Below, one piece after another: positions 1 to 64,000 of a stretch of 64,000 nucleotides of DNA. Both the position numbers and the translations under genes were made by a program. Position 1 is the stretch's first letter; each line of letters opens with the position of its first letter. Under the pieces are notes generated by a model. It was not told where the DNA came from, made no database searches, and saw only the letters and a program-made list of their open reading frames with translations. The DNA comes from Paenacidovorax monticola (lineage in GTDB: Bacteria > Pseudomonadota > Gammaproteobacteria > Burkholderiales > Burkholderiaceae_C): the NCBI RefSeq assembly GCF_014489595.1, contig NZ_CP060790.1, positions 2,852,001 through 2,916,000 of the forward strand. The letters run 5' to 3'.

Positions 1-350
1 AGCGCAAAAAACCACAGCAGGTCGGCCAGGCGCCAGGCCCTGCGTGCTGCGCGGGCATCGCTCGGGGCAATAGGCCACAGCTCCACGCGGCGCCACGCCC
101 AGCGGTAGAACAGCACGGCCAGGAGCAGCGCGATGCAGAGCGGCCACCAGGCCGACACTGAGAGCGCCGCTGCCGCGCCCAGCCCCAGGCATACCAGGCA
201 TGCGGCCCCGATGGCACTGGCCGTGCTCTCGAGGGCATGGGAGAGAGCGCCACAGTAGCAGCAGGTGGCGGGCGCGGAGCGCGTGGCGCCACGCTGCTCG
301 CGGGCGGTAATCCCCGCCCTGCCACAGTGGGGACACAACACCCCTTCCAT
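1..350 (-). CDS. zinc-ribbon membrane protein, C-terminus cut by window edge
   Basis: The minus strand reads from ATG at 350 to the window edge without a stop (116 codons seen). The N-terminus has two CxxC-type knuckles (CPHCG near residue 6 and CCYCG near residue 35), typical of a small zinc ribbon. They are followed by two closely spaced hydrophobic segments (about residues 45-65 and 68-88) and an Arg-rich loop. It starts 3 bases after the tag stop codon, so the two are probably cotranscribed. Family not recognised; the zinc-ribbon and membrane readings are from the sequence, function unknown. The C-terminus lies outside the window. Confidence 0.6.
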   Translation of the reverse strand, partial: MEGVLCPHCGRAGITAREQRGATRSAPATCCYCGALSHALESTASAIGAACLVCLGLGAAAALSVSAWWPLCIALLLAVLFYRWAWRRVELWPIAPSDARAARRAWRLADLLWFFA

Positions 351-353
351 GGC

Positions 354-1022
354 CTAGCCCCCAGGCACCACAAAGGCCGCGCGCGCCGCGAGCGCGCCCG
401 GGCGGGCGCTGCAGCCCTCGATGTGATCGTTCACCAGGCCCATGGCCTGCATGAAGGCATAGACCGTGGTCGGGCCCACGAAGCTCCAGCCGCGCTTCTT
501 GAGGTCCTTGGACATGGCCGTGGAGGCCGCCGTGGCCGTGAGCGCGCGCGCCGCCTCGATCGTGAGGCGCTCGGGCCGCTCGTGCGGCGCGGGCTCGTAG
601 CGCCACACGTAGTGCGCGAGCGAGCCGAACTCGGCGCGCAACTCCAGCAGGCGCCGCGCGTTGTTGATCGTGGACTCGATCTTGCCGCGGTGGCGCACGA
701 TGCCCGCGTCGGCCAGCAGCCGCGCCACGTCGGCCTCGCCGAAGCGCGCGACCTGCTCGGCATCGAACCCCGCGAAGCCCGCGCGGAAGGCCTCGCGCTT
801 GTTGAGGATGGTGAGCCAGCTCAGGCCCGACTGGAAGCCCTCCAGGCAGATCTTCTCGAACAGGCGCCGCTCGTCGGCCACGGGAAAGCCCCATTCGTGG
901 TCATGGTAGTGACGGTACAGCGGCGTGGCGCGGCACCAGGCGCAGCGCGGGCAGCCGGCGTCGTCGTGGAACAGGCCGTTGGACGGCGCCGGGTCGGCCG
1001 GGGGAGTGGAGGTATCGGGCAT
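354..1022 (-). CDS. tag: DNA-3-methyladenine glycosylase I
   Basis: 222 aa. Excises 3-methyladenine from alkylated DNA, the first step of base-excision repair in the cytoplasm. The family's zinc-binding ends are both visible: RCAWC and YHDHEWG near residues 26-45, and NDHIEGC near the C-terminus. The body carries the HhH-type repair fold sequence with FEKICLEGFQSGLSW and LKKRGWSFVGP. The N-terminus is about 20 residues longer than the E. coli enzyme. The ATG at 1022 lies 15 bases from the divergent lipoprotein gene, so the two share a promoter region. Assignment is secure. Confidence 0.93.
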   Translation of the reverse strand: MPDTSTPPADPAPSNGLFHDDAGCPRCAWCRATPLYRHYHDHEWGFPVADERRLFEKICLEGFQSGLSWLTILNKREAFRAGFAGFDAEQVARFGEADVARLLADAGIVRHRGKIESTINNARRLLELRAEFGSLAHYVWRYEPAPHERPERLTIEAARALTATAASTAMSKDLKKRGWSFVGPTTVYAFMQAMGLVNDHIEGCSARPGALAARAAFVVPGG

Positions 1023-1036
1023 GGCACATTCTAGGA

Positions 1037-2227
1037 ATGCATTGGCCGCACCGCATTCCTCCGTTGTTCCGCCCCGCCCTGCTGATCGCCCTGCCCTGGC
1101 TGCTTGCGGGCTGCGCCCAGACTTCGGGCCTGGGCTACTACTGGCAGGGCCTGCGCGGCCACCTGCAGATGCTGCAGGCCGCCAGGCCGCTGCCCGAGTG
1201 GATCGCCAGCAGCGACACCCCGCCCGCGCTGCGCGAGCGGCTGCAGCTGGCGCAGCGCGCCCGCGCGTTCGCCGTGACCGAGCTGCACCTGCCCGACAAC
1301 GCGAGCTACCACCGCTATGCCGACCTGCACCGCGCCGCCGCCGTGTGGAACGTGGTGGCCGCCCCACCCGATTCGCTCACCTTGCACACCTGGTGCTTTC
1401 CCGTCACGGGCTGCATCGGCTACCGGGGCTACTTCGCCGAGGCGCATGCGCGCGAACATGCCGCGCAGTTGGCCGCCGAGGGCCTGGAGGTGAGCGTGTA
1501 CGGCGTGCCCGCCTACTCCACGCTGGGCTACCTGAACTGGCTGGGCGGCGATCCGCTGCTGTCCACCTTCGTGCAGTGGCCCGAGGGCGACTTCGTGCGC
1601 CTGCTGTTCCATGAACTGGCCCACCAGGTGGTCTACGCCAAGGACGACACGCAGTTCAACGAGTCTTTCGCGACGGCCGTGGAACGCCTGGGCAGCGCGC
1701 GCTGGCTTTCCACGCAGGCCGGCCCCGAGGCCCGGGCCGCATTCGCCGCGAGCGAGGCGCGCCGCCGCGAGTTCCGCGCGCTGACCCGTGCCGCGCGCGA
1801 GCGGCTCTCCGCGCTCTATGCCCAGAATGCCAGGGAGGCGCTTGCGCCCGAAGCGCTGGCGGCCATGAAGTCCGAAGCCATGCAGGACTTTCGGGCACGC
1901 TACGCGGTGCTGCGCGCGGGCTGGCTGGCCGCGCTGGACGGCGCACCCTCGCCCGCCCAGATCGCGGGCTACGACCGCTGGGTGGCCGAAGCCAACAACG
2001 CGGCCTTCGGCGCCCAGGCGGCCTACGATGGCTGGGTGCCGGCCTTCGAGGCGCTGTTCGCGCGCGAGGCGCGCGACTGGCCGCGGTTTTATGATGCGGT
2101 CCAGCAACTGGCAGCGCTGCCGGCGGCACGGCGCCACGAGGCCCTGTGCGCCCTGCACCCTGCCGCCCCCCTGGAGACCCTCTGTGCCCGACATCCACAT
2201 CCAACGCCCCCACCAGCTCGGCCTTGA
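1037..2227 (+). CDS. predicted lipoprotein aminopeptidase (COG4324 type)
   Basis: 396 aa. A lipoprotein signal (hydrophobic segment about 14-24 ending in the lipobox LLAGC, Cys26) places it at the membrane facing the periplasm. A zinc-peptidase motif LLFHELAHQVVY is followed by NESFAT, giving the HExxH...E arrangement of a gluzincin-like metallopeptidase. The sequence GCIGYRGYF and length fit the proteobacterial predicted-aminopeptidase family PF10023/COG4324. Substrate is unknown. The last 44 bases overlap the start of the PHA-system gene, suggesting translational coupling. Confidence 0.82.
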   Translation: MHWPHRIPPLFRPALLIALPWLLAGCAQTSGLGYYWQGLRGHLQMLQAARPLPEWIASSDTPPALRERLQLAQRARAFAVTELHLPDNASYHRYADLHRAAAVWNVVAAPPDSLTLHTWCFPVTGCIGYRGYFAEAHAREHAAQLAAEGLEVSVYGVPAYSTLGYLNWLGGDPLLSTFVQWPEGDFVRLLFHELAHQVVYAKDDTQFNESFATAVERLGSARWLSTQAGPEARAAFAASEARRREFRALTRAARERLSALYAQNAREALAPEALAAMKSEAMQDFRARYAVLRAGWLAALDGAPSPAQIAGYDRWVAEANNAAFGAQAAYDGWVPAFEALFAREARDWPRFYDAVQQLAALPAARRHEALCALHPAAPLETLCARHPHPTPPPARP

Positions 2228-2525
2228 AGCCGCACGCAAGATCGCCTTCGCCTGGGCCGAGAAGGCCGAGCGCAAGTTCGACATGGAATGCACCTACGAG
2301 GAGGGAGAGGACCAGGACACGGTCTACTTCCGCCGCTCGGGCGTGCAGGGCACGCTGCAGGTACTGCCCGACCAGTTCGAGCTGGAGGCTCAGCTGGGCT
2401 TTCTGGTGGGCGCCTTCAAGGACCGCATCGAATCGGAGCTGCAGGCCCAGTTCGACACGCTGCTCGACAAGCCGGCCCCGGCAAAGAAGGCCCCCTCCAA
2501 GAAGACCCACGGCCACAAGGCCTGA
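2184..2525 (+). CDS. polyhydroxyalkanoic acid system family protein
   Basis: 113 aa. Starts at GTG 2184, chosen because GGAG lies 7 bases upstream (2173-2176) and the family homology begins at VPDIHIQRPHQLG. The sequence (KIAFAWAEKAERKF, QLGFLVGAFKDRIE) matches the small PHA-granule/PHA-system family PF09650, thought to accompany polyhydroxyalkanoate metabolism. The C-terminal 20 residues are a Lys/Ala/Pro-rich tail that could bind granule surfaces or nucleic acid (inference). It overlaps the preceding aminopeptidase gene and ends just before a strong terminator. Confidence 0.8.
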   Translation: MPDIHIQRPHQLGLEAARKIAFAWAEKAERKFDMECTYEEGEDQDTVYFRRSGVQGTLQVLPDQFELEAQLGFLVGAFKDRIESELQAQFDTLLDKPAPAKKAPSKKTHGHKA

Positions 2526-2550
2526 AGCGGCTTGCGGCTTCTGTGCCCAT

Positions 2551-2583
2551 GAAAAAAAAAGCGGCCCTCGGGCCGCTTTTTTT
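2551..2583. terminator. bidirectional Rho-independent terminator
   Basis: A GC-rich stem (GCGGCCC/GGGCCGC) with a very short loop is flanked by an A-tract on the left and a T-tract on the right. It can therefore end transcription from the PHA-system gene (+) and from the acyl-CoA-binding protein gene (-), which converge here. Confidence 0.9.
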
Positions 2584-2606
2584 CATGCAGGCATGCCGCG
2601 CCGCGA

Positions 2607-2861
2607 TCAGCTCAGCGAGGCGATCAGGTCCACGTACTGCTGCTTGGCGCCGTCGGCATCCGTGCCCTTGAGCTTTTCCCAGGCGTCCCACTTGGCACGG
2701 CCCACCATGTCGGAGAAGCTGGGCTTCTTCTCGGTGTTGTCGCCCACGGTGGCCTGCTTGTACAGCGCGTAGATCTTCAGCAGCGTGGCGTTGTCGGGGC
2801 GCTCGCTGAGGTTCTTGGAGTTGGCCACGGCGGCTTCGAAGGTGGCGTTCAGGTCGGACAT
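2607..2861 (-). CDS. acyl-CoA-binding protein
   Basis: 84 aa, the usual length of a single-domain ACBP. Binds medium/long-chain acyl-CoA esters in the cytoplasm. Visible hallmarks are LLKIYALYKQATVGDN and KWDAWEKLKG, the two central helices with the conserved Tyr/Lys ligands. The ATG at 2861 is preferred over an upstream one because GAGGAG sits about 8 bases before it and family homology begins there. It is divergent from the WS/DGAT gene, which uses acyl-CoA, so a shared acyl-CoA handling role is plausible. Confidence 0.92.
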   Translation of the reverse strand: MSDLNATFEAAVANSKNLSERPDNATLLKIYALYKQATVGDNTEKKPSFSDMVGRAKWDAWEKLKGTDADGAKQQYVDLIASLS

Positions 2862-3011
2862 GTCAAAGGCTCCTCGCAAGGGAAGGGGTCGGGAAAGAAC
2901 GGTGTCGGCAAGTGATTGCGTCGTTGTATCTTACGTCCCGCATGGCGCCCCCAGGGGCCCCGTCCCTAGAGGCCATCCCCCAAAAAACACCACATCACAG
3001 GACATCCGCGC

Positions 3012-4583
3012 ATGGTCACCCGCACCCGCCGCTCCGCCGCCCCCGCCACCCCCAGCGCGCAGGCGCAGCCCGCGCCGGCCGCGCGCGCGGCACGGGCCGT
3101 ACGCAAGAACGTCCGGCGCGCGGCCTCGGGCATGCTGGGGCTGTCGGGCGAGCGCATGAGCAAGGTGGACACGGCCTGGCTGCGCATGGATTCGGACAGC
3201 AACCTCATGATGATCAACGGCGTGTGGACGCTCGCGCCCGGCATCACCTGGGAAGCGCTGTGCGAGCGCGTGCAGCAGCGCCTGCTGCAGTACCCGCGCT
3301 TTCACCAGCGGGTGGTGGAGGACGCGGCCGGCGCCACCTGGGTGGAGGACCAGCGCTTCGACATCGCCGCCCATGTGGTGCGCGAGCGGCTGCCGCGCCG
3401 CAAGGGCCTGAGCCCGCAGCAGGCCCTGCAGGAACGCGTGGGCGAGCTGGCCATGCGCCCGCTCGATGCGCGCCGGCCGCTGTGGCAGATCCACCTGGTG
3501 GAGGACTTCACGGGCGACGACGGCCAGCGCGGTAGCGCACTCATCGTGCGCATCCACCACTGCATCGCCGACGGCATCGCGCTGATCTCGGTCACCATGT
3601 CGCTCGTGGACGGCGGCAGCGAGCCGCCCAAGCGCAGCCGCAAGGCCCCTGCGAGCGCCGAGGACTGGATCGCCGACGCGCTCATCCGCCCGCTGGCCGG
3701 GATCACCACCAAGGCGCTGGACCTGGCCGGCGACAGCGCGGCCCGATCGCTGCACCTGCTGCGGGAGCCCGAGAAGGTGCTGGAGCACGGCCTGGCGGGC
3801 TCGGTGGATGCCGCGCGCGTGGCCTACCAGTTGCTCAGCGACGCGGCGGCGCTCGCGCTCATGCCCGACGACTCGCCCACGCGCCTCAAGGGCAAGCCCG
3901 GCCGCGCCAAGCGCGTGGCCTGGTGCCCGCCGATTCCGCTGGACGAAGTGAAGGCCATCGGCCGCGCGCTCAACTGCTCGGTCAACGACGTGCTGCTGGC
4001 CTGCGTGGCCGGCGCGCTGGGCAGCTACCTGCGCCAGCACGGCGACGACCCGGCTGACAAGGAAATCCGCGCGATGATCCCCGTGAACCTGCGGCCTCTG
4101 GAGGAGGCCTGGAAGCTCGGCAACCGTTTCGGCCTGGTGCCGCTGGTGCTGCCCATCGGGCTGGCCAACCCCATCGAGCGCGTGTACGAGGTGCGCCGGC
4201 GCATGACCGCGCTCAAGGGCAGCACCCAGCCGCTGCTGGCCTTCGCGATGCTGGCCGTGGCGGGGTTGCTGGTCAAACCCGCGCAGGATGCGCTGCTGAA
4301 CCTGTTCGGGCGCAAGACCACTGCCGTGATGACCAACGTGCCCGGCCCCGGCGAGGCGCTCACGCTGTGCGGCGCGCGCGTCACGCAGTGCATGTTCTGG
4401 GTGCCCCAGTCGGGCGACATCGGCCTGGGCGTGTCGATCCTGAGCTACGGCGGCGGCGTGCAGTTCGGTGTGATCACCGACACGCAGCTGTGCCCCGAGC
4501 CGCAGCAGATCATCGACGCGTTCACGCCCGAATTCGCGCAGCTGTCGCTGCTCACGCTGATGCTGCCCTGGGGCAGCGAGTAG
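3012..4583 (+). CDS. wax ester synthase / diacylglycerol O-acyltransferase
   Basis: 523 aa. Bifunctional WS/DGAT enzymes transfer the acyl group of acyl-CoA to fatty alcohols or diacylglycerol, making neutral storage lipid. The catalytic HHxxxDG motif is present as HHCIADG at about residues 182-188, and the downstream conserved region reads NVPGPGEAL. The first 40 residues are an Ala/Arg-rich extension not part of the fold; an alternative start would be Met41. AGGA lies about 9 bases before the chosen ATG. Neighbours are an ACBP and a PHA-system gene, suggesting a small carbon-storage locus. Confidence 0.9.
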   Translation: MVTRTRRSAAPATPSAQAQPAPAARAARAVRKNVRRAASGMLGLSGERMSKVDTAWLRMDSDSNLMMINGVWTLAPGITWEALCERVQQRLLQYPRFHQRVVEDAAGATWVEDQRFDIAAHVVRERLPRRKGLSPQQALQERVGELAMRPLDARRPLWQIHLVEDFTGDDGQRGSALIVRIHHCIADGIALISVTMSLVDGGSEPPKRSRKAPASAEDWIADALIRPLAGITTKALDLAGDSAARSLHLLREPEKVLEHGLAGSVDAARVAYQLLSDAAALALMPDDSPTRLKGKPGRAKRVAWCPPIPLDEVKAIGRALNCSVNDVLLACVAGALGSYLRQHGDDPADKEIRAMIPVNLRPLEEAWKLGNRFGLVPLVLPIGLANPIERVYEVRRRMTALKGSTQPLLAFAMLAVAGLLVKPAQDALLNLFGRKTTAVMTNVPGPGEALTLCGARVTQCMFWVPQSGDIGLGVSILSYGGGVQFGVITDTQLCPEPQQIIDAFTPEFAQLSLLTLMLPWGSE

Positions 4584-5681
4584 TCAGTCAGAAAGCCCGT
4601 CCACGGCCTGGAACATGGCCTGGCGCGCCTGGCTCACGATCTGGCCCTTCCACGCATCGGTATCGGTGTAGAAGGTATCGCGCATTTGCTGCTTGATCTG
4701 CGCGGCCAGCGCGGGCGGCGCCTCGGGGTGCACGTTGAGCCAGTGCTCGGCGCGCAGCGCCTGCAGCACGTCGGCCACGGGCACGGTGCCGTATTCCATG
4801 GCGATGCCCGTGTACTCGGCCTGCGGGCACTCCTGCACGAGGCCGTTCCACATCAGCCCCGTGAGGAAGGCCGAGGTGGACGAGCCGTCGTAGATCGTGG
4901 TGACGGGCGTGGCGCCGGCGCCGCCCCACCAGTCGCGCGCACGCTGGATGGCGCGCGCATCGTTGGGGCCGGCGTAGATGCGCTCGCCGTGGCCGCTCGG
5001 GCCCAGGCCCGTGTGCAGGTCCACCCAGCCAATGCGCGCCGCGCGGCGGCCATGCTGGCGCAGCACCGCACGCAGGGTCTGGTTGCTCCAGGTCGGTGCC
5101 GTGCCGCCAAAGAACAGGCCCTGCGGAAATTCGTGCTGTCCGCGCGTGACGGCCGCCTGCCAGGCCGCCTCTCCGTGCGCGGCGATGAAGCCGGCCACCG
5201 CCTGCTCGTTGTCGGGGCCGGGCGGCCACTGCGCGGGCAGCAGCAGCGGGGCCACCTCGCGGTAGGCCTCGTTCACTGGCAAGGGTTGCGCGAAGTCCTG
5301 GAAGTTGCGGTTCAGGTCCACGTTCTCGTGCGTGACGCGGCGCAGGTGCGAGAAGCCATACGGATTGAGCGCATGGATGTAGAGCACGGCCACGCCCTGC
5401 GCGCGGGCCTTCTCGCGCCACTCCTCGTCGTGCAGGGCGAACACCTGCACGCCGCTGCCGCAGAAGCCTTCCGCGCCATGGCAGCCGCTGCTCACGACGA
5501 GCAGCCGTTCGGCGCCCAGCAGGCCGTCCAGCGCCACGTCCATGGCCAGGGTCTCGCCCTCGCGCCCGGGCAGCGGGTGCACATGCGACTCGATGGCCAG
5601 CCCCGCCGCGGCGGCCCCTTCGAGGAACTGCGCGCGGGCGCGGGCATAGCTCGGCGAGAACGCCTGAACCACGCCGATCAT
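4584..5681 (-). CDS. DUF2817 family (M14-like) metallopeptidase
   Basis: 365 aa. The opening SSGCHGAEGFCGSG, then NPYGFSHLRRVTHENVDLNR and later WVDLHTGLGPSG match the DUF2817 branch of zinc carboxypeptidase/deacylase folds, where His, Glu and a second His bind zinc. Substrate is unknown. Its ATG overlaps the stop codon of the upstream amidohydrolase by four bases (ATGA), so the pair is translationally coupled and may act on the same peptide or acyl-amino-acid substrate (inference). Confidence 0.82.
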   Translation of the reverse strand: MIGVVQAFSPSYARARAQFLEGAAAAGLAIESHVHPLPGREGETLAMDVALDGLLGAERLLVVSSGCHGAEGFCGSGVQVFALHDEEWREKARAQGVAVLYIHALNPYGFSHLRRVTHENVDLNRNFQDFAQPLPVNEAYREVAPLLLPAQWPPGPDNEQAVAGFIAAHGEAAWQAAVTRGQHEFPQGLFFGGTAPTWSNQTLRAVLRQHGRRAARIGWVDLHTGLGPSGHGERIYAGPNDARAIQRARDWWGGAGATPVTTIYDGSSTSAFLTGLMWNGLVQECPQAEYTGIAMEYGTVPVADVLQALRAEHWLNVHPEAPPALAAQIKQQMRDTFYTDTDAWKGQIVSQARQAMFQAVDGLSD

Positions 5682-6883
5682 GCGCTGGCCCGCTGCAGCC
5701 AGGTTTCGGCCAGGCGCACCCAGTAAGTGGCGCCCAGCGGGATCAGATCGTCGTTGAAGTCGTAGCTCGGGTTGTGCAGCGTGCAGGGGCCGCCACCATG
5801 GCCCATCTCGCGGTGCGTGCCGTCGCCATTGGCGATGAAGCAGTAGGCGCCGGGCTTTGCCTGCAGCATGAAGGCGAAGTCCTCGCCGCCCATGGTCGGC
5901 TCCTGCTTGACCACATGCTCCTCGCCCACGATGTCGATCATGACCTGGCGTGCGAACTCGGCCTCGGCGGGCGTGTTCACGGTGGGCGGGTAGTTGCGCA
6001 TGAACTCGAACTCGCAGACCGCCTCGTGCGCAGCGCAGGTGTGCTCGGCCACCTGCTTCATGCGGCGCTCGATCATGTCGAGCACTTCGATCGTGAAGGT
6101 GCGCACCGTGCCTTGCAACTCGCAGCTGTCGGGCACCACGTTGGTGGCCTCGCCCGTGTGGATCATGGTGACCGAGATCACCCCCGCGTCCACGGGCTTC
6201 TTGTTGCGGCTGATGATGTTCTGGAAAGCCTGCACCATCTGGCACGCGACCGGCACGGGATCGATGCCCATGTGCGGCATGGCGGCATGGCTGCCCTTGC
6301 CGCGGATGGTGATCTTGAACTCGCTCGTGGAAGCCATCACGGGGCCCGGGCTCACGGCGAAGGTGCCCGTGGGCAGGCCGGGCCAGTTGTGCATGCCGAA
6401 CACGGCCTCCATCGGGAACTGCTCGAACAGCCCGTCCTTCATCATCTCGCGCGCGCCGCCGCCGCCTTCTTCGGCGGGCTGGAAGATCAGGTACACGGTG
6501 CCGTCGAAGTCGCGGTGCTTGGCGAAGTGCTGCGCGGCAGCCAGCAGCATGGCCGTGTGGCCGTCGTGGCCGCAGGCGTGCATCTTGCCCGCGTGCTGGC
6601 TCGCGTGTTCGAATGTGTTGAACTCCTGCATGGGCAGCGCGTCCATGTCGGCGCGCAGCCCCACGCCCCGGCCGCTCGCGCCGCCGTCGCGCCCGTGGAC
6701 GATGCCCACCACCCCCGTGGTGCCCATGCCCCGGTGGACCGGGATACCCCATTCGGTGAGCTTGGCGGCCACGAGGTCCGCGGTGCGGACTTCCTCGAAG
6801 CACAGCTCGGGATGGGCATGGATCTCACGGCGCAGCGCGGCAATGCCAGCGGCCTGGGTGGCGATGGAGTCGATGACTTTCAT
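5678..6883 (-). CDS. M20 family amidohydrolase (hippurate hydrolase type)
   Basis: 401 aa. Hydrolyses N-acyl amino acids or related amides using a two-metal centre. Metal-binding motifs are clear: HACGHDGHTAMLL near residue 104, FQPAEEGGGG near 137, and GGEDFAFML in the C-terminal part. The dimerisation domain insert lies between. Family members are annotated hippurate hydrolase, IAA-amino-acid hydrolase or aminobenzoyl-glutamate hydrolase; the exact substrate cannot be read here. Divergent from the ArgE-like gene (48-base gap) and followed by a coupled DUF2817 gene. Confidence 0.9.
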   Translation of the reverse strand: MKVIDSIATQAAGIAALRREIHAHPELCFEEVRTADLVAAKLTEWGIPVHRGMGTTGVVGIVHGRDGGASGRGVGLRADMDALPMQEFNTFEHASQHAGKMHACGHDGHTAMLLAAAQHFAKHRDFDGTVYLIFQPAEEGGGGAREMMKDGLFEQFPMEAVFGMHNWPGLPTGTFAVSPGPVMASTSEFKITIRGKGSHAAMPHMGIDPVPVACQMVQAFQNIISRNKKPVDAGVISVTMIHTGEATNVVPDSCELQGTVRTFTIEVLDMIERRMKQVAEHTCAAHEAVCEFEFMRNYPPTVNTPAEAEFARQVMIDIVGEEHVVKQEPTMGGEDFAFMLQAKPGAYCFIANGDGTHREMGHGGGPCTLHNPSYDFNDDLIPLGATYWVRLAETWLQRASA

Positions 6884-6931
6884 GTGGTATGTTTCCTTAC
6901 GATCTGACAGTCTAGCCCGGGTATCGGCCTC

Positions 6932-8122
6932 ATGCCATCCGGGGTTATTCGCACTCCCCGCCGCATGATTTCCGCCCACGCCCTCTCGCTCGCCCAGTCC
7001 CTGGTGCGCATGAACACCGTGAGTCAGAACTCCAACCTGGAGCTGATCCATTTCATCCGCGACGAGCTCGCGCGCCTGGGCGTGCCGAGTCGGCTGACCT
7101 ACAACGCAAGCAAGACCAAGGCCAACCTCTTCGCCACGCTGGGCGAGGGCAGGCCGGCCGGCGTGATCCTCTCGGGCCACACCGACACCGTGCCCTGGGA
7201 CGGCCAGGACTGGAGCCAGGACCCGCTCAGCGCCCATGTACAGGACGCCCGCCTGTACGGGCGCGGCAGCGCCGACATGAAGGGCTTCATCGCCATGGCG
7301 CTCGCGCAGGCCGAGGGCTTCCTCGCGAGCGACATGCCCTTCGCCGTGCACTATGCCTTCAGCTACGACGAGGAGGTGGGCTGCGTCGGCGTGCGCGAGC
7401 TCATCGCCGACATGAAGGACGCGGGCGTGCGCCCCCTGGCCTGCATCGTGGGCGAGCCCACCGACATGGTGCCCGCCATCGCCCACAAGGGCGTATACCG
7501 CTACCGCTGCTGCGTGCGCGGCAAGGAAGCGCACTCCTCGCTCACGCCGCACTCGGTCAACGCCATCGAGATGGCCGCGCGCGTGGTGGGCCACGTGCGC
7601 GACATGGCCGAGGGTTTCGAGCGCGAGGAGCCGCGCTTCGAGGGCTTCGACGTGCCGTTCTCCACGGCCAGCGTGGGCCAGTTCCATGGCGGCATCGCCG
7701 ACAACGTGGTGCCGCGCGACGCCGAGTTCCGCTACGAGTTCCGCGATCTGCCCACGGCCGACGCCGCGCGCATGCAGGCCGAGGTCGAGGCCTACGCGCG
7801 CTCGCTGGAGCCCGCCATGCAGAAGGTGGCGCCGGGCACGGGCTTCCGCTTCGAGACGATCTGCGAGGTGCCCAGCTTCCTGGGCCGGCGCGATGACCCC
7901 GTCACGCGCCTGGCGCAGCGCCTGGCCGGCGCCACGGACACCACGCTCGTGGCCTTTGGCACCGAGGCGGGCCTGTTCAAGAACGCGGGCATCCCCACCG
8001 TGGTCTGCGGGCCCGGCAGCATCCGCCAGGCCCACCAGCCCGACGAGTACGTGAGCCTGGAGCAGCTCGCGCGCTGCGAGAGCTTCATGCGCGGCCTGGC
8101 GGCCACGCGCGAGATCGCCTAG
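6932..8122 (+). CDS. argE: acetylornithine deacetylase (ArgE-type M20 peptidase)
   Basis: 396 aa. Removes the acetyl group from N-acetylornithine in arginine synthesis. Metal motifs: SGHTDTVPWDGQDWS near residue 85, GRGSADMKGF near 111, DEEVGC near 147, and FGTEAGLFKNAGIP in the C-terminal domain. Gene symbol rests on overall resemblance to ArgE; beta-proteobacterial homologues can have other acyl-amino-acid substrates. ATG 6965 is a possible alternative start giving 385 aa. No clear ribosome site precedes either. It converges on the receptor gene, the two stop codons overlapping at 8119-8122. Confidence 0.8.
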   Translation: MPSGVIRTPRRMISAHALSLAQSLVRMNTVSQNSNLELIHFIRDELARLGVPSRLTYNASKTKANLFATLGEGRPAGVILSGHTDTVPWDGQDWSQDPLSAHVQDARLYGRGSADMKGFIAMALAQAEGFLASDMPFAVHYAFSYDEEVGCVGVRELIADMKDAGVRPLACIVGEPTDMVPAIAHKGVYRYRCCVRGKEAHSSLTPHSVNAIEMAARVVGHVRDMAEGFEREEPRFEGFDVPFSTASVGQFHGGIADNVVPRDAEFRYEFRDLPTADAARMQAEVEAYARSLEPAMQKVAPGTGFRFETICEVPSFLGRRDDPVTRLAQRLAGATDTTLVAFGTEAGLFKNAGIPTVVCGPGSIRQAHQPDEYVSLEQLARCESFMRGLAATREIA

Positions 8123-9270
8123 GTCCTCACCCGTCCGTCGCCCGTGAGCATCGACATCTCCACGAAGCGCGACGCCGCGTGGTCGGTCGCGCTAAACGAC
8201 ACCGGGAAACCCGCCACCAGGCCGTTGATCGACTCCAGCCCCAGGATCAGCGCCTCGCGCGTGAGCTTGCCGCCGCTCTGGGGCTGCGCGTGGCGCAGCC
8301 CCTCGGCGAAGATGCGCGCGGCCAGGTAGCCCTCCAGGCTCGAATAGTTCGGCTGGACAGTCCCGCCGCCCTTCTTGACCGCCTCCAGGAACTCGCGCGT
8401 GAGCGGCTTCGCGCTGTTGTAGGGCGACGGCACGACCTGCGAGACCACGACGCCCGCGCCATCCTTGCCCAGCGCGTCGGCCAGGGCCTGCGTGCCCACG
8501 AAGGACACGTTGTAGAACGTGCCGCCGTAGCCGGCCTTGCGCGCCGCGCGCACGAAGGCCGCGCACGACGCGTAGGTGCTGATCTGCACCACCGCGTCGG
8601 GCCGCGCCGCGACGAGCTTCTGCACGGCCGCCGCCACGTCCACCGAATTGCGCTCCACCGTGGCCTGCGCCACGGGGGCGAGCTTGTGGCTGGCCAGCGC
8701 CAGGGTCACGCCGTCCAGCCCGGCCTTGCCGTAGCTGTCGTTCTGGTGGAACACGGCGATCTTCGTGAGCCCCAGGTGCGTCAACTGGCGCACGATCAGC
8801 GCCGTCTCGTCGTTGTACGAGGCGCGCACGTGGAACGCGAGCCGGTTGAAGGGCTGGCGCAGCGCCTCGGCGCCCGTGAACGGGGCGAAGAACGGCACCC
8901 GGGCCTGCGTGAACAGCGGCAGCGCCGCCAGGCTCGTGGGCGTGCCGATGTAGCCGAACAGTGCAAACACGTCGTCGGCGATGAGCTTGCGCGTGTTCTC
9001 CGCGCAGCGGTCGGGCTCGTAGCCGTCGTCGAGCTGGCGGATCTCGACCATGCGCCGCCCGATGCCGCCCTGCGCGTTGAGCTGGTCAAACGCGAGCTTG
9101 GCGCCCGCATGGAACTGCACGCCAAGCTGCGCCGAGGGGCCCGTGAACGCGGCCGACTGGCCCAGCACGATGCGACCTTCGCTCTGCGCGCGCACCGCGG
9201 GAAAACCGGCCAGGGCCAGAGCCCCCAGCCCCACGGAAAACCGGCGGCGCCCCAGGTGTGTCTGCTTCAT
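8119..9270 (-). CDS. ABC transporter substrate-binding protein, branched-chain amino acid type
   Basis: 383 aa. Periplasmic binding protein of the Peripla_BP_6 (LivJ-like) family. The N-terminal signal has consecutive arginines (GRRRFSVGLGALAL) and an Ala-x-Ala cleavage site near residue 28, compatible with Tat or Sec export. The mature part begins RIVLGQSAAFTGPS and carries the family's FALFGYIGTPTS and AVFHQNDSYGKAG segments. No permease or ATPase genes lie nearby, so it is an orphan receptor here. The ligand is not deducible. Confidence 0.88.
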   Translation of the reverse strand: MKQTHLGRRRFSVGLGALALAGFPAVRAQSEGRIVLGQSAAFTGPSAQLGVQFHAGAKLAFDQLNAQGGIGRRMVEIRQLDDGYEPDRCAENTRKLIADDVFALFGYIGTPTSLAALPLFTQARVPFFAPFTGAEALRQPFNRLAFHVRASYNDETALIVRQLTHLGLTKIAVFHQNDSYGKAGLDGVTLALASHKLAPVAQATVERNSVDVAAAVQKLVAARPDAVVQISTYASCAAFVRAARKAGYGGTFYNVSFVGTQALADALGKDGAGVVVSQVVPSPYNSAKPLTREFLEAVKKGGGTVQPNYSSLEGYLAARIFAEGLRHAQPQSGGKLTREALILGLESINGLVAGFPVSFSATDHAASRFVEMSMLTGDGRVRT

Positions 9271-9361
9271 GGTGAAATGCTCCTTCAACGGCCACGCCGC
9301 CAATGCACGACGCCCTCCCCGGGGCACGACGAAAACAGTGTACCGACAAGCAGCACGACCT

Positions 9362-11428
9362 ATGCCCACGAATGCATACCCGGCCGACAGCGGCCCCCTC
9401 CAGGTGCGCGGCGCCTGCCCGCACGACTGCCCCGATACCTGCGCACTGCTGACCACCGTCGAGAACGGCGTCGCCGTGCGCGTGCAGGGCAACCCCGCCC
9501 ACGGCCACACCGACGGCGTGCTGTGCGCCAAGGTGTCGAAGTACGCCGAGCGCACCAACCACCCCGAGCGCCTCCTGCAGCCGCTCAAGCGCAGCGGTCC
9601 CAAGGGCAGCGGGCAGTTCACCCCCGTGTCGTGGGACGAGGCGCTCGCCGACATCGCCGCACGCCTGGGCGCCATTGCCGCGCGCGACCCGCAGGCCATC
9701 CTGCCCTACAGCTACGCGGGCACCATGGGCCTGGTGCAGGGCGAGAGCATGGACCGGCGCTTCTTCCACCGCCTGGGCGCGTCGCTGCTCGGGCGCACCA
9801 TCTGCTCCATGGCGGGCGGCGAGGGCCTCGTTTACACGCTGGGCGGCAAGGTGGGCATGAAGGTGGAGTTCTTCGCCGAATCGAAGCTCATCCTGATCTG
9901 GGGCAGCAACTCGATCGGCAGCAACCTGCATTTCTGGCGCTATGCGCAGCAGGCCAAGCGCGACGGCGCGCGCCTTGTGTGCATCGACCCGCGCCGCACC
10001 GAGACGGCCGACAAATGCCATGAGCACATCCAGTTGCGCCCGGGCACCGACGCGGCGCTCGCGCTCGCGCTCATGCACGAGCTGATCGTGCACGACTGGC
10101 TCGACCACGACTACATCGCCCAGCACACCGTGGGCTGGGAAGGGCTGCGCGAGCGCGCCCTGCAATGGCCTCCCGAGCGCGCGGCCGAGGTCTGCGGCAT
10201 TCCCGTGGAGCAGATCCGCCGCCTGGCGCAGGACTACGGCACGACGAAGCCCGCCGCCATCCGCCTCAACTACGGCATGCAGCGCGTGCGCGGCGGCGGC
10301 AACGCCACGCGCGCCGTGGCCTGCCTGCCCGCGCTTACGGGCGCCTGGCGCCACCGCGCAGGCGGCGTGCTGCTGTCCAGTTCGGGCCAGTACCCCGTGC
10401 AGCGCGCGCAGCTGCAGCGCCCCGACCTGCTCGCGGGCCGCCAGCCGCGCACCATCAACATGGTGACCATCGGCGACGACCTGCTGCGGGAGGCCTCGCC
10501 CGGCTTCGGGCCGAAGGTCGAGGCCGTCGTGGTCTACAACAGCAACCCCGTGGCCGTGGCCCCCGATTCGGCCAAGGTCGTGCAGGGCTTCGCGCGCGAG
10601 GACCTGTTCACCGTGGTGCTCGAGCATTTCCAGACCGACACGGCCGACTACGCGGACTACATCCTGCCCGCCACCACGCAGCTCGAACACTGGGACGTGC
10701 ACCTGTCCTACGGCCATACCGACGTGCTGCTCAACCGCCCCGCCGTTCCCCCGCTGGGCCAGGCGCGCAGCAATGCGCAGGTCTTCCGCGACCTCGCCGC
10801 GCGCATGGGCTTCGGCGAAGCCTGCTTCGCCGACAGCGACGAGCAGCTCTGCCACCAGGCCTACGGCGAACATGTGGATTTCGGGCGTCTGCTCGACGAC
10901 GGTTTCGCCACGCTGCCGATTCCCGACGCGCCGTTCGCCGAGGGCGGCTTCCCCACCCCCTCCGGCCGGTGCGAATTCCACAGCGCGCGCCTCGCGGCGC
11001 AGGGGCTCGACCCGCTGCCCGACCATGTACCCAACCACGAACTGCCCGAACGCTCGGCCGCCTACCCGCTCGCGATGATCTCGCCGCCCGCGCGCAACTT
11101 CCTCAACTCCACGTTCGTGAACGTGAAGAGCCTGCGCACCATCGAGGGCCGCCCGCTCGTGGAAATCCACCCCGAGGATGCCGCCGAGCGCGGCATCGCC
11201 GACGGCGGCGTGGTGCGCGTGTTCAATGACCGAGGCAGCTACCAATGCCATGCCGCCGTGAGCGAGCGCGCGCGGCCCGGCGTGGTCAACGGCCTGGGCA
11301 TCTGGTGGCGCAAGCTGGGCCTCAACGGCACCAACGTGAACGAGCTGACCAGCCAGGCGCTCACCGACCTGGGCGCCGCCCCCACCTTCTACGACTGCGT
11401 GGTGCAGGTGGAGCGCGCCGACACCTGA
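9362..11428 (+). CDS. molybdopterin oxidoreductase, formate dehydrogenase-like
   Basis: 688 aa from ATG 9362. The N-terminal iron-sulfur motif CPHDCPDTC (about residues 19-27) with a fourth Cys near 55 binds a 4Fe-4S cluster. SMAGGEG occupies the region that carries the metal-ligand segment in this family, and the C-terminal cofactor-binding domain begins NFLNSTFVNVKSL. This is the MopB/BisC-like family that binds bis-MGD molybdenum; the reaction is not deducible. Unlike the nar locus, no electron-transfer or membrane subunit gene adjoins it, and it sits 91 bases from a divergent receptor gene. Confidence 0.85.
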   Translation: MPTNAYPADSGPLQVRGACPHDCPDTCALLTTVENGVAVRVQGNPAHGHTDGVLCAKVSKYAERTNHPERLLQPLKRSGPKGSGQFTPVSWDEALADIAARLGAIAARDPQAILPYSYAGTMGLVQGESMDRRFFHRLGASLLGRTICSMAGGEGLVYTLGGKVGMKVEFFAESKLILIWGSNSIGSNLHFWRYAQQAKRDGARLVCIDPRRTETADKCHEHIQLRPGTDAALALALMHELIVHDWLDHDYIAQHTVGWEGLRERALQWPPERAAEVCGIPVEQIRRLAQDYGTTKPAAIRLNYGMQRVRGGGNATRAVACLPALTGAWRHRAGGVLLSSSGQYPVQRAQLQRPDLLAGRQPRTINMVTIGDDLLREASPGFGPKVEAVVVYNSNPVAVAPDSAKVVQGFAREDLFTVVLEHFQTDTADYADYILPATTQLEHWDVHLSYGHTDVLLNRPAVPPLGQARSNAQVFRDLAARMGFGEACFADSDEQLCHQAYGEHVDFGRLLDDGFATLPIPDAPFAEGGFPTPSGRCEFHSARLAAQGLDPLPDHVPNHELPERSAAYPLAMISPPARNFLNSTFVNVKSLRTIEGRPLVEIHPEDAAERGIADGGVVRVFNDRGSYQCHAAVSERARPGVVNGLGIWWRKLGLNGTNVNELTSQALTDLGAAPTFYDCVVQVERADT

Positions 11429-11457
11429 CGCCCCGGGCTACCGCGGTTCCTGCAGGG

Positions 11458-12114
11458 TCAGCGGCGCCGCAGCCACAGAACCACGGCCAGGAACACCACC
11501 CCCACCAACAGAGGGACGGCCGCGCCGAACCCCTGCAGCCACGAGGTCTTGCGCATGCCCGACCAGACCTCGACGCGCACGTCGTCGATGCGCAGGTTGT
11601 TCATGGCCATGAATTCGACGATGGGCTCGACGCGCCGGTCTTCCTTGAAGCTGGTCGGCGGCGACACGCCCACCAGTTCCACCACCTGCCCCGCGCGCAC
11701 GCCGCGCTGCACCAGTTCGGGCAGCAGCGTGCCGCGCGCAGTCCCATCGGGCAGGCCCCAGGCCGTCTGCCAGCGCGACGACACGTCGCCGTCGGCCAGT
11801 GCCACGCCGCGCACCCGCACGACCTGCGTATAGGGGTTGCTGCGCGCGGGGGCATCGAACGCGGGCGCGGCCCATTTCTCGGTAGATGCCAGCAGGCCCG
11901 TGGCCTGGCGGCCCTCGCGCAGGTTCTTCTCATGGAACAGCAGGAACCTGGCCAGGGCCTGCGTGGGCACCTCGCTGCTCTGCTCGATGCGCTTGCCATA
12001 GCGGTCGCCGTCGTCGGCCGCACCCGCGCGGCCCGCCATGGCTCCCACGAGGACCAGCACGATCCCCACCCAGGCCGCCAGCGGCCACCCTCTCCCTCGC
12101 CGGGAATGCTCCAT
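11458..12114 (-). CDS. uncharacterised bitopic membrane protein
   Basis: 218 aa. Starts at ATG 12114, supported by GAGGAA five bases upstream. The N-terminus has a hydrophobic signal/anchor (about residues 11-33) ending near AGA, and the C-terminus a second membrane span followed by LRRR, so most of the protein (about 150 residues) lies in the periplasm. The middle contains a repeated hydrophobic-strand pattern (VVRVRGVAL, VVELVGVSP) resembling a small beta domain. I do not recognise the family. It is flanked by unrelated genes on both sides. Confidence 0.65.
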   Translation of the reverse strand: MEHSRRGRGWPLAAWVGIVLVLVGAMAGRAGAADDGDRYGKRIEQSSEVPTQALARFLLFHEKNLREGRQATGLLASTEKWAAPAFDAPARSNPYTQVVRVRGVALADGDVSSRWQTAWGLPDGTARGTLLPELVQRGVRAGQVVELVGVSPPTSFKEDRRVEPIVEFMAMNNLRIDDVRVEVWSGMRKTSWLQGFGAAVPLLVGVVFLAVVLWLRRR

Positions 12115-12196
12115 GCGTTCCTCCCCCGTGCACTGCGGCACCTGTGTTCCTAGCAGGTGCGCATTGTGCCGCGCCGCACGGGCGAAGCGGCCGGGG

Positions 12197-13357
12197 CTAC
12201 AGCGCGGCTTCGAGGATGCGGCGGCTCACCTCGGGCGTGATCTCGCGCTGCTCGCCCAGTTGCACCATGCCATGCGACTGCAGCTGCGCCACCACGGCAT
12301 CGGCCTGCGCGCCGCCCAGGCCATAGGCGCCCAGCCGCGTGGGCACGCCCAGGCTCTCGAAGAAGCCGCGCGTGCGCGCGATGGCCGCGTCGATGCGCTC
12401 GTCCTCGCTGCCGTCGTGCAGGCCCCAGACGCGCTCGGCGTACTGCAGCAGCTTGGCGCGCTTGGGGCCCCGGCGCTCGTTCAGCAGCGCGGGCAGCACG
12501 ATGGCCAGCGTGCGCGCATGGTCGATGCCGTGCAGCGCCGTGAGTTCGTGGCCGATCATGTGCGTGGCCCAGTCCTGCGGCACGCCCGCGCCGATGAGGC
12601 CGTTGAGCGCCATGGTGGCGGCCCACATGAGGTTGGCGCGGTCGTCGTACACGGGCTCGGGCGCGGCCAGGATGCGCGGCCCCACCTCGACCAGCGTCTG
12701 CAGGATGCCTTCGGCGAAGCGGTCCTGCACGAGCGCGCCGACGGGGTAGGTCAGGTACTGCTCCACGGTGTGCACGAAGGCATCAACCACGCCGTTGGCG
12801 AGTTGCTGCGGCGGCAGCGTGTAGGTCTTGGTGGGATCGAGCACCGAGAACTGAGGGTAACAATGCGCGCTGCTGAAGGCCAGCTTGGCGCCCTTCGCGC
12901 GGTGCGTGATGACGCCGCCGTTGTTCATCTCCGAGCCCGTGGCGGGCAGCGTGAGCACGGCACCGAAAGGCAGCGCGCGCGCGATGTTGCGGCCGCGCTT
13001 TTCGAGGATGGCCCAGGGGTCGCCTTCAAAATGCACGGCCGCCGCGATGAACTTCACGGCGTCGATCACCGAGCCGCCGCCCACGGCGAGCAGGAAGTCG
13101 AAGCCGCCTTCGCGGATCTGCTGCACGGCGCGCAGCGAGGTTTCGTAGCTCGGGTTGGGCTCGATGCCCGCGAAGGTGGCGTGGTGGCGCTCGCCCAGGG
13201 CCTGGCGCACCTCGGCCAGCGTGCCGGTTTTCTCGGCGCTGGCACCGCCCACGAGGATGAGCACGCGGGCCTGCGCGGGCACGAGCTTGGTCAGGTCGGC
13301 GATGCGGCCCTGGCCGAAGACGATGCGGGTGGGGTTCTGGAAGTCGAAGTTCAGCAT
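12197..13357 (-). CDS. yqhD: iron-containing alcohol dehydrogenase, YqhD family
   Basis: 386 aa, matching E. coli YqhD (387 aa) along its length. NADPH-dependent aldehyde reductase that detoxifies short aldehydes. Nucleotide-binding GGGSVIDAVKF lies near residue 90. The metal ligands appear in NGVVDAFVHTVEQY and GHELTALHGIDHARTLAI (one Asp and three His). Conserved LTLPATGSEMN is also present. It stands alone, with a hairpin upstream of its promoter region at 13,446-13,495. Confidence 0.92.
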   Translation of the reverse strand: MLNFDFQNPTRIVFGQGRIADLTKLVPAQARVLILVGGASAEKTGTLAEVRQALGERHHATFAGIEPNPSYETSLRAVQQIREGGFDFLLAVGGGSVIDAVKFIAAAVHFEGDPWAILEKRGRNIARALPFGAVLTLPATGSEMNNGGVITHRAKGAKLAFSSAHCYPQFSVLDPTKTYTLPPQQLANGVVDAFVHTVEQYLTYPVGALVQDRFAEGILQTLVEVGPRILAAPEPVYDDRANLMWAATMALNGLIGAGVPQDWATHMIGHELTALHGIDHARTLAIVLPALLNERRGPKRAKLLQYAERVWGLHDGSEDERIDAAIARTRGFFESLGVPTRLGAYGLGGAQADAVVAQLQSHGMVQLGEQREITPEVSRRILEAAL

Positions 13358-13437
13358 GGGGGCTCCGGGTCGTTCAGGCCCCGCAGCGTAGCGGCTTTGG
13401 CGCAAGCCTGCCGCGCCGTGCGCGACAACCCAGGGGA

Positions 13438-13497
13438 TCGCTATCAAAAAAAGAGCTGCTGGCGCTTGATGAATAAGCGCCAGCAGCCTCTTTTATC
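13438..13497. repeat. REP-like hairpin element, possible terminator
   Basis: A 12-base stem (CTGCTGGCGCTT with AAGCGCCAGCAG) around a 7-base loop is flanked by a purine A-rich arm on the left and CTCTTTT on the right. It could terminate transcription in either direction between yqhD and the Bug receptor gene. The opening GCTATCAAAAA..AGAGC recurs at 61,304-61,320, and I know elements of this form as common dispersed repeats in Comamonadaceae (from memory, not checked). Confidence 0.75.
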
Positions 13498-13524
13498 GAA
13501 AGCCCCCTCGGGGGTGGCTCCGGC

Positions 13525-14499
13525 TCAGTCCAGCTTCACGCCGGCGGCCTTGATGATCGCGCCCCAGCGCTTGGACTCGGCACGCGCCATGGCGCGGAAC
13601 TGCTCGGGCGTGCCGGGCAGGGCCTCCATGCCGAAGTCCTGCATGCGCTTGACCACGGCGGGGTTGCTCAGGGCCTTGTTGAGGTCGGCGTTGAGGCGCT
13701 GCGTCACGGCAGCCGGCAGGCCCGCCGGACCCAGGATGCCCTGGAAGGCATAGACCTCGGTATCGGGCACGCCGACCTCGGCCAGCGTGGGCACGTCGGG
13801 CAGCGTGGCCACGCGCTTGGCCGTGCCGATGGCGAGCGCGCGCACCTTGCCCGACTGGATCACGGGCAGGCCCGAGGCCAGGTCCAGGAACATGCAGGGC
13901 ACCTGGCCGCCCATCACGTCGGCCATGGCGGGCGCGGCGCCCCGGTAGGGAATGTGCGTGAGGAAGGTCTTGGTGCGGTTCTTGAACATCTCCATCGCCA
14001 GGTGGTGCGGCGAGCCGTTGCCGGGCGAGGCGTAGTTGACCTTGCCGGGGTTGGCGCGCACATAGGCGAGGAATTCCTTCATGTTCTTGGCTTCGAACGA
14101 CGGATGCACCACCAGCGCCATCGGGAAGCGGCTGATGCCGCCCACGTAGGTGAAGTCCTTCTCAGGGCTGAAGGGCAGCTTGCTGAACAGGTGCTCGTTG
14201 TAGGCCAGCACGGCGTTGTCGGCCGACATGATGGTGTAGCCGTCGGGCTTGGCCGTGGCCACGATCTGCGCGCCGATGTTGGTCGATGCGCCGGGGCGGT
14301 TGTCCACCACGATCTGCTGGCCCAGCGTCTGGCGCATGGCCTCGGCCACGGTGCGCGCGAGCACGTCAGTGCCGCCGCCCGCCGGGTAGGGCACGACCCA
14401 GCGGATCAGCTGCTCGGGCCAGTTCTGGGCCTGGGCCCAGGGTGCGGCAACGGTGGCGGAAGTGGCGGCCAGCGAGGCCAGGAAATGTCGGCGGTCCAT
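13525..14499 (-). CDS. Bug family tripartite tricarboxylate transporter receptor
   Basis: 324 aa. Periplasmic extracytoplasmic receptor of the TctC/Bug family, extremely expanded in Bordetella/Comamonadaceae. The N-terminus MDRRHFLASLAATS is a Tat-like signal cut near AQAQ. Family motifs: VPYPAGGGTDVLAR, VDNRPGASTNIGAQ, HIPYRGAAPAM, and GLPAAVTQRLN. Ligands are generally carboxylic acids; the next gene downstream of its promoter side is a fumarylacetoacetase-family enzyme on the same strand 42 bases away, suggesting uptake of an aromatic or dicarboxylic acid (inference). No TctA/TctB genes nearby. Confidence 0.9.
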   Translation of the reverse strand: MDRRHFLASLAATSATVAAPWAQAQNWPEQLIRWVVPYPAGGGTDVLARTVAEAMRQTLGQQIVVDNRPGASTNIGAQIVATAKPDGYTIMSADNAVLAYNEHLFSKLPFSPEKDFTYVGGISRFPMALVVHPSFEAKNMKEFLAYVRANPGKVNYASPGNGSPHHLAMEMFKNRTKTFLTHIPYRGAAPAMADVMGGQVPCMFLDLASGLPVIQSGKVRALAIGTAKRVATLPDVPTLAEVGVPDTEVYAFQGILGPAGLPAAVTQRLNADLNKALSNPAVVKRMQDFGMEALPGTPEQFRAMARAESKRWGAIIKAAGVKLD

Positions 14500-14541
14500 G
14501 AAATATGTCTCCTGTGGATTCGTAGATGAGTGTCGCGGGAA

Positions 14542-15552
14542 TCAGGCGGCGGGCGCGGCGATGGCCTGGTCGATGGCGCCGAAGATGCTCTGGCCGTCCT
14601 TGCCCTTCATCTCGATGCGGATGGTGTCGCCGTACTGCATGAACTCGGTCGAGGGCTTGCCGTCCTGGATGGTCTCGATGCAGCGCTTCTCGGCGATGCA
14701 GCTGTAGCCCTTGGGCCACTCGGTGCGGCCGTTCTGCTCCACGCCCTTGTTACTCACGGTGCCGCTGCCCACGATGGAGCCCGCGCGCACATTGCGCGTC
14801 TTGGCCACGTGGGCGATGAGCTGGCCGAAGTGGAAGGTCATCTCGGGGCCGGCGTCGCACATGCCGACCTTGCGGCCGTTCCAGGTGGACTGCAGCGTGA
14901 GGTGCAGGCGGCCGTGGTCCCAGGCGTCGCCCAGTTCGTCGAGCGTGACGGCCACGGGACTGAAGGCCGTGGCGGGCTTGCTCTGGAAGAAGCCGAAGCC
15001 CTTGGCCAGCTCGGCCGGGATGAGGTTGCGCAGGGACACGTCGTTGACCAGCATCACGAGGCGGATGCCGTCCAGCGCCTGTTCGGGCGTGGCGCCCATC
15101 TTCACGTCGCCCGTGACGACGGCGATCTCGGCCTCGAAGTCGATGCCCATGGCCTCGCTGGGCACGACCACGTCGTCGCAGGGGCCGATGAAGTCGTCGC
15201 TGCCGCCCTGGTACATCAGCGGGTCGGTATAGAAGGTGGCGGGCACCTCGGCGTTGCGCGCCTTGCGCACCAGCTCCACATGGTTGATGTAGGCCGAGCC
15301 GTCGGCCCACTGGTAGGCGCGCGGCAGGGGCGCCATGCACTGCTGGGGGTCGAAGGGGAATGGGTGGCGCGCCTTGCCCGCGTTGAGCTGGTCGTACAGG
15401 TCCTGCAGTTGGGGCGAAAGGAAGTTCCAGTCGTCCATCACCTGCTGCAGCTTGCTGGCGATGCCGGTCGCATAATGCGCAGTGCTCAGGTCACGGGAGA
15501 CGACAACCAGTTGGCCGTCGCGCGAGCCGTCTTTGTAGGTGGCGAGTTTCAT
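14542..15552 (-). CDS. fumarylacetoacetate hydrolase family protein
   Basis: 336 aa. Metal-dependent C-C bond hydrolase of the FAH family, acting in aromatic-acid catabolism. The metal-binding acidic residues are in MGIDFEAEIAVV, with later NDVSLRNLIP, SKPATAFSP and GSGTVSN matching the FAH core. The N-terminal 70 residues (MKLATYKDGSRDGQL) form the usual cap. Divergent IclR regulator beyond a 348-base gap, probably its controller. Cotranscribed with the Bug receptor 42 bases downstream. Exact substrate unknown; homologues include fumarylacetoacetase and acylpyruvate hydrolases. Confidence 0.87.
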   Translation of the reverse strand: MKLATYKDGSRDGQLVVVSRDLSTAHYATGIASKLQQVMDDWNFLSPQLQDLYDQLNAGKARHPFPFDPQQCMAPLPRAYQWADGSAYINHVELVRKARNAEVPATFYTDPLMYQGGSDDFIGPCDDVVVPSEAMGIDFEAEIAVVTGDVKMGATPEQALDGIRLVMLVNDVSLRNLIPAELAKGFGFFQSKPATAFSPVAVTLDELGDAWDHGRLHLTLQSTWNGRKVGMCDAGPEMTFHFGQLIAHVAKTRNVRAGSIVGSGTVSNKGVEQNGRTEWPKGYSCIAEKRCIETIQDGKPSTEFMQYGDTIRIEMKGKDGQSIFGAIDQAIAAPAA

Positions 15553-15600
15553 GGGGCAGGACCTTTGTCTCGGTGGAGTGCGGCACCTAGCGCAAATTAC

Positions 15601-15633
15601 GCTTTGGTAAATTGATTTAACTAAACAAAACTC
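15601..15633. promoter_or_regulatory. AT-rich dyad, candidate IclR operator
   Basis: An unusually AT-rich stretch in GC-rich DNA lies about 50 bases upstream of the FAH-family start. It contains a partial dyad (GGTAAATTGATTTAACTAA) of the size bound by IclR-type regulators, and it is the only AT-rich block between the divergent genes. Assignment as operator or promoter is inference. Confidence 0.4.
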
Positions 15634-15656
15634 GCAAATTCTAGTGCAGATGGATG

Positions 15657-15924
15657 AGAGCGTATTTGCGGCCTTGTCACGGTGCCCGCAAGGCAGCACA
15701 AAGCCGCAATCTAGGCGCGCACCGCAGCCCATGCTGGCGGCCTGGGCAAGGTGCGCAACGACGAGTGTGGCTTTGTGCTGCCTTGCCCGCAGGGTTGCCC
15801 CGCAAAGGCAGCGTCTGCGGCGTTGCCCCTCCTCGCCGCACACCGGTGCGGCTTGCGGTGGGCGCCTTGCATCCACTGCCTTTGCGGGGCAACGGGCTCC
15901 ATGACAAGGCCGCAAATACGCTCT
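15657..15924. repeat. nested inverted-repeat element
   Basis: A perfect 23-base terminal inverted repeat (15,657-15,679 and 15,902-15,924) encloses two more perfect inverted pairs: 16 bases (15,690-15,705 / 15,769-15,784) and 18 bases (15,794-15,811 / 15,876-15,893). A small palindrome sits near 15,837-15,852. The stretch encodes no recognisable protein and occupies most of the 348-base gap between the FAH-family and IclR genes. The right terminal repeat is codons 1-8 of the IclR gene. Confidence 0.85.
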
Positions 15925-16700
15925 GAAGAACGCGCAGGCATCCAATCCGTGGAGGTCGGGTTTGCCCTGCTCGAAGGGCTCACGCGGGCACGCGGCCCGC
16001 TCATGCTCAAGGACCTGGCCGCCTCGGCCGACATGAGCGCTGCCAAGGCGCACCGCTACCTCGTGAGCTTCCAGCGCCTGGGCCTGGTCACGCAGGACAG
16101 CCGCACATCGCGCTATGACCTGGGCCCCGCGGCACTCAAGTTAGGACTCGCTTCGCTTTCCCGCCTTGATGCCGTCCGGCTGGCGCGCGAGCGCATGCCC
16201 GCGCTCATGGAAACCATCGGCCACACGCTGGCCCTGGCCGTCTGGGGCAACCGGGGACCGACCATGGTGCACTGGGAGGAGTCCCCCCAGGCCGTCACCG
16301 CCAACCTGCGCCTGGGCGACGTGATGCCCCTGCTCTCCTCCGCCACGGGCCGCTGTTTCGCGGCCTACCTTGCCCCCGAGATCACCGCGCCACTCATCGC
16401 CGAGGAAATCGCCCAGGCCGAGAAAATGCACCGAACTGACCTGCCACGCACCCCCAGGCCGTCGAAGCCCTGTGGCGCGAGGTGCGCGAGCGCGGCTCAG
16501 CCCGCGTGGTGGACACGCTGCTGCCCGGCATCGTGGCGTTCTGCGTCCCCGTGTTCGACGCCGACGGCCACCTGGCCCTTGGCATCACCACGCTCGGCTC
16601 CGTCGCTACCTTCGATCCCGAATGGGGCGGCGCCATCGATGCGCCGCTGCGCGCCGCAGCGGCCCAGCTCTCCAGCGACCTGGGCTGGGGCAGCGTCTGA
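15901..16700 (+). CDS. IclR family transcriptional regulator, frameshifted
   Basis: About 266 aa if one frameshift is corrected. The N-terminal winged helix is clear (SVEVGFALLEGLTRA, LKDLAASADMSAAKAHRYL) and is followed by the IclR effector domain (PALMETIGHTLALAVWGN, LPLLSSATGR-like region). After RTDLPRTP the frame changes at a C5 run (16,451-16,455). One added C restores QAVEALWREVRERGSARVV and the domain's end VVDTLLPGIVAFCVPVFD. Without it, translation runs on into the next gene. Divergent from the FAH-family enzyme, so probably its regulator. The start codon lies in a terminal inverted repeat. Confidence 0.82.
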
Positions 16701-16725
16701 CGCGGCCCCCGGCTGCGACTCTCCC

Positions 16726-17879
16726 ATGCCCCGGCGTGCCCTCCTGCTGATCACCGCCCTGGTGCTGGCGCTGCACTGGCTGGTGCTGGAAGGGCTGCCG
16801 CTGCGCTGGGACGGCCCCAGCGCCCCCGTGAGCACGGTCTTCAGCACCCGCAGCCTCCCGCCCCCGGCCGCGCCCGAACCTGCGGCGCAGCCACCGTCGC
16901 CACCGTCGCCACCGTCGCCACCGTCGCCACCGTCGCCACCGTCCAAACCCCGTCCGGCACCAGCCCGGCCTGCCGCCAAGGCGCAGCCTAGTAAAGCCCC
17001 CGCCCCCGAGGCCCCGCCGACCGATGCCATTCCCGAGCCGGTACCGGCCAGCGAAGTGGCGCAGGCCGAGCCCCCACCGGCCGAACCAGCGCCGGCGGCA
17101 CTGGAGCCCCCCCGGCACCGGCCCCCGCCGCCAGCGCGCCCGCGGCGCCGGCCAGCACGCCGGCGGCCGAAGACCCGGGCGTGGACATCACGCCCCCCGG
17201 CGGCGGCACGGGCCACCCGAGCAGCACGGCGCCGCCACCCGTCAAACTCCCCGCGCCCATGCGGCTCGCCTTCGACGTGGGCGGCCAGGCCAAGCGGTTC
17301 CAGTACAGCGCGCGCGCCGAACTGGTCTGGACGCACGACGGCAACCGCTATGAGGCACGGCAGGAAATCAGCGCCTTCCTCATGGGCACGCGTGCCCAGA
17401 CCAGCGTGGGCCAGGTGACCGACCGGGGCCTGCTGCCCACCCGCTTCGGCGACAAGGCGCGCAGCGAGCAGGCCGCGCATTTCGACTTTGTCCAGGGGCG
17501 CGCCACCTTCAGCGCCAACACACCCGCCGCCGCCATCGCCCCCGGCGCGCAGGACCGGCTCAGCGTGTTCATCCAGCTCTCGGCCATGCTGGCGGCCGAC
17601 CCGGGCCGCTACCCTGCGGGCACCGAGATCACGCTGACCACCGTGAGCGCCCGCGCGGCCGACCGCTGGACCTTCCGCGTCGAGGGCCAGGAAACGCTGG
17701 ACCTGCCCGTGGGCTCCATGCCCACCTGGAAGCTGCAGCGCATACCCCGGCGCGAGTACGACCAGAAGGCCGAGCTGTGGCTGGCCCCCTCCCTGCAGTA
17801 TCTGCCCGTGCGCATCCGCCTGACCCAGGCCAACGGCGACTTCGCCGACCTGCGCCTGAGCGCCAGCAGCCCGCCCTGA
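16726..17879 (+). CDS. DUF3108 domain protein with proline-rich linker, frameshifted
   Basis: About 384 aa if corrected. An N-terminal membrane anchor (residues 5-22) is followed by a long Pro/Ala linker that includes a PPS tripeptide repeat, then a periplasmic DUF3108 domain (RLAFDVGGQAKRFQY, FSANTPAAAIAPGAQDRL, LPVGSMPTWKLQRI). The linker frame and the domain frame differ by one base. A missing C in the C7 run at 17,107-17,113 accounts for it, since adding one restores a continuous Pro/Ala linker. TonB-like architecture suggests it spans the periplasm; function unknown. Confidence 0.78.
16891..16944 (+). repeat. six tandem 9-base units
   Basis: CCACCGTCG is repeated six times, the last unit ending in C, in frame within the DUF3108 gene and encoding PPS repeats. 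Such minisatellites can change copy number by slippage; the frame is preserved because each unit is three codons. Confidence 0.9.
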
Positions 17880-18027
17880 GCCCCCGCCAGCTGCAAAGAA
17901 TGCCCGCGCGAGCCCGAAGACGCTCCGCTTTCATGAAATACTGTAAAGACGCTCCATGAAAGGCTTCAGGCCTTGAACTTCCATGGGGCCGCTGTCATCT
18001 GACAGTCAAACAGACTGGGGGAACGCC

Positions 18028-18330
18028 ATGCAAATGCTCTACGACTCTGAATCCTTTGTGGTGGTCCACATGCTGCCCGATGCCGTTCAGCAGCCCGCCG
18101 CAGCCCCTGGCGATGCCTCCGACACGCCACCGGTGCCGCAACTGGCGCGCCATGGCTTCGAAATCGTGGACAAGCGCTCCGGCAAGGAGGTCTACCTCGA
18201 CGGCTCCTGGGCAGAGATGTTCCAGCAGCAGATCCTGGCCTGGCAGCGCGAAACGCCCACCCAGGAAGAGGTGGAAGACACCCTCGACCGCTACGCGGGG
18301 CTCGCCCAGAACCCCGTGGTCGTGCACTGA
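18028..18330 (+). CDS. DUF3567 family protein
   Basis: 100 aa. Small soluble protein of the beta-proteobacterial DUF3567 family: MQMLYDSESFVVVHM at the start, FEIVDKRSGKEVYLDG in the middle, and the C-terminal EVEDTLDRYAGLAQNPVVVH. No known function. Start at ATG 18,028 is supported by a GGGGGA stretch 7-12 bases upstream; a longer frame from 17,983 lacks family similarity. Two copies of AAGACGCTCC (17,917 and 17,946) lie in its upstream region. Confidence 0.85.
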   Translation: MQMLYDSESFVVVHMLPDAVQQPAAAPGDASDTPPVPQLARHGFEIVDKRSGKEVYLDGSWAEMFQQQILAWQRETPTQEEVEDTLDRYAGLAQNPVVVH

Positions 18331-18334
18331 CCGA

Positions 18335-18450
18335 GGGCGGAAGGTTCGGGGCCTCGGCCCCTTCGCGGTCCACCGCCGGTGGACCGCTGCCCCGCGAGGG
18401 GCACAGCGCGCCGTGGCTGGCCCACGGCGCCTTCATTTCAGCGGTGCCCC
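18335..18450. repeat. multi-hairpin palindromic intergenic repeat
   Basis: Several perfect hairpins follow one another: CGGTCCACC/GGTGGACCG (18,366-18,386), GCCGTGG/CCACGGC (18,409-18,427) and a GGGGCC/GGCCCC pair. It fills the gap between the convergent DUF3567 and UDP-xylose synthase genes. Similar hairpin-rich blocks occur at 47,000 and 57,350. The remainder up to 18,602 holds no gene I can support. Confidence 0.6.
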
Positions 18451-18602
18451 CTTTATGCTGCTGATAGGAAGGCACGCCAGAAACGCCGTCGCCACCCGCG
18501 CACCCATGAGCCACGGATGGGCCCGCACCGGCCCCGACCACGTGCCTAGCCCCTGCGGGTTTGCACTCAGCCCGCCATACCGAGCCGCCCGACGGCCAGG
18601 AG

Positions 18603-19556
18603 CTATGCCGCGCCCTCCTGCTGCCGGAAATAGTCGATGGTTCTGCCCAGGCCCGTGTCCAGATCGACCTGCGGCCACCATCCGCCAAGAAGCTCGTGCG
18701 CCCGGGCGATGTCGGGCCGCCGCTGCCGGGGATCGTCCCCAGGCAGCGGGTGGTAGGCGATCCGAGCGCCCGAGTGAATCCGCGCGAGAACCTTCTGGGC
18801 CAGCTCCAGGATCGTGAATTCGCCCGGATTGCCCAGATTGACGGGCCCGGCCACGTCGTCCGCCGTGGCCATCATGCGCACCAGCGCCTCCACCAGGTCG
18901 TCCACATAGCAGAAGCTGCGGGTCTGGGCTCCCGTACCGTACACCGTCAGATCCTCCCCCCGCAACGCCTGGACGATGAAGTTGGAAACGACGCGGCCAT
19001 CGTCGGGACGCATGCGAGGGCCATAGGTGTTGAACAGCCGCACCACCTTCGTACGCACGCCGTGCTGGCGCCGGTAGTCAAAGAACATGGTTTCCGCACA
19101 GCGCTTGCCCTCGTCGTAGCAGGCACGCACGCCGATGGGGTTGACGTTGCCCCAATAGGACTCCGGCTGCGGATGCACCATGGGGTCGCCATACACCTCG
19201 CTGGTGGAGGTCTGGAGGATGACGGCATTGCGCTTGCGGGCCAGCTCCAGCAGGTTCAGCGCGCCGATCACGCTGGTGCGCATGGTCCGCAGCGGGTCGG
19301 CCTGGTAGTGCACAGGCGATGCGGGGCATGCCAGGTTGTAGATCTGGTCTACCTCGGCATCGAAGGGCTGCGTGATGTCATGCGGCAGCACCTGAAAGCG
19401 GGGGGAGGACCGGAGATGGGCAATGTTCCCCTCGGCCCCCGTGGAAAAATCATCCACGCACAGGACGGCATGGCCATCCCGCAGCAGGCGCTCGCACAGG
19501 TGCGACCCCAGGAAGCCCGCGCCTCCCGTGACCAGTGTTCTTTTGGCAGCCGTCAT
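18603..19556 (-). CDS. UDP-glucuronate decarboxylase (UDP-xylose synthase)
   Basis: 317 aa, the length of soluble UXS enzymes. Converts UDP-glucuronate to UDP-xylose through an NAD-dependent short-chain dehydrogenase fold. GGAGFLG (residues 11-17) binds NAD; catalytic TSE (118-120), Tyr147 and Lys151 (YDEGK) are present; [13 protein letters not shown] and [15 protein letters not shown] are characteristic of UXS. Its start overlaps the ugd stop by four bases (ATGA), so substrate production and use are coupled. By eye it is less GC-rich than the flanks. A C4-epimerase activity is less likely given the UXS signatures. Confidence 0.9.
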
Positions 19557-20953
19557 AGCGTTGCAGTCCTTGGCTCATCCACCGTGTTGCGGCCTACGGC
19601 CAGATAATCAAAGCCCAGGGTCCGCATGGCCCGCGGTTCGTAGAGATTGCGTCCGTCCACCACGAGCGGCCGCTTCAATGCCATCCGCAGTGCCTCGAAG
19701 TTCGGGCTGCAGAACTCCTGCCACTCCGTCGCGATCAGCAGTGCATCCGCGCCATGCGCCGCCCCAAGGGGGCTTTCTGCGTAGTGGATGCGATCCAGCC
19801 ACTCTGGATGGTCGCGCATGTCCTCCGCCAGGCAGCGCCTTGCCTCCAGCATGGCGACGGGGTCGAAGACCTGCAGCGCGGCGCCGCGCGCAAGCAGCTC
19901 ACGGATGAGCACGCGGCTGGGCGCTTCGCGCATGTCGTCCGTGTTGGGCTTGAAAGCCAGCCCCCACAAGGCGAACCGGCGGCCGGCGAAGTCGTTCCCG
20001 AGCCGCTGGGCAAGCTTGTCCACGAGCAGGCGCCTCTGCCCATCGTTGACCTGCGCGGCGGCCTGCAACACCCGCAGCGGCAACCCCATGCCGAGTCCCA
20101 TGTGCCTCAGCGCTGCCACATCCTTGGGAAAGCAGCTGCCGCCATAGCCAATGCCAGGGTAGAGAAAGCTGTCGCCAATGCGCGGGTCAGCGCCCATGCC
20201 CACGCGCACGGGCTCGATATCCACCCCCAGGCGGTCGGCGAGGTTCGCCATCTCGTTCATGAAGCTGATGCGCACGGCGAGCATGGCGTTCGCCGCGTAC
20301 TTGGTGAACTCGGCGCTGCGCCGATCCATGCACATCAGGCGCTCATGCCCGTGGCTGAACGGCCGGTACAGCTCACGCATGAGAGCACCTGCCCGCCGTT
20401 CCTCCGGAGAATCGCCCACGCCGACGATGATGCGGTCGGGCCGCATGAAGTCATCGATCGCACTGCCCTCCTTGAGGAACTCGGGGTTGGAGACCACGGC
20501 GAAGCCAGGCGCAGGTGCCGCGTGCCACAGGCGCTGCGCGAGCACTTCGGCAATCGCCTCGTGCACGGCCTCGCCTGATCCGACGGGCACCGTGGACTTG
20601 TTGACGATCACCTTGAAGGCGTCCATGTGCGCAGCGATCGCGCGCGCCACTCCGAACACCTGGGCCATGTCGGTCCCGCCATCGTCGGTGGAAGGCGTTC
20701 CCACCGCAATGAACAGCACCTCCCCATGGGCCACACCCTTCGCCAGGTCGGTCGAGAATGCCAAGCGCCCCGCGTGGCAGTTGCCGGCCATCAACTCCTT
20801 CAGGCCCGGCTCATGGATGGGCACATCCCCACGCTGGAGGGTCGCGATCTTGCGGGCATCCGTGTCCACGCATACGACGTCGTTCCCCAGCTCGGCAAGG
20901 CACACCCCGGTGACGAGTCCCACATAGCCAACACCGAAAATGGTGAGATTCAT
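19553..20953 (-). CDS. ugd: UDP-glucose 6-dehydrogenase
   Basis: 466 aa. Oxidises UDP-glucose to UDP-glucuronate with two NAD. N-terminal [10 protein letters not shown] binds [27 protein letters not shown] and the catalytic-Cys segment [12 protein letters not shown] are intact; the C-terminal UDP-binding domain has [19 protein letters not shown]. It feeds the translationally coupled UDP-xylose synthase. The upstream gene on the same strand is a TPR glycosyltransferase, 109 bases away, so the three probably form one operon. Confidence 0.95.
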
Positions 20954-21062
20954 AGAAAAGCAAAAGCGGACGGAAAGCGACGAAGGCCTATGCCTGAACG
21001 GATATGCGCCACCACTGGCGCCATACCGCGACCGGCCCAGCGAGAGCGACCACGCAAGGCCG

Positions 21063-23168
21063 TCACTCCACCTCGATCACATCGGGCGGCAAGCCCTGAC
21101 ACGACCGCTCGTACATGGTGGCATACGCTGCCTCGATGTGGCGAGCGAAGCGCCGGGCATCGAACAGCGGAGAGCGGGGAGCCTGTTCATGCAGCCTGTC
21201 GCGGATGCCGCGCAATTGAACTCCGTCCCGCGCCAGATCGATGGCCCGCGCCTCGAACTCCGCCTGGGTGTGCGTGACAAGCTCCGGAAGCCCTACAGCA
21301 CACAACAGGCTCGCCGCCACCCTGCTCGCGAAGGACTCACCCATGCAAGTCAGCAGCGGCAAGCCCGCCCACAATGCATCGCTGGCCGTGGTGTGTGCGT
21401 TGTAGGGCAACGTATCCAGGAAAAGATCGGCCAGGCGGTGTCGCGCCAAGTGCTCGTCCATGGGCATGCGTGGCGCAAACACCAGACGCTCTGCAGAAAT
21501 GCCCCGGGCCTGTGCCTCGCGCCGCAGATTCCGCGCAGCGGCAGGATTGTCCTCCAGCAGCCACAGCACACTGCCCTCGACCGCCAGAAGAATGCGCATC
21601 CAGCCATCGAAAGTGGACGGCATGATCTTGTAGTTGTTGTTGAAGCAACAGAACACGAAGCCATCTGGCGGCAACCCCGCCTCGCCGCGCGTGAAGGCGC
21701 GCCCGGAGACCTTGCGCTGCGAGTCATTGACCTGGTAGCTGTGGGGCAGGTACACGACCTTCTCCGTGAAGTGGGCCTGGGCGGGCGGGGGAATCACGAA
21801 CTTGTCGGCAATCACGTAGTCCATGTAGTCCGCGCCCGTGGTTCCGGGGTAGCCCAGGTAGCTGACCTGGACGGGCGCGCAGCGAAAGGAGAAGCAGCCA
21901 AAACGGTTATGCCGGGTGAAACCCGTCAGATCAACGGCAATGTCGATGCCGAGCTCCCGCGACAGGCGCGCGATGTCGATGTCGCTGCGCTCGCGCACAT
22001 CGATGAAGTGATCAAAGGCTGCCGCCACGCGCTGGCGCATCTCGTCCTGCGCATCGGGCCCAACGGAGAAGGCGAACCACTCGAAGCGCCCGCGGTCATG
22101 CACCTCGAACAGCTCGGCGATCAGGTATGCGACAGCGTGGTTGCGAAAATCCGCTGAAAAGTACCCCACGCGGATCTTGCCGCCTGGCTCGCGCGGCATG
22201 CAGGAGCCCAAGGCTGAAGAGGCAGGGAGCATCTCCTTCACAAAAGTGCATGCAGCCTCCTTGTGCCGGAGGGGCGCATCGGCCAGTCCCAGCAGCGTGA
22301 AGGGCTCCACAGCATGCCCGTGCTCCGCGACGGCATGCAATGCCTGCTGCACGTCATGGTCCATGCCCTGCCAACTGCAGCATGCGGCCTTGGCACCCAT
22401 CAAATCGCCGTACAAAGCCGGCAACCCGGGAGACTGCCGGTGGGCCCATTGCAATTGCTGCACCGCCTCTTCATGCCGGTTCGTCAGCGACAGCAGTTTC
22501 CCGAGAAGGTGGCGCGACTCCGCCCCGTGCGGCTGAAGTTGGATGGCGCGTCCAAGGTCTTCCAGCGCTTCCGGGTAGTGCCCCAACTGGATCCGGGCAT
22601 TTCCACGGTTGGTATAGGCCTCCGCATACTGCGGCCGCAGCGCCAACGCTTGAGAAAAACAGGTGATGGCATCGCGCAGCTTGCCCAGCTTCAGCAACGC
22701 AATGCCCTTGTTGTTGTGAGCCTCCGGCATCTGGGGCGCATGCGCGATCACCAGGTCCATGCACTCCACGGCTTCCTCAAACTGTTTCTGCGCCAGAAAG
22801 ATGCATCCCCCATTGAAGCGGGCTTGTGCATGCTGGGGCTCGATCTCCAGCACCGCGCGGTAACCCTCCGCAGCCTCCTGCATCCGGTTCAGACCTTGCA
22901 GTACCGCAGCCCGGTTGTAGTGCGCCAGTGCCAGCCGAGGCGACAGCGCGATCGCGCGTTCAAACGACGCCAGAGCGTCCTCATGGCGCAGCAAGCGCAG
23001 CAGGGCATTGCCGCGGTTGAAATGGGGATCCACATAGTCCGGGCTCAGCGCAATCGCGTGGTCATAGGCCCGGATGGCATCTTCGGGCCGATGGGCCAGG
23101 AGAAAGTTGTTTCCCTGGGTATTGCATGCCTGCGCGTCGTCCGGCAACGGCCCGGGAACGCTGTCCAT
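21063..23168 (-). CDS. TPR-containing O-linked glycosyltransferase, GT41 (SPINDLY/OGT-like)
   Basis: 701 aa. The N-terminal half holds about eight tetratricopeptide repeats (each ending in ALSP-, ALRP- or EIEP-type turns) that would hold a protein acceptor. The C-terminal half is an OGT-like catalytic domain with SADFRNHAVAYL (equivalent of catalytic His498 in human OGT), YLGYPGTTGADYMDY, FCCFNNNYKIMPSTFD (Lys that contacts the nucleotide sugar) and DTLPYNAHTTASDALW. It probably glycosylates Ser/Thr of cytoplasmic proteins. ATG 23,324 gives a 52-residue longer N-terminus without similarity; neither start has a good ribosome site. Adjacent ugd and UDP-xylose synthase suggest the donor. Confidence 0.88.
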   Translation of the reverse strand: MDSVPGPLPDDAQACNTQGNNFLLAHRPEDAIRAYDHAIALSPDYVDPHFNRGNALLRLLRHEDALASFERAIALSPRLALAHYNRAAVLQGLNRMQEAAEGYRAVLEIEPQHAQARFNGGCIFLAQKQFEEAVECMDLVIAHAPQMPEAHNNKGIALLKLGKLRDAITCFSQALALRPQYAEAYTNRGNARIQLGHYPEALEDLGRAIQLQPHGAESRHLLGKLLSLTNRHEEAVQQLQWAHRQSPGLPALYGDLMGAKAACCSWQGMDHDVQQALHAVAEHGHAVEPFTLLGLADAPLRHKEAACTFVKEMLPASSALGSCMPREPGGKIRVGYFSADFRNHAVAYLIAELFEVHDRGRFEWFAFSVGPDAQDEMRQRVAAAFDHFIDVRERSDIDIARLSRELGIDIAVDLTGFTRHNRFGCFSFRCAPVQVSYLGYPGTTGADYMDYVIADKFVIPPPAQAHFTEKVVYLPHSYQVNDSQRKVSGRAFTRGEAGLPPDGFVFCCFNNNYKIMPSTFDGWMRILLAVEGSVLWLLEDNPAAARNLRREAQARGISAERLVFAPRMPMDEHLARHRLADLFLDTLPYNAHTTASDALWAGLPLLTCMGESFASRVAASLLCAVGLPELVTHTQAEFEARAIDLARDGVQLRGIRDRLHEQAPRSPLFDARRFARHIEAAYATMYERSCQGLPPDVIEVE

Positions 23169-23364
23169 GCGCGGAGCCGTCGCGTAGCCTGCACGAAAAC
23201 CGAAATGGGGACGGCCCTGGATCGCCGGCGCTGCGCTGAACTGGAACGTCTGACCGAAATGGGGCTTCTTTGAATCCGTCAAGATGGCATCCAATGCTCG
23301 CGTTGGTACAGAGGCCCAGCTCACACCGGTCGCCGGCGCTCAGCCTGGGGCGGACTGCAGTCTA

Positions 23365-23916
23365 TCAGGGCCCTCCCGCCCCGCGCCGCCGCGCCATCTC
23401 CCGCCCCATGGGCTCCAGCGCCTCGGCCCCCAGCAGGCGCTGGGCGGCAGGGTAGGCGCGGTATTCCTCGTGGTGGATGTGGTCGGCATAGCGGGCAGCG
23501 AAGCGGTCGAAGGCCGCCTCATCCTCTGCCGTGAATGCATCGTTCTCGCCCTGCGCCAGCGCCAGCAGCGGCACGCGCGCGGCCGTCCAGTCGGCAGCCA
23601 TGCAGACATGGTCGCGCTGCAGTTGGCGCACCAGGGCCACCACCTCGGGATCGCCGCGCGCGAGCAGCGGCGGGAACACGTGCCGCTCCTCGTCCTCGTG
23701 GTGCAGCGGCGCGGCCTGGTCGAAATAGCGGGCCACGTCGCGGGCCGCCTGGCGGGCCACCTCGTCGCAGGGGCGCTCGCGCAGGTAGGCGCGCAGGCGC
23801 TGCAGCAGGGTGAGCATGCGCTGCACGCGGTCGTGGCAGGCGTGCAGCATGTCGAAGGGCTGCTCGAAGCCGACGGCAGGGCTATTGAAGCCCGGAAGCG
23901 AGGCGCCAGTGGCCAT
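23365..23916 (-). CDS. hemerythrin-like domain protein
   Basis: 183 aa. Four-helix bundle with the spaced histidines and acids of a hemerythrin cation-binding domain: HACHDRVQRML near 38, APLHHEDEERHVFP near 84, RDHVCMAADW near 117 and HIHHEEYRAYP near 160. These bind a di-iron centre that senses or carries oxygen or nitric oxide. ATG 23,916 is used because homology begins at about MATGASLPGF. It lies at the end of the long run that begins with the nitrate genes, fitting a role in redox or NO defence (inference). Confidence 0.85.
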   Translation of the reverse strand: MATGASLPGFNSPAVGFEQPFDMLHACHDRVQRMLTLLQRLRAYLRERPCDEVARQAARDVARYFDQAAPLHHEDEERHVFPPLLARGDPEVVALVRQLQRDHVCMAADWTAARVPLLALAQGENDAFTAEDEAAFDRFAARYADHIHHEEYRAYPAAQRLLGAEALEPMGREMARRRGAGGP

Positions 23917-23926
23917 GGCCCCCCCT

Positions 23927-24340
23927 TCAACCCCAGCGCACCGGCAGGCCCCGCCGGTCAAAGGGGATGTAGGCGCCGTGCGAGCCGGTCTTCACGGCCT
24001 CGACCATGCGCTGCAACGGCGCATCCGCGTCGGCCGACGTGGGTGCACGCCCCGGGGCGCCGGCCAGCGCCGCCGCGAACACCAGGCGCCAGGGCCGGTC
24101 GGGCTGGTCGAACTGCAGCGACTCGCGCGCCAGCGCATCGAAGGACTCCAGTTCGTCGGCCCCCTTGTCCACGCACATCAGCGGCGCCAGGGCACCACCC
24201 TCGCCTGCCTCGAAGCGGGCCCGCTGCGCGGGCGTGGCGTCCGCCGGCAGCTCGGCCCCCACGAACACGAACAGCAGGCGCTGCGGCTCGGGCTGGGCGC
24301 GCGCGGCGCGCAGCAGGTCGTCGAAGTGGGATATGTCCAT
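23927..24340 (-). CDS. small conserved protein next to class II ribonucleotide reductase
   Basis: 137 aa from ATG 24,340 (an in-frame ATG at 24,349 is equally possible; no ribosome site decides). MDISHFDDLLRAARAQPEPQ and GEGGALAPLMCVDKGADEL are conserved, from memory, in Comamonadaceae proteins that databases label 'ribonucleotide reductase subunit alpha', a name presumably taken from its neighbour. It has no ribonucleotide reductase motif or visible catalytic residues. It sits 47 bases after the nitroreductase gene and 10 before the hemerythrin, so an accessory role in that operon is possible. Function unknown. Confidence 0.72.
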   Translation of the reverse strand: MDISHFDDLLRAARAQPEPQRLLFVFVGAELPADATPAQRARFEAGEGGALAPLMCVDKGADELESFDALARESLQFDQPDRPWRLVFAAALAGAPGRAPTSADADAPLQRMVEAVKTGSHGAYIPFDRRGLPVRWG

Positions 24341-24387
24341 GGCATGCATCTTGAAGAAGAGAGAAGGGAGAGGCTCTACCAGCGCCG

Positions 24388-25061
24388 TCACAGCCCGGGC
24401 ACCACGCCCCGGCCGGGCACCAGCGTGCCCACATAGTCGGCCACGGTGGGGCGCAGGCGCGCGGGTTTGCGCGACAGCACCGTACCCAGGCTCACGAAGC
24501 ACAGCGGCCATTCGCCGTCGGCCAGCCCGAACAGGGTGCGCAGTGCCGTCGAACGCAGCGCCTTGCCGCTCGTGAGCGCGGAGCCGAAGCCCAGAGCCGT
24601 GGCCATGAGCAGCAGGTTCTGCACCGCGCAGCCCGTGGAAACGATGCGCTCGTGCAGATCGATCTCGGGGTCGCCTCCACGCCCATCGGCCACCACCAGC
24701 AGCAGCACGGGAGCGCGGTGCGCCTTCTCGCGCGCCTGCGCGAGTTGCTCGGGTGCGGCCTCGGGGTCGCGCTCGGCCAGGGCCTGTGCGAAGACCTCGG
24801 CCAGGGCGGCGCGCGCACCGGCCGGCACGAGCACGAAGCGCCAGGGCAGCAGACGGCCATGGTCGGGGCATGGGCGGCCGCGCCCAGGATGGCCGCGAGC
24901 TGCCCGGCATCGGGCCCCGGCGCGCCCAGGCGCTTGGGCAGGATGGTCTGGCGCGCCTGCAGCAGCGCGGCGGCTGCGTCGGCCCAGGGCTCGGCCGCGG
25001 GGCACCCCGCCACAGGGCGCAGCGGGATCACAGGGCGCATGGACTCGGCCGGCAGGCTCAT
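24388..25061 (-). CDS. nitroreductase family protein (YdjA type), frameshifted
   Basis: About 224 aa if corrected. The N-terminal 66 residues (LLQARQTILPKRLGAPGP, AAILGAAAHAP) and the rest (DHGRLLPWRFVLVPAGAR, CAVQNLLLMATALGFGS) lie in different frames. One base missing from the four-base run at 24,865-24,868 (CCCC on the coding strand) joins them into the FMN-binding YdjA-like sequence PDHGRLxPWRF. These flavoproteins reduce nitro or quinone compounds with NAD(P)H. Its ATG overlaps the stop of the ribonucleotide reductase gene (ATGA), so the two are coupled. Confidence 0.8.
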
Positions 25062-27511
25062 CCGCACGACCCCAGGTGGCCGCACTGGGTGCAATAGTCG
25101 CAGCCGTCCTTGCGGATTACCGCATGCGCGCCGCATTCCGTGCATTTCTTGCCGGCCATGGGCGGCGGCATGCCCACGGGCGGAGGGGCGGGCTCCTCCA
25201 GCGGCAGGCTCTGCTGCACCGGGTCGGTCACGCGGCGCGCGAGGATGTTCTGCACGGCATAGGCGATCGCAGCCACCTCGGAGTCGTGCCACATGGGCAC
25301 GCGCGTGCCGTCGTCCTTCTCGTGCGTTCCCAGGCGCACGGGGCCGCGGTCCCAGGCCACCTTGCGCATGTCGCTGAGCGCGCGCTCCAGGAAGCCGCCG
25401 CGCGCGGCCAGCGAGAGCAATCGCATGCTGGAAGTGATCCACTGCTGCGACTCGCCGCTCTGCCCCACGGGCATGAAGAACTCGATCGCGCGGTCCACCG
25501 TGTGCGTGCCCACGCCCGTGGGCACGGGCAGGAAGGAAACGATGAGGTACAGCGTCTTGTGCCCGTCCTGCGTCCAGTACTCCACCTTCTCGGCCACGGC
25601 CGAGAGCGCGCCCTTGGGGCGGCTTTCGATCACCGTGCGCATGGGGTCCACGGGCTGCCGCGCCTCGGGAGCCGGTACCGGCTCTGGGGCCACGGCCTCG
25701 GCGGGCGGGGGCGTGGCCTCCAGCACCGCGCCCAGGATGTTGTTGGGCCGGTAGGTGGCCAGGCCCTTGAGGCGCGCGCGCCAGGCCTGCAGGTACAGGT
25801 CCTTGAAGTCGTCGTAGGGGTAGTCGGCCGGCACGTTCACGGTCTTGGAAATGGCCGTGTCCACGAAGGGCTGCACGGCCTCCATCATCGCGATGTGGTC
25901 CGACGCGGACATCTGGAGCGCCGAGACGAAGTAGTCCGGCAGTTGCAGCATGTCGCCGCCCAGCTCGCGGTACAGGCGCCAGGCATGGTCCTCCACGGTG
26001 TACTCGCTGCGGCTGCCGTCGGCCTCGCGCTTCTTGCGCGTGTAGGTCCACGAGAAGGGCGGCTCGATGCCGTTCGATGCGTTGTCGGCGAAGGCCAGGC
26101 TCACCGTGCCCGTGGGCGCCACCGACAGCAGGTGGCTGTTGCGGATGCCATGCGCGCGGATGGCCTCCTGCAGCGCGGCCGGCAGGCGGCTCGCGAAGGT
26201 GCCGGGAGCCAGGTAGCCGGTGGCGTCGAACTTCGGGAAGGCCCCCTTCTCCTGCGCAAGCGCCACCGAGGCCGCATAGGCCGCGTCGCGCATGCGCTCG
26301 GCGATGCGCGCCGCCATGGCGCGGCCCTCGGGCGCGTCGTAGCGCAGGCACAGCATCGCGAGCGCATTGCCCATGCCCGTGAAGCCCACGCCGATGCGGC
26401 GCTTGGCGCTGGATTCCTCGCGCTGCTGAGGCAGCGGCCAGTAGGTCACGTCGAGCACGTTGTCGAGCGCGCGCACCTGGGTGGCCACCACATGCCCGAA
26501 GGCCTCGAAGTCGAACGCGGGTACGCCCGCGAAGCCGAACGGATGGCGCACGAAGCGCGTGAGGATGATGGGGCCGAGGTCGCAGCAGCCATAGGGCGGC
26601 AGCGGCTGTTCGCCGCAGGGGTTGGTCGCCTGAATCGCCTCGCAGTAGTGCAGGTTGTTGTCCTCGTTGATGTGGTCAAGGAACAGGATGCCGGGCTCGG
26701 CGAAGTCGTAGGCCGAGCGCATGATGGTGTCCCACAGCACGCGTGCCTGCACGGTCTGGTAGACCCAGAGGCCGTCGCCGCGCTGGCGCACGCCCGCCTG
26801 GGCGCGCAGCGTGGCCCCGGGCGCGGCGCGGTGCACCAGGTCCCAGGGCTGGTCGTCCACCACGGCCTGCATGAAGGCGTCGGTCACGCCGACGGACACG
26901 TTGAAGTTGTTCCAGCGCCCCGGCGTGCGCTTGGCCGTGATGAAGTCGAGCACGTCGGGGTGGTCGATGCGCAGCACCCCCATCTGGGCGCCCCGCCGGG
27001 CGCCCGCGCTCTCCACGGTGGCGCAGGACTGGTCGAACACGTTGATGTAACTGCACGGCCCCGAGGCCAGCGAAGCCGTGGCGCGCACCTGTGCGCCGCG
27101 CGGGCGGATGCGCGAGAAGTCGTAGCCCACGCCGCCGCCGCGGCGCATGGTCTCGGCCGCCTCGCGCAGCGCCTCGTAGATGCCGGGGTAGCCACCGTCG
27201 TCCACGCCCTGGATGCAGTCGCCCACGGGCTGCACGAAGCAGTTGATGAGCGTGGCCTGGATGTCGGTGCCCGCCGCGCTCATGATGCGGCCCGCGCCGA
27301 TGGCGCCGGCATGCAGGTTGGCGAGGAACAGCGCCTCGAACTCGGCGCGGCGCGCCTCGGGCTCCACCGAGGCCAGCGCGCGCGCCACGCGGCGGTACAG
27401 CTCTTCCACGCTGGTCTCGCCCGGCTTGAGGTATTTCTCGTGCAGCACATCGAGGCTGATGGGCTGGACAGCCGTCACGTCCTGGGCGCGGCCGAGGTCT
27501 TCGCGTTTCAT
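25058..27511 (-). CDS. nrdJ: class II (adenosylcobalamin-dependent) ribonucleoside-diphosphate reductase
   Basis: 817 aa. Makes deoxynucleotides without oxygen, using vitamin B12 to generate the thiyl radical. Visible features: substrate-disulfide Cys in NCFVQPVGD near residue 88; radical-site NPCGEQPLPPYGCCDLG near 306; PTGTVSLAFADNASNGIEP phosphate-binding segment near 480; and a C-terminal zinc-ribbon (CTECG, CDYCTQCG) with a final Cys for re-reduction. Length fits the short bacterial class II type with ribbon. No cobalamin riboswitch is visible in the 54-base upstream gap. Placement behind the nitrate operon suits anaerobic growth. Confidence 0.92.
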   Translation of the reverse strand: MKREDLGRAQDVTAVQPISLDVLHEKYLKPGETSVEELYRRVARALASVEPEARRAEFEALFLANLHAGAIGAGRIMSAAGTDIQATLINCFVQPVGDCIQGVDDGGYPGIYEALREAAETMRRGGGVGYDFSRIRPRGAQVRATASLASGPCSYINVFDQSCATVESAGARRGAQMGVLRIDHPDVLDFITAKRTPGRWNNFNVSVGVTDAFMQAVVDDQPWDLVHRAAPGATLRAQAGVRQRGDGLWVYQTVQARVLWDTIMRSAYDFAEPGILFLDHINEDNNLHYCEAIQATNPCGEQPLPPYGCCDLGPIILTRFVRHPFGFAGVPAFDFEAFGHVVATQVRALDNVLDVTYWPLPQQREESSAKRRIGVGFTGMGNALAMLCLRYDAPEGRAMAARIAERMRDAAYAASVALAQEKGAFPKFDATGYLAPGTFASRLPAALQEAIRAHGIRNSHLLSVAPTGTVSLAFADNASNGIEPPFSWTYTRKKREADGSRSEYTVEDHAWRLYRELGGDMLQLPDYFVSALQMSASDHIAMMEAVQPFVDTAISKTVNVPADYPYDDFKDLYLQAWRARLKGLATYRPNNILGAVLEATPPPAEAVAPEPVPAPEARQPVDPMRTVIESRPKGALSAVAEKVEYWTQDGHKTLYLIVSFLPVPTGVGTHTVDRAIEFFMPVGQSGESQQWITSSMRLLSLAARGGFLERALSDMRKVAWDRGPVRLGTHEKDDGTRVPMWHDSEVAAIAYAVQNILARRVTDPVQQSLPLEEPAPPPVGMPPPMAGKKCTECGAHAVIRKDGCDYCTQCGHLGSCG

Positions 27512-27565
27512 GGCACTGGTCCCTTCACATGGTCTGGGGGGTTCTCCGGCCGAGCCGATTCCGTG

Positions 27566-28315
27566 TCAGTCGGCCAAAACCTGACCATCATGCTCCACAT
27601 ACGGATGGTATGGACCAGTACCACTGTTCAAGGCTTGCGATGCGGCAACAAACCCGCCGGTCTTGACGTCGAACACATGCACCTCGCCGTCCTCGATCAC
27701 GTAATGCCAGCCATGCAGGCTGATCTGGCCCGACTGCACGCGGCTGCGCACCATGGGGTAGTCCATGAGGCGCTCGAGCTGCAGCACCACGGCGCGCTGC
27801 TCGGTGCGGCGCAGGGCCTCGGGGCCCGGCTGCACGGGCAGCACGGCCTCGCGGCCCAGGTCCAGCCAGCGCTGCAGGTTGCGCGCCTCGGGCGACACCT
27901 CACCATACATCGCCTTGATGGCCCCACAGTGGCTGTGGCCACAGACCACGATGCGGCTCACGTGCAGGTTGAGCACCGCGAACTCGATGGCCGCCGCCGT
28001 GCCGTGGTGGCCCACCCAGTGCCGAGCCGCCTCAAGCGGGGTGGGCCCCCTTGGGGGGTGGACACCATCGGCGTCCTGGGGGCCTTTGACATAGCCGTCG
28101 TAGGGCGGGACGAAGGCGCCCACATTGCGCACCAGGAACAGCTCCCCCGGCCCCGCGCCCGTGAGCAAGTAGGGCACGAGGCGCGAATCCGAGCAGCCGA
28201 TGAACAGCGTCGTGGGGTGCTGACCCTCGTCCACGAGCGTCTGGAAGCGTTCGCGGTACTGGGGGAAGGCGTCCTCGTGGAAGCGGCGCAGGCGCTGCAG
28301 CAGCTCGTCGGGCAT
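27566..28315 (-). CDS. can: beta-carbonic anhydrase with an inserted repeat-encoded segment
   Basis: 249 aa; interconverts CO2 and bicarbonate in the cytoplasm. Zinc ligands and catalytic dyad are intact: Cys41-x-Asp43-x-Arg45 in FIGCSDSRLVP and His127/Cys130 in VVCGHSHCGAI. Between NVGAFVPPYDG and GHHGTAAAIEF, where the family is normally contiguous, lies an extra stretch of about 27 residues (74-101) rich in Pro/Gly, encoded by a palindromic repeat-like sequence. ATG 28,315 begins the homology. It is 25 bases after the parvulin gene of the nar locus. Confidence 0.9.
   Translation of the reverse strand: MPDELLQRLRRFHEDAFPQYRERFQTLVDEGQHPTTLFIGCSDSRLVPYLLTGAGPGELFLVRNVGAFVPPYDGYVKGPQDADGVHPPRGPTPLEAARHWVGHHGTAAAIEFAVLNLHVSRIVVCGHSHCGAIKAMYGEVSPEARNLQRWLDLGREAVLPVQPGPEALRRTEQRAVVLQLERLMDYPMVRSRVQSGQISLHGWHYVIEDGEVHVFDVKTGGFVAASQALNSGTGPYHPYVEHDGQVLAD
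28013..28096. repeat. palindromic repeat inside carbonic anhydrase gene
   Basis: About 84 bases, a multiple of three, inserted between conserved codons. It contains CCCCC-TT-GGGGG and a second GC-rich dyad around CCGCCTCAAGCGG, resembling the hairpin repeats in nearby intergenic regions. It is translated in frame without a stop. Confidence 0.6.
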
Positions 28316-28340
28316 GGGGATGCGCTCCCTGTGCCCGGCG

Positions 28341-29165
28341 CTACTGCACGAGCGGCGTGCCGGCCGCGTCGAGCACCACGCCACCGATCTCGGCCTCGCC
28401 GGCCAGCACCTGCAGGTACTGGCGCAGCGCGTTCACCCAGGCCTGCTGGCGCAGCAGCATCGCCACGGCCGGGCGCACTTCCTCGAAGGATGTGGGACGG
28501 CCCGCCTCGCGCTCGCAGACCTCGACCACGTGCAGGCCGAAGCGGCTGTGCACGAGACGCGCCATCACGCCGACCTCGGCCGACCCGAAGACCTCGCGCG
28601 CGAACTCGGGCGCGCAGTCCCCGCGCGCAAGCCAGCCCAGCTCGCCGCCCTCCTGCCCGCTGGGGCAGTTGGACCACTGGCGCGCGGCCTCGGCGAACCG
28701 CTGGCCGCCGTCGTGGGCGCAGCGCAGCTCGATGAGCAGCGCCTCGGCGCGCTGGCGCAGGGCCCGCACGTCCACGCCCGGCGTGACGGCGAACAGCACA
28801 TGCCGCAGCCGCGCACGCTCGCCCTGGCCGTGCAGCGCGGGGTGGGCGGCGTGGTAGCGCTGGCAGGCGTCTTCGGAAGGCTCGGGGATCTGCAGTGCCT
28901 CGTCGAGCAGGCGCTCGATGGCCTGCGCGGCCTCGGCGCTCGTGGCGCCGTCGGTGCCCGGCTGGTCGTCGGCGGCCAGCAGGCCCGCGCGCTGCGCCTG
29001 CTGGCGCAGCAGCTCGGTGCAGGCGCGCTGGCGCAGGGCCTCGTCGGGCAAGAGCTGGCCGCGGGCATGCAGGGGTACGCCGTTCACATGGGCGACGGGC
29101 GCGCCGACGGTATCGGCGGCGGGCGCCGCGCAGCCGCAGGCGCCGGATCCACAGGTGGCTTGCAT
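28341..29165 (-). CDS. peptidyl-prolyl cis-trans isomerase, parvulin (PpiC/NifM type)
   Basis: 274 aa. The parvulin domain occupies about residues 115-210: RLRHVLFAVTPGVD, FAEAARQWSNCPSGQEGG, ELGWLARGDCAPEFAREVF and FGLHVVEVCEREAG. An N-terminal Cys-rich stretch (CGSGACGC) and a helical domain precede it. There is no signal peptide, so it probably acts in the cytoplasm, like NifM on nitrogenase. It follows narI by 34 bases on the same strand; parvulins in this position are known in related nar clusters (from memory) and probably assist folding of nitrate reductase (inference). Confidence 0.87.
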   Translation of the reverse strand: MQATCGSGACGCAAPAADTVGAPVAHVNGVPLHARGQLLPDEALRQRACTELLRQQAQRAGLLAADDQPGTDGATSAEAAQAIERLLDEALQIPEPSEDACQRYHAAHPALHGQGERARLRHVLFAVTPGVDVRALRQRAEALLIELRCAHDGGQRFAEAARQWSNCPSGQEGGELGWLARGDCAPEFAREVFGSAEVGVMARLVHSRFGLHVVEVCEREAGRPTSFEEVRPAVAMLLRQQAWVNALRQYLQVLAGEAEIGGVVLDAAGTPLVQ

Positions 29166-29199
29166 GGGGTAACTCCTTCTGGCGGTCTGGCGGGACGGC

Positions 29200-29937
29200 T
29201 CAGGCCGCGCGGCGGTGGCTGTCCGGCTGGTTGTGGCCCGGCGGCAGGTTCAGGCGGCGTGCGCGCACGAGCTGGTAGGGACGCAGCACATAGGCCAGCG
29301 TGCCGAAGCCGCTCCACACATGCACGAGGCGCGTGAACGGGAACACGAGGAACACCGTCATGCCCAGGACCATGTGGGCCTTGAACACCCAGCCTGCGCT
29401 GGCGAGCAGTTCCACGGCGCCGCTGCGGAAGGTGACGATGCGCTGGGCCCATTCGGCCAGCAGCATCATCATGGAGCCGTCGAGGTGCTTGGCCGACAGC
29501 GGGATGGTGGCCAGCCCGAGCAGCAGCTGCACCCACAGCATGAACAGGATCACGATGTCGCTGGTCTTGGACGTGGCGCGGATGCGTGCATCCGACAGGC
29601 GGCGGTGCAGCAGGATGGACAGGCCCACAAAGCCCATCAATCCGGCAATACCGCCCGACACCATGGCCATGAGCTGCTTGGCTCCGGCGCCGATGAAGTG
29701 CTCGTACAAGAAGTGCGGCGTGAGCATGCCCACCGTGTGCCCAAAGAACAGGAACAGCACGCCGATGTGGAACAGGTTGCTGCCCCAGCGCAGGCTGCCC
29801 GTGCGCAGGAGCTGCGAGGAGTCGCTCTTCCACGTGTACTGGTCGCGGTCGAAGCGCGCCCAGCTGCCGATGAAGAAAACGGCCAGGCAGATGTAGGGAT
29901 AGATGCCGAACAGCAGGGTGTCGATCCAGGCGGTCAT
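29200..29937 (-). CDS. narI: respiratory nitrate reductase gamma subunit (cytochrome b)
   Basis: 245 aa. Membrane cytochrome that oxidises quinol and passes electrons to NarH. Five hydrophobic segments are visible. The four haem-ligand histidines lie in HIGVLFLFFGHTVG near residue 57 and in FKAHMVLGMTVFLVFP and RLVHVW near 190-208. The conserved N-terminus WIDTLLFGIYPYICL and WSGFGTLAYVLRPYQLV near the end match the family. Its start overlaps narJ's stop by four bases. Confidence 0.96.
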   Translation of the reverse strand: MTAWIDTLLFGIYPYICLAVFFIGSWARFDRDQYTWKSDSSQLLRTGSLRWGSNLFHIGVLFLFFGHTVGMLTPHFLYEHFIGAGAKQLMAMVSGGIAGLMGFVGLSILLHRRLSDARIRATSKTSDIVILFMLWVQLLLGLATIPLSAKHLDGSMMMLLAEWAQRIVTFRSGAVELLASAGWVFKAHMVLGMTVFLVFPFTRLVHVWSGFGTLAYVLRPYQLVRARRLNLPPGHNQPDSHRRAA

Positions 29938-30644
29938 ACCGAGACTCCTTGGGATTGGGGGGCGCGCGCCTTGCGCGCTCCAGGCACGAAATGCAGGGGC
30001 TGCGGCTGGCCCGGCCGGTTCTGGCCATGGGTGCTGCAGCCGTCGAAGGCCTGGGGCTCGTCCCAGGTCTCGTCCAGCGCGGGTTCGGGCGCGATGGCCA
30101 CGGCCTGCACGCGCTGGCCCGTGACCTCGAGCACGGCCGCGATCACGCTCGCGTAGGGGTTGCCGCGATCGGCCAGCGCCGTGAACAGCGCGTTGAGGAT
30201 GTGGGCCATCTCGCCGAGGAACTCGCGCGCCACGGCCGGCGGCTGCGTGGAGGCAAACTCCAGCACCACGGCCAGGTGGTCGGGCAGCTCGGGCGCCTCG
30301 AAGCGCAGGCCCGCCTGCGCGTAGGTCTGCAGCAGGTCGATGAGCGCGGGACCGCGCTCGCGCGAGTCACCGTGCACATGCTCGAACAGGTGCAGCGAGG
30401 TCTGGCGGCCCCGGTCGAAGGTGTCCACATAGCGGGACTCGGCCTCGTAGGGCTCCATGGCGCACAGCTGGCGGCACAGCGCTTCCAGCTCGCGCATGCG
30501 CGCGGCGGGCAGCGACTGCTCCAGCCGCAGCGCGTCGAGCAGGCCCTGCATCTGCGCGCGCAGGCCGGCGTCGGGGTAGCCCACGAGGCGCGCGAGCGCG
30601 CGCAGCGTCAGGCGCAGGGATTCAGGCGTTTTTTTGATGAACAT
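29934..30644 (-). CDS. narJ: nitrate reductase molybdenum cofactor assembly chaperone
   Basis: 236 aa. Cytoplasmic redox-enzyme maturation chaperone that binds the NarG N-terminus and controls cofactor insertion and membrane attachment. It shows the all-helical family pattern, with LARLVGYPDAGLRAQ near the start, FDRGRQTSLHLFEHVHGDSRERG in two overlapping segments near 80-100, and LPDHLAVVLEF near 115. It lies 15 bases after narH and is coupled to narI. Confidence 0.94.
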   Translation of the reverse strand: MFIKKTPESLRLTLRALARLVGYPDAGLRAQMQGLLDALRLEQSLPAARMRELEALCRQLCAMEPYEAESRYVDTFDRGRQTSLHLFEHVHGDSRERGPALIDLLQTYAQAGLRFEAPELPDHLAVVLEFASTQPPAVAREFLGEMAHILNALFTALADRGNPYASVIAAVLEVTGQRVQAVAIAPEPALDETWDEPQAFDGCSTHGQNRPGQPQPLHFVPGARKARAPQSQGVSV

Positions 30645-30659
30645 GGCGCTGCTCCTGGC

Positions 30660-32183
30660 CTAGACCATGGCCTTGATCGGGATGGTGCGCGGCTTCTTGC
30701 CGCCGAACATGCTGGCCTCGGTCGCCCCGTCCGAGCAGCCGTTGCCGAACGAGAAGCCGCAGCCGCCGCGGATGTCGAACGCGTTCTCGGCGTACTCGCG
30801 GTGTGCCGAGGGGATCACGAAACGGTCCTCGTAGTTGGCGATGGCCATCACGTGGTACATGTCCTCGACCTGCGCGAGCGTGAGGCCCGCCTGCTGCAGC
30901 ACGGCCAGGTTCTGGCGCTGCTCCACATGCTTGTCGCGCTGGTAGGCGCGCATGGCCAGCATGCGTTCGAGCGCGCGCACCACGGGGCCGGTGTCGCCGG
31001 CCGTGAGCAGGTTGGCGAGGTACTGCACCGGAATGCGCAGCTGCGACACGTCGGGGATGTCGCCGTTCACGCCCACGTGGCCCGCGTTGGCGGCGGCCGT
31101 GATGGGCGACAGCGGCGGCACGTACCAGACCATGGGCAGCGTGCGGTACTCGGGGTGCAGCGGCAGCGCCACCTTCCAGTCCACGGCCATCTTGTAGACG
31201 GGGCTGTTGCGCGCGGCGTCCATCCAGCCGTCGGGAATGCCGTCGATGCGCGCCTGGCGGATCACCTCGGGGTCGTGCGGGTCGAGGAAGATGCCCAGTT
31301 GCGCCTCGTACAGGTCGCGGTCGCGCTCCACGCTGGCCGCCTCCTCGATGCGGTCGGCGTCGTACAGCAGCACGCCCAGGTAGCGGATGCGGCCCACGCA
31401 GGTCTCGGAGCACACGGTGGGCTGGCCGGCCTCGATGCGCGGGTAGCAGAAGATGCACTTCTCGGCCTTGCCGCTCTGCCAGTTGTAGTAGATCTTCTTG
31501 TAGGGGCAGCCCGAGACGCACATGCGCCAGCCGCGGCACTTGTCCTGGTCGATGAGGACGATGCCGTCCTCCTCGCGCTTGTAGATCGAGCCCGAGGGGC
31601 ACGACGCCACGCACGCCGGGTTCAGGCAGTGCTCGCACAGGCGCGGCAGGTACATCATGAAGGTGTTCTTGAACTGGCCGTAGATGTCCTTCTGCACCTC
31701 CTCGAAGTTCACATCCTTCGAGCGCTTGCTGAACTCGCCGCCCAGGATTTCCTCCCAGTTCGGCCCCCACTCGATCTTCTCCATGCGCTGGCCCGTGATA
31801 AGGCTGCGCGGGCGCGCCGTGGGCGCGGCACGCATCTCGGGCGCGGACTGCAGGTGGTCGTAGTCGAACGTGAAGGGCTCGTAGTAGTCGTCGATCTGCG
31901 GCAGGTTGGGGTTGGCGAAGATGCGCATGAGCAGCTTCCACTTGCCTCCCTGGCGCGGAACGATGGAGCCGTCGGCCTGGCGCGTCCAGCCGCCGTTCCA
32001 CTTGTCCTGGTTCTCCCACTCCTTGGGATAGCCGATGCCGGGCTTGGTCTCGACGTTGTTGAACCAGGCGTATTCCATGCCGGGGCGGCTGGTCCACACG
32101 TTCTTGCAGGTGACCGAGCAGGTATGGCAGCCGATGCACTTGTCGAGGTTCAGCACCATGCCGATTTGCGCGCGTATTCTCAT
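30660..32183 (-). CDS. narH: respiratory nitrate reductase beta subunit
   Basis: 507 aa. Electron-transfer subunit between NarI and NarG. Four cysteine groups are visible: CIGCHTCSVTCKN near 18, CEHCLNPACVASCPSG near 185, CRGWRMCVSGCPYKK near 215 and CIFCYPRIEAG with CSETCVGRIRY near 240-260. The Trp in CRGWRMC marks the 3Fe-4S cluster, the rest being 4Fe-4S. The protein lacks a signal and remains cytoplasmic. 18 bases after narG. Confidence 0.97.
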   Translation of the reverse strand: MRIRAQIGMVLNLDKCIGCHTCSVTCKNVWTSRPGMEYAWFNNVETKPGIGYPKEWENQDKWNGGWTRQADGSIVPRQGGKWKLLMRIFANPNLPQIDDYYEPFTFDYDHLQSAPEMRAAPTARPRSLITGQRMEKIEWGPNWEEILGGEFSKRSKDVNFEEVQKDIYGQFKNTFMMYLPRLCEHCLNPACVASCPSGSIYKREEDGIVLIDQDKCRGWRMCVSGCPYKKIYYNWQSGKAEKCIFCYPRIEAGQPTVCSETCVGRIRYLGVLLYDADRIEEAASVERDRDLYEAQLGIFLDPHDPEVIRQARIDGIPDGWMDAARNSPVYKMAVDWKVALPLHPEYRTLPMVWYVPPLSPITAAANAGHVGVNGDIPDVSQLRIPVQYLANLLTAGDTGPVVRALERMLAMRAYQRDKHVEQRQNLAVLQQAGLTLAQVEDMYHVMAIANYEDRFVIPSAHREYAENAFDIRGGCGFSFGNGCSDGATEASMFGGKKPRTIPIKAMV

Positions 32184-32201
32184 CGTGGTTCTCCTTGTCG
32201 G

Positions 32202-35200
32202 TCAGGCATGGGCGGAGGCGGCGGGGGTCTCGTCGTCCATCCAGTCGATGCGGTTCATCTTGCGCACCAGCACGAATTCGTCGCGGTTGGTGCCGATGGT
32301 TCCGTAGTAGTTGAAGCCGTAGCTGTACTGCGCGTAGCCGCCGATCATGTGCGTGGGCTTGAGCACGATGCGCGTGACGGAGTTGTGGATGCCCCCGCGC
32401 GTGCCCGTGATCTCCGAGCCCGGGGTGTTGATGATCTTTTCCTGCGCGTGGTACATCATCACCATGCCGGGGTTCACGCGCTGGCTCACCACGGCCCGCG
32501 CCGCGATGGCGCCGTTGGCGTTGAACAGCTCCACCCAGTCGTTATCCACGATGCCGGCGCGCTTGGCGTCGTCCTCGCTGAGCCACACCACCGGACCGCC
32601 CCGGTTGAGCGTGAGCATGTGCAGGTTGTCGCTGTACGTGCTGTGGATGCCCCACTTCTGGTGCGGCGTGATGAAGTTCAGCGCGATCTCGGGGTTGCCG
32701 TTGGGCTTCTGGCCCTCGACCTCGTGCAGCGTCTTGAGGTGCACGGGCGGGCGGTAGCTCACGAAGCCCTCGCCGAAGTCGCGCATCCAGGGGTGGTCCT
32801 GGTAGAACTGCTGGCGGCCCGTGAGGGTGCGCCATGGAATCAGCTCATGCACGTTGGTGTAGCCCGCGTTGTAGCTGACCTTCTCGCTCTCCAGCCCGCT
32901 CCAGGTGGGCGAGCTGATGATCTTGCGCGGCTGTGCCTGGATGTCGCGGAAGCGGATCTTCTCGTCCTCGCGGTGCAGCGCCAGGTGCACGTGCTCGCGG
33001 CCAGTCTGCTTGCCCAGGGCCTCCCAGGCCTTGCAGGCCACGTGGCCGTTGGTCTCGGGCGCGAGCATCATCACGACCTCGGCCGCGTCGATGTCGCTCA
33101 CGATGCGCGGCATGCCCTGCGTCACACCCTCTTCGCGCACACGGCCGTTGAGGTCGCCCAGCTGCGCCACCTCGGTCTGCGTGTTCCAGGCAATGCCCTT
33201 GCCGCCGTTGCCCACCTTGTCCATGAGCGGCCCCAGGGCCGTGAAGCGCTTGTAGAGGTTGGGGTAGTCGCGCTCCACCACGGTGATCTGGGGCGCGGTC
33301 TTGCCGGGCACCAGCGGGGTTTCGCCGCGCTTCCAGTCGCGCACGCCATAGGGCTGGGCCAGCTCGGCAGGCGTGTCGTGCAGGATGGGGGTGAGCACCA
33401 CATCCTTCTCCACGCCCAGGTGGCCCACGCTGACCTCGCTCACGGCCTTGGCGAAGCCCTTGTAGATCTCCCAGTCGCTGCGGGCCTGCCAGGCCGGGTC
33501 CACCGCCGTCGAGAGCGGGTGGATGAAGGGGTGCATGTCGCTGGTGTTGAGGTCGTTCTTCTCGTACCAGGTGGCCGTGGGCAGCACGACGTCGGAGTAC
33601 AGGCAGGTCGTGCTCATGCGGAAGTCGAGCGTGACCAGCAGGTCCAGCTTGCCCTCGGGCGCCTGGGCATGCCATTGCACCTCCTCGGGCTTGGCTTCCT
33701 GCGGGCCCAGGTCTTTGCCCTGCACGCCGTGGCTGGTGCCCAGCAGGTGCCTGAGGAAGTACTCGTGGCCCTTGCCGGATGACCCCAGGATGTTGGAGCG
33801 CCACACGAACATGTTGCGCGGCCAGTTGGCGGGGTGGTCCGGGTCCTCGCAGCTCATCTGGAGCGTGCCGTCCTGCAGCGACTGCACCACGTAGTCCTTG
33901 GCGTCCATGCCTTTGGCCGCGGCGTCCTTGGCCACTTGCAGCGGGCTGGTCTTGAGCTGGGGCGCGGAAGGCAGCCAGCCCATGCGCTCGGCGCGCACGT
34001 TGTAGTCGATCATGGAACCGCTGTGGGCGCCCTTGTCGGCCAGCGGCGAGAGCACCTCGTCCACGCACAGCTTCTCGTAGCGCCACTGGTCGGTGTGGGC
34101 GTAGAAGAAGCTCGTGCTGTTCATGTGGCGCGGCGGGCGGATCCAGTCGAGCGCGAAGGCCAGCGCCGTCCAGCCCGTCTGCGGGCGCAGCTTCTCCTGG
34201 CCCACGTAGTGCGACCAGCCGCCGCCGCTCTGGCCGATGCAGCCGCACAGCATCAGCATGTTGATGATGCCGCGGTAGTTCATGTCGCAGTGGTACCAGT
34301 GGTTCATGGCCGCGCCGATGATCACCATGGACTTCCCGTGCGTCTTGTCGGCGTTGTCGGCGAACTGGCGCGCGATGGCGATCACCTGGTCGCGCGGCAC
34401 CCCCGTGATGCTCTCCTGCCAGGCCGGCGTGTAGGGCGCGTTGACGTCGTAGCCGCCGTCCTCGCCCTCGCCTTCCAGGCCCCGGAGCACGCCATAGTTG
34501 CCCGCGAGCAGGTCGAACACCGTGGCCACGGCCACGCGGCCGCCCGTGCCTTCGCCCGCCAGCTCCAGGTGCGTGACGGGCACGCGGCGCACGAGCACGT
34601 CGCCGCCCTGCGCGTTGGCCGTGAAGCTGGGCGACTCGATGCCGCCGAAGTACGGGAAGGCCACATCGGCCACGGCATGCGCCTGCGCGCCGTCCTCCAG
34701 CACGGAGAGCTTGAGCCTCACGTCCTGCCCCGCGCGCGCTTCCTTCGATTCAAGGTTCCACAGGCCCTGGTCGGGGCGGCCGTCGGCACCCCAGCGGAAG
34801 CCGATGGAGCCGTTGGGCAGGACGACCTGGCCCTGCTCGTCATAGGCCACGGTCTTCCAGTCGGGGTTGCTCGACTGGTCGAGCTGGCCCGGGAAGTCGC
34901 TCGCGCGCACATAACGGTCGGGCACCAGGGCCGTGCGGCCGTCGGCGAGCTGCCTTTCCTTGAGCACGACGAGCAGCGGCAGATCGGTGTAGCGGCGCGC
35001 GTAGTCGTCGAAGTAGGCGCTGCGGCCCTTGCCTCCGTCCTTGAAGTAGAACTCCTTGAGGATCACGTGCCCCATGGCCATGGCCACGGCCGCATCGGTG
35101 CCCTGCTTGGGGTGCATCCACAGGTCGGCCAGCTTGGCGACCTCGGAGTAGTCGGGCGTGACGGCCACGACCTTGGCGCCCTTGTAGCGCACCTCGGTGA

Positions 35201-36002
35201 AGAAATGCGCGTCGGGCGTGCGCGTCTGTGGCACGTTGGAGCCCCAGGCGATGATGAAGGTGCTGTTGTACCAGTCGGCGCTCTCGGGCACATCGGTCTG
35301 CTCGCCCCAGGTCTGCGGGCTGCTGGGGGGCAGGTCGCAGTACCAGTCGTAGAAGCTCATGCACACGCCGCCCATGAGGCTCAGGTAGCGCGAGCCCGCG
35401 GCGTACGAGATCATCGACATGGCCGGGATGGGCGAGAAGCCGATGATGCGGTCCGGCCCGTGCTTCTTGATGGTGTAGACATTGGCGGCCGCGATGAGCT
35501 GGTTAACCTCGTCCCAGGTGCTGCGCACGAAGCCGCCCAGGCCGCGCTGCTTCTGCCACTCGCGGCGGGCGGGTTCGTTCTCGACGATGCTGGCCCAGGC
35601 GTCCACGGGACTCTTGGACACCGCCAGCGCCGCACGCCAGTGCTTGAGCAGGCGGCCGCGCACCATGGGGTACTTCACGCGGTTGGCGCTGTAGAGGTAC
35701 CAGCTGTAGCTGGCGCCGCGCGCGCAGCCCCGCGGCTCGTGGTTAGGCAGATCGGCGCGGGTGCGCGGGTAGTCGGTCTGCTGGGTTTCCCAGGTGACGA
35801 TGCCGCCCTTCACGTAGATCTTCCACGAGCAGGAGCCCGTGCAGTTCACGCCATGGGTGGAGCGCACGATCTTGTCATGCGCCCAGCGGTCGCGGTAGGC
35901 ATCTTCCCAGGTGCGGTCTTCGCCGTTGGTCTGGCCGTGGCCCTGCGAGAAGGCTTCGCGCGGCTGCGCGAAGTACGACAGGCGGTCGAGGAAATGGCTC
36001 AT
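32202..36002 (-). CDS. narG: respiratory nitrate reductase alpha subunit
   Basis: 1266 aa, full length. Molybdenum bis-MGD catalytic subunit reducing nitrate to nitrite at the cytoplasmic face. The N-terminal HGVNCTGSCSWKIYVKGG (about residues 50-67) with a later Cys in EPRGCARGAS gives the FS0 cluster with its His ligand. YDWYCDLPPSSPQTWGEQTD near 220 carries the molybdenum-binding Asp. The start MSHFLDRLSYFAQ is the family's usual beginning, which NarJ recognises. Gap to narK2 is 63 bases, so it is part of the narK1K2GHJI unit. Confidence 0.97.
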   Translation of the reverse strand: MSHFLDRLSYFAQPREAFSQGHGQTNGEDRTWEDAYRDRWAHDKIVRSTHGVNCTGSCSWKIYVKGGIVTWETQQTDYPRTRADLPNHEPRGCARGASYSWYLYSANRVKYPMVRGRLLKHWRAALAVSKSPVDAWASIVENEPARREWQKQRGLGGFVRSTWDEVNQLIAAANVYTIKKHGPDRIIGFSPIPAMSMISYAAGSRYLSLMGGVCMSFYDWYCDLPPSSPQTWGEQTDVPESADWYNSTFIIAWGSNVPQTRTPDAHFFTEVRYKGAKVVAVTPDYSEVAKLADLWMHPKQGTDAAVAMAMGHVILKEFYFKDGGKGRSAYFDDYARRYTDLPLLVVLKERQLADGRTALVPDRYVRASDFPGQLDQSSNPDWKTVAYDEQGQVVLPNGSIGFRWGADGRPDQGLWNLESKEARAGQDVRLKLSVLEDGAQAHAVADVAFPYFGGIESPSFTANAQGGDVLVRRVPVTHLELAGEGTGGRVAVATVFDLLAGNYGVLRGLEGEGEDGGYDVNAPYTPAWQESITGVPRDQVIAIARQFADNADKTHGKSMVIIGAAMNHWYHCDMNYRGIINMLMLCGCIGQSGGGWSHYVGQEKLRPQTGWTALAFALDWIRPPRHMNSTSFFYAHTDQWRYEKLCVDEVLSPLADKGAHSGSMIDYNVRAERMGWLPSAPQLKTSPLQVAKDAAAKGMDAKDYVVQSLQDGTLQMSCEDPDHPANWPRNMFVWRSNILGSSGKGHEYFLRHLLGTSHGVQGKDLGPQEAKPEEVQWHAQAPEGKLDLLVTLDFRMSTTCLYSDVVLPTATWYEKNDLNTSDMHPFIHPLSTAVDPAWQARSDWEIYKGFAKAVSEVSVGHLGVEKDVVLTPILHDTPAELAQPYGVRDWKRGETPLVPGKTAPQITVVERDYPNLYKRFTALGPLMDKVGNGGKGIAWNTQTEVAQLGDLNGRVREEGVTQGMPRIVSDIDAAEVVMMLAPETNGHVACKAWEALGKQTGREHVHLALHREDEKIRFRDIQAQPRKIISSPTWSGLESEKVSYNAGYTNVHELIPWRTLTGRQQFYQDHPWMRDFGEGFVSYRPPVHLKTLHEVEGQKPNGNPEIALNFITPHQKWGIHSTYSDNLHMLTLNRGGPVVWLSEDDAKRAGIVDNDWVELFNANGAIAARAVVSQRVNPGMVMMYHAQEKIINTPGSEITGTRGGIHNSVTRIVLKPTHMIGGYAQYSYGFNYYGTIGTNRDEFVLVRKMNRIDWMDDETPAASAHA

Positions 36003-36065
36003 CGGGGGCTCCTAAGGATTCGTCGTTGTCGTTGGTCTATGGGGTGGCATGTGCGTGCGGCCCGT

Positions 36066-37483
36066 TCAGCAGGGCATCTCGGCGTGGCGGCGCGCGTAGT
36101 ACCACCAGGTGATGGCGATGCAGATCGCGTAGAAAGCCACGAAGACCCACAGCGCGGCCTGGGGGCCGCCCGTCAGCGCGATGGAGCTGCCGTAGCTCTT
36201 GGGAATGAAGAAGCCGCCATAGGCCGCCATGGCCGCGGTGAAGCCCAGCGTGGCAGCGCCCAGCGTGTTGCCTTCCTTCTGGGCCTGTGCCACGGCGGCA
36301 GCGTCGTTGGGCTCCACGCCGCGCATGGCCTCGGTGAGGAAGATCACGGGGATCATGCGGAAGGTCGAACCGTTGCCGATGCCCGTGGTGAGGAACAGCA
36401 CCAGGAAGCACAGGAAGAAGCCCGTGAACTGCCCGCCGGCGCCGTGGGCCGGCAGGAACTGGACCACGCCCACCACGGCCAGCGCCATCACGATGAAGTT
36501 CCACAGCGTGACGCGCGCGCCGCCGAGCTTGTCGGCCAGCCAGCCGCCGAACGGCCGCACCACGGCGCCCACCAGGGGGCCCAGCCAGGCATAGGCCAGC
36601 GGGTTGACGCCAGGGAACTGGCTCTTGATGAGCAGCGGAAAGCCCGCGGCGTAGCCGATGAACGAGCCGAAGGTGCCCAGATAGAGCACGCACATCAGCC
36701 AGTTGTGCTTGCGCCGGAAGATCGCCGCCTGGGCGGCGAACGAAGCCTTCGCGTCGGAGATGTCGTTCATGCCGAACCAGGCCGCCAGCGACGTGAGGGC
36801 GATCCAGGGCACCCAGATGAAGGCCGCGTTCTGCGTCCACACCTGCTGGGTCTGGCCCCCTTCACCACGGTCTGCGCATCGCCGCCGAACACGCCGAAGA
36901 TGCCGGCCGTGACGACCAGGGGGCTCAGGAACTGCACCACCGACACGCCCAGGTTGCCCAGGCCCGCGTTCACGCCCAGCGCCGAGCCCTTGCGCTCCTT
37001 CGGGAAGAAGAAGCTGATGTTGGCCATGCTGGAGCTAAAGTTGCCACCGCCCAGGCCGCACAGCAGCGCGAGCGCGAGCATGGTGGGGTAGCTGGTGGTG
37101 TTGTCCTGCACCGCGATGCCGATGCCAATGGCCGGAATCAGCAGCGAGGCGGTGGAGATGGCCGTCCAGCGCCGTCCGCCGAAGATGGGCACCATGAACG
37201 AATAGAAGATGCGCAGCGTGGCGCCCGAGAGCGCCGGCGCCGCCGCGAGCCAGAAGAGCTGGTTGGTCGAGTACTTGAAGCCCAGCGTGGGCAGGTTCAC
37301 GGCGACCACGCTCCAGACCTGCCAGATGGCGAAGGCCAGGAAGAGCGCGGGCACCGAGATCCAGAGGTTGAGCTTGGCGATGGCCTCGCCTTCGCGCTCC
37401 CAGAAGTTCTTGTCCTCGGGAGTCCAGAGCGTGAGCAGGCGCCCGGGGCGGCTGCCGCGTTGGGGAACGGAATGGGCGTTCAT
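36066..37483 (-). CDS. narK2: nitrate/nitrite transporter NarK2 type, frameshifted
   Basis: About 472 aa if corrected. Major-facilitator nitrate/nitrite porter with about 12 membrane segments. The N-terminal part (FWEREGEAIAKLNLWISVPA, LALALLCGLGGGNFSSSMAN, FFFPKERKGSALGVNAGLGN) matches the NarK nitrate signature. After FGGDAQTVVKG the frame shifts at a five-base run (36,856-36,860; GGGGG on the coding strand). One added G continues QTQQVWTQNAAFIWVPW in the frame that holds the second half (TGIGNGSTFRMIPVIF). 19 bases after narK1. A lone base deletion in an otherwise intact operon suggests a sequence error. Confidence 0.87.
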
Positions 37484-37502
37484 GGAAAGTCTCCGGTGAA
37501 TC

Positions 37503-38822
37503 TCAGCGCGCGGCGGGCGCCAGGGCGGCCGTTCCGTGCGGGGCCATCACATCGGTGCGGCGCACCTCGGTGAAGTACATCCAGATGAGCGACACCCAGA
37601 CCACGCCATACATGAGCATGAAGGCGCTGGAGCGCACACCCGTCCAGTCCATGAGCGCGCCGAACAGGATGGGCAGGATGAAGCCGCCCATGCCGCCGGC
37701 CAGCCCCACGATGCCGCTGATGGCGCCGATGTTGTGGGGGTAGTCGTCGCTGATGTACTTGAAGACGCTGGCCTTGCCGAAGGCCCACGAGATGCCCAGC
37801 AGGAACATGAGGCCCGTGAAGGCATACACGTTCAGGCCGATGTGGAAGGTGGTGGGGCCGTTCACGGTCTGGACCGTGAAGTCGGTCTGCGGGTAGGACA
37901 GCAGGAACAGGCAGATCCAGCTCACCCACATCACCCACCAGGTGACGCTGTGGGCGCCGAACCTGTCGCTGAGCACGCCACCGATGGCCCGCAGCACGCC
38001 GCCGGGCAGCGAGAAGCAGGCCGCCAGCAGCGCGGCCACGCGGATGTCCAGACCGTACTCGCCCACGTAGTACTGCACCATCCACAGCGACAGCGCCACG
38101 TAGCCACCGAACACGATGCTGTAGTACTGGCAGTACTTGAGCACCTTGGGGTCCTTGAGCGCGCGGAGCTGGTCGGTGAACCTGACGTTGCTGGGCACCA
38201 GGTGGGCCGGGTCGCTGTGGCTGAACAGCCAGAACAGCACCAGCGTGCCCAGCATGATGGCCGCGTACACATGGGGCACGGCGGCCCAGCCGAAGGCCAC
38301 CAGGATCACGGGCGCCACGAACTTGTTCACGGCCGCTCCCGAGTTGCCCGCGCCGTACACGCCCATGGCCATGCCCTGGCGGTGCTTGGGAAACCAGCGC
38401 GCCACATAGGGCGTGCCCACCGAGAACGAGCCCCCGGCCAGGCCCACGAACAGGCCGATCACGAGGAAATGCCAGTACTCGGTGGCGTAGCCCATCATCC
38501 AGATGGCGGGCACGGTGGTGGCCATGAGCAGGGCCATGACGATGCGGCCGCCATAGCGGTCCGTCCAGATGCCCAGCGGCACGCGCACCAGCGAGCCCGT
38601 GAGCACGGGCATGGCCGTGAGCAGGCCGAACTGCGTGGAGCTCAGGTTCAGCATCTTCTTGATCGGGATGCCGATGACGCCGAACATCATCCACACCATG
38701 AAGCACACGGTGAAGGCCAGCGTGCTCACGATGAGCACGGACCAGGCCTGGCGGGTATGGCGCGGACTCTCGGCGCCGGACTGCATGGCGCCGGATGCGG
38801 CGCCTTTCGACGGGATGGCCAT
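37503..38822 (-). CDS. narK1: nitrate transporter NarK1 type (nitrate/proton symporter)
   Basis: 439 aa. Major-facilitator protein of the NarK1/NasA class; about 12 membrane spans. Signatures: MVWMMFGVIGIPIKK, PVLTGSLVRVPLGIWTDRYGG near the first cytoplasmic loop, GLAGGSFSVGTPYVARWFP and GMAMGVYGAGNSGAAV. In paired NarK1-NarK2 systems, type 1 imports nitrate with protons and type 2 exchanges nitrate for nitrite. Start at ATG 38,822 follows AAGGACAAG. It is first gene after the narL terminator, so it should have its own promoter in 38,823-38,910; I see no clear FNR box there. Confidence 0.92.
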   Translation of the reverse strand: MAIPSKGAASGAMQSGAESPRHTRQAWSVLIVSTLAFTVCFMVWMMFGVIGIPIKKMLNLSSTQFGLLTAMPVLTGSLVRVPLGIWTDRYGGRIVMALLMATTVPAIWMMGYATEYWHFLVIGLFVGLAGGSFSVGTPYVARWFPKHRQGMAMGVYGAGNSGAAVNKFVAPVILVAFGWAAVPHVYAAIMLGTLVLFWLFSHSDPAHLVPSNVRFTDQLRALKDPKVLKYCQYYSIVFGGYVALSLWMVQYYVGEYGLDIRVAALLAACFSLPGGVLRAIGGVLSDRFGAHSVTWWVMWVSWICLFLLSYPQTDFTVQTVNGPTTFHIGLNVYAFTGLMFLLGISWAFGKASVFKYISDDYPHNIGAISGIVGLAGGMGGFILPILFGALMDWTGVRSSAFMLMYGVVWVSLIWMYFTEVRRTDVMAPHGTAALAPAAR

Positions 38823-38910
38823 TGCTCTTGTCCTTGGTTGCGGTATGGCACCAATGATCCCGCGAAGCACCCGCGCTGCCCATCCTTCGCATGGAGGCCT
38901 GGCGCAGCGC

Positions 38911-38941
38911 AAAAGAACGAGGGCGGCCAGCGCCGCCCTCG
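38911..38941 (-). terminator. Rho-independent terminator after narL
   Basis: Read on the minus strand, a perfect stem (CGAGGGCGGC/GCCGCCCTCG) with a short loop is followed by TTCTTTT. It lies 30 bases beyond the narL stop and separates narXL from narK1K2GHJI. Confidence 0.85.
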
Positions 38942-38970
38942 TCCGAAAGAACTATGTCCCGCGCGTGGGG

Positions 38971-39651
38971 CTATTCCAGAGGGCGCTGCCGGTCCGAGGC
39001 ATACACCGCCGCCTGCACGCGCGAGCTCAGGCCCAGCTTGCGCAGGATGTGCTGCACGTGGATCTTCACCGTGGTCTCGGCGATGTCGAGCGCACGCGCA
39101 ATCTCCTTGTTGCTCGCACCGCGCGCGATCTCGCGCAGCACGTCTTCTTCGCGCGGCGACAGCGGCGAGGCGGGCGCGGCATCGGGCTCTTCCTCCAGTG
39201 GCGGCTCCGGCGCGCCCTGGGTCTGGAAGGCCGCCACGAGCTTGCCCATCATCTCGGGGCTCACCACGGGTTCGCCGCGCGCCGCGCGGCGGATGGCCTC
39301 GGCGAGCAGGTCGCCGTCGATGGTCTTGAGCAGGTAGCCTTGCGCGCCATTGCGCAGCGCGGCAGCCAGGTCCTGCCCGTCCTCGCTCACCGTGAGCATG
39401 ATGACGCGGCTGCCGAGCGAGGCCTCGCGCAGGCCCGCGATCGCGTCCACGCCCAGCACGCCGGGCAGGTGGTTGTCGAGCAGGATCACGTCGGGCCGCA
39501 GGCCCGGCACGAGGCGCAGGGCCTCGCCCGCATCGGCGGCCTCGCCGACCACGCGCAGGCCCGGGTCTTGCGACAGCAGCGCAACGAGCCCCCGACGCAG
39601 CAGGGTGTGGTCGTCCACGACGAAGACGGTGACGGGCTGGGCAAAGGACAT
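38971..39651 (-). CDS. narL: nitrate/nitrite response regulator NarL
   Basis: 226 aa. Receiver domain with acidic pair DD13-14, phospho-acceptor Asp59 (VILLDNHLPG) and Lys near 109 (LLKTID). The C-terminal LuxR-type helix-turn-helix reads LSPREEDVLREIARGASNKE and TTVKIHVQHILRKLGL. It activates nar genes when phosphorylated by NarX. It follows narX by 15 bases and ends before a terminator. Confidence 0.94.
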   Translation of the reverse strand: MSFAQPVTVFVVDDHTLLRRGLVALLSQDPGLRVVGEAADAGEALRLVPGLRPDVILLDNHLPGVLGVDAIAGLREASLGSRVIMLTVSEDGQDLAAALRNGAQGYLLKTIDGDLLAEAIRRAARGEPVVSPEMMGKLVAAFQTQGAPEPPLEEEPDAAPASPLSPREEDVLREIARGASNKEIARALDIAETTVKIHVQHILRKLGLSSRVQAAVYASDRQRPLE

Positions 39652-39666
39652 GGGACTGCTCGAAGG

Positions 39667-41555
39667 TCAGGCCGCCAGCGTGGGGGCTGGCTGCACATGG
39701 GGGGAAGGGGGCAGCTCGATGCACACGCAGGTGCCGTGGCCGGGCCGGGATTGGACGTGGACCGTGGCATCCACGCGCAGCGCACGCTCGCGCATGATGC
39801 CCAGGCCCACGTGCAGCGAGTCGGGCGCCACGCGCGCAGGGTCGAATCCGCGGCCATCGTCGCGCACCTCGAAGCGCCACGGGCGGCGCTGCACCAGCAA
39901 CTCCACGCGGCTCGCGCCCGCGTGCTTGCGCACGTTGGACAGCGCCTCCTGCACCATGTGCAGCACCTGGATCTGCACGTCGGGCGCCAGCGGCAGGCCC
40001 TGGCCCGTCAGGGTGAGCGCCGTGGCGATGCCCGTCTGGTGCTCGAACTTGGAGAGCGTAGCGCGCAGCGCGGCCTCGATGTCCTCGGCGCTCGTGCGCG
40101 TGCGGAAATGCACCAGCAGCTCGCGCACGTCGGCATAGCACTCGCGCACGCCCACGTCGAGCTCGCCCATGCTGCGGTCGCGCGCCTCGGTGTTGCCCTT
40201 GGCGACCGCATCGCGCAGCAGCTGGGTCTGGATCTTGAGGAAGGCCAGCGACTGCGCGATCGAATCGTGCAGCTCGCGCGCGATGAGTCCGCGTTCCTCG
40301 GCCACGGCGGCCTCGCGTTCGAGCGCTGTGGCGCGCAGGCTCTCCATCGAGCTGGCCAGGTGCCGCGCCATGGTGGACAGCAGGTCGCGCATGCCGTCGG
40401 CCAGCACCACGCTGGAGCGGAAGAACAGGTTGACCTCGCCCAGCAGGCGCTGCTGCAGCTGCACGGGGATGCTGACCACGGTCTCGAAGCCCGCCTCGCG
40501 GCAGTGGGGCAGATGCAGGTCGGACGCGGGCGTGATCGGGATCACGCGCATGTGCGCCTGCGCCTGGGCCTGGCCGCACAGACAGGAGCCCGTGTGCAGG
40601 CAATGCTCCTGCTCGGCCATGGACTGCGGCAGGCCGTCGCCCGCGAGCAGCACATAGCGCTCGTTGGCCTCGTCGGACCAGCGCACGGCCGCCGCGTCGC
40701 TGCCGGCCACGCGGCGGATCTGCTGCACGAAGCCCTGGGCCAGCGCGTCGAGGCTGCTGGCCTCGGCCGCCAGCGCGCTCACGGCGTAGAGCGCGGCCAG
40801 GCGCTGGTTCTGCACCTCGATGCTGGCGGTCTTCTCGCGCACCTTGCGCTCCAGGTCCTCGTGCGAGGCCTGCAGCGCATGCGCCATGAGGTTGAAGCCC
40901 GCCGAGAGCTGGCCGAACTCGTCGTCCGTGTCCACTGCCAGGCGCGTGCCCAGGTCCCCCTGGCGCATGCGCGCCAGCGCCTGCTGCAGCCGGGCCACGG
41001 GGTTGAGCACCAGCAGATAGCTCACGGCCATGAAGGTCACGGCCGCCACGATGGCCAGTGCCATCATGAAGAGTTGGAACAGATGCAGCGCGGCCGTCCA
41101 GCGCGCGATCTGGGTTTCGATGGCCTCGACGAAGCCGTCCACCTGGCGCACGAAAGCGTCGGCGCGCACCACGGCCTGGGGGCCGCCCGTGGAGGCCGAA
41201 ACGCTCCACTCCGCGCGCAGGGAGCGCCACTCGGCGCACACGCGGTCGTAACGGGCGCGCGTGTCGTCGCTCCAGGGGACGAACAGCGGGCGCGCGGGTC
41301 GCCCGTGCGCAGCAGCTCCAGGCTGGCGTCGAACTGGCGCTCCAGCGCATCCTGCTCCCGGGGTGATTCGTTCTGCTGCGCCAGCACCATGCGCAGCATG
41401 TTCATGCGCAGGCGCCCCGCCTCGTTCACGGCGGCCGCGCCGCCCTCGAGCTGCCAGGTCACCCACAGCGTGAGGCCGATGGACATCAGGGCCACCAGCA
41501 GGAAGCCCGCGCCCATGGCCAGCAGCTTGGTCGTCAGCGATGGCCTTTTGCGCAT
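39667..41555 (-). CDS. narX: nitrate/nitrite sensor histidine kinase NarX, frameshifted
   Basis: About 629 aa if corrected. N-terminal membrane span (KLLAMGAGFLLVALMSIGL), a periplasmic sensor with RMNMLRMVLAQQNES (P-box-like), second span near 225, HAMP, a central Cys-bearing module (HCLHTGSCLCGQ) and a HisKA_3 kinase with ARELHDSIAQSLAFLKIQ, HMVQEALSNVRKHA and DDGRGFDP. After SLELLRTGDP the frame changes; one base missing in the C-rich stretch 41,288-41,298 restores PLFVPWSDDTRARYD. No ribosome site precedes ATG 41,555, and an FNR-type box lies 34-47 bases upstream. It pairs with NarL. Confidence 0.88.
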
Positions 41556-41588
41556 GCTGGCAGTGTAGGAAAGGGGCGGCGGAGCGTC

Positions 41589-41602
41589 TTGACCCACATC
41601 AA
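41589..41602. promoter_or_regulatory. FNR/Anr-type box upstream of narX
   Basis: TTGATGTGGGTCAA on the minus strand differs by one base from the FNR consensus TTGAT-N4-ATCAA. A TACACT hexamer (a good -10) begins 28 bases from the box centre, the spacing of class II FNR-activated promoters (-41.5). Consensus and spacing are known for FNR; its use here is inferred. The box also lies 26 bases from the divergent ChaN-like gene. Confidence 0.7.
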
Positions 41603-41627
41603 TTTCCGGCACGTATAGCATCGCGCC

Positions 41628-42484
41628 ATGTCCCCCGCCCACACTCCACCCGCCCTGTGGCGCCCCGCCGCGCTGGCCCTGGCCCTGCTGGGCGCAGGCT
41701 GCGCCACGCCGCCCCCGCGCCCGACTGGTCCGCCCACCTGGCCAGCCAGCCCCCACGGCCCTGCTGCTGCTCGGCGAGCAGCACGATGCGCGCGAGCACC
41801 AGCAGTGGGAGCAGGCCACCGTGCAGTGGCTGGCCGGGCGCAGGCAGCTTGCCGCCGTGGTGATCGAAATGGCCGAGGCAGGCCAGGGCACCGGCGGCCT
41901 GCCCGCCGACGCCACCGAGGAGCAGGCCCGCCAGGCCCTGCGCTGGAGCGATGCGGCCTGGCCCTGGACCCAGTACGGCCCGTGGTGATGGCCGCCGTGC
42001 GCGCGGGCGTGCCGGTGCATGGCGGCAACCTGCCGCGCGCGGACATGCGCGCCGCCATGCAGGACACGGCGCTCGACGCGCACCTGCCCGCCCCGCGCTC
42101 GAGCGCCAGCACGAGGCGCTGCGCACGGGCCACTGCGGCCTGCTGCCCGAGGCCCAGGTCGCCCCCATGGCCCGCGTGCAGCTCGCGCGCGACCGGAGCC
42201 TCGCCCAGACCGCGCAGCAGGCGCTGCGCCCCGGCCAGACGGTGCTGCTGGTGGCGGGCGCGGGCCATGTGCGCCGCGGCCTGGGCGTACCGACCTGGCT
42301 ACCGCAGGGTTTGGCTTACAAAGTGGCCATCGCGCAGGCGGGACAAGCGCAACCAGCTATCGAAAGAGAAGCAGACTGGATCCACGCCACCCCCGCCCTG
42401 CCCCCACGCGACCACTGCGCCGAACTGCGCGCGCGCTGGCAGTCCGCACCGGGCGCTACGCCTGCGCCTGCAGCAGCGCCGTGA
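41628..42484 (+). CDS. ChaN/haem-binding-uptake family lipoprotein with four frame breaks
   Basis: About 286 aa if corrected. Signal with lipobox LLGAGC. The domain (PF04187, ChaN-like) reads LLLGEQHDAREHQQWEQA, VVIEMAEAGQGTGG, VHGGNLPRADMRAAMQD, VAPMARVQLARDRSLA and LLVAGAGHVRRGLGVP. Each step between segments needs one added C, at C runs 41,712-41,716, 41,750-41,754, 41,979-41,981 and 42,091-42,094. Corrected, the gene is continuous and family-like. ChaN proteins bind haem at the outer membrane. Either it is heavily mis-sequenced or truly decayed. Its end overlaps the convergent GGDEF/EAL gene by 29 bases. Confidence 0.72.
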
Positions 42485-45112
42485 ACTCGGCCACGGGCAC
42501 CGGCCGGCTGCACAGGTAGCCCTGGTAGCGGTCGCAGCCGCGCTCGCGCAGGAAGGCGAGCTGCTCCTGCGTCTCAACCCCCTCGGCCAGCACCTGCAGC
42601 CCCAGGCTGTGGCCCATGGCGATGATGGCCGCGCTGATGGCCATGTCGTCGCCGCTGCGCGGGATGTCGCGGATGAAGCCCTGGTCGATCTTCAGTACGT
42701 CGATCGGAAACCGCTTGAGATGGGCCAGCGACGAGTAGCCCGTGCCGAAGTCGTCCACCGCCATGCGCACGCCCAGCGCCTGCAGGCGCAGCAGCACCTG
42801 GCGCGCCTCCTCGGGGCGTTCGGCCAGCGCGGTCTCGGTCAGCTCCAGTTCCAGCCGGTGGGCCGGGAAGCCGCTTTCGGCCAGGGCCGATGCCGCGCAG
42901 CCGGCCACGTCGGTCAGGTGGAACTGGCGCGGCGACAGGTTCACGGCCAGCGTGAGTTCGGGCAGCCCGGCCTCGCGCCAGCGCTGGCCCTGCAGGCACA
43001 CCTCGCGCATGACCCATTCGCCCAGCGGCCCGATCACGCCCGAGACCTCGGCCACGGGAATGAAGCGCGCCGGCGAGATCAGCCCCTCATGGGGGTCGAG
43101 CCAGCGCACCAGTGCCTCGGCCCCCACGATGCGGCCTGACGCGATGTCCACCTGCGGCTGGAAGTACAGCTTCAGGTGCCCCTGCGTCAGCGCCAGGCGC
43201 AGGCGCGACTCCATGGCCAGGCGCTCGCGCGCGGCCAGGGTCATGTCCTCGTGGAAGAAGCACCAGGCACCGCGCCCGCGCGCCTTGGCGCCGTAGACGG
43301 CGGCGTGCGCGCCCTGCTGCAGCGTCTGCGCGCTCTGCGCGTGGGCGGGAAACAGGCAGATGCCCACGCTCGCGCCCGCCACGACGGCAAAGCCCTCGGG
43401 CGAGCGCCAGGGCTCGGCCACGGCGTCGATGAGGTTCTGCGCCACAGCCTCGGCCTCGTCCGGGTTGCGCAGGTGGCGCGCCACCACGGCCAGTTCGTCG
43501 CCCGCCATGCGGCCCAGCAGGTCGCCGGGGCGCAGCGCCGCCTGGGCCTGGCGCGTGATGTGCTTAAGCACTTCATCGCCCACGGCGTGGCCGTAGCTGT
43601 CGTTCACGTCCTTGAAGCGGTCCAGGTTCAGCAGCAGCACGGCCAGTTGCTCGCCGCTGGCGCGGGCCTCCCGCACGGCCTCTTCGAGCTGGTGGTTGAA
43701 CCACACGCGGTTGGCCAGCCCGGTGAGCGGGTCGTTGTGGGCCAGGAACTCCAGGCGCTCGCGCTGGGCCTTCTCCTCGGAGATGTCGGTGAACATGCAC
43801 ACGTAGTGCGTCACGGCGCCGGCGGCATCGCGCACGGCCGACAGCGACATGTGCTCGGGAAAGATCTCGCCATTCTTGCGCCGGTTCCAGATTTCGCCCT
43901 GCCAGTGGCCCGTGCGGTGCATGCGCTCCCACATGGCCTCGTAGAACGTGCGGTCGTGGCGGCCCGACTTGAACAGGCGCGGCGTCTTGCCCAGCAGCTC
44001 GGCCTCGGTGTAGCCCATGAGCCGCGTGAACGCGGCGTTCACCGAGAGGATGTGGTTCTGCGCGTCGGTGACCACCACGCCCTCGATCGTGTTGTCCACC
44101 ACGGTGGCGGCCAGGCGCTGGCGCTCTTCCGCGTGCAGGCGCCCGGTCAGGTCGGTGAGCAGGCCGGAAAAGCGCGCGGGCTGGCCGTCGGCGTCCAGGT
44201 GGCGCAGCCCCCGGGCCAGGAACCAGCGGTATTCGCCGTCGTAGCACAGCAGGCGCGCGCTCTGCTCGAAGGGCTCTCCCGACTCCAGGGCCGCGCGCAC
44301 GGCCATGCGCACGCGCTCGCGGTCCTCCGGGTGCAGCCGGTCCGCAAAGCGGAATTCCTGCGCGAAATCCGGCCCCTGGTAGCGCAGCATGCGCTCGATC
44401 CCTCCGGAGAAGGTGTTCTTGCGCTGCACCATGTCCCAGTCCCACATGCCGCTGCCGCTGCCGTCCAGCGCCAGGCGCAGCCGGGTCTCGCTGTGCGCGA
44501 GCGCGGTGCGCGCGGCCTCGACCTCGGCCATGTCCTGCAGCACGCAGACCAGGTGCTCGGGCCCGTCGCCCGCCTCGGGCACGTAGGTGACGGTGCACAG
44601 CACGGGCACCGTGTGGCCATCGCCCGGGCGGCGGCAGCGGCGCTCGCTCTGGTAGTGGTCGGTGCGCCCGGCCTTCATCCCCTCCAGCTGCTGGGCCGCC
44701 CATGCCTGGTCGGACGCGGCGAACAGGTCGCGGAAGTCCGTCGCCTGCAGCGCCGCCTCGTCCACACCCAGCAGGCGGCACAGGCGCGCGTTGGCCCAGA
44801 TGACGCGGCCCGACAGCGCCACACGCGCGATGCCCGCGGGGGCGTGGCGCGCGATCTGCGACAGCTCCGTCGCGATGGCCGAGCGCACGCGCTCGGCGCG
44901 GCGCATGCGCTGCAGCATCCACCAGGCCAGCCCACCCGTGAGCAGCACATAGCCCCAGCCCTTGAGGGTCTGGTAGCGGGTGATCTGCTGCGGGTCGTCC
45001 ACCAGGCCCGCCAGCAGGGCATCGCCCACGAAAACCCATACCACGCCGACCACGAGGTACAGGGCCATGCCCCACCAGGGGGCGATTCGGGGGCTGAGCC
45101 CGCGTTGTCCAT
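42456..45112 (-). CDS. PAS-GGDEF-EAL cyclic-di-GMP signalling protein, frameshifted near the start
   Basis: About 885 aa. A membrane span near the N-terminus, three PAS-type sensor regions (about 70-450), a GGDEF domain (NDPLTGLANRVWFNHQL) and an EAL domain. The GGDEF active site reads AGDEL, so synthesis of c-di-GMP is doubtful. The EAL site is intact (EALVRWLDP, VDDFGTGYSSLAHLKRFP, EGVETQEQL), so phosphodiesterase activity is likely. ATG 45,112 has an ideal GAGGAG and gives MDNAGSAPESPP. It joins the WWGMALYLVVG frame if one C is added at 45,078-45,082; otherwise the start is ATG 45,068. It converges on the ChaN gene. Confidence 0.87.
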
Positions 45113-45162
45113 GGATCTCCTCATTCCACGCGACCCGGGCCGTGCTGCGACAATTCGCGGCT

Positions 45163-46011
45163 ATGACCCAAGCCTACATTCTTACTCTGTCCTGCCCCGA
45201 CCGCCTGGGGCTGGTGCACGCCGTGTCCGGCTTCCTGCTGGAGCACGGCGGCAACATCGAGGAAGCCGCTCAATACAACGACCACGCCACGGGCCTGTTC
45301 TTCATGCGCGTGCAGTTCGCCTGCGGCGACCACGACCCGGCGACGCTCAAGTCGCGCCTGGCCGCCTTCGCCGAGCCGCACCAGATGCGCTGGAGCCTGC
45401 ACGCCACGGCCGAAGCCATGAAGACCGTGCTCCTGGTCAGCAAGGAAGGCCACTGCCTCAACGACCTGCTGTTCCGCTGGAAGAGCGGCCTGCTGCCCGT
45501 GGACATCCGCGCCATCATCAGCAACCACCGCGACTTCTACCAGCTCGCCGCCAGCTACAACGTTCCCTTCCACCACATTCCGGTCACGGCCGCCACCAAG
45601 GCGCAGGCCGAGGCACGGCAATACGAGATCATCGAGGCCGAAGGCGCCGAGCTCGTGGTGCTGGCCCGCTACATGCAGGTGCTGTCCAACGACCTGTGCA
45701 CCAAGCTGGCCGGCCGCGCGATCAACATCCACCACAGCTTCCTGCCCAGTTTCAAGGGCGCCAAGCCCTACTACCAGGCCCACGACCGCGGCGTGAAACT
45801 GATCGGCGCGACGGCCCACTACGTGACGGCCGACCTCGACGAGGGGCCGATTATCGAACAAGATGTAACACGAGCGGATCACACGGATACCGTGGACGCC
45901 CTGACCGCGCGTGGCCGCGACACCGAAAGCCAGGTGCTGGCACGCGCCGTCAAGTGGCACAGCGAGCACCGCGTGCTGCTCAACGGCCACAAGACCGTCA
46001 TCTTCCGCTGA
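45163..46011 (+). CDS. purU: formyltetrahydrofolate deformylase
   Basis: 282 aa. Hydrolyses 10-formyl-tetrahydrofolate to formate and tetrahydrofolate. An N-terminal ACT domain (ILTLSCPDRLGLVHAVSGFL) is followed by the formyltransferase fold with ISNHRDF, INIHHSFLPSFKGAKPY (catalytic Asn/His) and IGATAHYVTADLDEGPIIEQD split across two motifs (catalytic Asp). Length and order match PurU. It is divergent from the GGDEF/EAL gene with a 50-base gap. Confidence 0.95.
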   Translation: MTQAYILTLSCPDRLGLVHAVSGFLLEHGGNIEEAAQYNDHATGLFFMRVQFACGDHDPATLKSRLAAFAEPHQMRWSLHATAEAMKTVLLVSKEGHCLNDLLFRWKSGLLPVDIRAIISNHRDFYQLAASYNVPFHHIPVTAATKAQAEARQYEIIEAEGAELVVLARYMQVLSNDLCTKLAGRAINIHHSFLPSFKGAKPYYQAHDRGVKLIGATAHYVTADLDEGPIIEQDVTRADHTDTVDALTARGRDTESQVLARAVKWHSEHRVLLNGHKTVIFR

Positions 46012-46024
46012 AGCCCAAATCCAG

Positions 46025-46998
46025 ATGGCGCATCCATCGCATCGCTTGAGCGCCGCCGGGCCGACCCAAGGCGCGAAGGCCCCCTCGGGGGGCAGCGCAG
46101 TACGCGAAGCGGCCAGCGTGGGGGCCAATTCTGCACGGCGCATTCCGCCCATCCAGTGCCTGCTCACCTTCGAGGCACTGGCGCGCCTGCGCAGCGTGAC
46201 CCAGACGGCCGACGAGCTGTGCGTGACGCCCAGCGCCGTGAGCCACCGCGTCAAGCAGCTCGAGCAGATCCTGGGCACACGGCTGTTCGGCCGTGCCGAC
46301 TTCTCGCTCACCACCGAGGGCAGCAGCTACCTGGCCCAGGTGCGCGAGGGCCTGGGTGCGCTGCAGCGCTTTCCGGGCGCGGCGGCCGCGCCGGGGCGCC
46401 GGCGCCTCAAGCTGGCCGTGACGCCGACGTTCGCGCGCTGCATCCTGATTCCGCGCCTGGGCCAGTTCACCGAGGCCTACCCCGAGATCGACCTGGCGCT
46501 GCAGGTCTCCATTCCGCTGCTGGACGTGGTGGCCGAGGACGCCGACCTCATGGTGCGCTACGGCCCGGCCACTATGCCGACGTGGAGCATGTGGAGATCG
46601 CGCGCGACGTGCTCACGCCGCTGGCCTCGCCCGCCTTCGTCCGCGAGCACGGCCCCTTCGAGCGCCCCGAGGACCTCGAAGGCGTGGCGCTGCTGCGCAG
46701 CCCGCTCGAACCCTGGCGCACCTGGTTCGCCGCCGCCGGGCTCGACTGGGCCGAGCCCAGCGAAGGCTCGCAGTTCAACGACATCGGCCTCATGTGCGAC
46801 GCGGCGGCGGCCGGCATGGGCGTGGCACCCGTGCGGCTCAAGCTCGGCGCGCCCTGGCTGGAGCATGGCACCCTGGTCCGCCTGTTTGCCACCAACGCGC
46901 CCAGCCCCCATGCGCACTACCTGTGCTGGCGCACCGGCACCATGGACCGCTGGGAATGCGCGGCCTTCGCCGACTGGCTGCGCAAGACCATGGCTTGA
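46025..46998 (+). CDS. LysR family regulator (GcvA-like), frameshifted, N-terminus from a repeat
   Basis: About 324 aa from ATG 46,025, or 293 from GTG 46,118. The winged helix begins IPPIQCLLTFEALARLRSV and has AVSHRVKQLEQILGTRLF; the effector domain includes RRLKLAVTPTFARCILIPRL and FNDIGLMCDAAAAGMGV. The frame breaks after LMVRYGP; one C added to the short run 46,564-46,566 restores GHYADVEHVEIARDVL. The first 31 residues (GAKAPSGGSAVREA region) are encoded by a hairpin repeat, so the later GTG may be the real start. Starts 13 bases after purU and may be cotranscribed. Target genes unknown. Confidence 0.8.
46062..46126. repeat. palindromic repeat overlapping LysR start
   Basis: GGCCCCCTCGGGGGGC and the flanking GGCCCCC...GGGGGCC form hairpins. 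The sequence resembles dispersed intergenic repeats of Comamonadaceae whose translation gives GAKAPSGGSAV-type peptides (from memory). It falls between purU and the conserved LysR domain. Confidence 0.65.
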
Positions 46999-46999
46999 A

Positions 47000-47110
47000 T
47001 GGTGACGCCCCTGAGGCCCTGCGGGCCTTCCCCCCGCTCTCGCAGCGCTGCGGGCGTGGGGACGCAGCCCTCGCTGCGGGGTGGCGCGGCCGGCTCAGGC
47101 CCTTGCTCGG
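47000..47110. repeat. hairpin-rich intergenic repeat
   Basis: Block beginning CCCCTGAGGCCCTGCGGGCCTTCC with repeated GCTGCG-type palindromes. It aligns by eye with the block after pilU (57,350), sharing CCCTGAGGC followed by a short palindrome and CTTCCCCC. It lies between the LysR and GlcD genes; the rest of that 253-base gap holds a T7 run (47,150-47,156) but no gene. Confidence 0.6.
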
Positions 47111-47251
47111 CTGCCCTGGCCCAGGGTGCGCCAGCTTGATCAGTCGATTCTTTTTTTCACTGCCCCATCGACAGGCGCTGCAGGGTATTTCAACCCGTAC
47201 CCTGAAGAAAACTCACGCCGTGCGCGCCGCACTTGGCCTACAGTGGCCCCC

Positions 47252-48760
47252 ATGAACGCGATCGCCGTCTCCGAAGTCACCTCCGCCGAGCGCGCCCAGC
47301 GCGCGGCACGCCAGGCCGAGGCCGTGCAGGCCCTGGGCCGGGCCGTTCCCGCCCACGCGCTGCTGTGGCAGCCCGAGGACACCACGCCCTACGAGTGCGA
47401 CGGCCTCACGGCCTACCGCCAGCGCCCTCTCGTCGTCTGCCTGCCCGAGACCGAGGAGCAGGTACAGGCCGTGCTGCGCACCTGCCACCAACTGCAGGTG
47501 CCCGTGGTGGCTCGCGGCGCGGGCACGGGCCTGTCGGGCGGCGCCATGCCGCACGCCCTGGGCGTGACGCTGTCGCTCGCCAAGTTCAACCGCATACTGA
47601 AGGTGGACCCGACGAGCCGCACGGCCACCGTGCAGTGCGGCGTGCGCAACCTCGCCATCAGCGAGGCGGCGGCGCCCCATGGCCTGTACTACGCGCCCGA
47701 CCCGAGCAGCCAGATCGCCTGCACCATCGGCGGCAACATCGCCGAGAACTCGGGCGGCGTGCATTGCCTGAAGTACGGCCTGACGGTGCACAACGTGCTG
47801 CGCGTGCGCGGCTACACCATGGAGGGCGAGCCGGTCGAGTTCGGCAGCAACGCGCTCGACACGCCGGGCCTCGATCTGCTGGCCGCCGTGATCGGCAGCG
47901 AGGGCATGCTCGCCGTGGCCACCGAGATCACCGTCAAGCTCGTGCCCAAGCCGCAGCTGGCGCGCTGCATCATGGCCAGCTTCGACGACGTGCGCAAGGC
48001 GGGCGACGCCGTGGCCGCCGTGATCGCGGCGGGCATCATCCCTGCCGGGCTGGAGATGATGGACAAGCCCATGACCGCCGCCGTCGAGGACTTCGTGAAG
48101 GCCGGCTACGACCTCACGGCCGAGGCCATCCTGCTGTGCGAGAGCGACGGCACGCCCGAGGAGGTGGAGGAAGAAATCGCCCGCATGAGCGAGGTGCTGC
48201 GCCACGCGGGCGCCACCGCCCTCTCGGTGAGCGAGAGCGAGGAAGAGCGCCTGCGCTTCTGGAGCGGGCGCAAGAACGCCTTTCCGGCCAGCGGCCGCAT
48301 CAGCCCCGACTACATGTGCATGGACTCGACCATCCCGCGCAAGCGCCTGGCCGACATCCTGCTGGCCATCCAGGAGATGGAGAAGAAGTACCGCCTGCGC
48401 TGCTGCAACGTGTTCCACGCGGGCGACGGCAACTTGCACCCGCTGATCCTGTTCGACGCGAACGACCCCGACGAGCTGCACCGCTGCGAGCTCTTCGGCG
48501 CCGACATCCTGGAGACCAGCGTGCGGATGGGCGGCACGGTGACCGGCGAGCACGGCGTGGGCGTGGAAAAGCTCAACAGCATGTGCACCCAGTTCACCAC
48601 CGAGGAGAACGCGCAGATGATCGCCCTCAAGGCCGCGTTCGACCCCGCGGGCCTGCTCAACCCCGGCAAGGTGATCCCCACCCTCAACCGCTGCGCCGAA
48701 TACGGCAAGATGCTCGTGCGCGGCGGCAAGCTCGCGCACCCGGACCTGCCGCGTTTCTGA
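47252..48760 (+). CDS. FAD-linked oxidase, GlcD/D-lactate dehydrogenase type
   Basis: 502 aa. Vanillyl-alcohol-oxidase-fold flavoprotein oxidising a 2-hydroxy acid such as glycolate or D-lactate. FAD-binding VVARGAGTGLSGGAMP near residue 87 and GGNIAENSGGVHCLKYG near 163; C-terminal FAD-oxidase domain with CNVFHAGDGNLHPLILFD and GTVTGEHGVGVEKL. Most similar in outline to GlcD, but glcE and glcF are not adjacent, so D-lactate dehydrogenase is a real alternative. No symbol is given for that reason. Confidence 0.85.
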   Translation: MNAIAVSEVTSAERAQRAARQAEAVQALGRAVPAHALLWQPEDTTPYECDGLTAYRQRPLVVCLPETEEQVQAVLRTCHQLQVPVVARGAGTGLSGGAMPHALGVTLSLAKFNRILKVDPTSRTATVQCGVRNLAISEAAAPHGLYYAPDPSSQIACTIGGNIAENSGGVHCLKYGLTVHNVLRVRGYTMEGEPVEFGSNALDTPGLDLLAAVIGSEGMLAVATEITVKLVPKPQLARCIMASFDDVRKAGDAVAAVIAAGIIPAGLEMMDKPMTAAVEDFVKAGYDLTAEAILLCESDGTPEEVEEEIARMSEVLRHAGATALSVSESEEERLRFWSGRKNAFPASGRISPDYMCMDSTIPRKRLADILLAIQEMEKKYRLRCCNVFHAGDGNLHPLILFDANDPDELHRCELFGADILETSVRMGGTVTGEHGVGVEKLNSMCTQFTTEENAQMIALKAAFDPAGLLNPGKVIPTLNRCAEYGKMLVRGGKLAHPDLPRF

Positions 48761-48787
48761 GCGGAGCGCGGCCTTCTTCCGGCCGAT

Positions 48788-50113
48788 TCAGCCCAGCGCC
48801 CGCCGCACGATCTCGGCCGCGTGCCCAGCCAGGTGCGTGCAGCCGAACAACACCAGCCCGATGAGCCCGCCCACCACGGTGCCGTTGATGCGGATGTACT
48901 GCAGGTCGCGGCCGATGTGCAGCTCGATGAGGTGCGAAAGTTCCTGCGCGTCCCAGCGCTGCACGGTGTCGCGGATGTGCTGCGCCACGAAGCGCGACAC
49001 ATCGGGCGCCAGGCCCTGGGCCCAGCGCTCCAGCCGCTGGTTGAGCGCCTCGCGCAGCGCCGCGTCGGCCCCGAGCGAACGCCCGAGCCACGCGCCCAGC
49101 AGACGCACCTGGCGCGCCACGGCCGAATCCGGCAGCGCCAGGTCGCGCAGCAGCGCGGCGCGCGCGCCCTGCCACAGCTCCTGCACATAGCGGCCCACGG
49201 CCGGGTCGCCACGCAGGTAGTCGCGGATCTCGGTGGCCTTGCGCGCCCAGGCCGGGTCGGTCTGCAGGCGGCGCACGAAGCGCTGCACGGCCGCGTCGAA
49301 CTGCGCGCGCAGCACATGGCGCGGGTTGGCGGCCACCTCGGCCAGCAGGGTCTGCAACGCATTCGCCACCAGGTCCGATCCCTGCTCGCCCAGCCACTCG
49401 GTGGGCAGCACCTTTTCCTTGAGCGGATGCTCCTGCTTGAGCCAGTGCACGATGGTCTGCGCGATGAGCGCGCGCGTGTCCTCGTCCTGCAGCGTGCGGA
49501 TGAGGCGCTCGATCGCCTCGTCGAGCAGCGCCTGGTGGCGCCCGCCCTGCGTGAGCGCGGCCAGGGCCGTGGCCAGCGTCTGCGAGAGGTCGAGCCGGCC
49601 GATCAGCGTGCGCAGCGCCTGGCGCAGAAAGCGCTCGATGCGCGCGTCCTGCACGGTGTCGAGCACGGCCGCCAGCAGGCGCGCCGCCTGCTGGCCCAGC
49701 AGGTCGGCGTTGGCCGGATCGACGAGCCACTGCGCAAGCCGCGCGGCCGGGTCGTTGCGGCGCAGCAGCGCGACCAGCGAGTCGGGGTCGAGGAACTTGT
49801 CGCGCACGAAGGCCGCCAGGTTCTCGCCGATGCGGTCCTTGTTGGCCGGAATCACGGCCGTGTGCGGAATGGGCAGGCCCAGCGGCCTGCGGAACAGCGC
49901 CACCACGGCGAACCAGTCGGCCAGCGCACCCACCATCGCGGCCTCGGCCACGGCCTTGAGGCCATCGGTCCACAGGCTGCGCGGCGCCAGGCTGCTGGCC
50001 ACGAACAAGGCCACGAACAGCAGCAGCAAGCCCAGCGCGAGGCGCTGGGCGCGCACCAGGTCGGACCGGCCGGGAGGGCTGGAAGACGGGGGCAGGCCTG
50101 GGCGGGTGGTCAT
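48788..50113 (-). CDS. DUF445 family membrane-anchored protein (YjiN-like)
   Basis: 441 aa. An N-terminal hydrophobic segment (LALGLLLLFVALFVASSLAP) and a C-terminal one (VVGGLIGLVLFGCTHLAG) anchor a long, mainly helical, charged middle section. VGALADWFAVVALFRRPLGLPIPHT lies across two conserved segments near residue 70 and is diagnostic of DUF445. Role is unknown. Convergent with the GlcD-like gene. Confidence 0.88.
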   Translation of the reverse strand: MTTRPGLPPSSSPPGRSDLVRAQRLALGLLLLFVALFVASSLAPRSLWTDGLKAVAEAAMVGALADWFAVVALFRRPLGLPIPHTAVIPANKDRIGENLAAFVRDKFLDPDSLVALLRRNDPAARLAQWLVDPANADLLGQQAARLLAAVLDTVQDARIERFLRQALRTLIGRLDLSQTLATALAALTQGGRHQALLDEAIERLIRTLQDEDTRALIAQTIVHWLKQEHPLKEKVLPTEWLGEQGSDLVANALQTLLAEVAANPRHVLRAQFDAAVQRFVRRLQTDPAWARKATEIRDYLRGDPAVGRYVQELWQGARAALLRDLALPDSAVARQVRLLGAWLGRSLGADAALREALNQRLERWAQGLAPDVSRFVAQHIRDTVQRWDAQELSHLIELHIGRDLQYIRINGTVVGGLIGLVLFGCTHLAGHAAEIVRRALG

Positions 50114-50189
50114 GGCAAGGCTCGGCGCTGGGGATGCGCCACCCTACCACGCCCAGTCCGCCGGGAGGAGGCTGGCGCCCGCCCAGGCC

Positions 50190-50380
50190 TTAGCGGTCGG
50201 GCGGCATGCCGCCCCCGTGTTCGCGCTCATGCAGCTCACGCAGCCGCCGGATGTTGGCCTGCATGGCTTCGCGCTGCGCCCGCGTGAGGCGCGGCAGCAC
50301 GGGCGCGGAGCCCCGGGGCGCCTGGGCCGCAGTGCCGGGCCCCTGCGGGGGTGGGATGGGAGGTTCGGGAGAGGGGACAT
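50190..50380 (-). CDS. small hypothetical protein, possibly frameshifted
   Basis: ATG 50,380 is preceded by CAGGAG at an ideal 6-base distance. Its frame starts MSPLPNLPSHP but then loses coding character. A neighbouring frame ends with a convincing charged helix (LTRAQREAMQANIRRLRELH, then GGGMPPDR). One C added to the C run of the early Pro codons would join the two into about 63 aa. Family not recognised; the call rests only on the ribosome site and the helix. Confidence 0.45.
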
Positions 50381-50560
50381 GGGCGACTCCTGAGGTGAAA
50401 CCGGAACGGCCGCGCAATGCCCATGCACCGGCACGGGTGTGCGCCAGGACCGAAAATCACGCCCCTTGCCCAGGTGGCGGCACGGAGCGCGCAGGCCCTT
50501 CGGTCGGCGCCCGCCACGCTGCCGCGCGACCGCAGGCCGGCAAGGAATGGGGACGCAAAA

Positions 50561-50578
50561 CGTAACCATTGCGCAAAC
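50561..50578. promoter_or_regulatory. candidate operator, upstream copy
   Basis: An 18-base sequence with palindromic core TTGCGCAA. An inverted copy (17 of 18 bases) lies at 50,660-50,677. The pair brackets the start of the HTH regulator gene, as autoregulatory sites often do. Operator function is inferred. Confidence 0.5.
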
Positions 50579-50639
50579 ATTCTACGTGACTCAGTTTTCA
50601 AATCACCCTGATACCCGCTGGCATTCCTAGTGTGACCGC

Positions 50640-51062
50640 ATGCAGGATGCAAAGAATCAGTTTGCGCAACGGTTACGCATGGCGATGGAGGCAGCGGGCT
50701 ATGAGCCCCGGCCCGCCGTGCTGGAGCGCGAATTCAACACCCGCCACTGGGGCAAGCCCATGACCCTGCACGGCGTGCGCCGCTGGCTGCTGGGCGAGAC
50801 CATGCCGGACCACAAGAAGCTCGTCACGCTCGCCGAATGGCTGCGCGTGCCGGTGCAGGAACTGGGGTATGGAGAGACGGACGCCCCGCACCGCGTGCGG
50901 GAGCGCCCGGCCCAATGGCATGCGGGCCTGGGCTACCAGGACCGCGAGCTGTTCGAGATCTACCTGCGCCTGCCCGTGCCCAAGCGGCGCCTGGCGCGCG
51001 ACGTGATCCTCGCGATCGCGCGTGCCCACGCGGCCGAGGAGGCCGAGCGCGAGCCCCACTGA
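50640..51062 (+). CDS. HTH (XRE/lambda-repressor-like) transcriptional regulator
   Basis: 140 aa. The N-terminal half (FAQRLRMAMEAAGYEPRP, MTLHGVRRWLLGETMPDHKK and LVTLAEWLRVPVQELGYG) has the five-helix lambda-repressor pattern, with the recognition helix around GVRRWLLG. The C-terminal 60 residues are charged helices (YLRLPVPKRRLARDVILAIA) of unknown role, perhaps dimerisation. The codons at 50,660-50,677 overlap an inverted copy of an upstream 18-mer, suggesting autoregulation. Small stand-alone phage-type regulators of this form are common in beta-proteobacteria. Confidence 0.75.
   Translation: MQDAKNQFAQRLRMAMEAAGYEPRPAVLEREFNTRHWGKPMTLHGVRRWLLGETMPDHKKLVTLAEWLRVPVQELGYGETDAPHRVRERPAQWHAGLGYQDRELFEIYLRLPVPKRRLARDVILAIARAHAAEEAEREPH
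50660..50677. promoter_or_regulatory. candidate operator, inverted copy inside the regulator gene
   Basis: Reverse complement of 50,561-50,578 with one mismatch; core TTGCGCAA. It lies at codons 7-13 of the HTH gene, so a protein bound here and upstream could loop or block the promoter between them. Confidence 0.5.
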
Positions 51063-51078
51063 GCCGAGAAGGCCCTTC

Positions 51079-51108
51079 CAAAAAACAAAAGCCACCCTTG
51101 CGGGTGGC
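51079..51108 (-). terminator. Rho-independent terminator after the aminotransferase gene
   Basis: On the minus strand GCCACCC-GCAA-GGGTGGC is followed by TTTTGTTTTTT. It lies 23 bases past the aminotransferase stop and, on the other strand, just beyond the HTH gene. Confidence 0.9.
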
Positions 51109-51131
51109 CCTGGTTCGCCGTGGCGGGCCGT

Positions 51132-52271
51132 TCAACCGCGCGGCGCCACCCGGTCGAGCGCCGTGGCGAGGTGGCCCACGGTGCGGTCCACGTTGTGCCA
51201 CTTCTCCAGGCCGAACAGGCCGATGCGGAAGGTCTGGAAGTCCGGCCCCTCGTCGCACTGCAGCGGCACGCCCGAGGCGGTCTGCAGGCCCGCTTCGAGG
51301 AACTTCTTGCCGCTCTGGATGCCGGGGTCGGTGGTGTAGCTCACGACCACGCCGGGCGCCTTCCAGCCCTCGGCTGCCACGCTCGGAAAGCCGCGCGACT
51401 CCAGTAGCGCACGCACCTGGGCGCCCAGGGCGATCTGCTCTTCGCGCACCTTGGCGAAGCCGTAATCACGCGTCTCCAGCATCACGTCGCGCAGGCGCAC
51501 CAGTGCGTCGGTGGGCATGGTGGTGTGGTAGGCGTGCTGGCCCTTCTCGTAGCCCTCGGCGATCTGCATCCACTTCTTGAGGTCGCACGAGAAGCTGCTG
51601 CTGCTGGTGCCCTCGATGGCCTGCCGCGCGCGCTCGCTGAGCATCACCATGGCGCAGCAAGGCGAGCTGCTCCAGCCCTTCTGCGGCGCGGAGATCAGCA
51701 CGTCCACGCCCGTGGCCTGCATGTCCACCCACATGGCGCCCGAGGCCACGCAGTCGAGCACGAACAGCGCGCCCACTTCGTGCGCTGCGGCGCTCACGGT
51801 GCGGATGTAGTCATCGGACAGCAGGATGCCGCTGGCCGTCTCCACGTGCGGCGCGAACACCACTTTGGGCTTCTCGGCACGGATCGCGGCGGCCACCTCG
51901 TCGGCGGGGCAGGGAATCCAGGGCGCCTGCGCGCCCGTGCCCTGCTTGCGCGCCTTGCACACCACGGCGCCGCCGCCCAGGCCTGCATCGGCGTCGAAGA
52001 TCTGGCTCCAGCGGTAGCTGAACCAGCCATTGCGCACGATCAGCACCTTCTGCCGGTTCGCGAACTGGCGCGCCACGGCCTCCATGCCGAAGGTGCCGCT
52101 GCCGGGCACGAGCACGGCCGTGTGCGCGTGGTACACCTGCTTGAGCGTGGAGAGGATGTCCTGCATCACCCCCGTGAAGCGCTTAGACATGTGGTTGAGC
52201 GCGCGGTCGGTGTAGACCACCGAGAATTCGAGCAGGCCATCGGGATCGATATCGGGCAAGAGTCCGGGCAT
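51132..52271 (-). CDS. class V aminotransferase, alanine-glyoxylate/serine-glyoxylate type
   Basis: 379 aa. Pyridoxal-phosphate enzyme transferring amino groups among alanine, serine and glyoxylate-like acceptors. PGSGTFGMEAVARQF lies near residue 57, DCVASGAMWVDM near 174 holds the ring-contacting Asp, and the Schiff-base Lys is in SAPQKGWSSSPCC near 198. C-terminal FRIGLFGLEKWHNVDRT is typical. Substrate specificity cannot be read. Faces the threonine aldolase gene across a 226-base divergent gap; both act on glycine/serine-type amino acids. Confidence 0.88.
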   Translation of the reverse strand: MPGLLPDIDPDGLLEFSVVYTDRALNHMSKRFTGVMQDILSTLKQVYHAHTAVLVPGSGTFGMEAVARQFANRQKVLIVRNGWFSYRWSQIFDADAGLGGGAVVCKARKQGTGAQAPWIPCPADEVAAAIRAEKPKVVFAPHVETASGILLSDDYIRTVSAAAHEVGALFVLDCVASGAMWVDMQATGVDVLISAPQKGWSSSPCCAMVMLSERARQAIEGTSSSSFSCDLKKWMQIAEGYEKGQHAYHTTMPTDALVRLRDVMLETRDYGFAKVREEQIALGAQVRALLESRGFPSVAAEGWKAPGVVVSYTTDPGIQSGKKFLEAGLQTASGVPLQCDEGPDFQTFRIGLFGLEKWHNVDRTVGHLATALDRVAPRG

Positions 52272-52497
52272 GGGGGAAGTTCTCCGTCAACGGGCGCCGG
52301 GCACATGCAGTGCCCCGCCGGGCATGTGAAAGCGGGCCAGCTTAGCATGGCCCACCGCGGCCTGCCGGCCGCCGGCATTTGACCTGCGGCCCGCCCGCCG
52401 GAAGGCCGCCGTGCCGAGGTGGTGGCGGTATTCTCCCGGCCTGGCAGCAGCCCAGGCCCGCGCGCCGCAGACACCCCATCGACCAAGGAAACCCCAC

Positions 52498-53565
52498 ATG
52501 CCCGACTTTCGCAGCGACACCGTCACCCAGCCCACGCCCGCCATGCGCGACGCCATGCTGCAGGCCCCGCTGGGCGACGACGTGTTCGGCGACGACCCCT
52601 CCGTGAACGCGCTGCAGGAGCATGCCGCGCAGCTGCTGGGCTTCGAGGCCGCGCTGTTCGCGCCCACCGGCACACAGACCAACCTGATCGCCCTCATGGG
52701 CCACTGCCAGCGCGGCGACGAGGCCATCGTGGGCCAGAGCTGGCACACCTACCGCTGGGAGGGCGGCGGCATGGCCGTGCTCGGCTCCATCCAGCCCCAG
52801 CCCGTGGAGACCCAGCCCGACGGCACGCTGCGCCTTGCCGACATCGCCGCCGCGATCAAGCCCGACGACCCGCATTTCGCGCGCTCGCGCCTCGTCGTGC
52901 TGGAGAACACCACGGGCGGCCAGGCCCTGCCCCTGCCCTATATCGCCGAAGTGGCGCAGCTGGCACGCTCGCGCGGCCTCGCCATGCACCTGGATGGCGC
53001 GCGCCTGTTCAACGCCGCCACGGCCCATGCCGAGGCCAGCGGGGGCGATGTGTACGAGGCGGCGCGCGCCATCTGCGCGCACTTCGACACAGCCTCCGTC
53101 TGCCTCAGCAAGGGGCTGGGCGCGCCTGTGGGCTCGCTGCTGCTGGGCTCGCGCGACTTCATCCGCCAGGCGCGGCGCACGCGCAAGATCCTGGGCGGCG
53201 GCATGCGCCAGGCCGGCCTGCTGGCCGCCGCGGGCCACCACGCGCTGCAGCACCATGTACGGCGCATGGCCAACGACCACGCCCTGCTGCGCACGCTCGC
53301 GCAAGGCCTGGCCGAAGCGGGGCGCAGCCACCCTGTGCTTGCGGGCAAGCTGGCCGTGGCCTCGGCCCACACCAACATCCTGTTCTGCGATGTGCACGCC
53401 GACGTGGCCCCGGCCTTCACGGCCTGGCTCGCGCAGCACGGCGTGCGCGTGACCAGCAGCCTCTATGGCGGCGCCACGCGCCTGCGCTGGGTCACGCACC
53501 TGGACGTGGGGCCGCAGGACGTGGCGCAGGCGCTGGACTGCATCCAGCGCTTCGCTCCGGCCTGA
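52498..53565 (+). CDS. ltaE: low-specificity L-threonine aldolase
   Basis: 355 aa. Cleaves L-threonine or allo-threonine to glycine and acetaldehyde with PLP. N-terminal FRSDTVTQPTPAMRDAML is diagnostic; VFGDDPSVNALQE near residue 30, HLDGARLFNAA near 163 with the PLP-contacting Asp, and the Lys in SVCLSKGLGAPVGS near 203. Ribosome site AAGGAA lies 9 bases before ATG 52,498. Convergent with yggS (10-base gap). Confidence 0.93.
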   Translation: MPDFRSDTVTQPTPAMRDAMLQAPLGDDVFGDDPSVNALQEHAAQLLGFEAALFAPTGTQTNLIALMGHCQRGDEAIVGQSWHTYRWEGGGMAVLGSIQPQPVETQPDGTLRLADIAAAIKPDDPHFARSRLVVLENTTGGQALPLPYIAEVAQLARSRGLAMHLDGARLFNAATAHAEASGGDVYEAARAICAHFDTASVCLSKGLGAPVGSLLLGSRDFIRQARRTRKILGGGMRQAGLLAAAGHHALQHHVRRMANDHALLRTLAQGLAEAGRSHPVLAGKLAVASAHTNILFCDVHADVAPAFTAWLAQHGVRVTSSLYGGATRLRWVTHLDVGPQDVAQALDCIQRFAPA

Positions 53566-53575
53566 GGCCCGGCCG

Positions 53576-54304
53576 TCAGCCGGCCTGCGCGTAGCTGCGC
53601 GCGCCGAAGATGCCGCTGCCCACGCGCACCAGGGTGCTGCCGGCCTGCACGGCGGCCTCGAGGTCGGCCGTCATGCCCAGCGAGAGCGTGTCGAACGCCT
53701 CGAGCCCCGGCCCCCCGGCCGCCACGATCGCGTCGAACACGGCGCGCACGCGTCGGTGCAGCGCGCACTGGGCCTCGAAGTCCGGGGCCGGGTCGGGAAT
53801 GCTCATCACGCCGCGCAGCCGCAGCCGGGGCAGTTGCGCCACCGCCCGGGCCAGCGCCACGGCCTCTTCGGGCGGTACGCCCGACTTGGTGGCGCCGCCA
53901 TCCACGTTGACCTGGATGCACACCATGAGCGGAGGCAGGTGCGCCGGCCGCTGGTCCGACAGGCGCTGCGCGGTCTTGAGCCGGTCCACCGTGTGCGCCC
54001 AGTCGAAATGCTCGGCCACCGGGCGCGTCTTGTTGCTCTGGATGGGGCCGATGCAGTGCCACTCCAGGGCCGGCGCGGGCAGCGGCGGCAGGGCACGCAC
54101 GGCTGCCATCTTCTCCACGGCCTCCTGGATGTAGTTCTCGCCGAAGGCACGTTGCCCTGCCTGGGCGGCGGCGTACACGGCCTCGGGGCCGAAGGTCTTT
54201 GAAACAGCCAGTAACGCCACGCTGGCGGGCGGCCTGCCGGCACGCTCGCAGGCCTGTGCCATGCGCGCGCGCACGAGTTGGATGTTGTTACCAATCGTGG
54301 TCAT
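53576..54304 (-). CDS. yggS: pyridoxal phosphate homeostasis protein
   Basis: 242 aa. Single-domain alanine-racemase-like barrel that binds PLP and keeps free PLP balanced; no known catalytic reaction. PLP Lys is in LLAVSKTFGPEAV near residue 36, then FGENYIQEAVEKM, WHCIGPIQSNKTRPVAEHF, SMGMT-type SLGMTADLEAAV and VRVGSGIFGAR. It is divergent from pilT, the usual arrangement in beta-proteobacteria and pseudomonads. Confidence 0.95.
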   Translation of the reverse strand: MTTIGNNIQLVRARMAQACERAGRPPASVALLAVSKTFGPEAVYAAAQAGQRAFGENYIQEAVEKMAAVRALPPLPAPALEWHCIGPIQSNKTRPVAEHFDWAHTVDRLKTAQRLSDQRPAHLPPLMVCIQVNVDGGATKSGVPPEEAVALARAVAQLPRLRLRGVMSIPDPAPDFEAQCALHRRVRAVFDAIVAAGGPGLEAFDTLSLGMTADLEAAVQAGSTLVRVGSGIFGARSYAQAG

Positions 54305-54426
54305 AATATTTGTCCGAGGAAGGGGCTGGGGTCTGCGGCCCCGATTCTGCCGTGCCGCACATGCCCTGGGGGCGCCGCGGTGCCCCGGCGCCATCCTCCA
54401 ACACAGCCAATGACCGAGGGAACCCC

Positions 54427-55470
54427 GTGGACATCACCCAACTGCTCGCATTCAGCGTCAAGAACAAGGCCTCCGACCTGCATCTGTCCGCCGGGCTCCC
54501 TCCGATGATCCGCGTGCACGGGGACGTGCGCCGCCTCAACGTCGATGCGCTGGACCACAAGACCGTCCATGCCATGGTGTACGACATCATGAGCGACGCG
54601 CAGCGCAAGGTCTATGAAGAATTCCTGGAGGTCGACTTCTCGTTTGAGATCGAGGGCCTGGCGCGCTTCCGCGTGAACGCCTTCAATCAGAACCGCGGCG
54701 CGGCCGCCGTGTTCCGGACCATTCCGAGCAAGATCCTCACGCTGGAGCAGCTCAACGCGCCCAAGATCTTCGGCGACTTGGCCCTGAAGCCGCGCGGCCT
54801 GGTGCTGGTGACGGGCCCCACGGGCTCGGGCAAGTCCACCACGCTGGCGGCCATGGTGAACTACCTGAACGAAACCGAGTACGGCCACATCCTCACGGTG
54901 GAGGACCCGATCGAGTTCGTGCACGAATCCAAGAAATGCCTGGTCAACCAGCGCGAGGTGGGGCCGATGACGCTGTCGTTCGCCGCCGCGCTCAAGTCGG
55001 CGCTGCGCGAGGACCCGGACGCCATCCTGGTGGGCGAAATGCGCGACCTCGAAACCATCCGCCTGGCCATGACGGCCGCCGAAACAGGCCACCTGGTGTT
55101 CGGCACGCTGCACACCTCCAGCGCCGCCAAGACCATCGACCGGATCATCGACGTGTTCCCCGCCGAAGAAAAGGAAATGGTGCGCGCGATGCTGTCCGAA
55201 TCGCTGCAGGCCGTGATCTCGCAGACGCTGTGCAAGCTCAAGGACGGATCGGGCCGCGTGGCCGCGCACGAGATCATGCTGGGCACCAGCGCCATCCGCA
55301 ACCTGATCCGCGAGGCCAAGGTGGCGCAGATGTACTCCACCATCCAGACCAGCAACAGCGTGGGCATGCAGACGCTGGACCAGAACCTCACGGACCTGGT
55401 GCGGCGCAACATCATCAGCCCCGCCGAAGCCCGCAGCAAGGCCAAGATCCCGGAGAATTTCCCCGGCTGA
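54427..55470 (+). CDS. pilT: type IV pilus retraction ATPase PilT
   Basis: 347 aa, exactly the family length. Hexameric cytoplasmic ATPase that depolymerises pili to drive twitching. Starts with GTG 54,427 (GAGGG just upstream) giving VDITQLLAFSVKNKASDLHL. Walker A GPTGSGKSTT (130-139), Asp box EDPIEFVHE, Walker B LREDPDAILVGEMRD, His box, and the PilT signature AIRNLIREAK near the end are all intact. First gene of a pilT-CNB-pilU unit. Confidence 0.97.
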   Translation: MDITQLLAFSVKNKASDLHLSAGLPPMIRVHGDVRRLNVDALDHKTVHAMVYDIMSDAQRKVYEEFLEVDFSFEIEGLARFRVNAFNQNRGAAAVFRTIPSKILTLEQLNAPKIFGDLALKPRGLVLVTGPTGSGKSTTLAAMVNYLNETEYGHILTVEDPIEFVHESKKCLVNQREVGPMTLSFAAALKSALREDPDAILVGEMRDLETIRLAMTAAETGHLVFGTLHTSSAAKTIDRIIDVFPAEEKEMVRAMLSESLQAVISQTLCKLKDGSGRVAAHEIMLGTSAIRNLIREAKVAQMYSTIQTSNSVGMQTLDQNLTDLVRRNIISPAEARSKAKIPENFPG

Positions 55471-55536
55471 GGCTGAGAGAATCCGCGACCAGAGAACAAC
55501 ATGCTGCGGCCCCGCCGGCCGCCTACGGAGCACCCT

Positions 55537-56172
55537 ATGAAAGGCATTCTGAGCCTGCTGCGCCTGAAGACCAGTGGCCCCAAGCCCGCGGAGGAGAGCG
55601 GGGACTCGGTCTTCTTCACCACCGCCTTCGCGGGCCAGGGCGTGGACGACTCCATGCTCGTGCCCTGGGAGGCGCGTGCCGTGGAGATCGGTGCCAAACG
55701 CCTGCCCACCAGCCGCGGCGGCAAGCTGCTGCAGGGGCTGTGGGCCAAGGACAAATACATGGCCCACCTGGACAAGGACGCCGTGGAGCGCATGGAACGC
55801 TTCTTCGAGTTCGCGTCCATTCCTTCGGGGCGCGACGTGATCCGCCAGGACGAGTACGGCAACTTCATGGTCGTGCTGCTCACGGGCACCATCGCCGTGG
55901 ACCGCGTGCAGCCCTGGGGCGAACACCTGCGCCTGGCCGAGACGCGGCCGGGCGACATCCTGGGCGAGATGTCGCTGCTGGACAGCGGCATCCGCTTCTC
56001 AGCCTGCACCACGCTCACCGATTGCGAGATCGCCGTGCTGAGCGCCGAGGCCATGGACGAGATGATGTCCAAGGACCCGCAGCTCGCCGCCAGCCTGGTG
56101 GCCCTGCTGGCCCGCAAGCTGTCGCTGCGCCTGCGCGTCGTGAGCGCACGCCTCAGCGAAAACCAGAAATAA
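55537..56172 (+). CDS. cyclic nucleotide-binding domain protein between pilT and pilU
   Basis: 211 aa. ATG 55,537 with GGAG six bases upstream. The C-terminal two-thirds form a CRP/PKA-like cyclic-nucleotide fold: FFEFASIPSGRDVIRQ, LLTGTIAVDRVQP and the phosphate-binding cassette GDILGEMSLLDSGIRFSA, where the Arg and small residue expected to bind the phosphate are present. There is no DNA-binding helix-turn-helix, so it is probably a ligand-controlled partner and not a transcription factor. Position between two pilus motors suggests control of retraction. Confidence 0.85.
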   Translation: MKGILSLLRLKTSGPKPAEESGDSVFFTTAFAGQGVDDSMLVPWEARAVEIGAKRLPTSRGGKLLQGLWAKDKYMAHLDKDAVERMERFFEFASIPSGRDVIRQDEYGNFMVVLLTGTIAVDRVQPWGEHLRLAETRPGDILGEMSLLDSGIRFSACTTLTDCEIAVLSAEAMDEMMSKDPQLAASLVALLARKLSLRLRVVSARLSENQK

Positions 56173-56208
56173 CGCGCACGAAGACGCCGCTACCCGGGAG
56201 AACCTCTG

Positions 56209-57345
56209 ATGGAACGCGATCAGGCCAGTAAATTCATCAATGACCTGCTCAAGCTCATGGTCAGCAGGGGCGGCAGCGACCTGTTCATCACGGCCGAGTT
56301 TCCGCCCGCCATCAAGGTGGACGGCAAGGTCACCAAGGTGTCGCCGCAGCCGCTCACGCCAGGCCACACGCTGACGCTGGCGCGCTCCATCATGAGCGAC
56401 AAGCAGATCGCCGATTTCGAACGCACCAAGGAGTGCAACTTCGCGATCTCGCCGGCCGGCATCGGGCGCTTCCGCGTCAACGCCTTCATCCAGCAGGGCC
56501 GCGTGGGCATGGTGCTGCGGACCATTCCGCTCACGCTGCCCACCATCGACGGCCTGGGCGTGCCGCAGGTCCTCAAGGAAGTGACCATGACCAAGCGCGG
56601 CCTGTGCATCCTGGTGGGTGCCACGGGCTCGGGCAAGTCAACCACGCTCGCAGCCATGGTGGACTGGCGCAACGAAAACTCGTTCGGCCACATCATCACC
56701 GTGGAGGACCCGATCGAGTTCGTGCACCCGCACAAGAACTGCGTGGTCACGCAACGCGAGGTGGGCCTGGACACCGACAGCTGGGAAGCCGCCCTCAAGA
56801 ACACGCTGCGCCAGGCGCCCGACGTGATCCTGATGGGCGAGATCCGCGACCGCGAGACCATGGAGCATGCCGTGGCCTTCGCCGAAACCGGCCACCTGTG
56901 CCTGGCCACGCTGCACGCCAACAGCGCCAACCAGGCGCTGGACCGGATCATCAACTTCTTCCCCGAAGAGCGCCGCGCGCAACTGCTCATGGACCTGTCG
57001 CTGAACCTGCGCGGCATGATCTCGCAGCGCCTCATCCCCAAGCAGGACGGCAAGGGCCGCGCCGCCGCCGTCGAGGTGATGCTCAACACCCCGCTGATCG
57101 CCGACCTGATCTTCAAGGGCGAGGTCGCCGAGATCAAGGAGATCATGAAGAAGAGCCGCAACCTCGGCATGCAGACCTTCGACCAGTCGCTGTTCGACCT
57201 GTTCGAGGCCAACGTCATCAGCTACGAGGATGCGCTGCGCAACGCCGATTCGCTCAACGACCTGCGCCTGCAGATCAAGCTCAGCAGCCAGCGCGCCAAG
57301 ACCACCGACCTGGCCTCAGGCACGGAGCATTTCGCGATTGTGTGA
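56209..57345 (+). CDS. pilU: type IV pilus retraction ATPase PilU
   Basis: 378 aa. PilT paralogue that aids retraction under load. SKFINDLLKLMVSRGGSDLF at the start, Walker A GATGSGKSTTL (137-147), VEDPIEFVHPHKNCVV, Walker B QAPDVILMGEIRDRE, FAETGHLCLATLHANSANQ. It lacks the AIRNLIRE retraction motif of PilT and has IFKGEVAEIKEIMKKS in its place, as PilU proteins do. 36 bases after the cyclic-nucleotide protein and followed by a terminator. Confidence 0.96.
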   Translation: MERDQASKFINDLLKLMVSRGGSDLFITAEFPPAIKVDGKVTKVSPQPLTPGHTLTLARSIMSDKQIADFERTKECNFAISPAGIGRFRVNAFIQQGRVGMVLRTIPLTLPTIDGLGVPQVLKEVTMTKRGLCILVGATGSGKSTTLAAMVDWRNENSFGHIITVEDPIEFVHPHKNCVVTQREVGLDTDSWEAALKNTLRQAPDVILMGEIRDRETMEHAVAFAETGHLCLATLHANSANQALDRIINFFPEERRAQLLMDLSLNLRGMISQRLIPKQDGKGRAAAVEVMLNTPLIADLIFKGEVAEIKEIMKKSRNLGMQTFDQSLFDLFEANVISYEDALRNADSLNDLRLQIKLSSQRAKTTDLASGTEHFAIV

Positions 57346-57464
57346 CAACCCCCTGAGGCGCTACGCGCCTTCCCCCTTCTCTCGAATTGCTGCGCAATTC
57401 GGGAAGGGGGACGACGCCAGTGGCCGGGCAAAGCCCGCTCCACGGCGTCCGCTGGTCTGGTTCG
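57346..57464. repeat. hairpin-rich intergenic repeat after pilU
   Basis: Contains a very strong hairpin at 57,372-57,410 (outer CCCCCTT/AAGGGGG, inner CGAATTGC/GCAATTCG) and GGGC-AAA-GCCC at 57,425-57,435. Resembles the blocks at 18,335 and 47,000. Lies between pilU and its terminator. Confidence 0.75.
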
Positions 57465-57490
57465 CGCCCCCTGCGGGCGTTTTGTTTTTT
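57465..57490 (+). terminator. Rho-independent terminator of the pilTU operon
   Basis: CGCCC/GGGCG stem with a 5-base loop followed by TTTTGTTTTTT, 24 bases before the next gene's ATG. Confidence 0.8.
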
Positions 57491-57513
57491 GATCCACCAC
57501 CCTTTTCTCTGCC

Positions 57514-58446
57514 ATGCCAAGCACCAATCCTCGCAACTACGACGCAACTCCTCCCCGCAAGGTCGCCTTTCTCGGCCTGGGGGTGATGGGCTATCCCATG
57601 GCCGGGCACCTCGCGCTGGCGGGGCATGAGGTCACCGTGTACAACCGCACCGCTACAAAATCAGTAGCTTGGTGCGCAGAGTACGCAAGCGCCAAGACAC
57701 CAAAGCACGCTGCAACGCCGCGTGAGGCGGCCGTGGGGGCGGATTTCGTATTCTGCTGCGTGGGCAATGACGACGACCTGCGCTCGGTCACGCTGGGCGC
57801 GGATGGCGCCTTCGCGGGCATGCAGCCCGGCGCCATCTTCGTGGACCACACCACGGCCTCGGCCGAGGTGGCGCGCGAGCTGTATGCCGCCGCACGCACG
57901 CTGGGCCTGCAGTTCATCGACGCCCCCGTCTCGGGCGGCCAGGCCGGCGCGCAGAACGGCCAGCTCACGGTGATGTGCGGCGGTGACGCGGCAGCCTTCG
58001 AGGCCGTGCGCCCCACGGCCATGGCTTTTTCGCGCGCCTTCACGCACCTGGGCGCGAGCGGCGCAGGCCAGTTGGCCAAGATGGTCAATCAGATCTGCAT
58101 CGCGGGCCTGGTGCAGGGCCTGTCGGAAGCCGTGGCCTTTGGCATGCGTGCGGGGCTGGACATGCCCCAGGTGCTCGACGTGATCGGCAAGGGCGCGGCC
58201 CAGAGCTGGCAGATGGACAACCGCGGCAAGACCATGGTGGAAGGCAAGTTCGACTTCGGCTTCGCCGTGGACTGGATGCGCAAGGACCTGGGCCTGGTGC
58301 TCGACGAGGCCAAGCGCAACGGCGCGCGCCTGCCCGTGACGGCCCTCGTGGACCAGTTCTATGCCGACGTGCAGCAGATGGGCGGCAACCGCTGGGACAC
58401 GTCGAGCCTGATCGCGCGCCTGGTACCGCCCACTCCCAAGAACTGA
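57514..58446 (+). CDS. NAD(P)-dependent beta-hydroxyacid dehydrogenase (3-hydroxyisobutyrate dehydrogenase family)
   Basis: 310 aa. Rossmann start VAFLGLGVMGYPMAGHLALAG near residue 10 in two adjoining motifs, then FIDAPVSGGQAGAQNG near 135 and the catalytic Lys in GAGQLAKMVNQI near 190. These mark the HIBADH/tartronate-semialdehyde-reductase family; the substrate is not determined. After VTVYNRT, residues about 47-63 (ATKSVAWCAEYASAKTP) are atypical, less GC-rich and resemble a translated REP-like repeat. Follows the pilTU terminator and is independently transcribed. Confidence 0.88.
   Translation: MPSTNPRNYDATPPRKVAFLGLGVMGYPMAGHLALAGHEVTVYNRTATKSVAWCAEYASAKTPKHAATPREAAVGADFVFCCVGNDDDLRSVTLGADGAFAGMQPGAIFVDHTTASAEVARELYAAARTLGLQFIDAPVSGGQAGAQNGQLTVMCGGDAAAFEAVRPTAMAFSRAFTHLGASGAGQLAKMVNQICIAGLVQGLSEAVAFGMRAGLDMPQVLDVIGKGAAQSWQMDNRGKTMVEGKFDFGFAVDWMRKDLGLVLDEAKRNGARLPVTALVDQFYADVQQMGGNRWDTSSLIARLVPPTPKN
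57651..57702. repeat. possible REP-like sequence inside the dehydrogenase gene
   Basis: Begins CGCTACAAAA and contains CTTGG(T)GCGC facing GCGCCAAG, the layout of the element at 13,438 and the fragment at 61,304. The segment is clearly less GC-rich than the rest of the gene and is open in frame. Confidence 0.45.
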
Positions 58447-58494
58447 GCGCGCGCAGGGCGCCCGCCACCGGCGCCCTGGGGTACTGGTCTCAAC

Positions 58495-59154
58495 TCAAGG
58501 CGCGGTGTGGGCCGGGTCCTGCACCACGGGTGCGGGCTGCTGGGCCGCGAAGCCTCGGCGCATCTCGTCCTCGGAAATGATCTCGAACACGCGCACCACC
58601 TTCGCCACCCCGCTCACGCCGCGCGTGATCTCTGTGGCGCGCGTGGCCTCGCGCTGGGTCACACGGCCCATGAGGTAGACCACGCCGCGCTCGGTCACCA
58701 CCTTGAAGGCGGAGCTCATGATGTCCTTGGCGTCCACGAAGCTCGCCTTCACCTTGCCCGTGATGAGGGCATCGTTCGAGCGCTGCGTTACCGAGGAGTT
58801 CGGCGCCACGACCAGCTCGTTGACGATGGAGCGCACGTTCTCCACGCCCAGCACGGCCTGTTCGACCTTCTGGCGGTCATCGGCCGTCGGCACCTCGCCG
58901 GTCAGCAGCACCTGGCGGTTCCAGCTCGTGACGTTGACGTGCGCGCGGTCACCCAGGATCTCGTAGATGCGGTTGGCCGAGCGCATCTCGATGCTCTCGT
59001 CCTCCAGCTGGGTGCCGGAGGTGCGGCGGTCCACGGCCACCATGGTGCCCACGGCCGCGCCGCCCACGACGAGCGGCACGCAGGCCGACAGCCCTCCCGC
59101 CAGCGCGGCGGCGGCCAGCAGCATGCAGGCGGTACGGGTCCCTTGAAACTTCAT
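58495..59154 (-). CDS. dolP: BON-domain lipoprotein, DolP/YraP-like
   Basis: 219 aa. Lipoprotein signal with lipobox GLSAC (Cys25). Two BON domains follow: RIYEILGDRAHVNVTSWNRQ with VLLTGEVPTADDRQ, and DIMSSAFKVVTERG with YLMGRVTQREATRATEI. BON domains bind phospholipid; E. coli DolP maintains outer-membrane integrity. It is coupled by a four-base overlap to the SIS gene, in the same order as E. coli yraN-diaA-dolP, which supports the name. Confidence 0.9.
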   Translation of the reverse strand: MKFQGTRTACMLLAAAALAGGLSACVPLVVGGAAVGTMVAVDRRTSGTQLEDESIEMRSANRIYEILGDRAHVNVTSWNRQVLLTGEVPTADDRQKVEQAVLGVENVRSIVNELVVAPNSSVTQRSNDALITGKVKASFVDAKDIMSSAFKVVTERGVVYLMGRVTQREATRATEITRGVSGVAKVVRVFEIISEDEMRRGFAAQQPAPVVQDPAHTAP

Positions 59155-59750
59155 AGCGGTATCTCCTGTTCACCAAGTAGTTGGGCGTCCACGCCGTCGC
59201 ACAGGCAGTGCAGCGCCAGGGCATGGACTTCGCGCACGCGCGCGGCGCGGTCGTGCGGCACGCAGACCAGCACGTCGGTTTCACGCAGCACGGCGGCCAG
59301 CGAGCCGCCCGTGCGGCCGCTGAGGGCCACCACGGTCATGTCGCGTTCGTGCGCGGCCACGGTGGCGGCCAGCACGGGGGTATCGTCGCCGCTCAAGGAC
59401 AGGGCGAGCAGCACGTCGCCGGCCTGCCCCAGGGCACGCACCTGGCGCGCCAGCCCCTGGTCGGTATCGACGGCACCCGAGGGCGCGGCCTGCAGGGCGG
59501 AGTCCTCGCTGAGCGCCAGCGCGGCCAGTTCGGGACGGTCCCGCTCGAAGCCGGCCACGCACAGGGCGGCGAAGCGCCGTGCGTCGGCGGCCGATGCGCC
59601 CGCGCCGCAGGCCAGCACCTTGCCGCCGCTCGTCACACAGGCCAGCACGGCCTGCACGGCCGCTGCGATGGGATGGCTCAGCGCCTGGGCGGCCTGGTAT
59701 TTCAGGTCCGCGCTGTCGATGAAATGCTGTTGGATGCGTTGCTCAAGCAT
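59151..59750 (-). CDS. diaA: SIS-domain protein, DiaA/GmhA-like
   Basis: 199 aa. Sugar-isomerase fold: KVLACGAGASAADARRFAAL near residue 48 and VLLALSLSGDDTPVLAATVA near 118, the phosphosugar-binding loops. Could be DiaA (DnaA initiation regulator) or sedoheptulose-7-phosphate isomerase; the position between yraN and dolP favours DiaA. The Ser-Gly-rich loop has GASAAD where GmhA has GNGGSAAD, and heptose-isomerase catalytic residues are not obvious. ATG 59,750 begins the similarity. Confidence 0.8.
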   Translation of the reverse strand: MLEQRIQQHFIDSADLKYQAAQALSHPIAAAVQAVLACVTSGGKVLACGAGASAADARRFAALCVAGFERDRPELAALALSEDSALQAAPSGAVDTDQGLARQVRALGQAGDVLLALSLSGDDTPVLAATVAAHERDMTVVALSGRTGGSLAAVLRETDVLVCVPHDRAARVREVHALALHCLCDGVDAQLLGEQEIPL

Positions 59751-59945
59751 GGACGTTCGATGATAGCGGGGGTTGTTACACCTTTTGTAGCAAACCGTAC
59801 CCTTCGGTGCGCGCCCGGCGCCCTCGGGCACCCGGGTGTGATTGCGTGCGCCCGCATGGGTTTCCCATGGCCCGGGCCTGGCGCCGGCAAGGATGCCACC
59901 GCGATGCTGAAGATTGTGTGAAAGATGCGGCCGCCCCCGTTCACC

Positions 59946-60347
59946 TCACTCCGCATCGAAGGCGGCGCGCAGCCACTCGATCTGGTCGCCATCGACCAGC
60001 ACGGCGTCGAAACGGCACGGCGGGGGCGAGGGCCAGCGCAGCAGGTAGTGGCGCGCCGCGAACACGAGGCGGCGCTGCTTCACGGCGCCGATGCTCGCGC
60101 CCGCGCCACCCCAGTCGCGGCTCGCGCGGCTGCGCACCTCGGCAAAGACCAGCGTGCCATCGCGCTCGCGCAGCACCAGGTCGATCTCGCCGCCTCCGCG
60201 CCCCGGCGTCCGATAATTGCGCTCCAGCAGCTGCAAGCCCGCGGACTGCAGATGCGCCAGCGCGCGATCCTCCGCCGCGTTGCCCAGCGCGCGCGTGGTG
60301 GGCCGCGCTGGGGTGAGCCTGTCCCGCATTTTTCCAAGGAAACCCAT
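59946..60347 (-). CDS. yraN: YraN/UPF0102 family nuclease-fold protein
   Basis: 133 aa. Holliday-junction-resolvase-like fold with ALGNAAEDRALAHLQSAG, RNYRTPGRGGGEIDLVLRE and LVFAEVRSR; the Glu/Asp and E-x-R pattern resembles a nuclease site, but family activity is unproven. ATG 60,347-60,345 shares one base with the divergent rsmI start codon. Next downstream gene (diaA) is 195 bases away; that gap holds no gene I can see. Confidence 0.92.
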   Translation of the reverse strand: MGFLGKMRDRLTPARPTTRALGNAAEDRALAHLQSAGLQLLERNYRTPGRGGGEIDLVLRERDGTLVFAEVRSRASRDWGGAGASIGAVKQRRLVFAARHYLLRWPSPPPCRFDAVLVDGDQIEWLRAAFDAE

Positions 60348-61264
60348 TGAGCGCCTCTTTCGCCTCCGCCCTCGCCGCCGCACACGAGGCGGCAGCTGGC
60401 CAGCATTATCCGCAAGGCGCCCTGTACGTGGTCGCGACCCCCATCGGCAACCTGGCCGACATCACGCTGCGCGCACTGCACGTGCTGCAGCACGTGGACG
60501 CCATCGCCTGCGAGGACACCCGCCACACCCAGGCCTTGCTGCGCTCCTACGGGCTGGAGCGCCCCGGAGCCCAGTTGCTGGCCCTGCACCAGCACAACGA
60601 GGCCGAGGCCGCCCAGGCCGTGGTGGAGCGCCTGCGCGCGGGCCAGCGCGTGGCCTATGTGAGCGACGCGGGCACGCCCGGCGTGAGCGACCCCGGCGCG
60701 CGCCTGGTGGCGGCCGTGCAGGCGGCGGGCCTGCGCGCCCTGCCCTTGCCCGGCGCCAGCAGTGTGACGGCCGCGCTCAGCGTGGCCGGGGCCGTGGCGC
60801 CCGCGCAGGGCGAGCCGGGCTTTGTGTTCGCGGGCTTCCTGCCCACCAAGGCGACCGAACGCGCGGGCGCCGTGGCCGCACTCGCGCGGGAGCCGCGCTG
60901 CGTGGTGCTGCTCGAAGCCCCGCACCGCATCGAGGAGCTGGCGCGGGCCCTGGCCGTGCTGGGCCCGCGCCCGGTCACGCTGGCGCGCGAACTCACCAAG
61001 CAGTTCGAGGAGATCGCCACCCAGAGCGCGCAGGACCTGCCGGCCTGGCTGGCGGGCGCGCCGCAGCGCGCGCGTGGCGAATTCGTGGTGCTGCTGCACC
61101 CCATGGCGGTGGCGCAGGACGACGGCGAGGGCCTGCGCGTGCTGCACCTGCTGCTCGCCGAGCTGCCCGTGAAGACCGCCGTGCGCCTAGCCGCCGAGAT
61201 CACGGGCGCGCCGCGCAACGGGCTCTACGATGCGGCGCTGGAGATCAAGCGCGCCGACTCATAG
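60347..61264 (+). CDS. rsmI: 16S rRNA (cytidine-1402-2'-O)-methyltransferase
   Basis: 305 aa. Uses SAM to methylate C1402 of 16S rRNA. LYVVATPIGNLADITLRAL near residue 26, ACEDTRHTQALLRSYG, VSDAGTPGVSDPGARLV and FAGFLPTK are the RsmI hallmarks. Start is TTG at 60,347, supported by AAGGAA 5-8 bases upstream and by similarity beginning soon after. That ribosome site lies inside yraN on the other strand. Confidence 0.94.
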   Translation: MSASFASALAAAHEAAAGQHYPQGALYVVATPIGNLADITLRALHVLQHVDAIACEDTRHTQALLRSYGLERPGAQLLALHQHNEAEAAQAVVERLRAGQRVAYVSDAGTPGVSDPGARLVAAVQAAGLRALPLPGASSVTAALSVAGAVAPAQGEPGFVFAGFLPTKATERAGAVAALAREPRCVVLLEAPHRIEELARALAVLGPRPVTLARELTKQFEEIATQSAQDLPAWLAGAPQRARGEFVVLLHPMAVAQDDGEGLRVLHLLLAELPVKTAVRLAAEITGAPRNGLYDAALEIKRADS

Positions 61265-61303
61265 CCCCATGGGCACCGAGCACCCATGGATATTGCGCAA
61301 ACA

Positions 61304-61320
61304 GCTATCAAAAATAGAGC
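61304..61320. repeat. REP-like fragment
   Basis: GCTATCAAAAATAGAGC, matching the left arm of the element at 13,438 almost exactly. It lies in the 62-base gap between rsmI and the Hsp70-like gene and is itself a short imperfect palindrome. Confidence 0.55.
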
Positions 61321-61326
61321 AAACCT

Positions 61327-62580
61327 TCAACGGGCGTAGGCCAGCCCCGAGGCCACGCCGCCGAACAGGTCGCCCTCGACCTGGGGTGTTTCAGGAAACG
61401 CCTCGCGCAACGCGGTGCGCAGCGGCCGCAGCGCCGACGAGCCCCCCGTGAGGTAGATCGCGTCGAGCCGCTGCGGCGCGAGCCCGGCCAAGCGTACGCA
61501 GTCGCGCGCGCAGTCCACCACGCGCGCGAGCTGGGCTTGCAGGTGCTGCGCCAGCGCTTCGGGGGTGATCTCGGCATGCAGGCCCGGCTCCAGCCAGTCG
61601 AGCGCCAGGCGCGCGGCCGCGTCCTGCTGCGACGTGGCAATCTTGCCTTGCTCCACCGCATCGGCCAGACGGTGGCCCCAGCGCTCGCCGAGCACGCGCA
61701 TGAGCCGCGCGTGCAGCGCTGGATCGCGGTAGTCGTTGCGCAGCGCCTGGGCCTCGCGCAGGCGCTGCGGCGCGTACAGCCACTGGATCAGGTGCCAGGT
61801 GGAAAGATCGAAGAACACGCGGCTGGGCACCTCGCGCCCGCTGGGGCCGCGCTGGCGAAAGCCCAGCAGCGGCATCACCAGTTCCAGGTTCAGGCGGTGG
61901 TCGAAATCCGTGCCGCCGACGTGCACGCCCGTGGTGGCCAGCACGTCCTGACTGCGGTCGGCGCGCGCCGCATGCTCCGGCCCCAGGCGAACCACCGTGA
62001 AGTCGGAAGTGCCGCCGCCGATATCGACCACCAGCACCCATGACTCGCGCTCGATGCGCTGCTCGTAGTCCAGCGCCGCGGCAATGGGCTCGAACTGGAA
62101 GCTCACCTCGGCAAAGCCTGCGCTGTGCGCCGCCTGGCGCAACGCCTCTTCGGCCTGGCGGTCGCGCGCGGCATCGTCGTCCACGAAATGCACGGGCCGC
62201 CCCAGCACCACGCGCCCGGGCAGGCCGCCCAGCGCCTGCTGCGCAGAAGCCGCGAGGCGGCGCAGGAACATGGCGATGATGTCCTGGTAGCTCACCAGGC
62301 TGTCGTGCACGGCCGTCTTGTCCTGCAGCAGCGCGCTGCCCAGCAGGCTCTTGAGCGAGCGCATGAGCCGCCCCTCCACCCCGCCCAGGTAGTGCGCCAC
62401 CGCGTCGCGGCCGTAGTGCGTGCGGTGCTCCTCGGCGTTGAAGAACAGCGCCGTGGGCATGGTTGCGGCCATGCCCTCGAGCGGCACGAGCTGCGCCTGC
62501 CCGCCCGCGCGCCGCAATGCCATGGCGGAATTGGAGGTGCCGAAATCGATGCCCAGGGTCGTGTCTGCCAGAGAAACCAT
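61327..62580 (-). CDS. Hsp70 family protein, YegD-like
   Basis: 417 aa, much shorter than DnaK: it keeps the actin-like ATPase domain and lacks the substrate-binding domain. Phosphate loops are intact: LGIDFGTSNSAMAL near residue 9, VLVVDIGGGTSDFTVVRLG near 203 and YLTGGSSALRPLR near 383. This matches the YegD group of putative chaperones with unknown clients. No J-protein or nucleotide-exchange factor nearby. ATG 62,580 is used because the first phosphate loop follows at once. Confidence 0.9.
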   Translation of the reverse strand: MVSLADTTLGIDFGTSNSAMALRRAGGQAQLVPLEGMAATMPTALFFNAEEHRTHYGRDAVAHYLGGVEGRLMRSLKSLLGSALLQDKTAVHDSLVSYQDIIAMFLRRLAASAQQALGGLPGRVVLGRPVHFVDDDAARDRQAEEALRQAAHSAGFAEVSFQFEPIAAALDYEQRIERESWVLVVDIGGGTSDFTVVRLGPEHAARADRSQDVLATTGVHVGGTDFDHRLNLELVMPLLGFRQRGPSGREVPSRVFFDLSTWHLIQWLYAPQRLREAQALRNDYRDPALHARLMRVLGERWGHRLADAVEQGKIATSQQDAAARLALDWLEPGLHAEITPEALAQHLQAQLARVVDCARDCVRLAGLAPQRLDAIYLTGGSSALRPLRTALREAFPETPQVEGDLFGGVASGLAYAR

Positions 62581-62680
62581 GCAATGCCTGCGGCCGCCGC
62601 CGCAAGGCGCCGGCCAGCCCAAAAAGTCTGAAAGGAACGGCCGTGGCCGAAGGGTTGCACCACGGGGTCCGCGGCGCCAA

Positions 62681-62715
62681 GAGAAAAGCCCTTGAGTTCT
62701 CTCGAAATCAAGGGC
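62681..62715 (-). terminator. terminator downstream of the metal transporter operon
   Basis: Minus strand: GCCCTTGA/TCAAGGGC stem with a 12-base loop followed by TTTTCTCTT. It lies about 115 bases beyond the 44-codon reading frame and ahead of the Hsp70 gene. Confidence 0.75.
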
Positions 62716-62829
62716 CCTGCGACCCGGGCTGCATCCAGAAACCCTCTGGAACCCGCGCCAACACTTGCGTTTTCTCCATCGTCCATGGCCTGGCGGTGCC
62801 AGCCCCATGGCGCTGAATCAGCAGGTGGA

Positions 62830-62964
62830 TTATCTCACGCGCGCTCCCCTCCGAGCAGGTGCATGCGCCCGTGCGGCGCGGATGTGGAGACCCGCCACGG
62901 CCAGCGAGGCAGCGCCGGCCAGGATGCGGCGGCGGGAAGGGGCCAGGGATATCCAGGAATGCAT
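62830..62964 (-). pseudogene. Tat-signal-only remnant after znuB
   Basis: 44 codons: MHSWISLAPSRRRILAGA then SLAVAGLHIRAARAHA, a typical twin-arginine export signal with a cleavage-like ARAHA, ending at TAA soon afterwards. The ATG has GAGG six bases upstream and lies 8 bases after the znuB stop, where a substrate-binding protein gene is often found. No mature protein follows in any frame, so it looks like the 5' stump of a deleted znuA-type gene. A genuine small peptide cannot be excluded. Confidence 0.55.
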
Positions 62965-62972
62965 GGACGACC

Positions 62973-63842
62973 TCAGCGTTTCAGGTGGCGGGCGGTGCGC
63001 AGCCGGCGCACGGCGATGCCGTCGCGCCAGCCGAACAGCACGGACAAGAGATAGGCCGCGCCGCAGGCCAGCACGATGCAGGGCCCCGACGGCAGCTCGA
63101 CGTGGTACGACAGCAGCAGCCCCGCCACGGCCCCCCCTGCACCCAGCGCGACGGACAGGGCCGCCATGGCAGGCAGGTCGGCCACCCAGAAGCGGGCGGC
63201 GGCGGCCGGCAGCATCATGAGCCCCACGGCCATCAGGGTGCCCAGGGCCTGGAAGGCACTGACCATGTTGGCCACGAGCAGCACCAGCAGCAGGGCATGC
63301 GCGGTGGCGCCAGGCCCGTTCACGCTGCGCAGAAAGCCGGGGTCGAAGCTTTCGACCACGAGGGGCCGGTACATCAGCGCCAGGGCCAGCAGCGTGGCGC
63401 TGGCCACCCCGGCGATCTGCAGCAGCGCCGCATCGTCCACCGCCAGCACCGAACCGAAGAGCATGTGCATCAGGTCCACCTGGCTGCCGCGCAGCGACAC
63501 CAGCAGCACCCCCAGCGCCAGCGCGATCAGGTAGAACGCGGCAAAGCTCGCGTCCTCGCGCTGCGGCGTGGCGCGCGTGACGAAGCCCGCCGCCAGCGCC
63601 ACCACCAGGGCGGCAACGAAGCCGCCCAGGCTCATGGCCGTGAGCGACAGCCCCGCCAGCAGAAAGCCCGCCGCCGCGCCCGGCAGCACCGCGTGCGCCA
63701 GGGCGTCGCCCACCAGACTCATGCGCCGCAGCACCAGCAGGCAGCCAATGGGCCCGCTGCCCAGCGCCAGGGCGATGGTCGCGACGAGCGCCCGGCGCAT
63801 GAACGCGAACTCGGCGAAGGGCTGCCACCACCAGTCCATCAT
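62973..63842 (-). CDS. znuB: metal (zinc/manganese) ABC transporter permease
   Basis: 289 aa. ABC-3 family permease with about eight membrane spans: CLLVLRRMSLVGDALAHAVL near the start (the family's coupling region), MLFGSVLAVDD and MAVGLMMLPAAAARFWVAD. Moves Zn2+ or Mn2+ through the inner membrane with ZnuC. ATG 63,842 has AGGTGG just upstream and overlaps the ATPase stop by four bases; Met2 at 63,839 is an alternative. Confidence 0.9.
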   Translation of the reverse strand: MMDWWWQPFAEFAFMRRALVATIALALGSGPIGCLLVLRRMSLVGDALAHAVLPGAAAGFLLAGLSLTAMSLGGFVAALVVALAAGFVTRATPQREDASFAAFYLIALALGVLLVSLRGSQVDLMHMLFGSVLAVDDAALLQIAGVASATLLALALMYRPLVVESFDPGFLRSVNGPGATAHALLLVLLVANMVSAFQALGTLMAVGLMMLPAAAARFWVADLPAMAALSVALGAGGAVAGLLLSYHVELPSGPCIVLACGAAYLLSVLFGWRDGIAVRRLRTARHLKR

Positions 63843-64000
63843 CGCGCCACCTCGCATGGCGGCGAGGCATCGTCCCAGGCCTCGGCCATCTGGCGCGCGC
63901 GGAACAGGTGGGCGGCCTGCAGCACCTCGGCGGTCGCCCCCCAGGCCACGGGTTCGCGCGCGAGCAGCAGGGTCTGGTCGAAATGCGCGCGCACCTGATC
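63839..64000 (-). CDS. znuC: metal ABC transporter ATP-binding protein, C-terminal fragment
   Basis: The last 53 residues of a gene running off the window edge. VRAHFDQTLLLAREPVAWGA and TAEVLQAAHLF are the C-terminal strand and helix of Mn/Zn ATPases (the 'D..LLLNR..VA.G' segment). Its TGA overlaps the znuB ATG. The Walker motifs lie outside the window. Confidence 0.8.
   Translation of the reverse strand, partial: DQVRAHFDQTLLLAREPVAWGATAEVLQAAHLFRARQMAEAWDDASPPCEVAR

Follow-up and report, generated by a model that had tools for sequence, protein, structure and literature searches.

The window analysed here, a 64,000-base stretch of the single contig (4,679,990 bases, about 69% GC) of the Paenacidovorax monticola genome (G000:C1:2852001-2916000), carries genes for regulators, a nitroreductase, a nitrate transporter, a sensor kinase, a ChaN-type protein and a GGDEF/EAL protein, several of which are spread over more than one reading frame (Table 1). 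The genome has a completeness score of 99.1%, and the window is mostly syntenic with relatives, at a DNA identity of 66-89%. The references were the same-family relatives G009, G003, G017 and G006 and loci of Acidovorax sp. MR-S7, NO-1, MAG11 and others; none of the 40 candidate reference genomes is of the same genus. The relatives' proteins were placed onto the window DNA by frameshift-tolerant alignment, and the results were partly checked at the DNA level as well. A break was accepted by homology if identity was at least 50% on both sides (30-residue windows with at least 20 residues aligned). This filter was aimed at the signals from antisense open reading frames and 5' extensions seen in the first tblastn and stop-to-stop ORF passes, which were taken as false.

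Table 1. Genes of the window considered in this analysis (positions are those of the window)
Gene	Position	Strand	Reading frames and break	Domains and remarks
IclR-type regulator	15925..16694	+	two frames, break at about 16450-16458	HTH_IclR and IclR_C in homologue
DUF3108 protein	16720..17876	+	two frames, with a break in a low-complexity Pro/Ala-rich stretch at about 17095-17098	DUF3108 domain match
Nitroreductase	24397..24994	-	two frames, break at about 24863-24869 (frame scan and homology)	Pfam Nitroreductase in all three homologues scanned
narK2-type nitrate transporter (MFS)	36069..37516	-	two frames, break at about 36859	MFS_1; name narK2 as given in the original prediction
narX sensor kinase	39673..41612	-	two frames, break at about 41294	PilJ, HAMP, GAF, HisKA_3, HATPase; name as given in the original prediction
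ChaN-type protein	41705..42457	+	several frames	Cofac_haem_bdg (ChaN) domain match
GGDEF/EAL protein	42456..45068	-		GGDEF and EAL in homologue
LysR-type regulator	46097..46995	+	two frames, break at about 46562-46566	HTH_1 and LysR_substrate

It had been proposed, from the letters of this DNA, that at least eight genes are broken here by the loss of single bases in G or C runs. Seven of the eight definite cases bear this out (IclR, DUF3108, nitroreductase, narK2, narX, ChaN and LysR). The break placed at 16,451 in the IclR gene appears as a net loss of one base with both relatives aligned (G009 and G017) and is flagged by the reference-free frame scan described below. A net -1 is likewise found for the nitroreductase (24,865; six relatives, and at the DNA level too), and for narK2 (36,856; eight of eight homologous proteins), narX (about 41,290; six of six) and the LysR gene (46,564; three of three), in each of which the frame scan and the DNA-level comparison agree. 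For the DUF3108 gene (17,107), two of three relatives (G009 and G017) give a net -1; the poorly aligning G003 disagrees with them, and the frame scan does not flag the site. Four sites had been named in the ChaN gene: those at about 41977-41983 and 42090 are firm (four of four relatives), that at about 41741-41756 (three of four) is likely, and that at 41706 (MR-S7 only) is no more than plausible. The eighth case, a break at 45,078 where the GGDEF/EAL gene begins, has to be withdrawn: the frame is open through this point, 45068 is a plausible start, and a shift has no support from any relative. A small gene near 50.3 kb, also suspected, had no usable homologue among the relatives aligned. A second break near the 3' end of narX was suspected in the course of this work and dropped; the narX stop codon is normal.

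The claim that all the breaks are deletions is true of the supported sites in the window, each of which is a net -1. The association with a G or C run also holds, but the remaining runs are short, mostly of 3-5 bases, with one of 7. At the DNA level, five of the window sites are isolated one-base gaps common to at least two relatives, and no matching isolated insertion was found in the comparison of the window region. As a control for chance, each of three relatives had at most one cluster with two-relative support in the syntenic region. Among 80 genomes of the family, 50 have a match to the LysR protein at E <= 1e-40; among those listed, only the P. monticola orthologue consists of two overlapping pieces in different frames, and that of G072 is cut by a contig end. 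In the same syntenic region, the three relatives also show 8, 7 and 4 clusters of noise (single-relative, mixed or of antisense type). Further homology events in the window region of G000 were set aside, without proof, as resting on a single relative (-11039, -10134, 30659, 46107 and 47298) or as mixed and apparently antisense (24379-24398 and 28332-28344).

Changes relative to the relatives were also counted by codon position, in the frame set by the protein alignment. Past the break, the third position dominates in all five genes counted: 8, 8 and 32 changes at positions 1, 2 and 3 in the LysR gene (against G009; 141 codons), 81, 63 and 189 in narX (538 codons), 46, 31 and 84 in narK2 (260 codons), 12, 13 and 30 in the IclR gene (85 codons), and 24, 23 and 56 in the nitroreductase gene (154 codons). 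The short upstream part of narX has no third-position excess (30, 19 and 30 changes in 108 codons).

The reference-free scan uses a periodic-Markov frame model with explicit frameshift transitions, trained on the relatives' conserved genes and then on G000, and counts a break only if both sides span at least 120 bases. In 664 kb of G000 (14% of the genome), it found 68 frame breaks, 66 of them deletions and 2 insertions: 5 in the window, 14 in the 140 kb flanking it, 40 in twenty stretches of 20 kb each (18 evenly spaced, the other 2 at the str operon), and 9 in a further 60 kb surrounding two housekeeping regions. In 600 kb from four relatives, it found one. When indels were simulated in G/C runs of 4-6 bases in G003 and G009, the scan recovered 139 of 214 deletions and 167 of 207 insertions; since insertions are thus recovered more readily, the excess of deletions does not arise from a detection bias. 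Within the window, it recovers 5 of the 9-10 sites supported by homology. The 120-base filter removed two further events in the window, one at 4594 (shorter side of 6 bases) and one at 8128 (1 base). Corrected for recall and extended to the full genome size, the 66 deletions correspond to about 700 breaks, a rough figure from which breaks near gene ends are left out.

These counts bear on whether some of the breaks in the window, say those in narX, narK2 and ChaN, are genuine decay on top of an artefact, as in a strain that is losing its control of nitrate respiration. The ChaN gene has two to four breaks in 0.75 kb, as local decay might produce, and a single site of this kind can be told from an artefact only by reads. 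However, the density in the window is not above the genome average (5 breaks by scan against 6.7 expected), changes still favour third codon positions downstream of the breaks in narX, narK2 and the LysR, IclR and nitroreductase genes, and the breaks in the window share the same signature, a loss of one base at a G/C run. Since there is no excess in the window and the protein-coding bias continues past the breaks, decay of the nar genes is disfavoured and appears improbable. A clustering of breaks at 16-47 kb, hinted at by the homology scans, was rejected because the frame scan finds as many elsewhere; over 30 stretches of 20 kb, the mean is 2.1 breaks with a variance of 3.1.

The breaks carry a homopolymer signature. 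Within 25 bases of each of the 68 breaks, the longest G/C run measures 2-7 bases, with a mean of 4.50, against 3.22 for random coding positions (Mann-Whitney p = 3e-24). If each break is assigned to the longest run within 25 nt, which makes the rates approximate, the apparent deletion rate per 1000 G/C runs in coding sequence is 0.4, 6.8, 35, 57 and 133 for runs of 3, 4, 5, 6 and 7 bases, respectively, the last value representing 2 of 15 runs. A/T runs of at least 4 bases lie near 2 of the 68 breaks (2.9%), against 3.4% at random positions. Many losses occur at runs of only 3-5 bases, below the length classically associated with long-homopolymer errors. Inspection of the 68 sites by eye revealed no shared context beyond the nearby G/C run. 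In the G/C-run spectrum of the genome as a whole, runs of at least 6 bases are not obviously missing; consequently, the spectrum alone does not reveal the fault.

Outside the window, 63 breaks were found by the scan, and both halves of 20 of these, drawn from the 27 breaks whose shorter half was longest, were searched against NCBIfam. (Among the other seven were EF-G and EF-Tu, which were known already by homology.) In 14 of the 20, the two halves match adjoining parts of one model: GspD, PtsI, DinG, GlcF, RsmB, ArgS, N-acetylglutamate synthase, an aldehyde dehydrogenase, a hydrolase, an oligopeptide ABC ATPase, FtsW, ThiL, Mpl and RpoN. In the other six, there was no match on either side (four cases), a match on one side only (one case), or a span over two neighboring permease genes (one case). 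Some of the scan hits may therefore be false, as these six lack a single model on both halves.

Two of these genes are of particular weight, because arginyl-tRNA synthetase and FtsW are indispensable. The argS model matches G000 in two pieces of one gene, together with two 33-residue matches of 19-23 bits; in each of the four relatives, argS is whole and in one gene. The shift lies at L165:17703-17718, placed within 15 bases by the ArgS of all four relatives. Similarly, ftsW is split in G000 and whole in all four relatives, and the position of the shift is agreed by the three relatives aligned. The ftsW model has one further match below the family cut-off in every genome, taken for the RodA paralogue. 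Thus, one argS and one ftsW were found in G000, both of them broken, a state that a living cell could not carry, which places the fault in the assembly.

Homology also reveals breaks in the EF-G of the str operon (three relatives) and in an EF-Tu (two relatives). EF-G is weaker evidence and was dropped as proof of indispensability: G000 has a second, intact copy, so that a split EF-G alone would not exclude a real loss. The EF-Tu break was not used as evidence of indispensability either, nor was an apparent break in the HPr-containing ORF, which lies before the HPr domain. By protein homology, there are five deletions with support from at least two relatives in the str-operon region of G000 and two in the division-gene region. 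At the DNA level, with coding and non-coding events unsorted, the same two regions of G000 have 4 deletions and 2 insertions with support. Across the three regions together, G009 and G003 have no such events, and G017 has 1 deletion and 2 insertions.

When mismatch repair is lost, slippage in mononucleotide runs is to be expected. The pattern would fit a true mutator lineage, for example one without mismatch repair, in which slippage by -1 in G/C runs has created fresh pseudogenes. Nevertheless, MutL is unbroken over about 640 residues compared with four relatives, in an open frame of 677 aa, and MutS is unbroken over the 742 residues, past the N-terminus, that were compared with three relatives. 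Furthermore, deletions outnumber insertions 66 to 2, and argS and ftsW, each found once, are broken, which a viable cell should not tolerate. Given the unbroken MutL and compared part of MutS, the near absence of insertions and the breaks in indispensable genes, the mutator explanation is disfavoured and must be considered very improbable. A literature search on phase variation of mutL in Acidovorax returned nothing relevant.

Another possibility is programmed recoding: at short G/C runs, the frame would be restored during transcription, by slippage, or during translation, by ribosomal frameshifting. Repair of the reading frame by slippage is reported for other organisms (review PMC5009743). 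However, in the relatives compared, a single frame encodes the same proteins, with no conserved shift site, and the absence by eye of a common context at the 68 sites, apart from the run itself, speaks against recoding. As the relatives compared need no shift, programmed recoding is disfavoured, and its probability is minute. The rough extrapolation would require it at some 700 sites, and no bacterium is known to decode so many. Equally far-fetched is the idea that the sequence is correct and that hundreds of -1 shifts, those in argS and ftsW included, are restored by a general slippage of decoding or transcription.

The explanation that is almost certainly right is a systematic under-calling of short G/C homopolymers in the assembly, with the broken genes whole in the organism. 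In this model, the genes would be intact in the cell, and the single-contig 4.68-Mb assembly would have been made by a method that drops one base in short G/C runs; base losses that were not fully corrected would then appear as false frameshifts across the genome. This interpretation, already advanced in the original prediction, is sustained by the preponderance of -1 breaks across the sampled genome (66 of 68), the rise in rate with G/C-run length, the breaks in argS and ftsW, the third-position bias past the breaks, and the near freedom of four relatives from such breaks. Against an artefact count the two insertions among the 68 breaks, the 2 supported insertions in the housekeeping regions at the DNA level, the shortness of many of the runs concerned, and the presence of longer runs in the genome's spectrum. 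The scope has to be widened: the artefact holds in the window, but it is a property of the whole assembly, with no excess in the window. The assembly is taken to be a long-read one because of its single contig and the type of error, and a long-read consensus error would be the probable cause. If so, the reads, or an accurate resequencing, would be expected to carry the longer runs.

The 2019 work of Watson and Warr is said to be among those dealing with homopolymer deletions that fragment genes in long-read assemblies. According to PMC12007338, long-read deletion errors are most frequent after four to five identical bases, and annotated pseudogenes fell from 23.3 to 5.6% once these were corrected; PMC8812927 states that bacterial assemblies from long reads only may keep hundreds of errors, mostly homopolymer indels that lead to frameshifts. 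The present case is alike in its single-base deletions, most of them after runs of about 4-5 bases, its genome-wide frameshifts and its false pseudogenes. It differs in that G/C runs dominate in this genome of about 69% GC, whereas A/T runs were commoner in PMC12007338. The breaks in G000 are almost all losses and hardly ever gains, become more frequent with run length, and are spread regardless of gene function, indispensable genes included. Mismatch-repair mutators likewise have indels in mononucleotide runs, but in G000, MutL and the compared part of MutS are unbroken, there are almost no insertions, and the breaks extend to indispensable genes. Contingency (phase-variable) loci with poly-G/C tracts also change frame at such tracts. 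However, their tracts are long and confined to a limited number of switchable genes, while those in G000 are short (2-7 bases, mean 4.5) and lie in housekeeping genes genome-wide, and the relatives are in frame.

The fault is an already known kind of artefact and, as such, of low biological interest. It does mean that a single-contig genome scored as 99% complete can carry several hundred false frameshifts, by the rough extrapolation. Automatic annotation would probably describe a nitrate respirer that lacks a whole NarX or NarK2, and a cell that lacks a whole ArgS or FtsW, and calls of absence or of pseudogenes from this genome should not be relied on. The reference-free frame scan could serve as a quality check on other genomes.

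Only two apparent insertions were found among the 68 frame breaks yielded by the reference-free scan of 664 kb of the P. monticola genome (G000), and these lie at position 19687 of locus L134 and position 3424 of locus L146. According to two relatives, another apparent insertion lies on the plus strand at window positions 28332-28344; because the conserved gene seems to be on the opposite strand, this candidate was treated as an antisense ORF and discounted. At position 13190 of a locus outside the window, L148, a UrtB/LivH-like permease lies on one side of the frame break and a UrtC/LivM-like permease on the other, and this site may be a gene junction rather than a break within a gene.

The genome carries two EF-G genes. 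A frame break divides the str-operon gene in two. The other copy is intact and is 87% identical to the EF-G of G009, a reference from the same family.

EF-G genes on the single contig (C1) of G000
Gene	Position
EF-G	434415-436514
EF-G	3082614-3084721

Within the window, the DUF3108 gene contains a 9-base tandem repeat of approximately 5-6 units (16890-16945).
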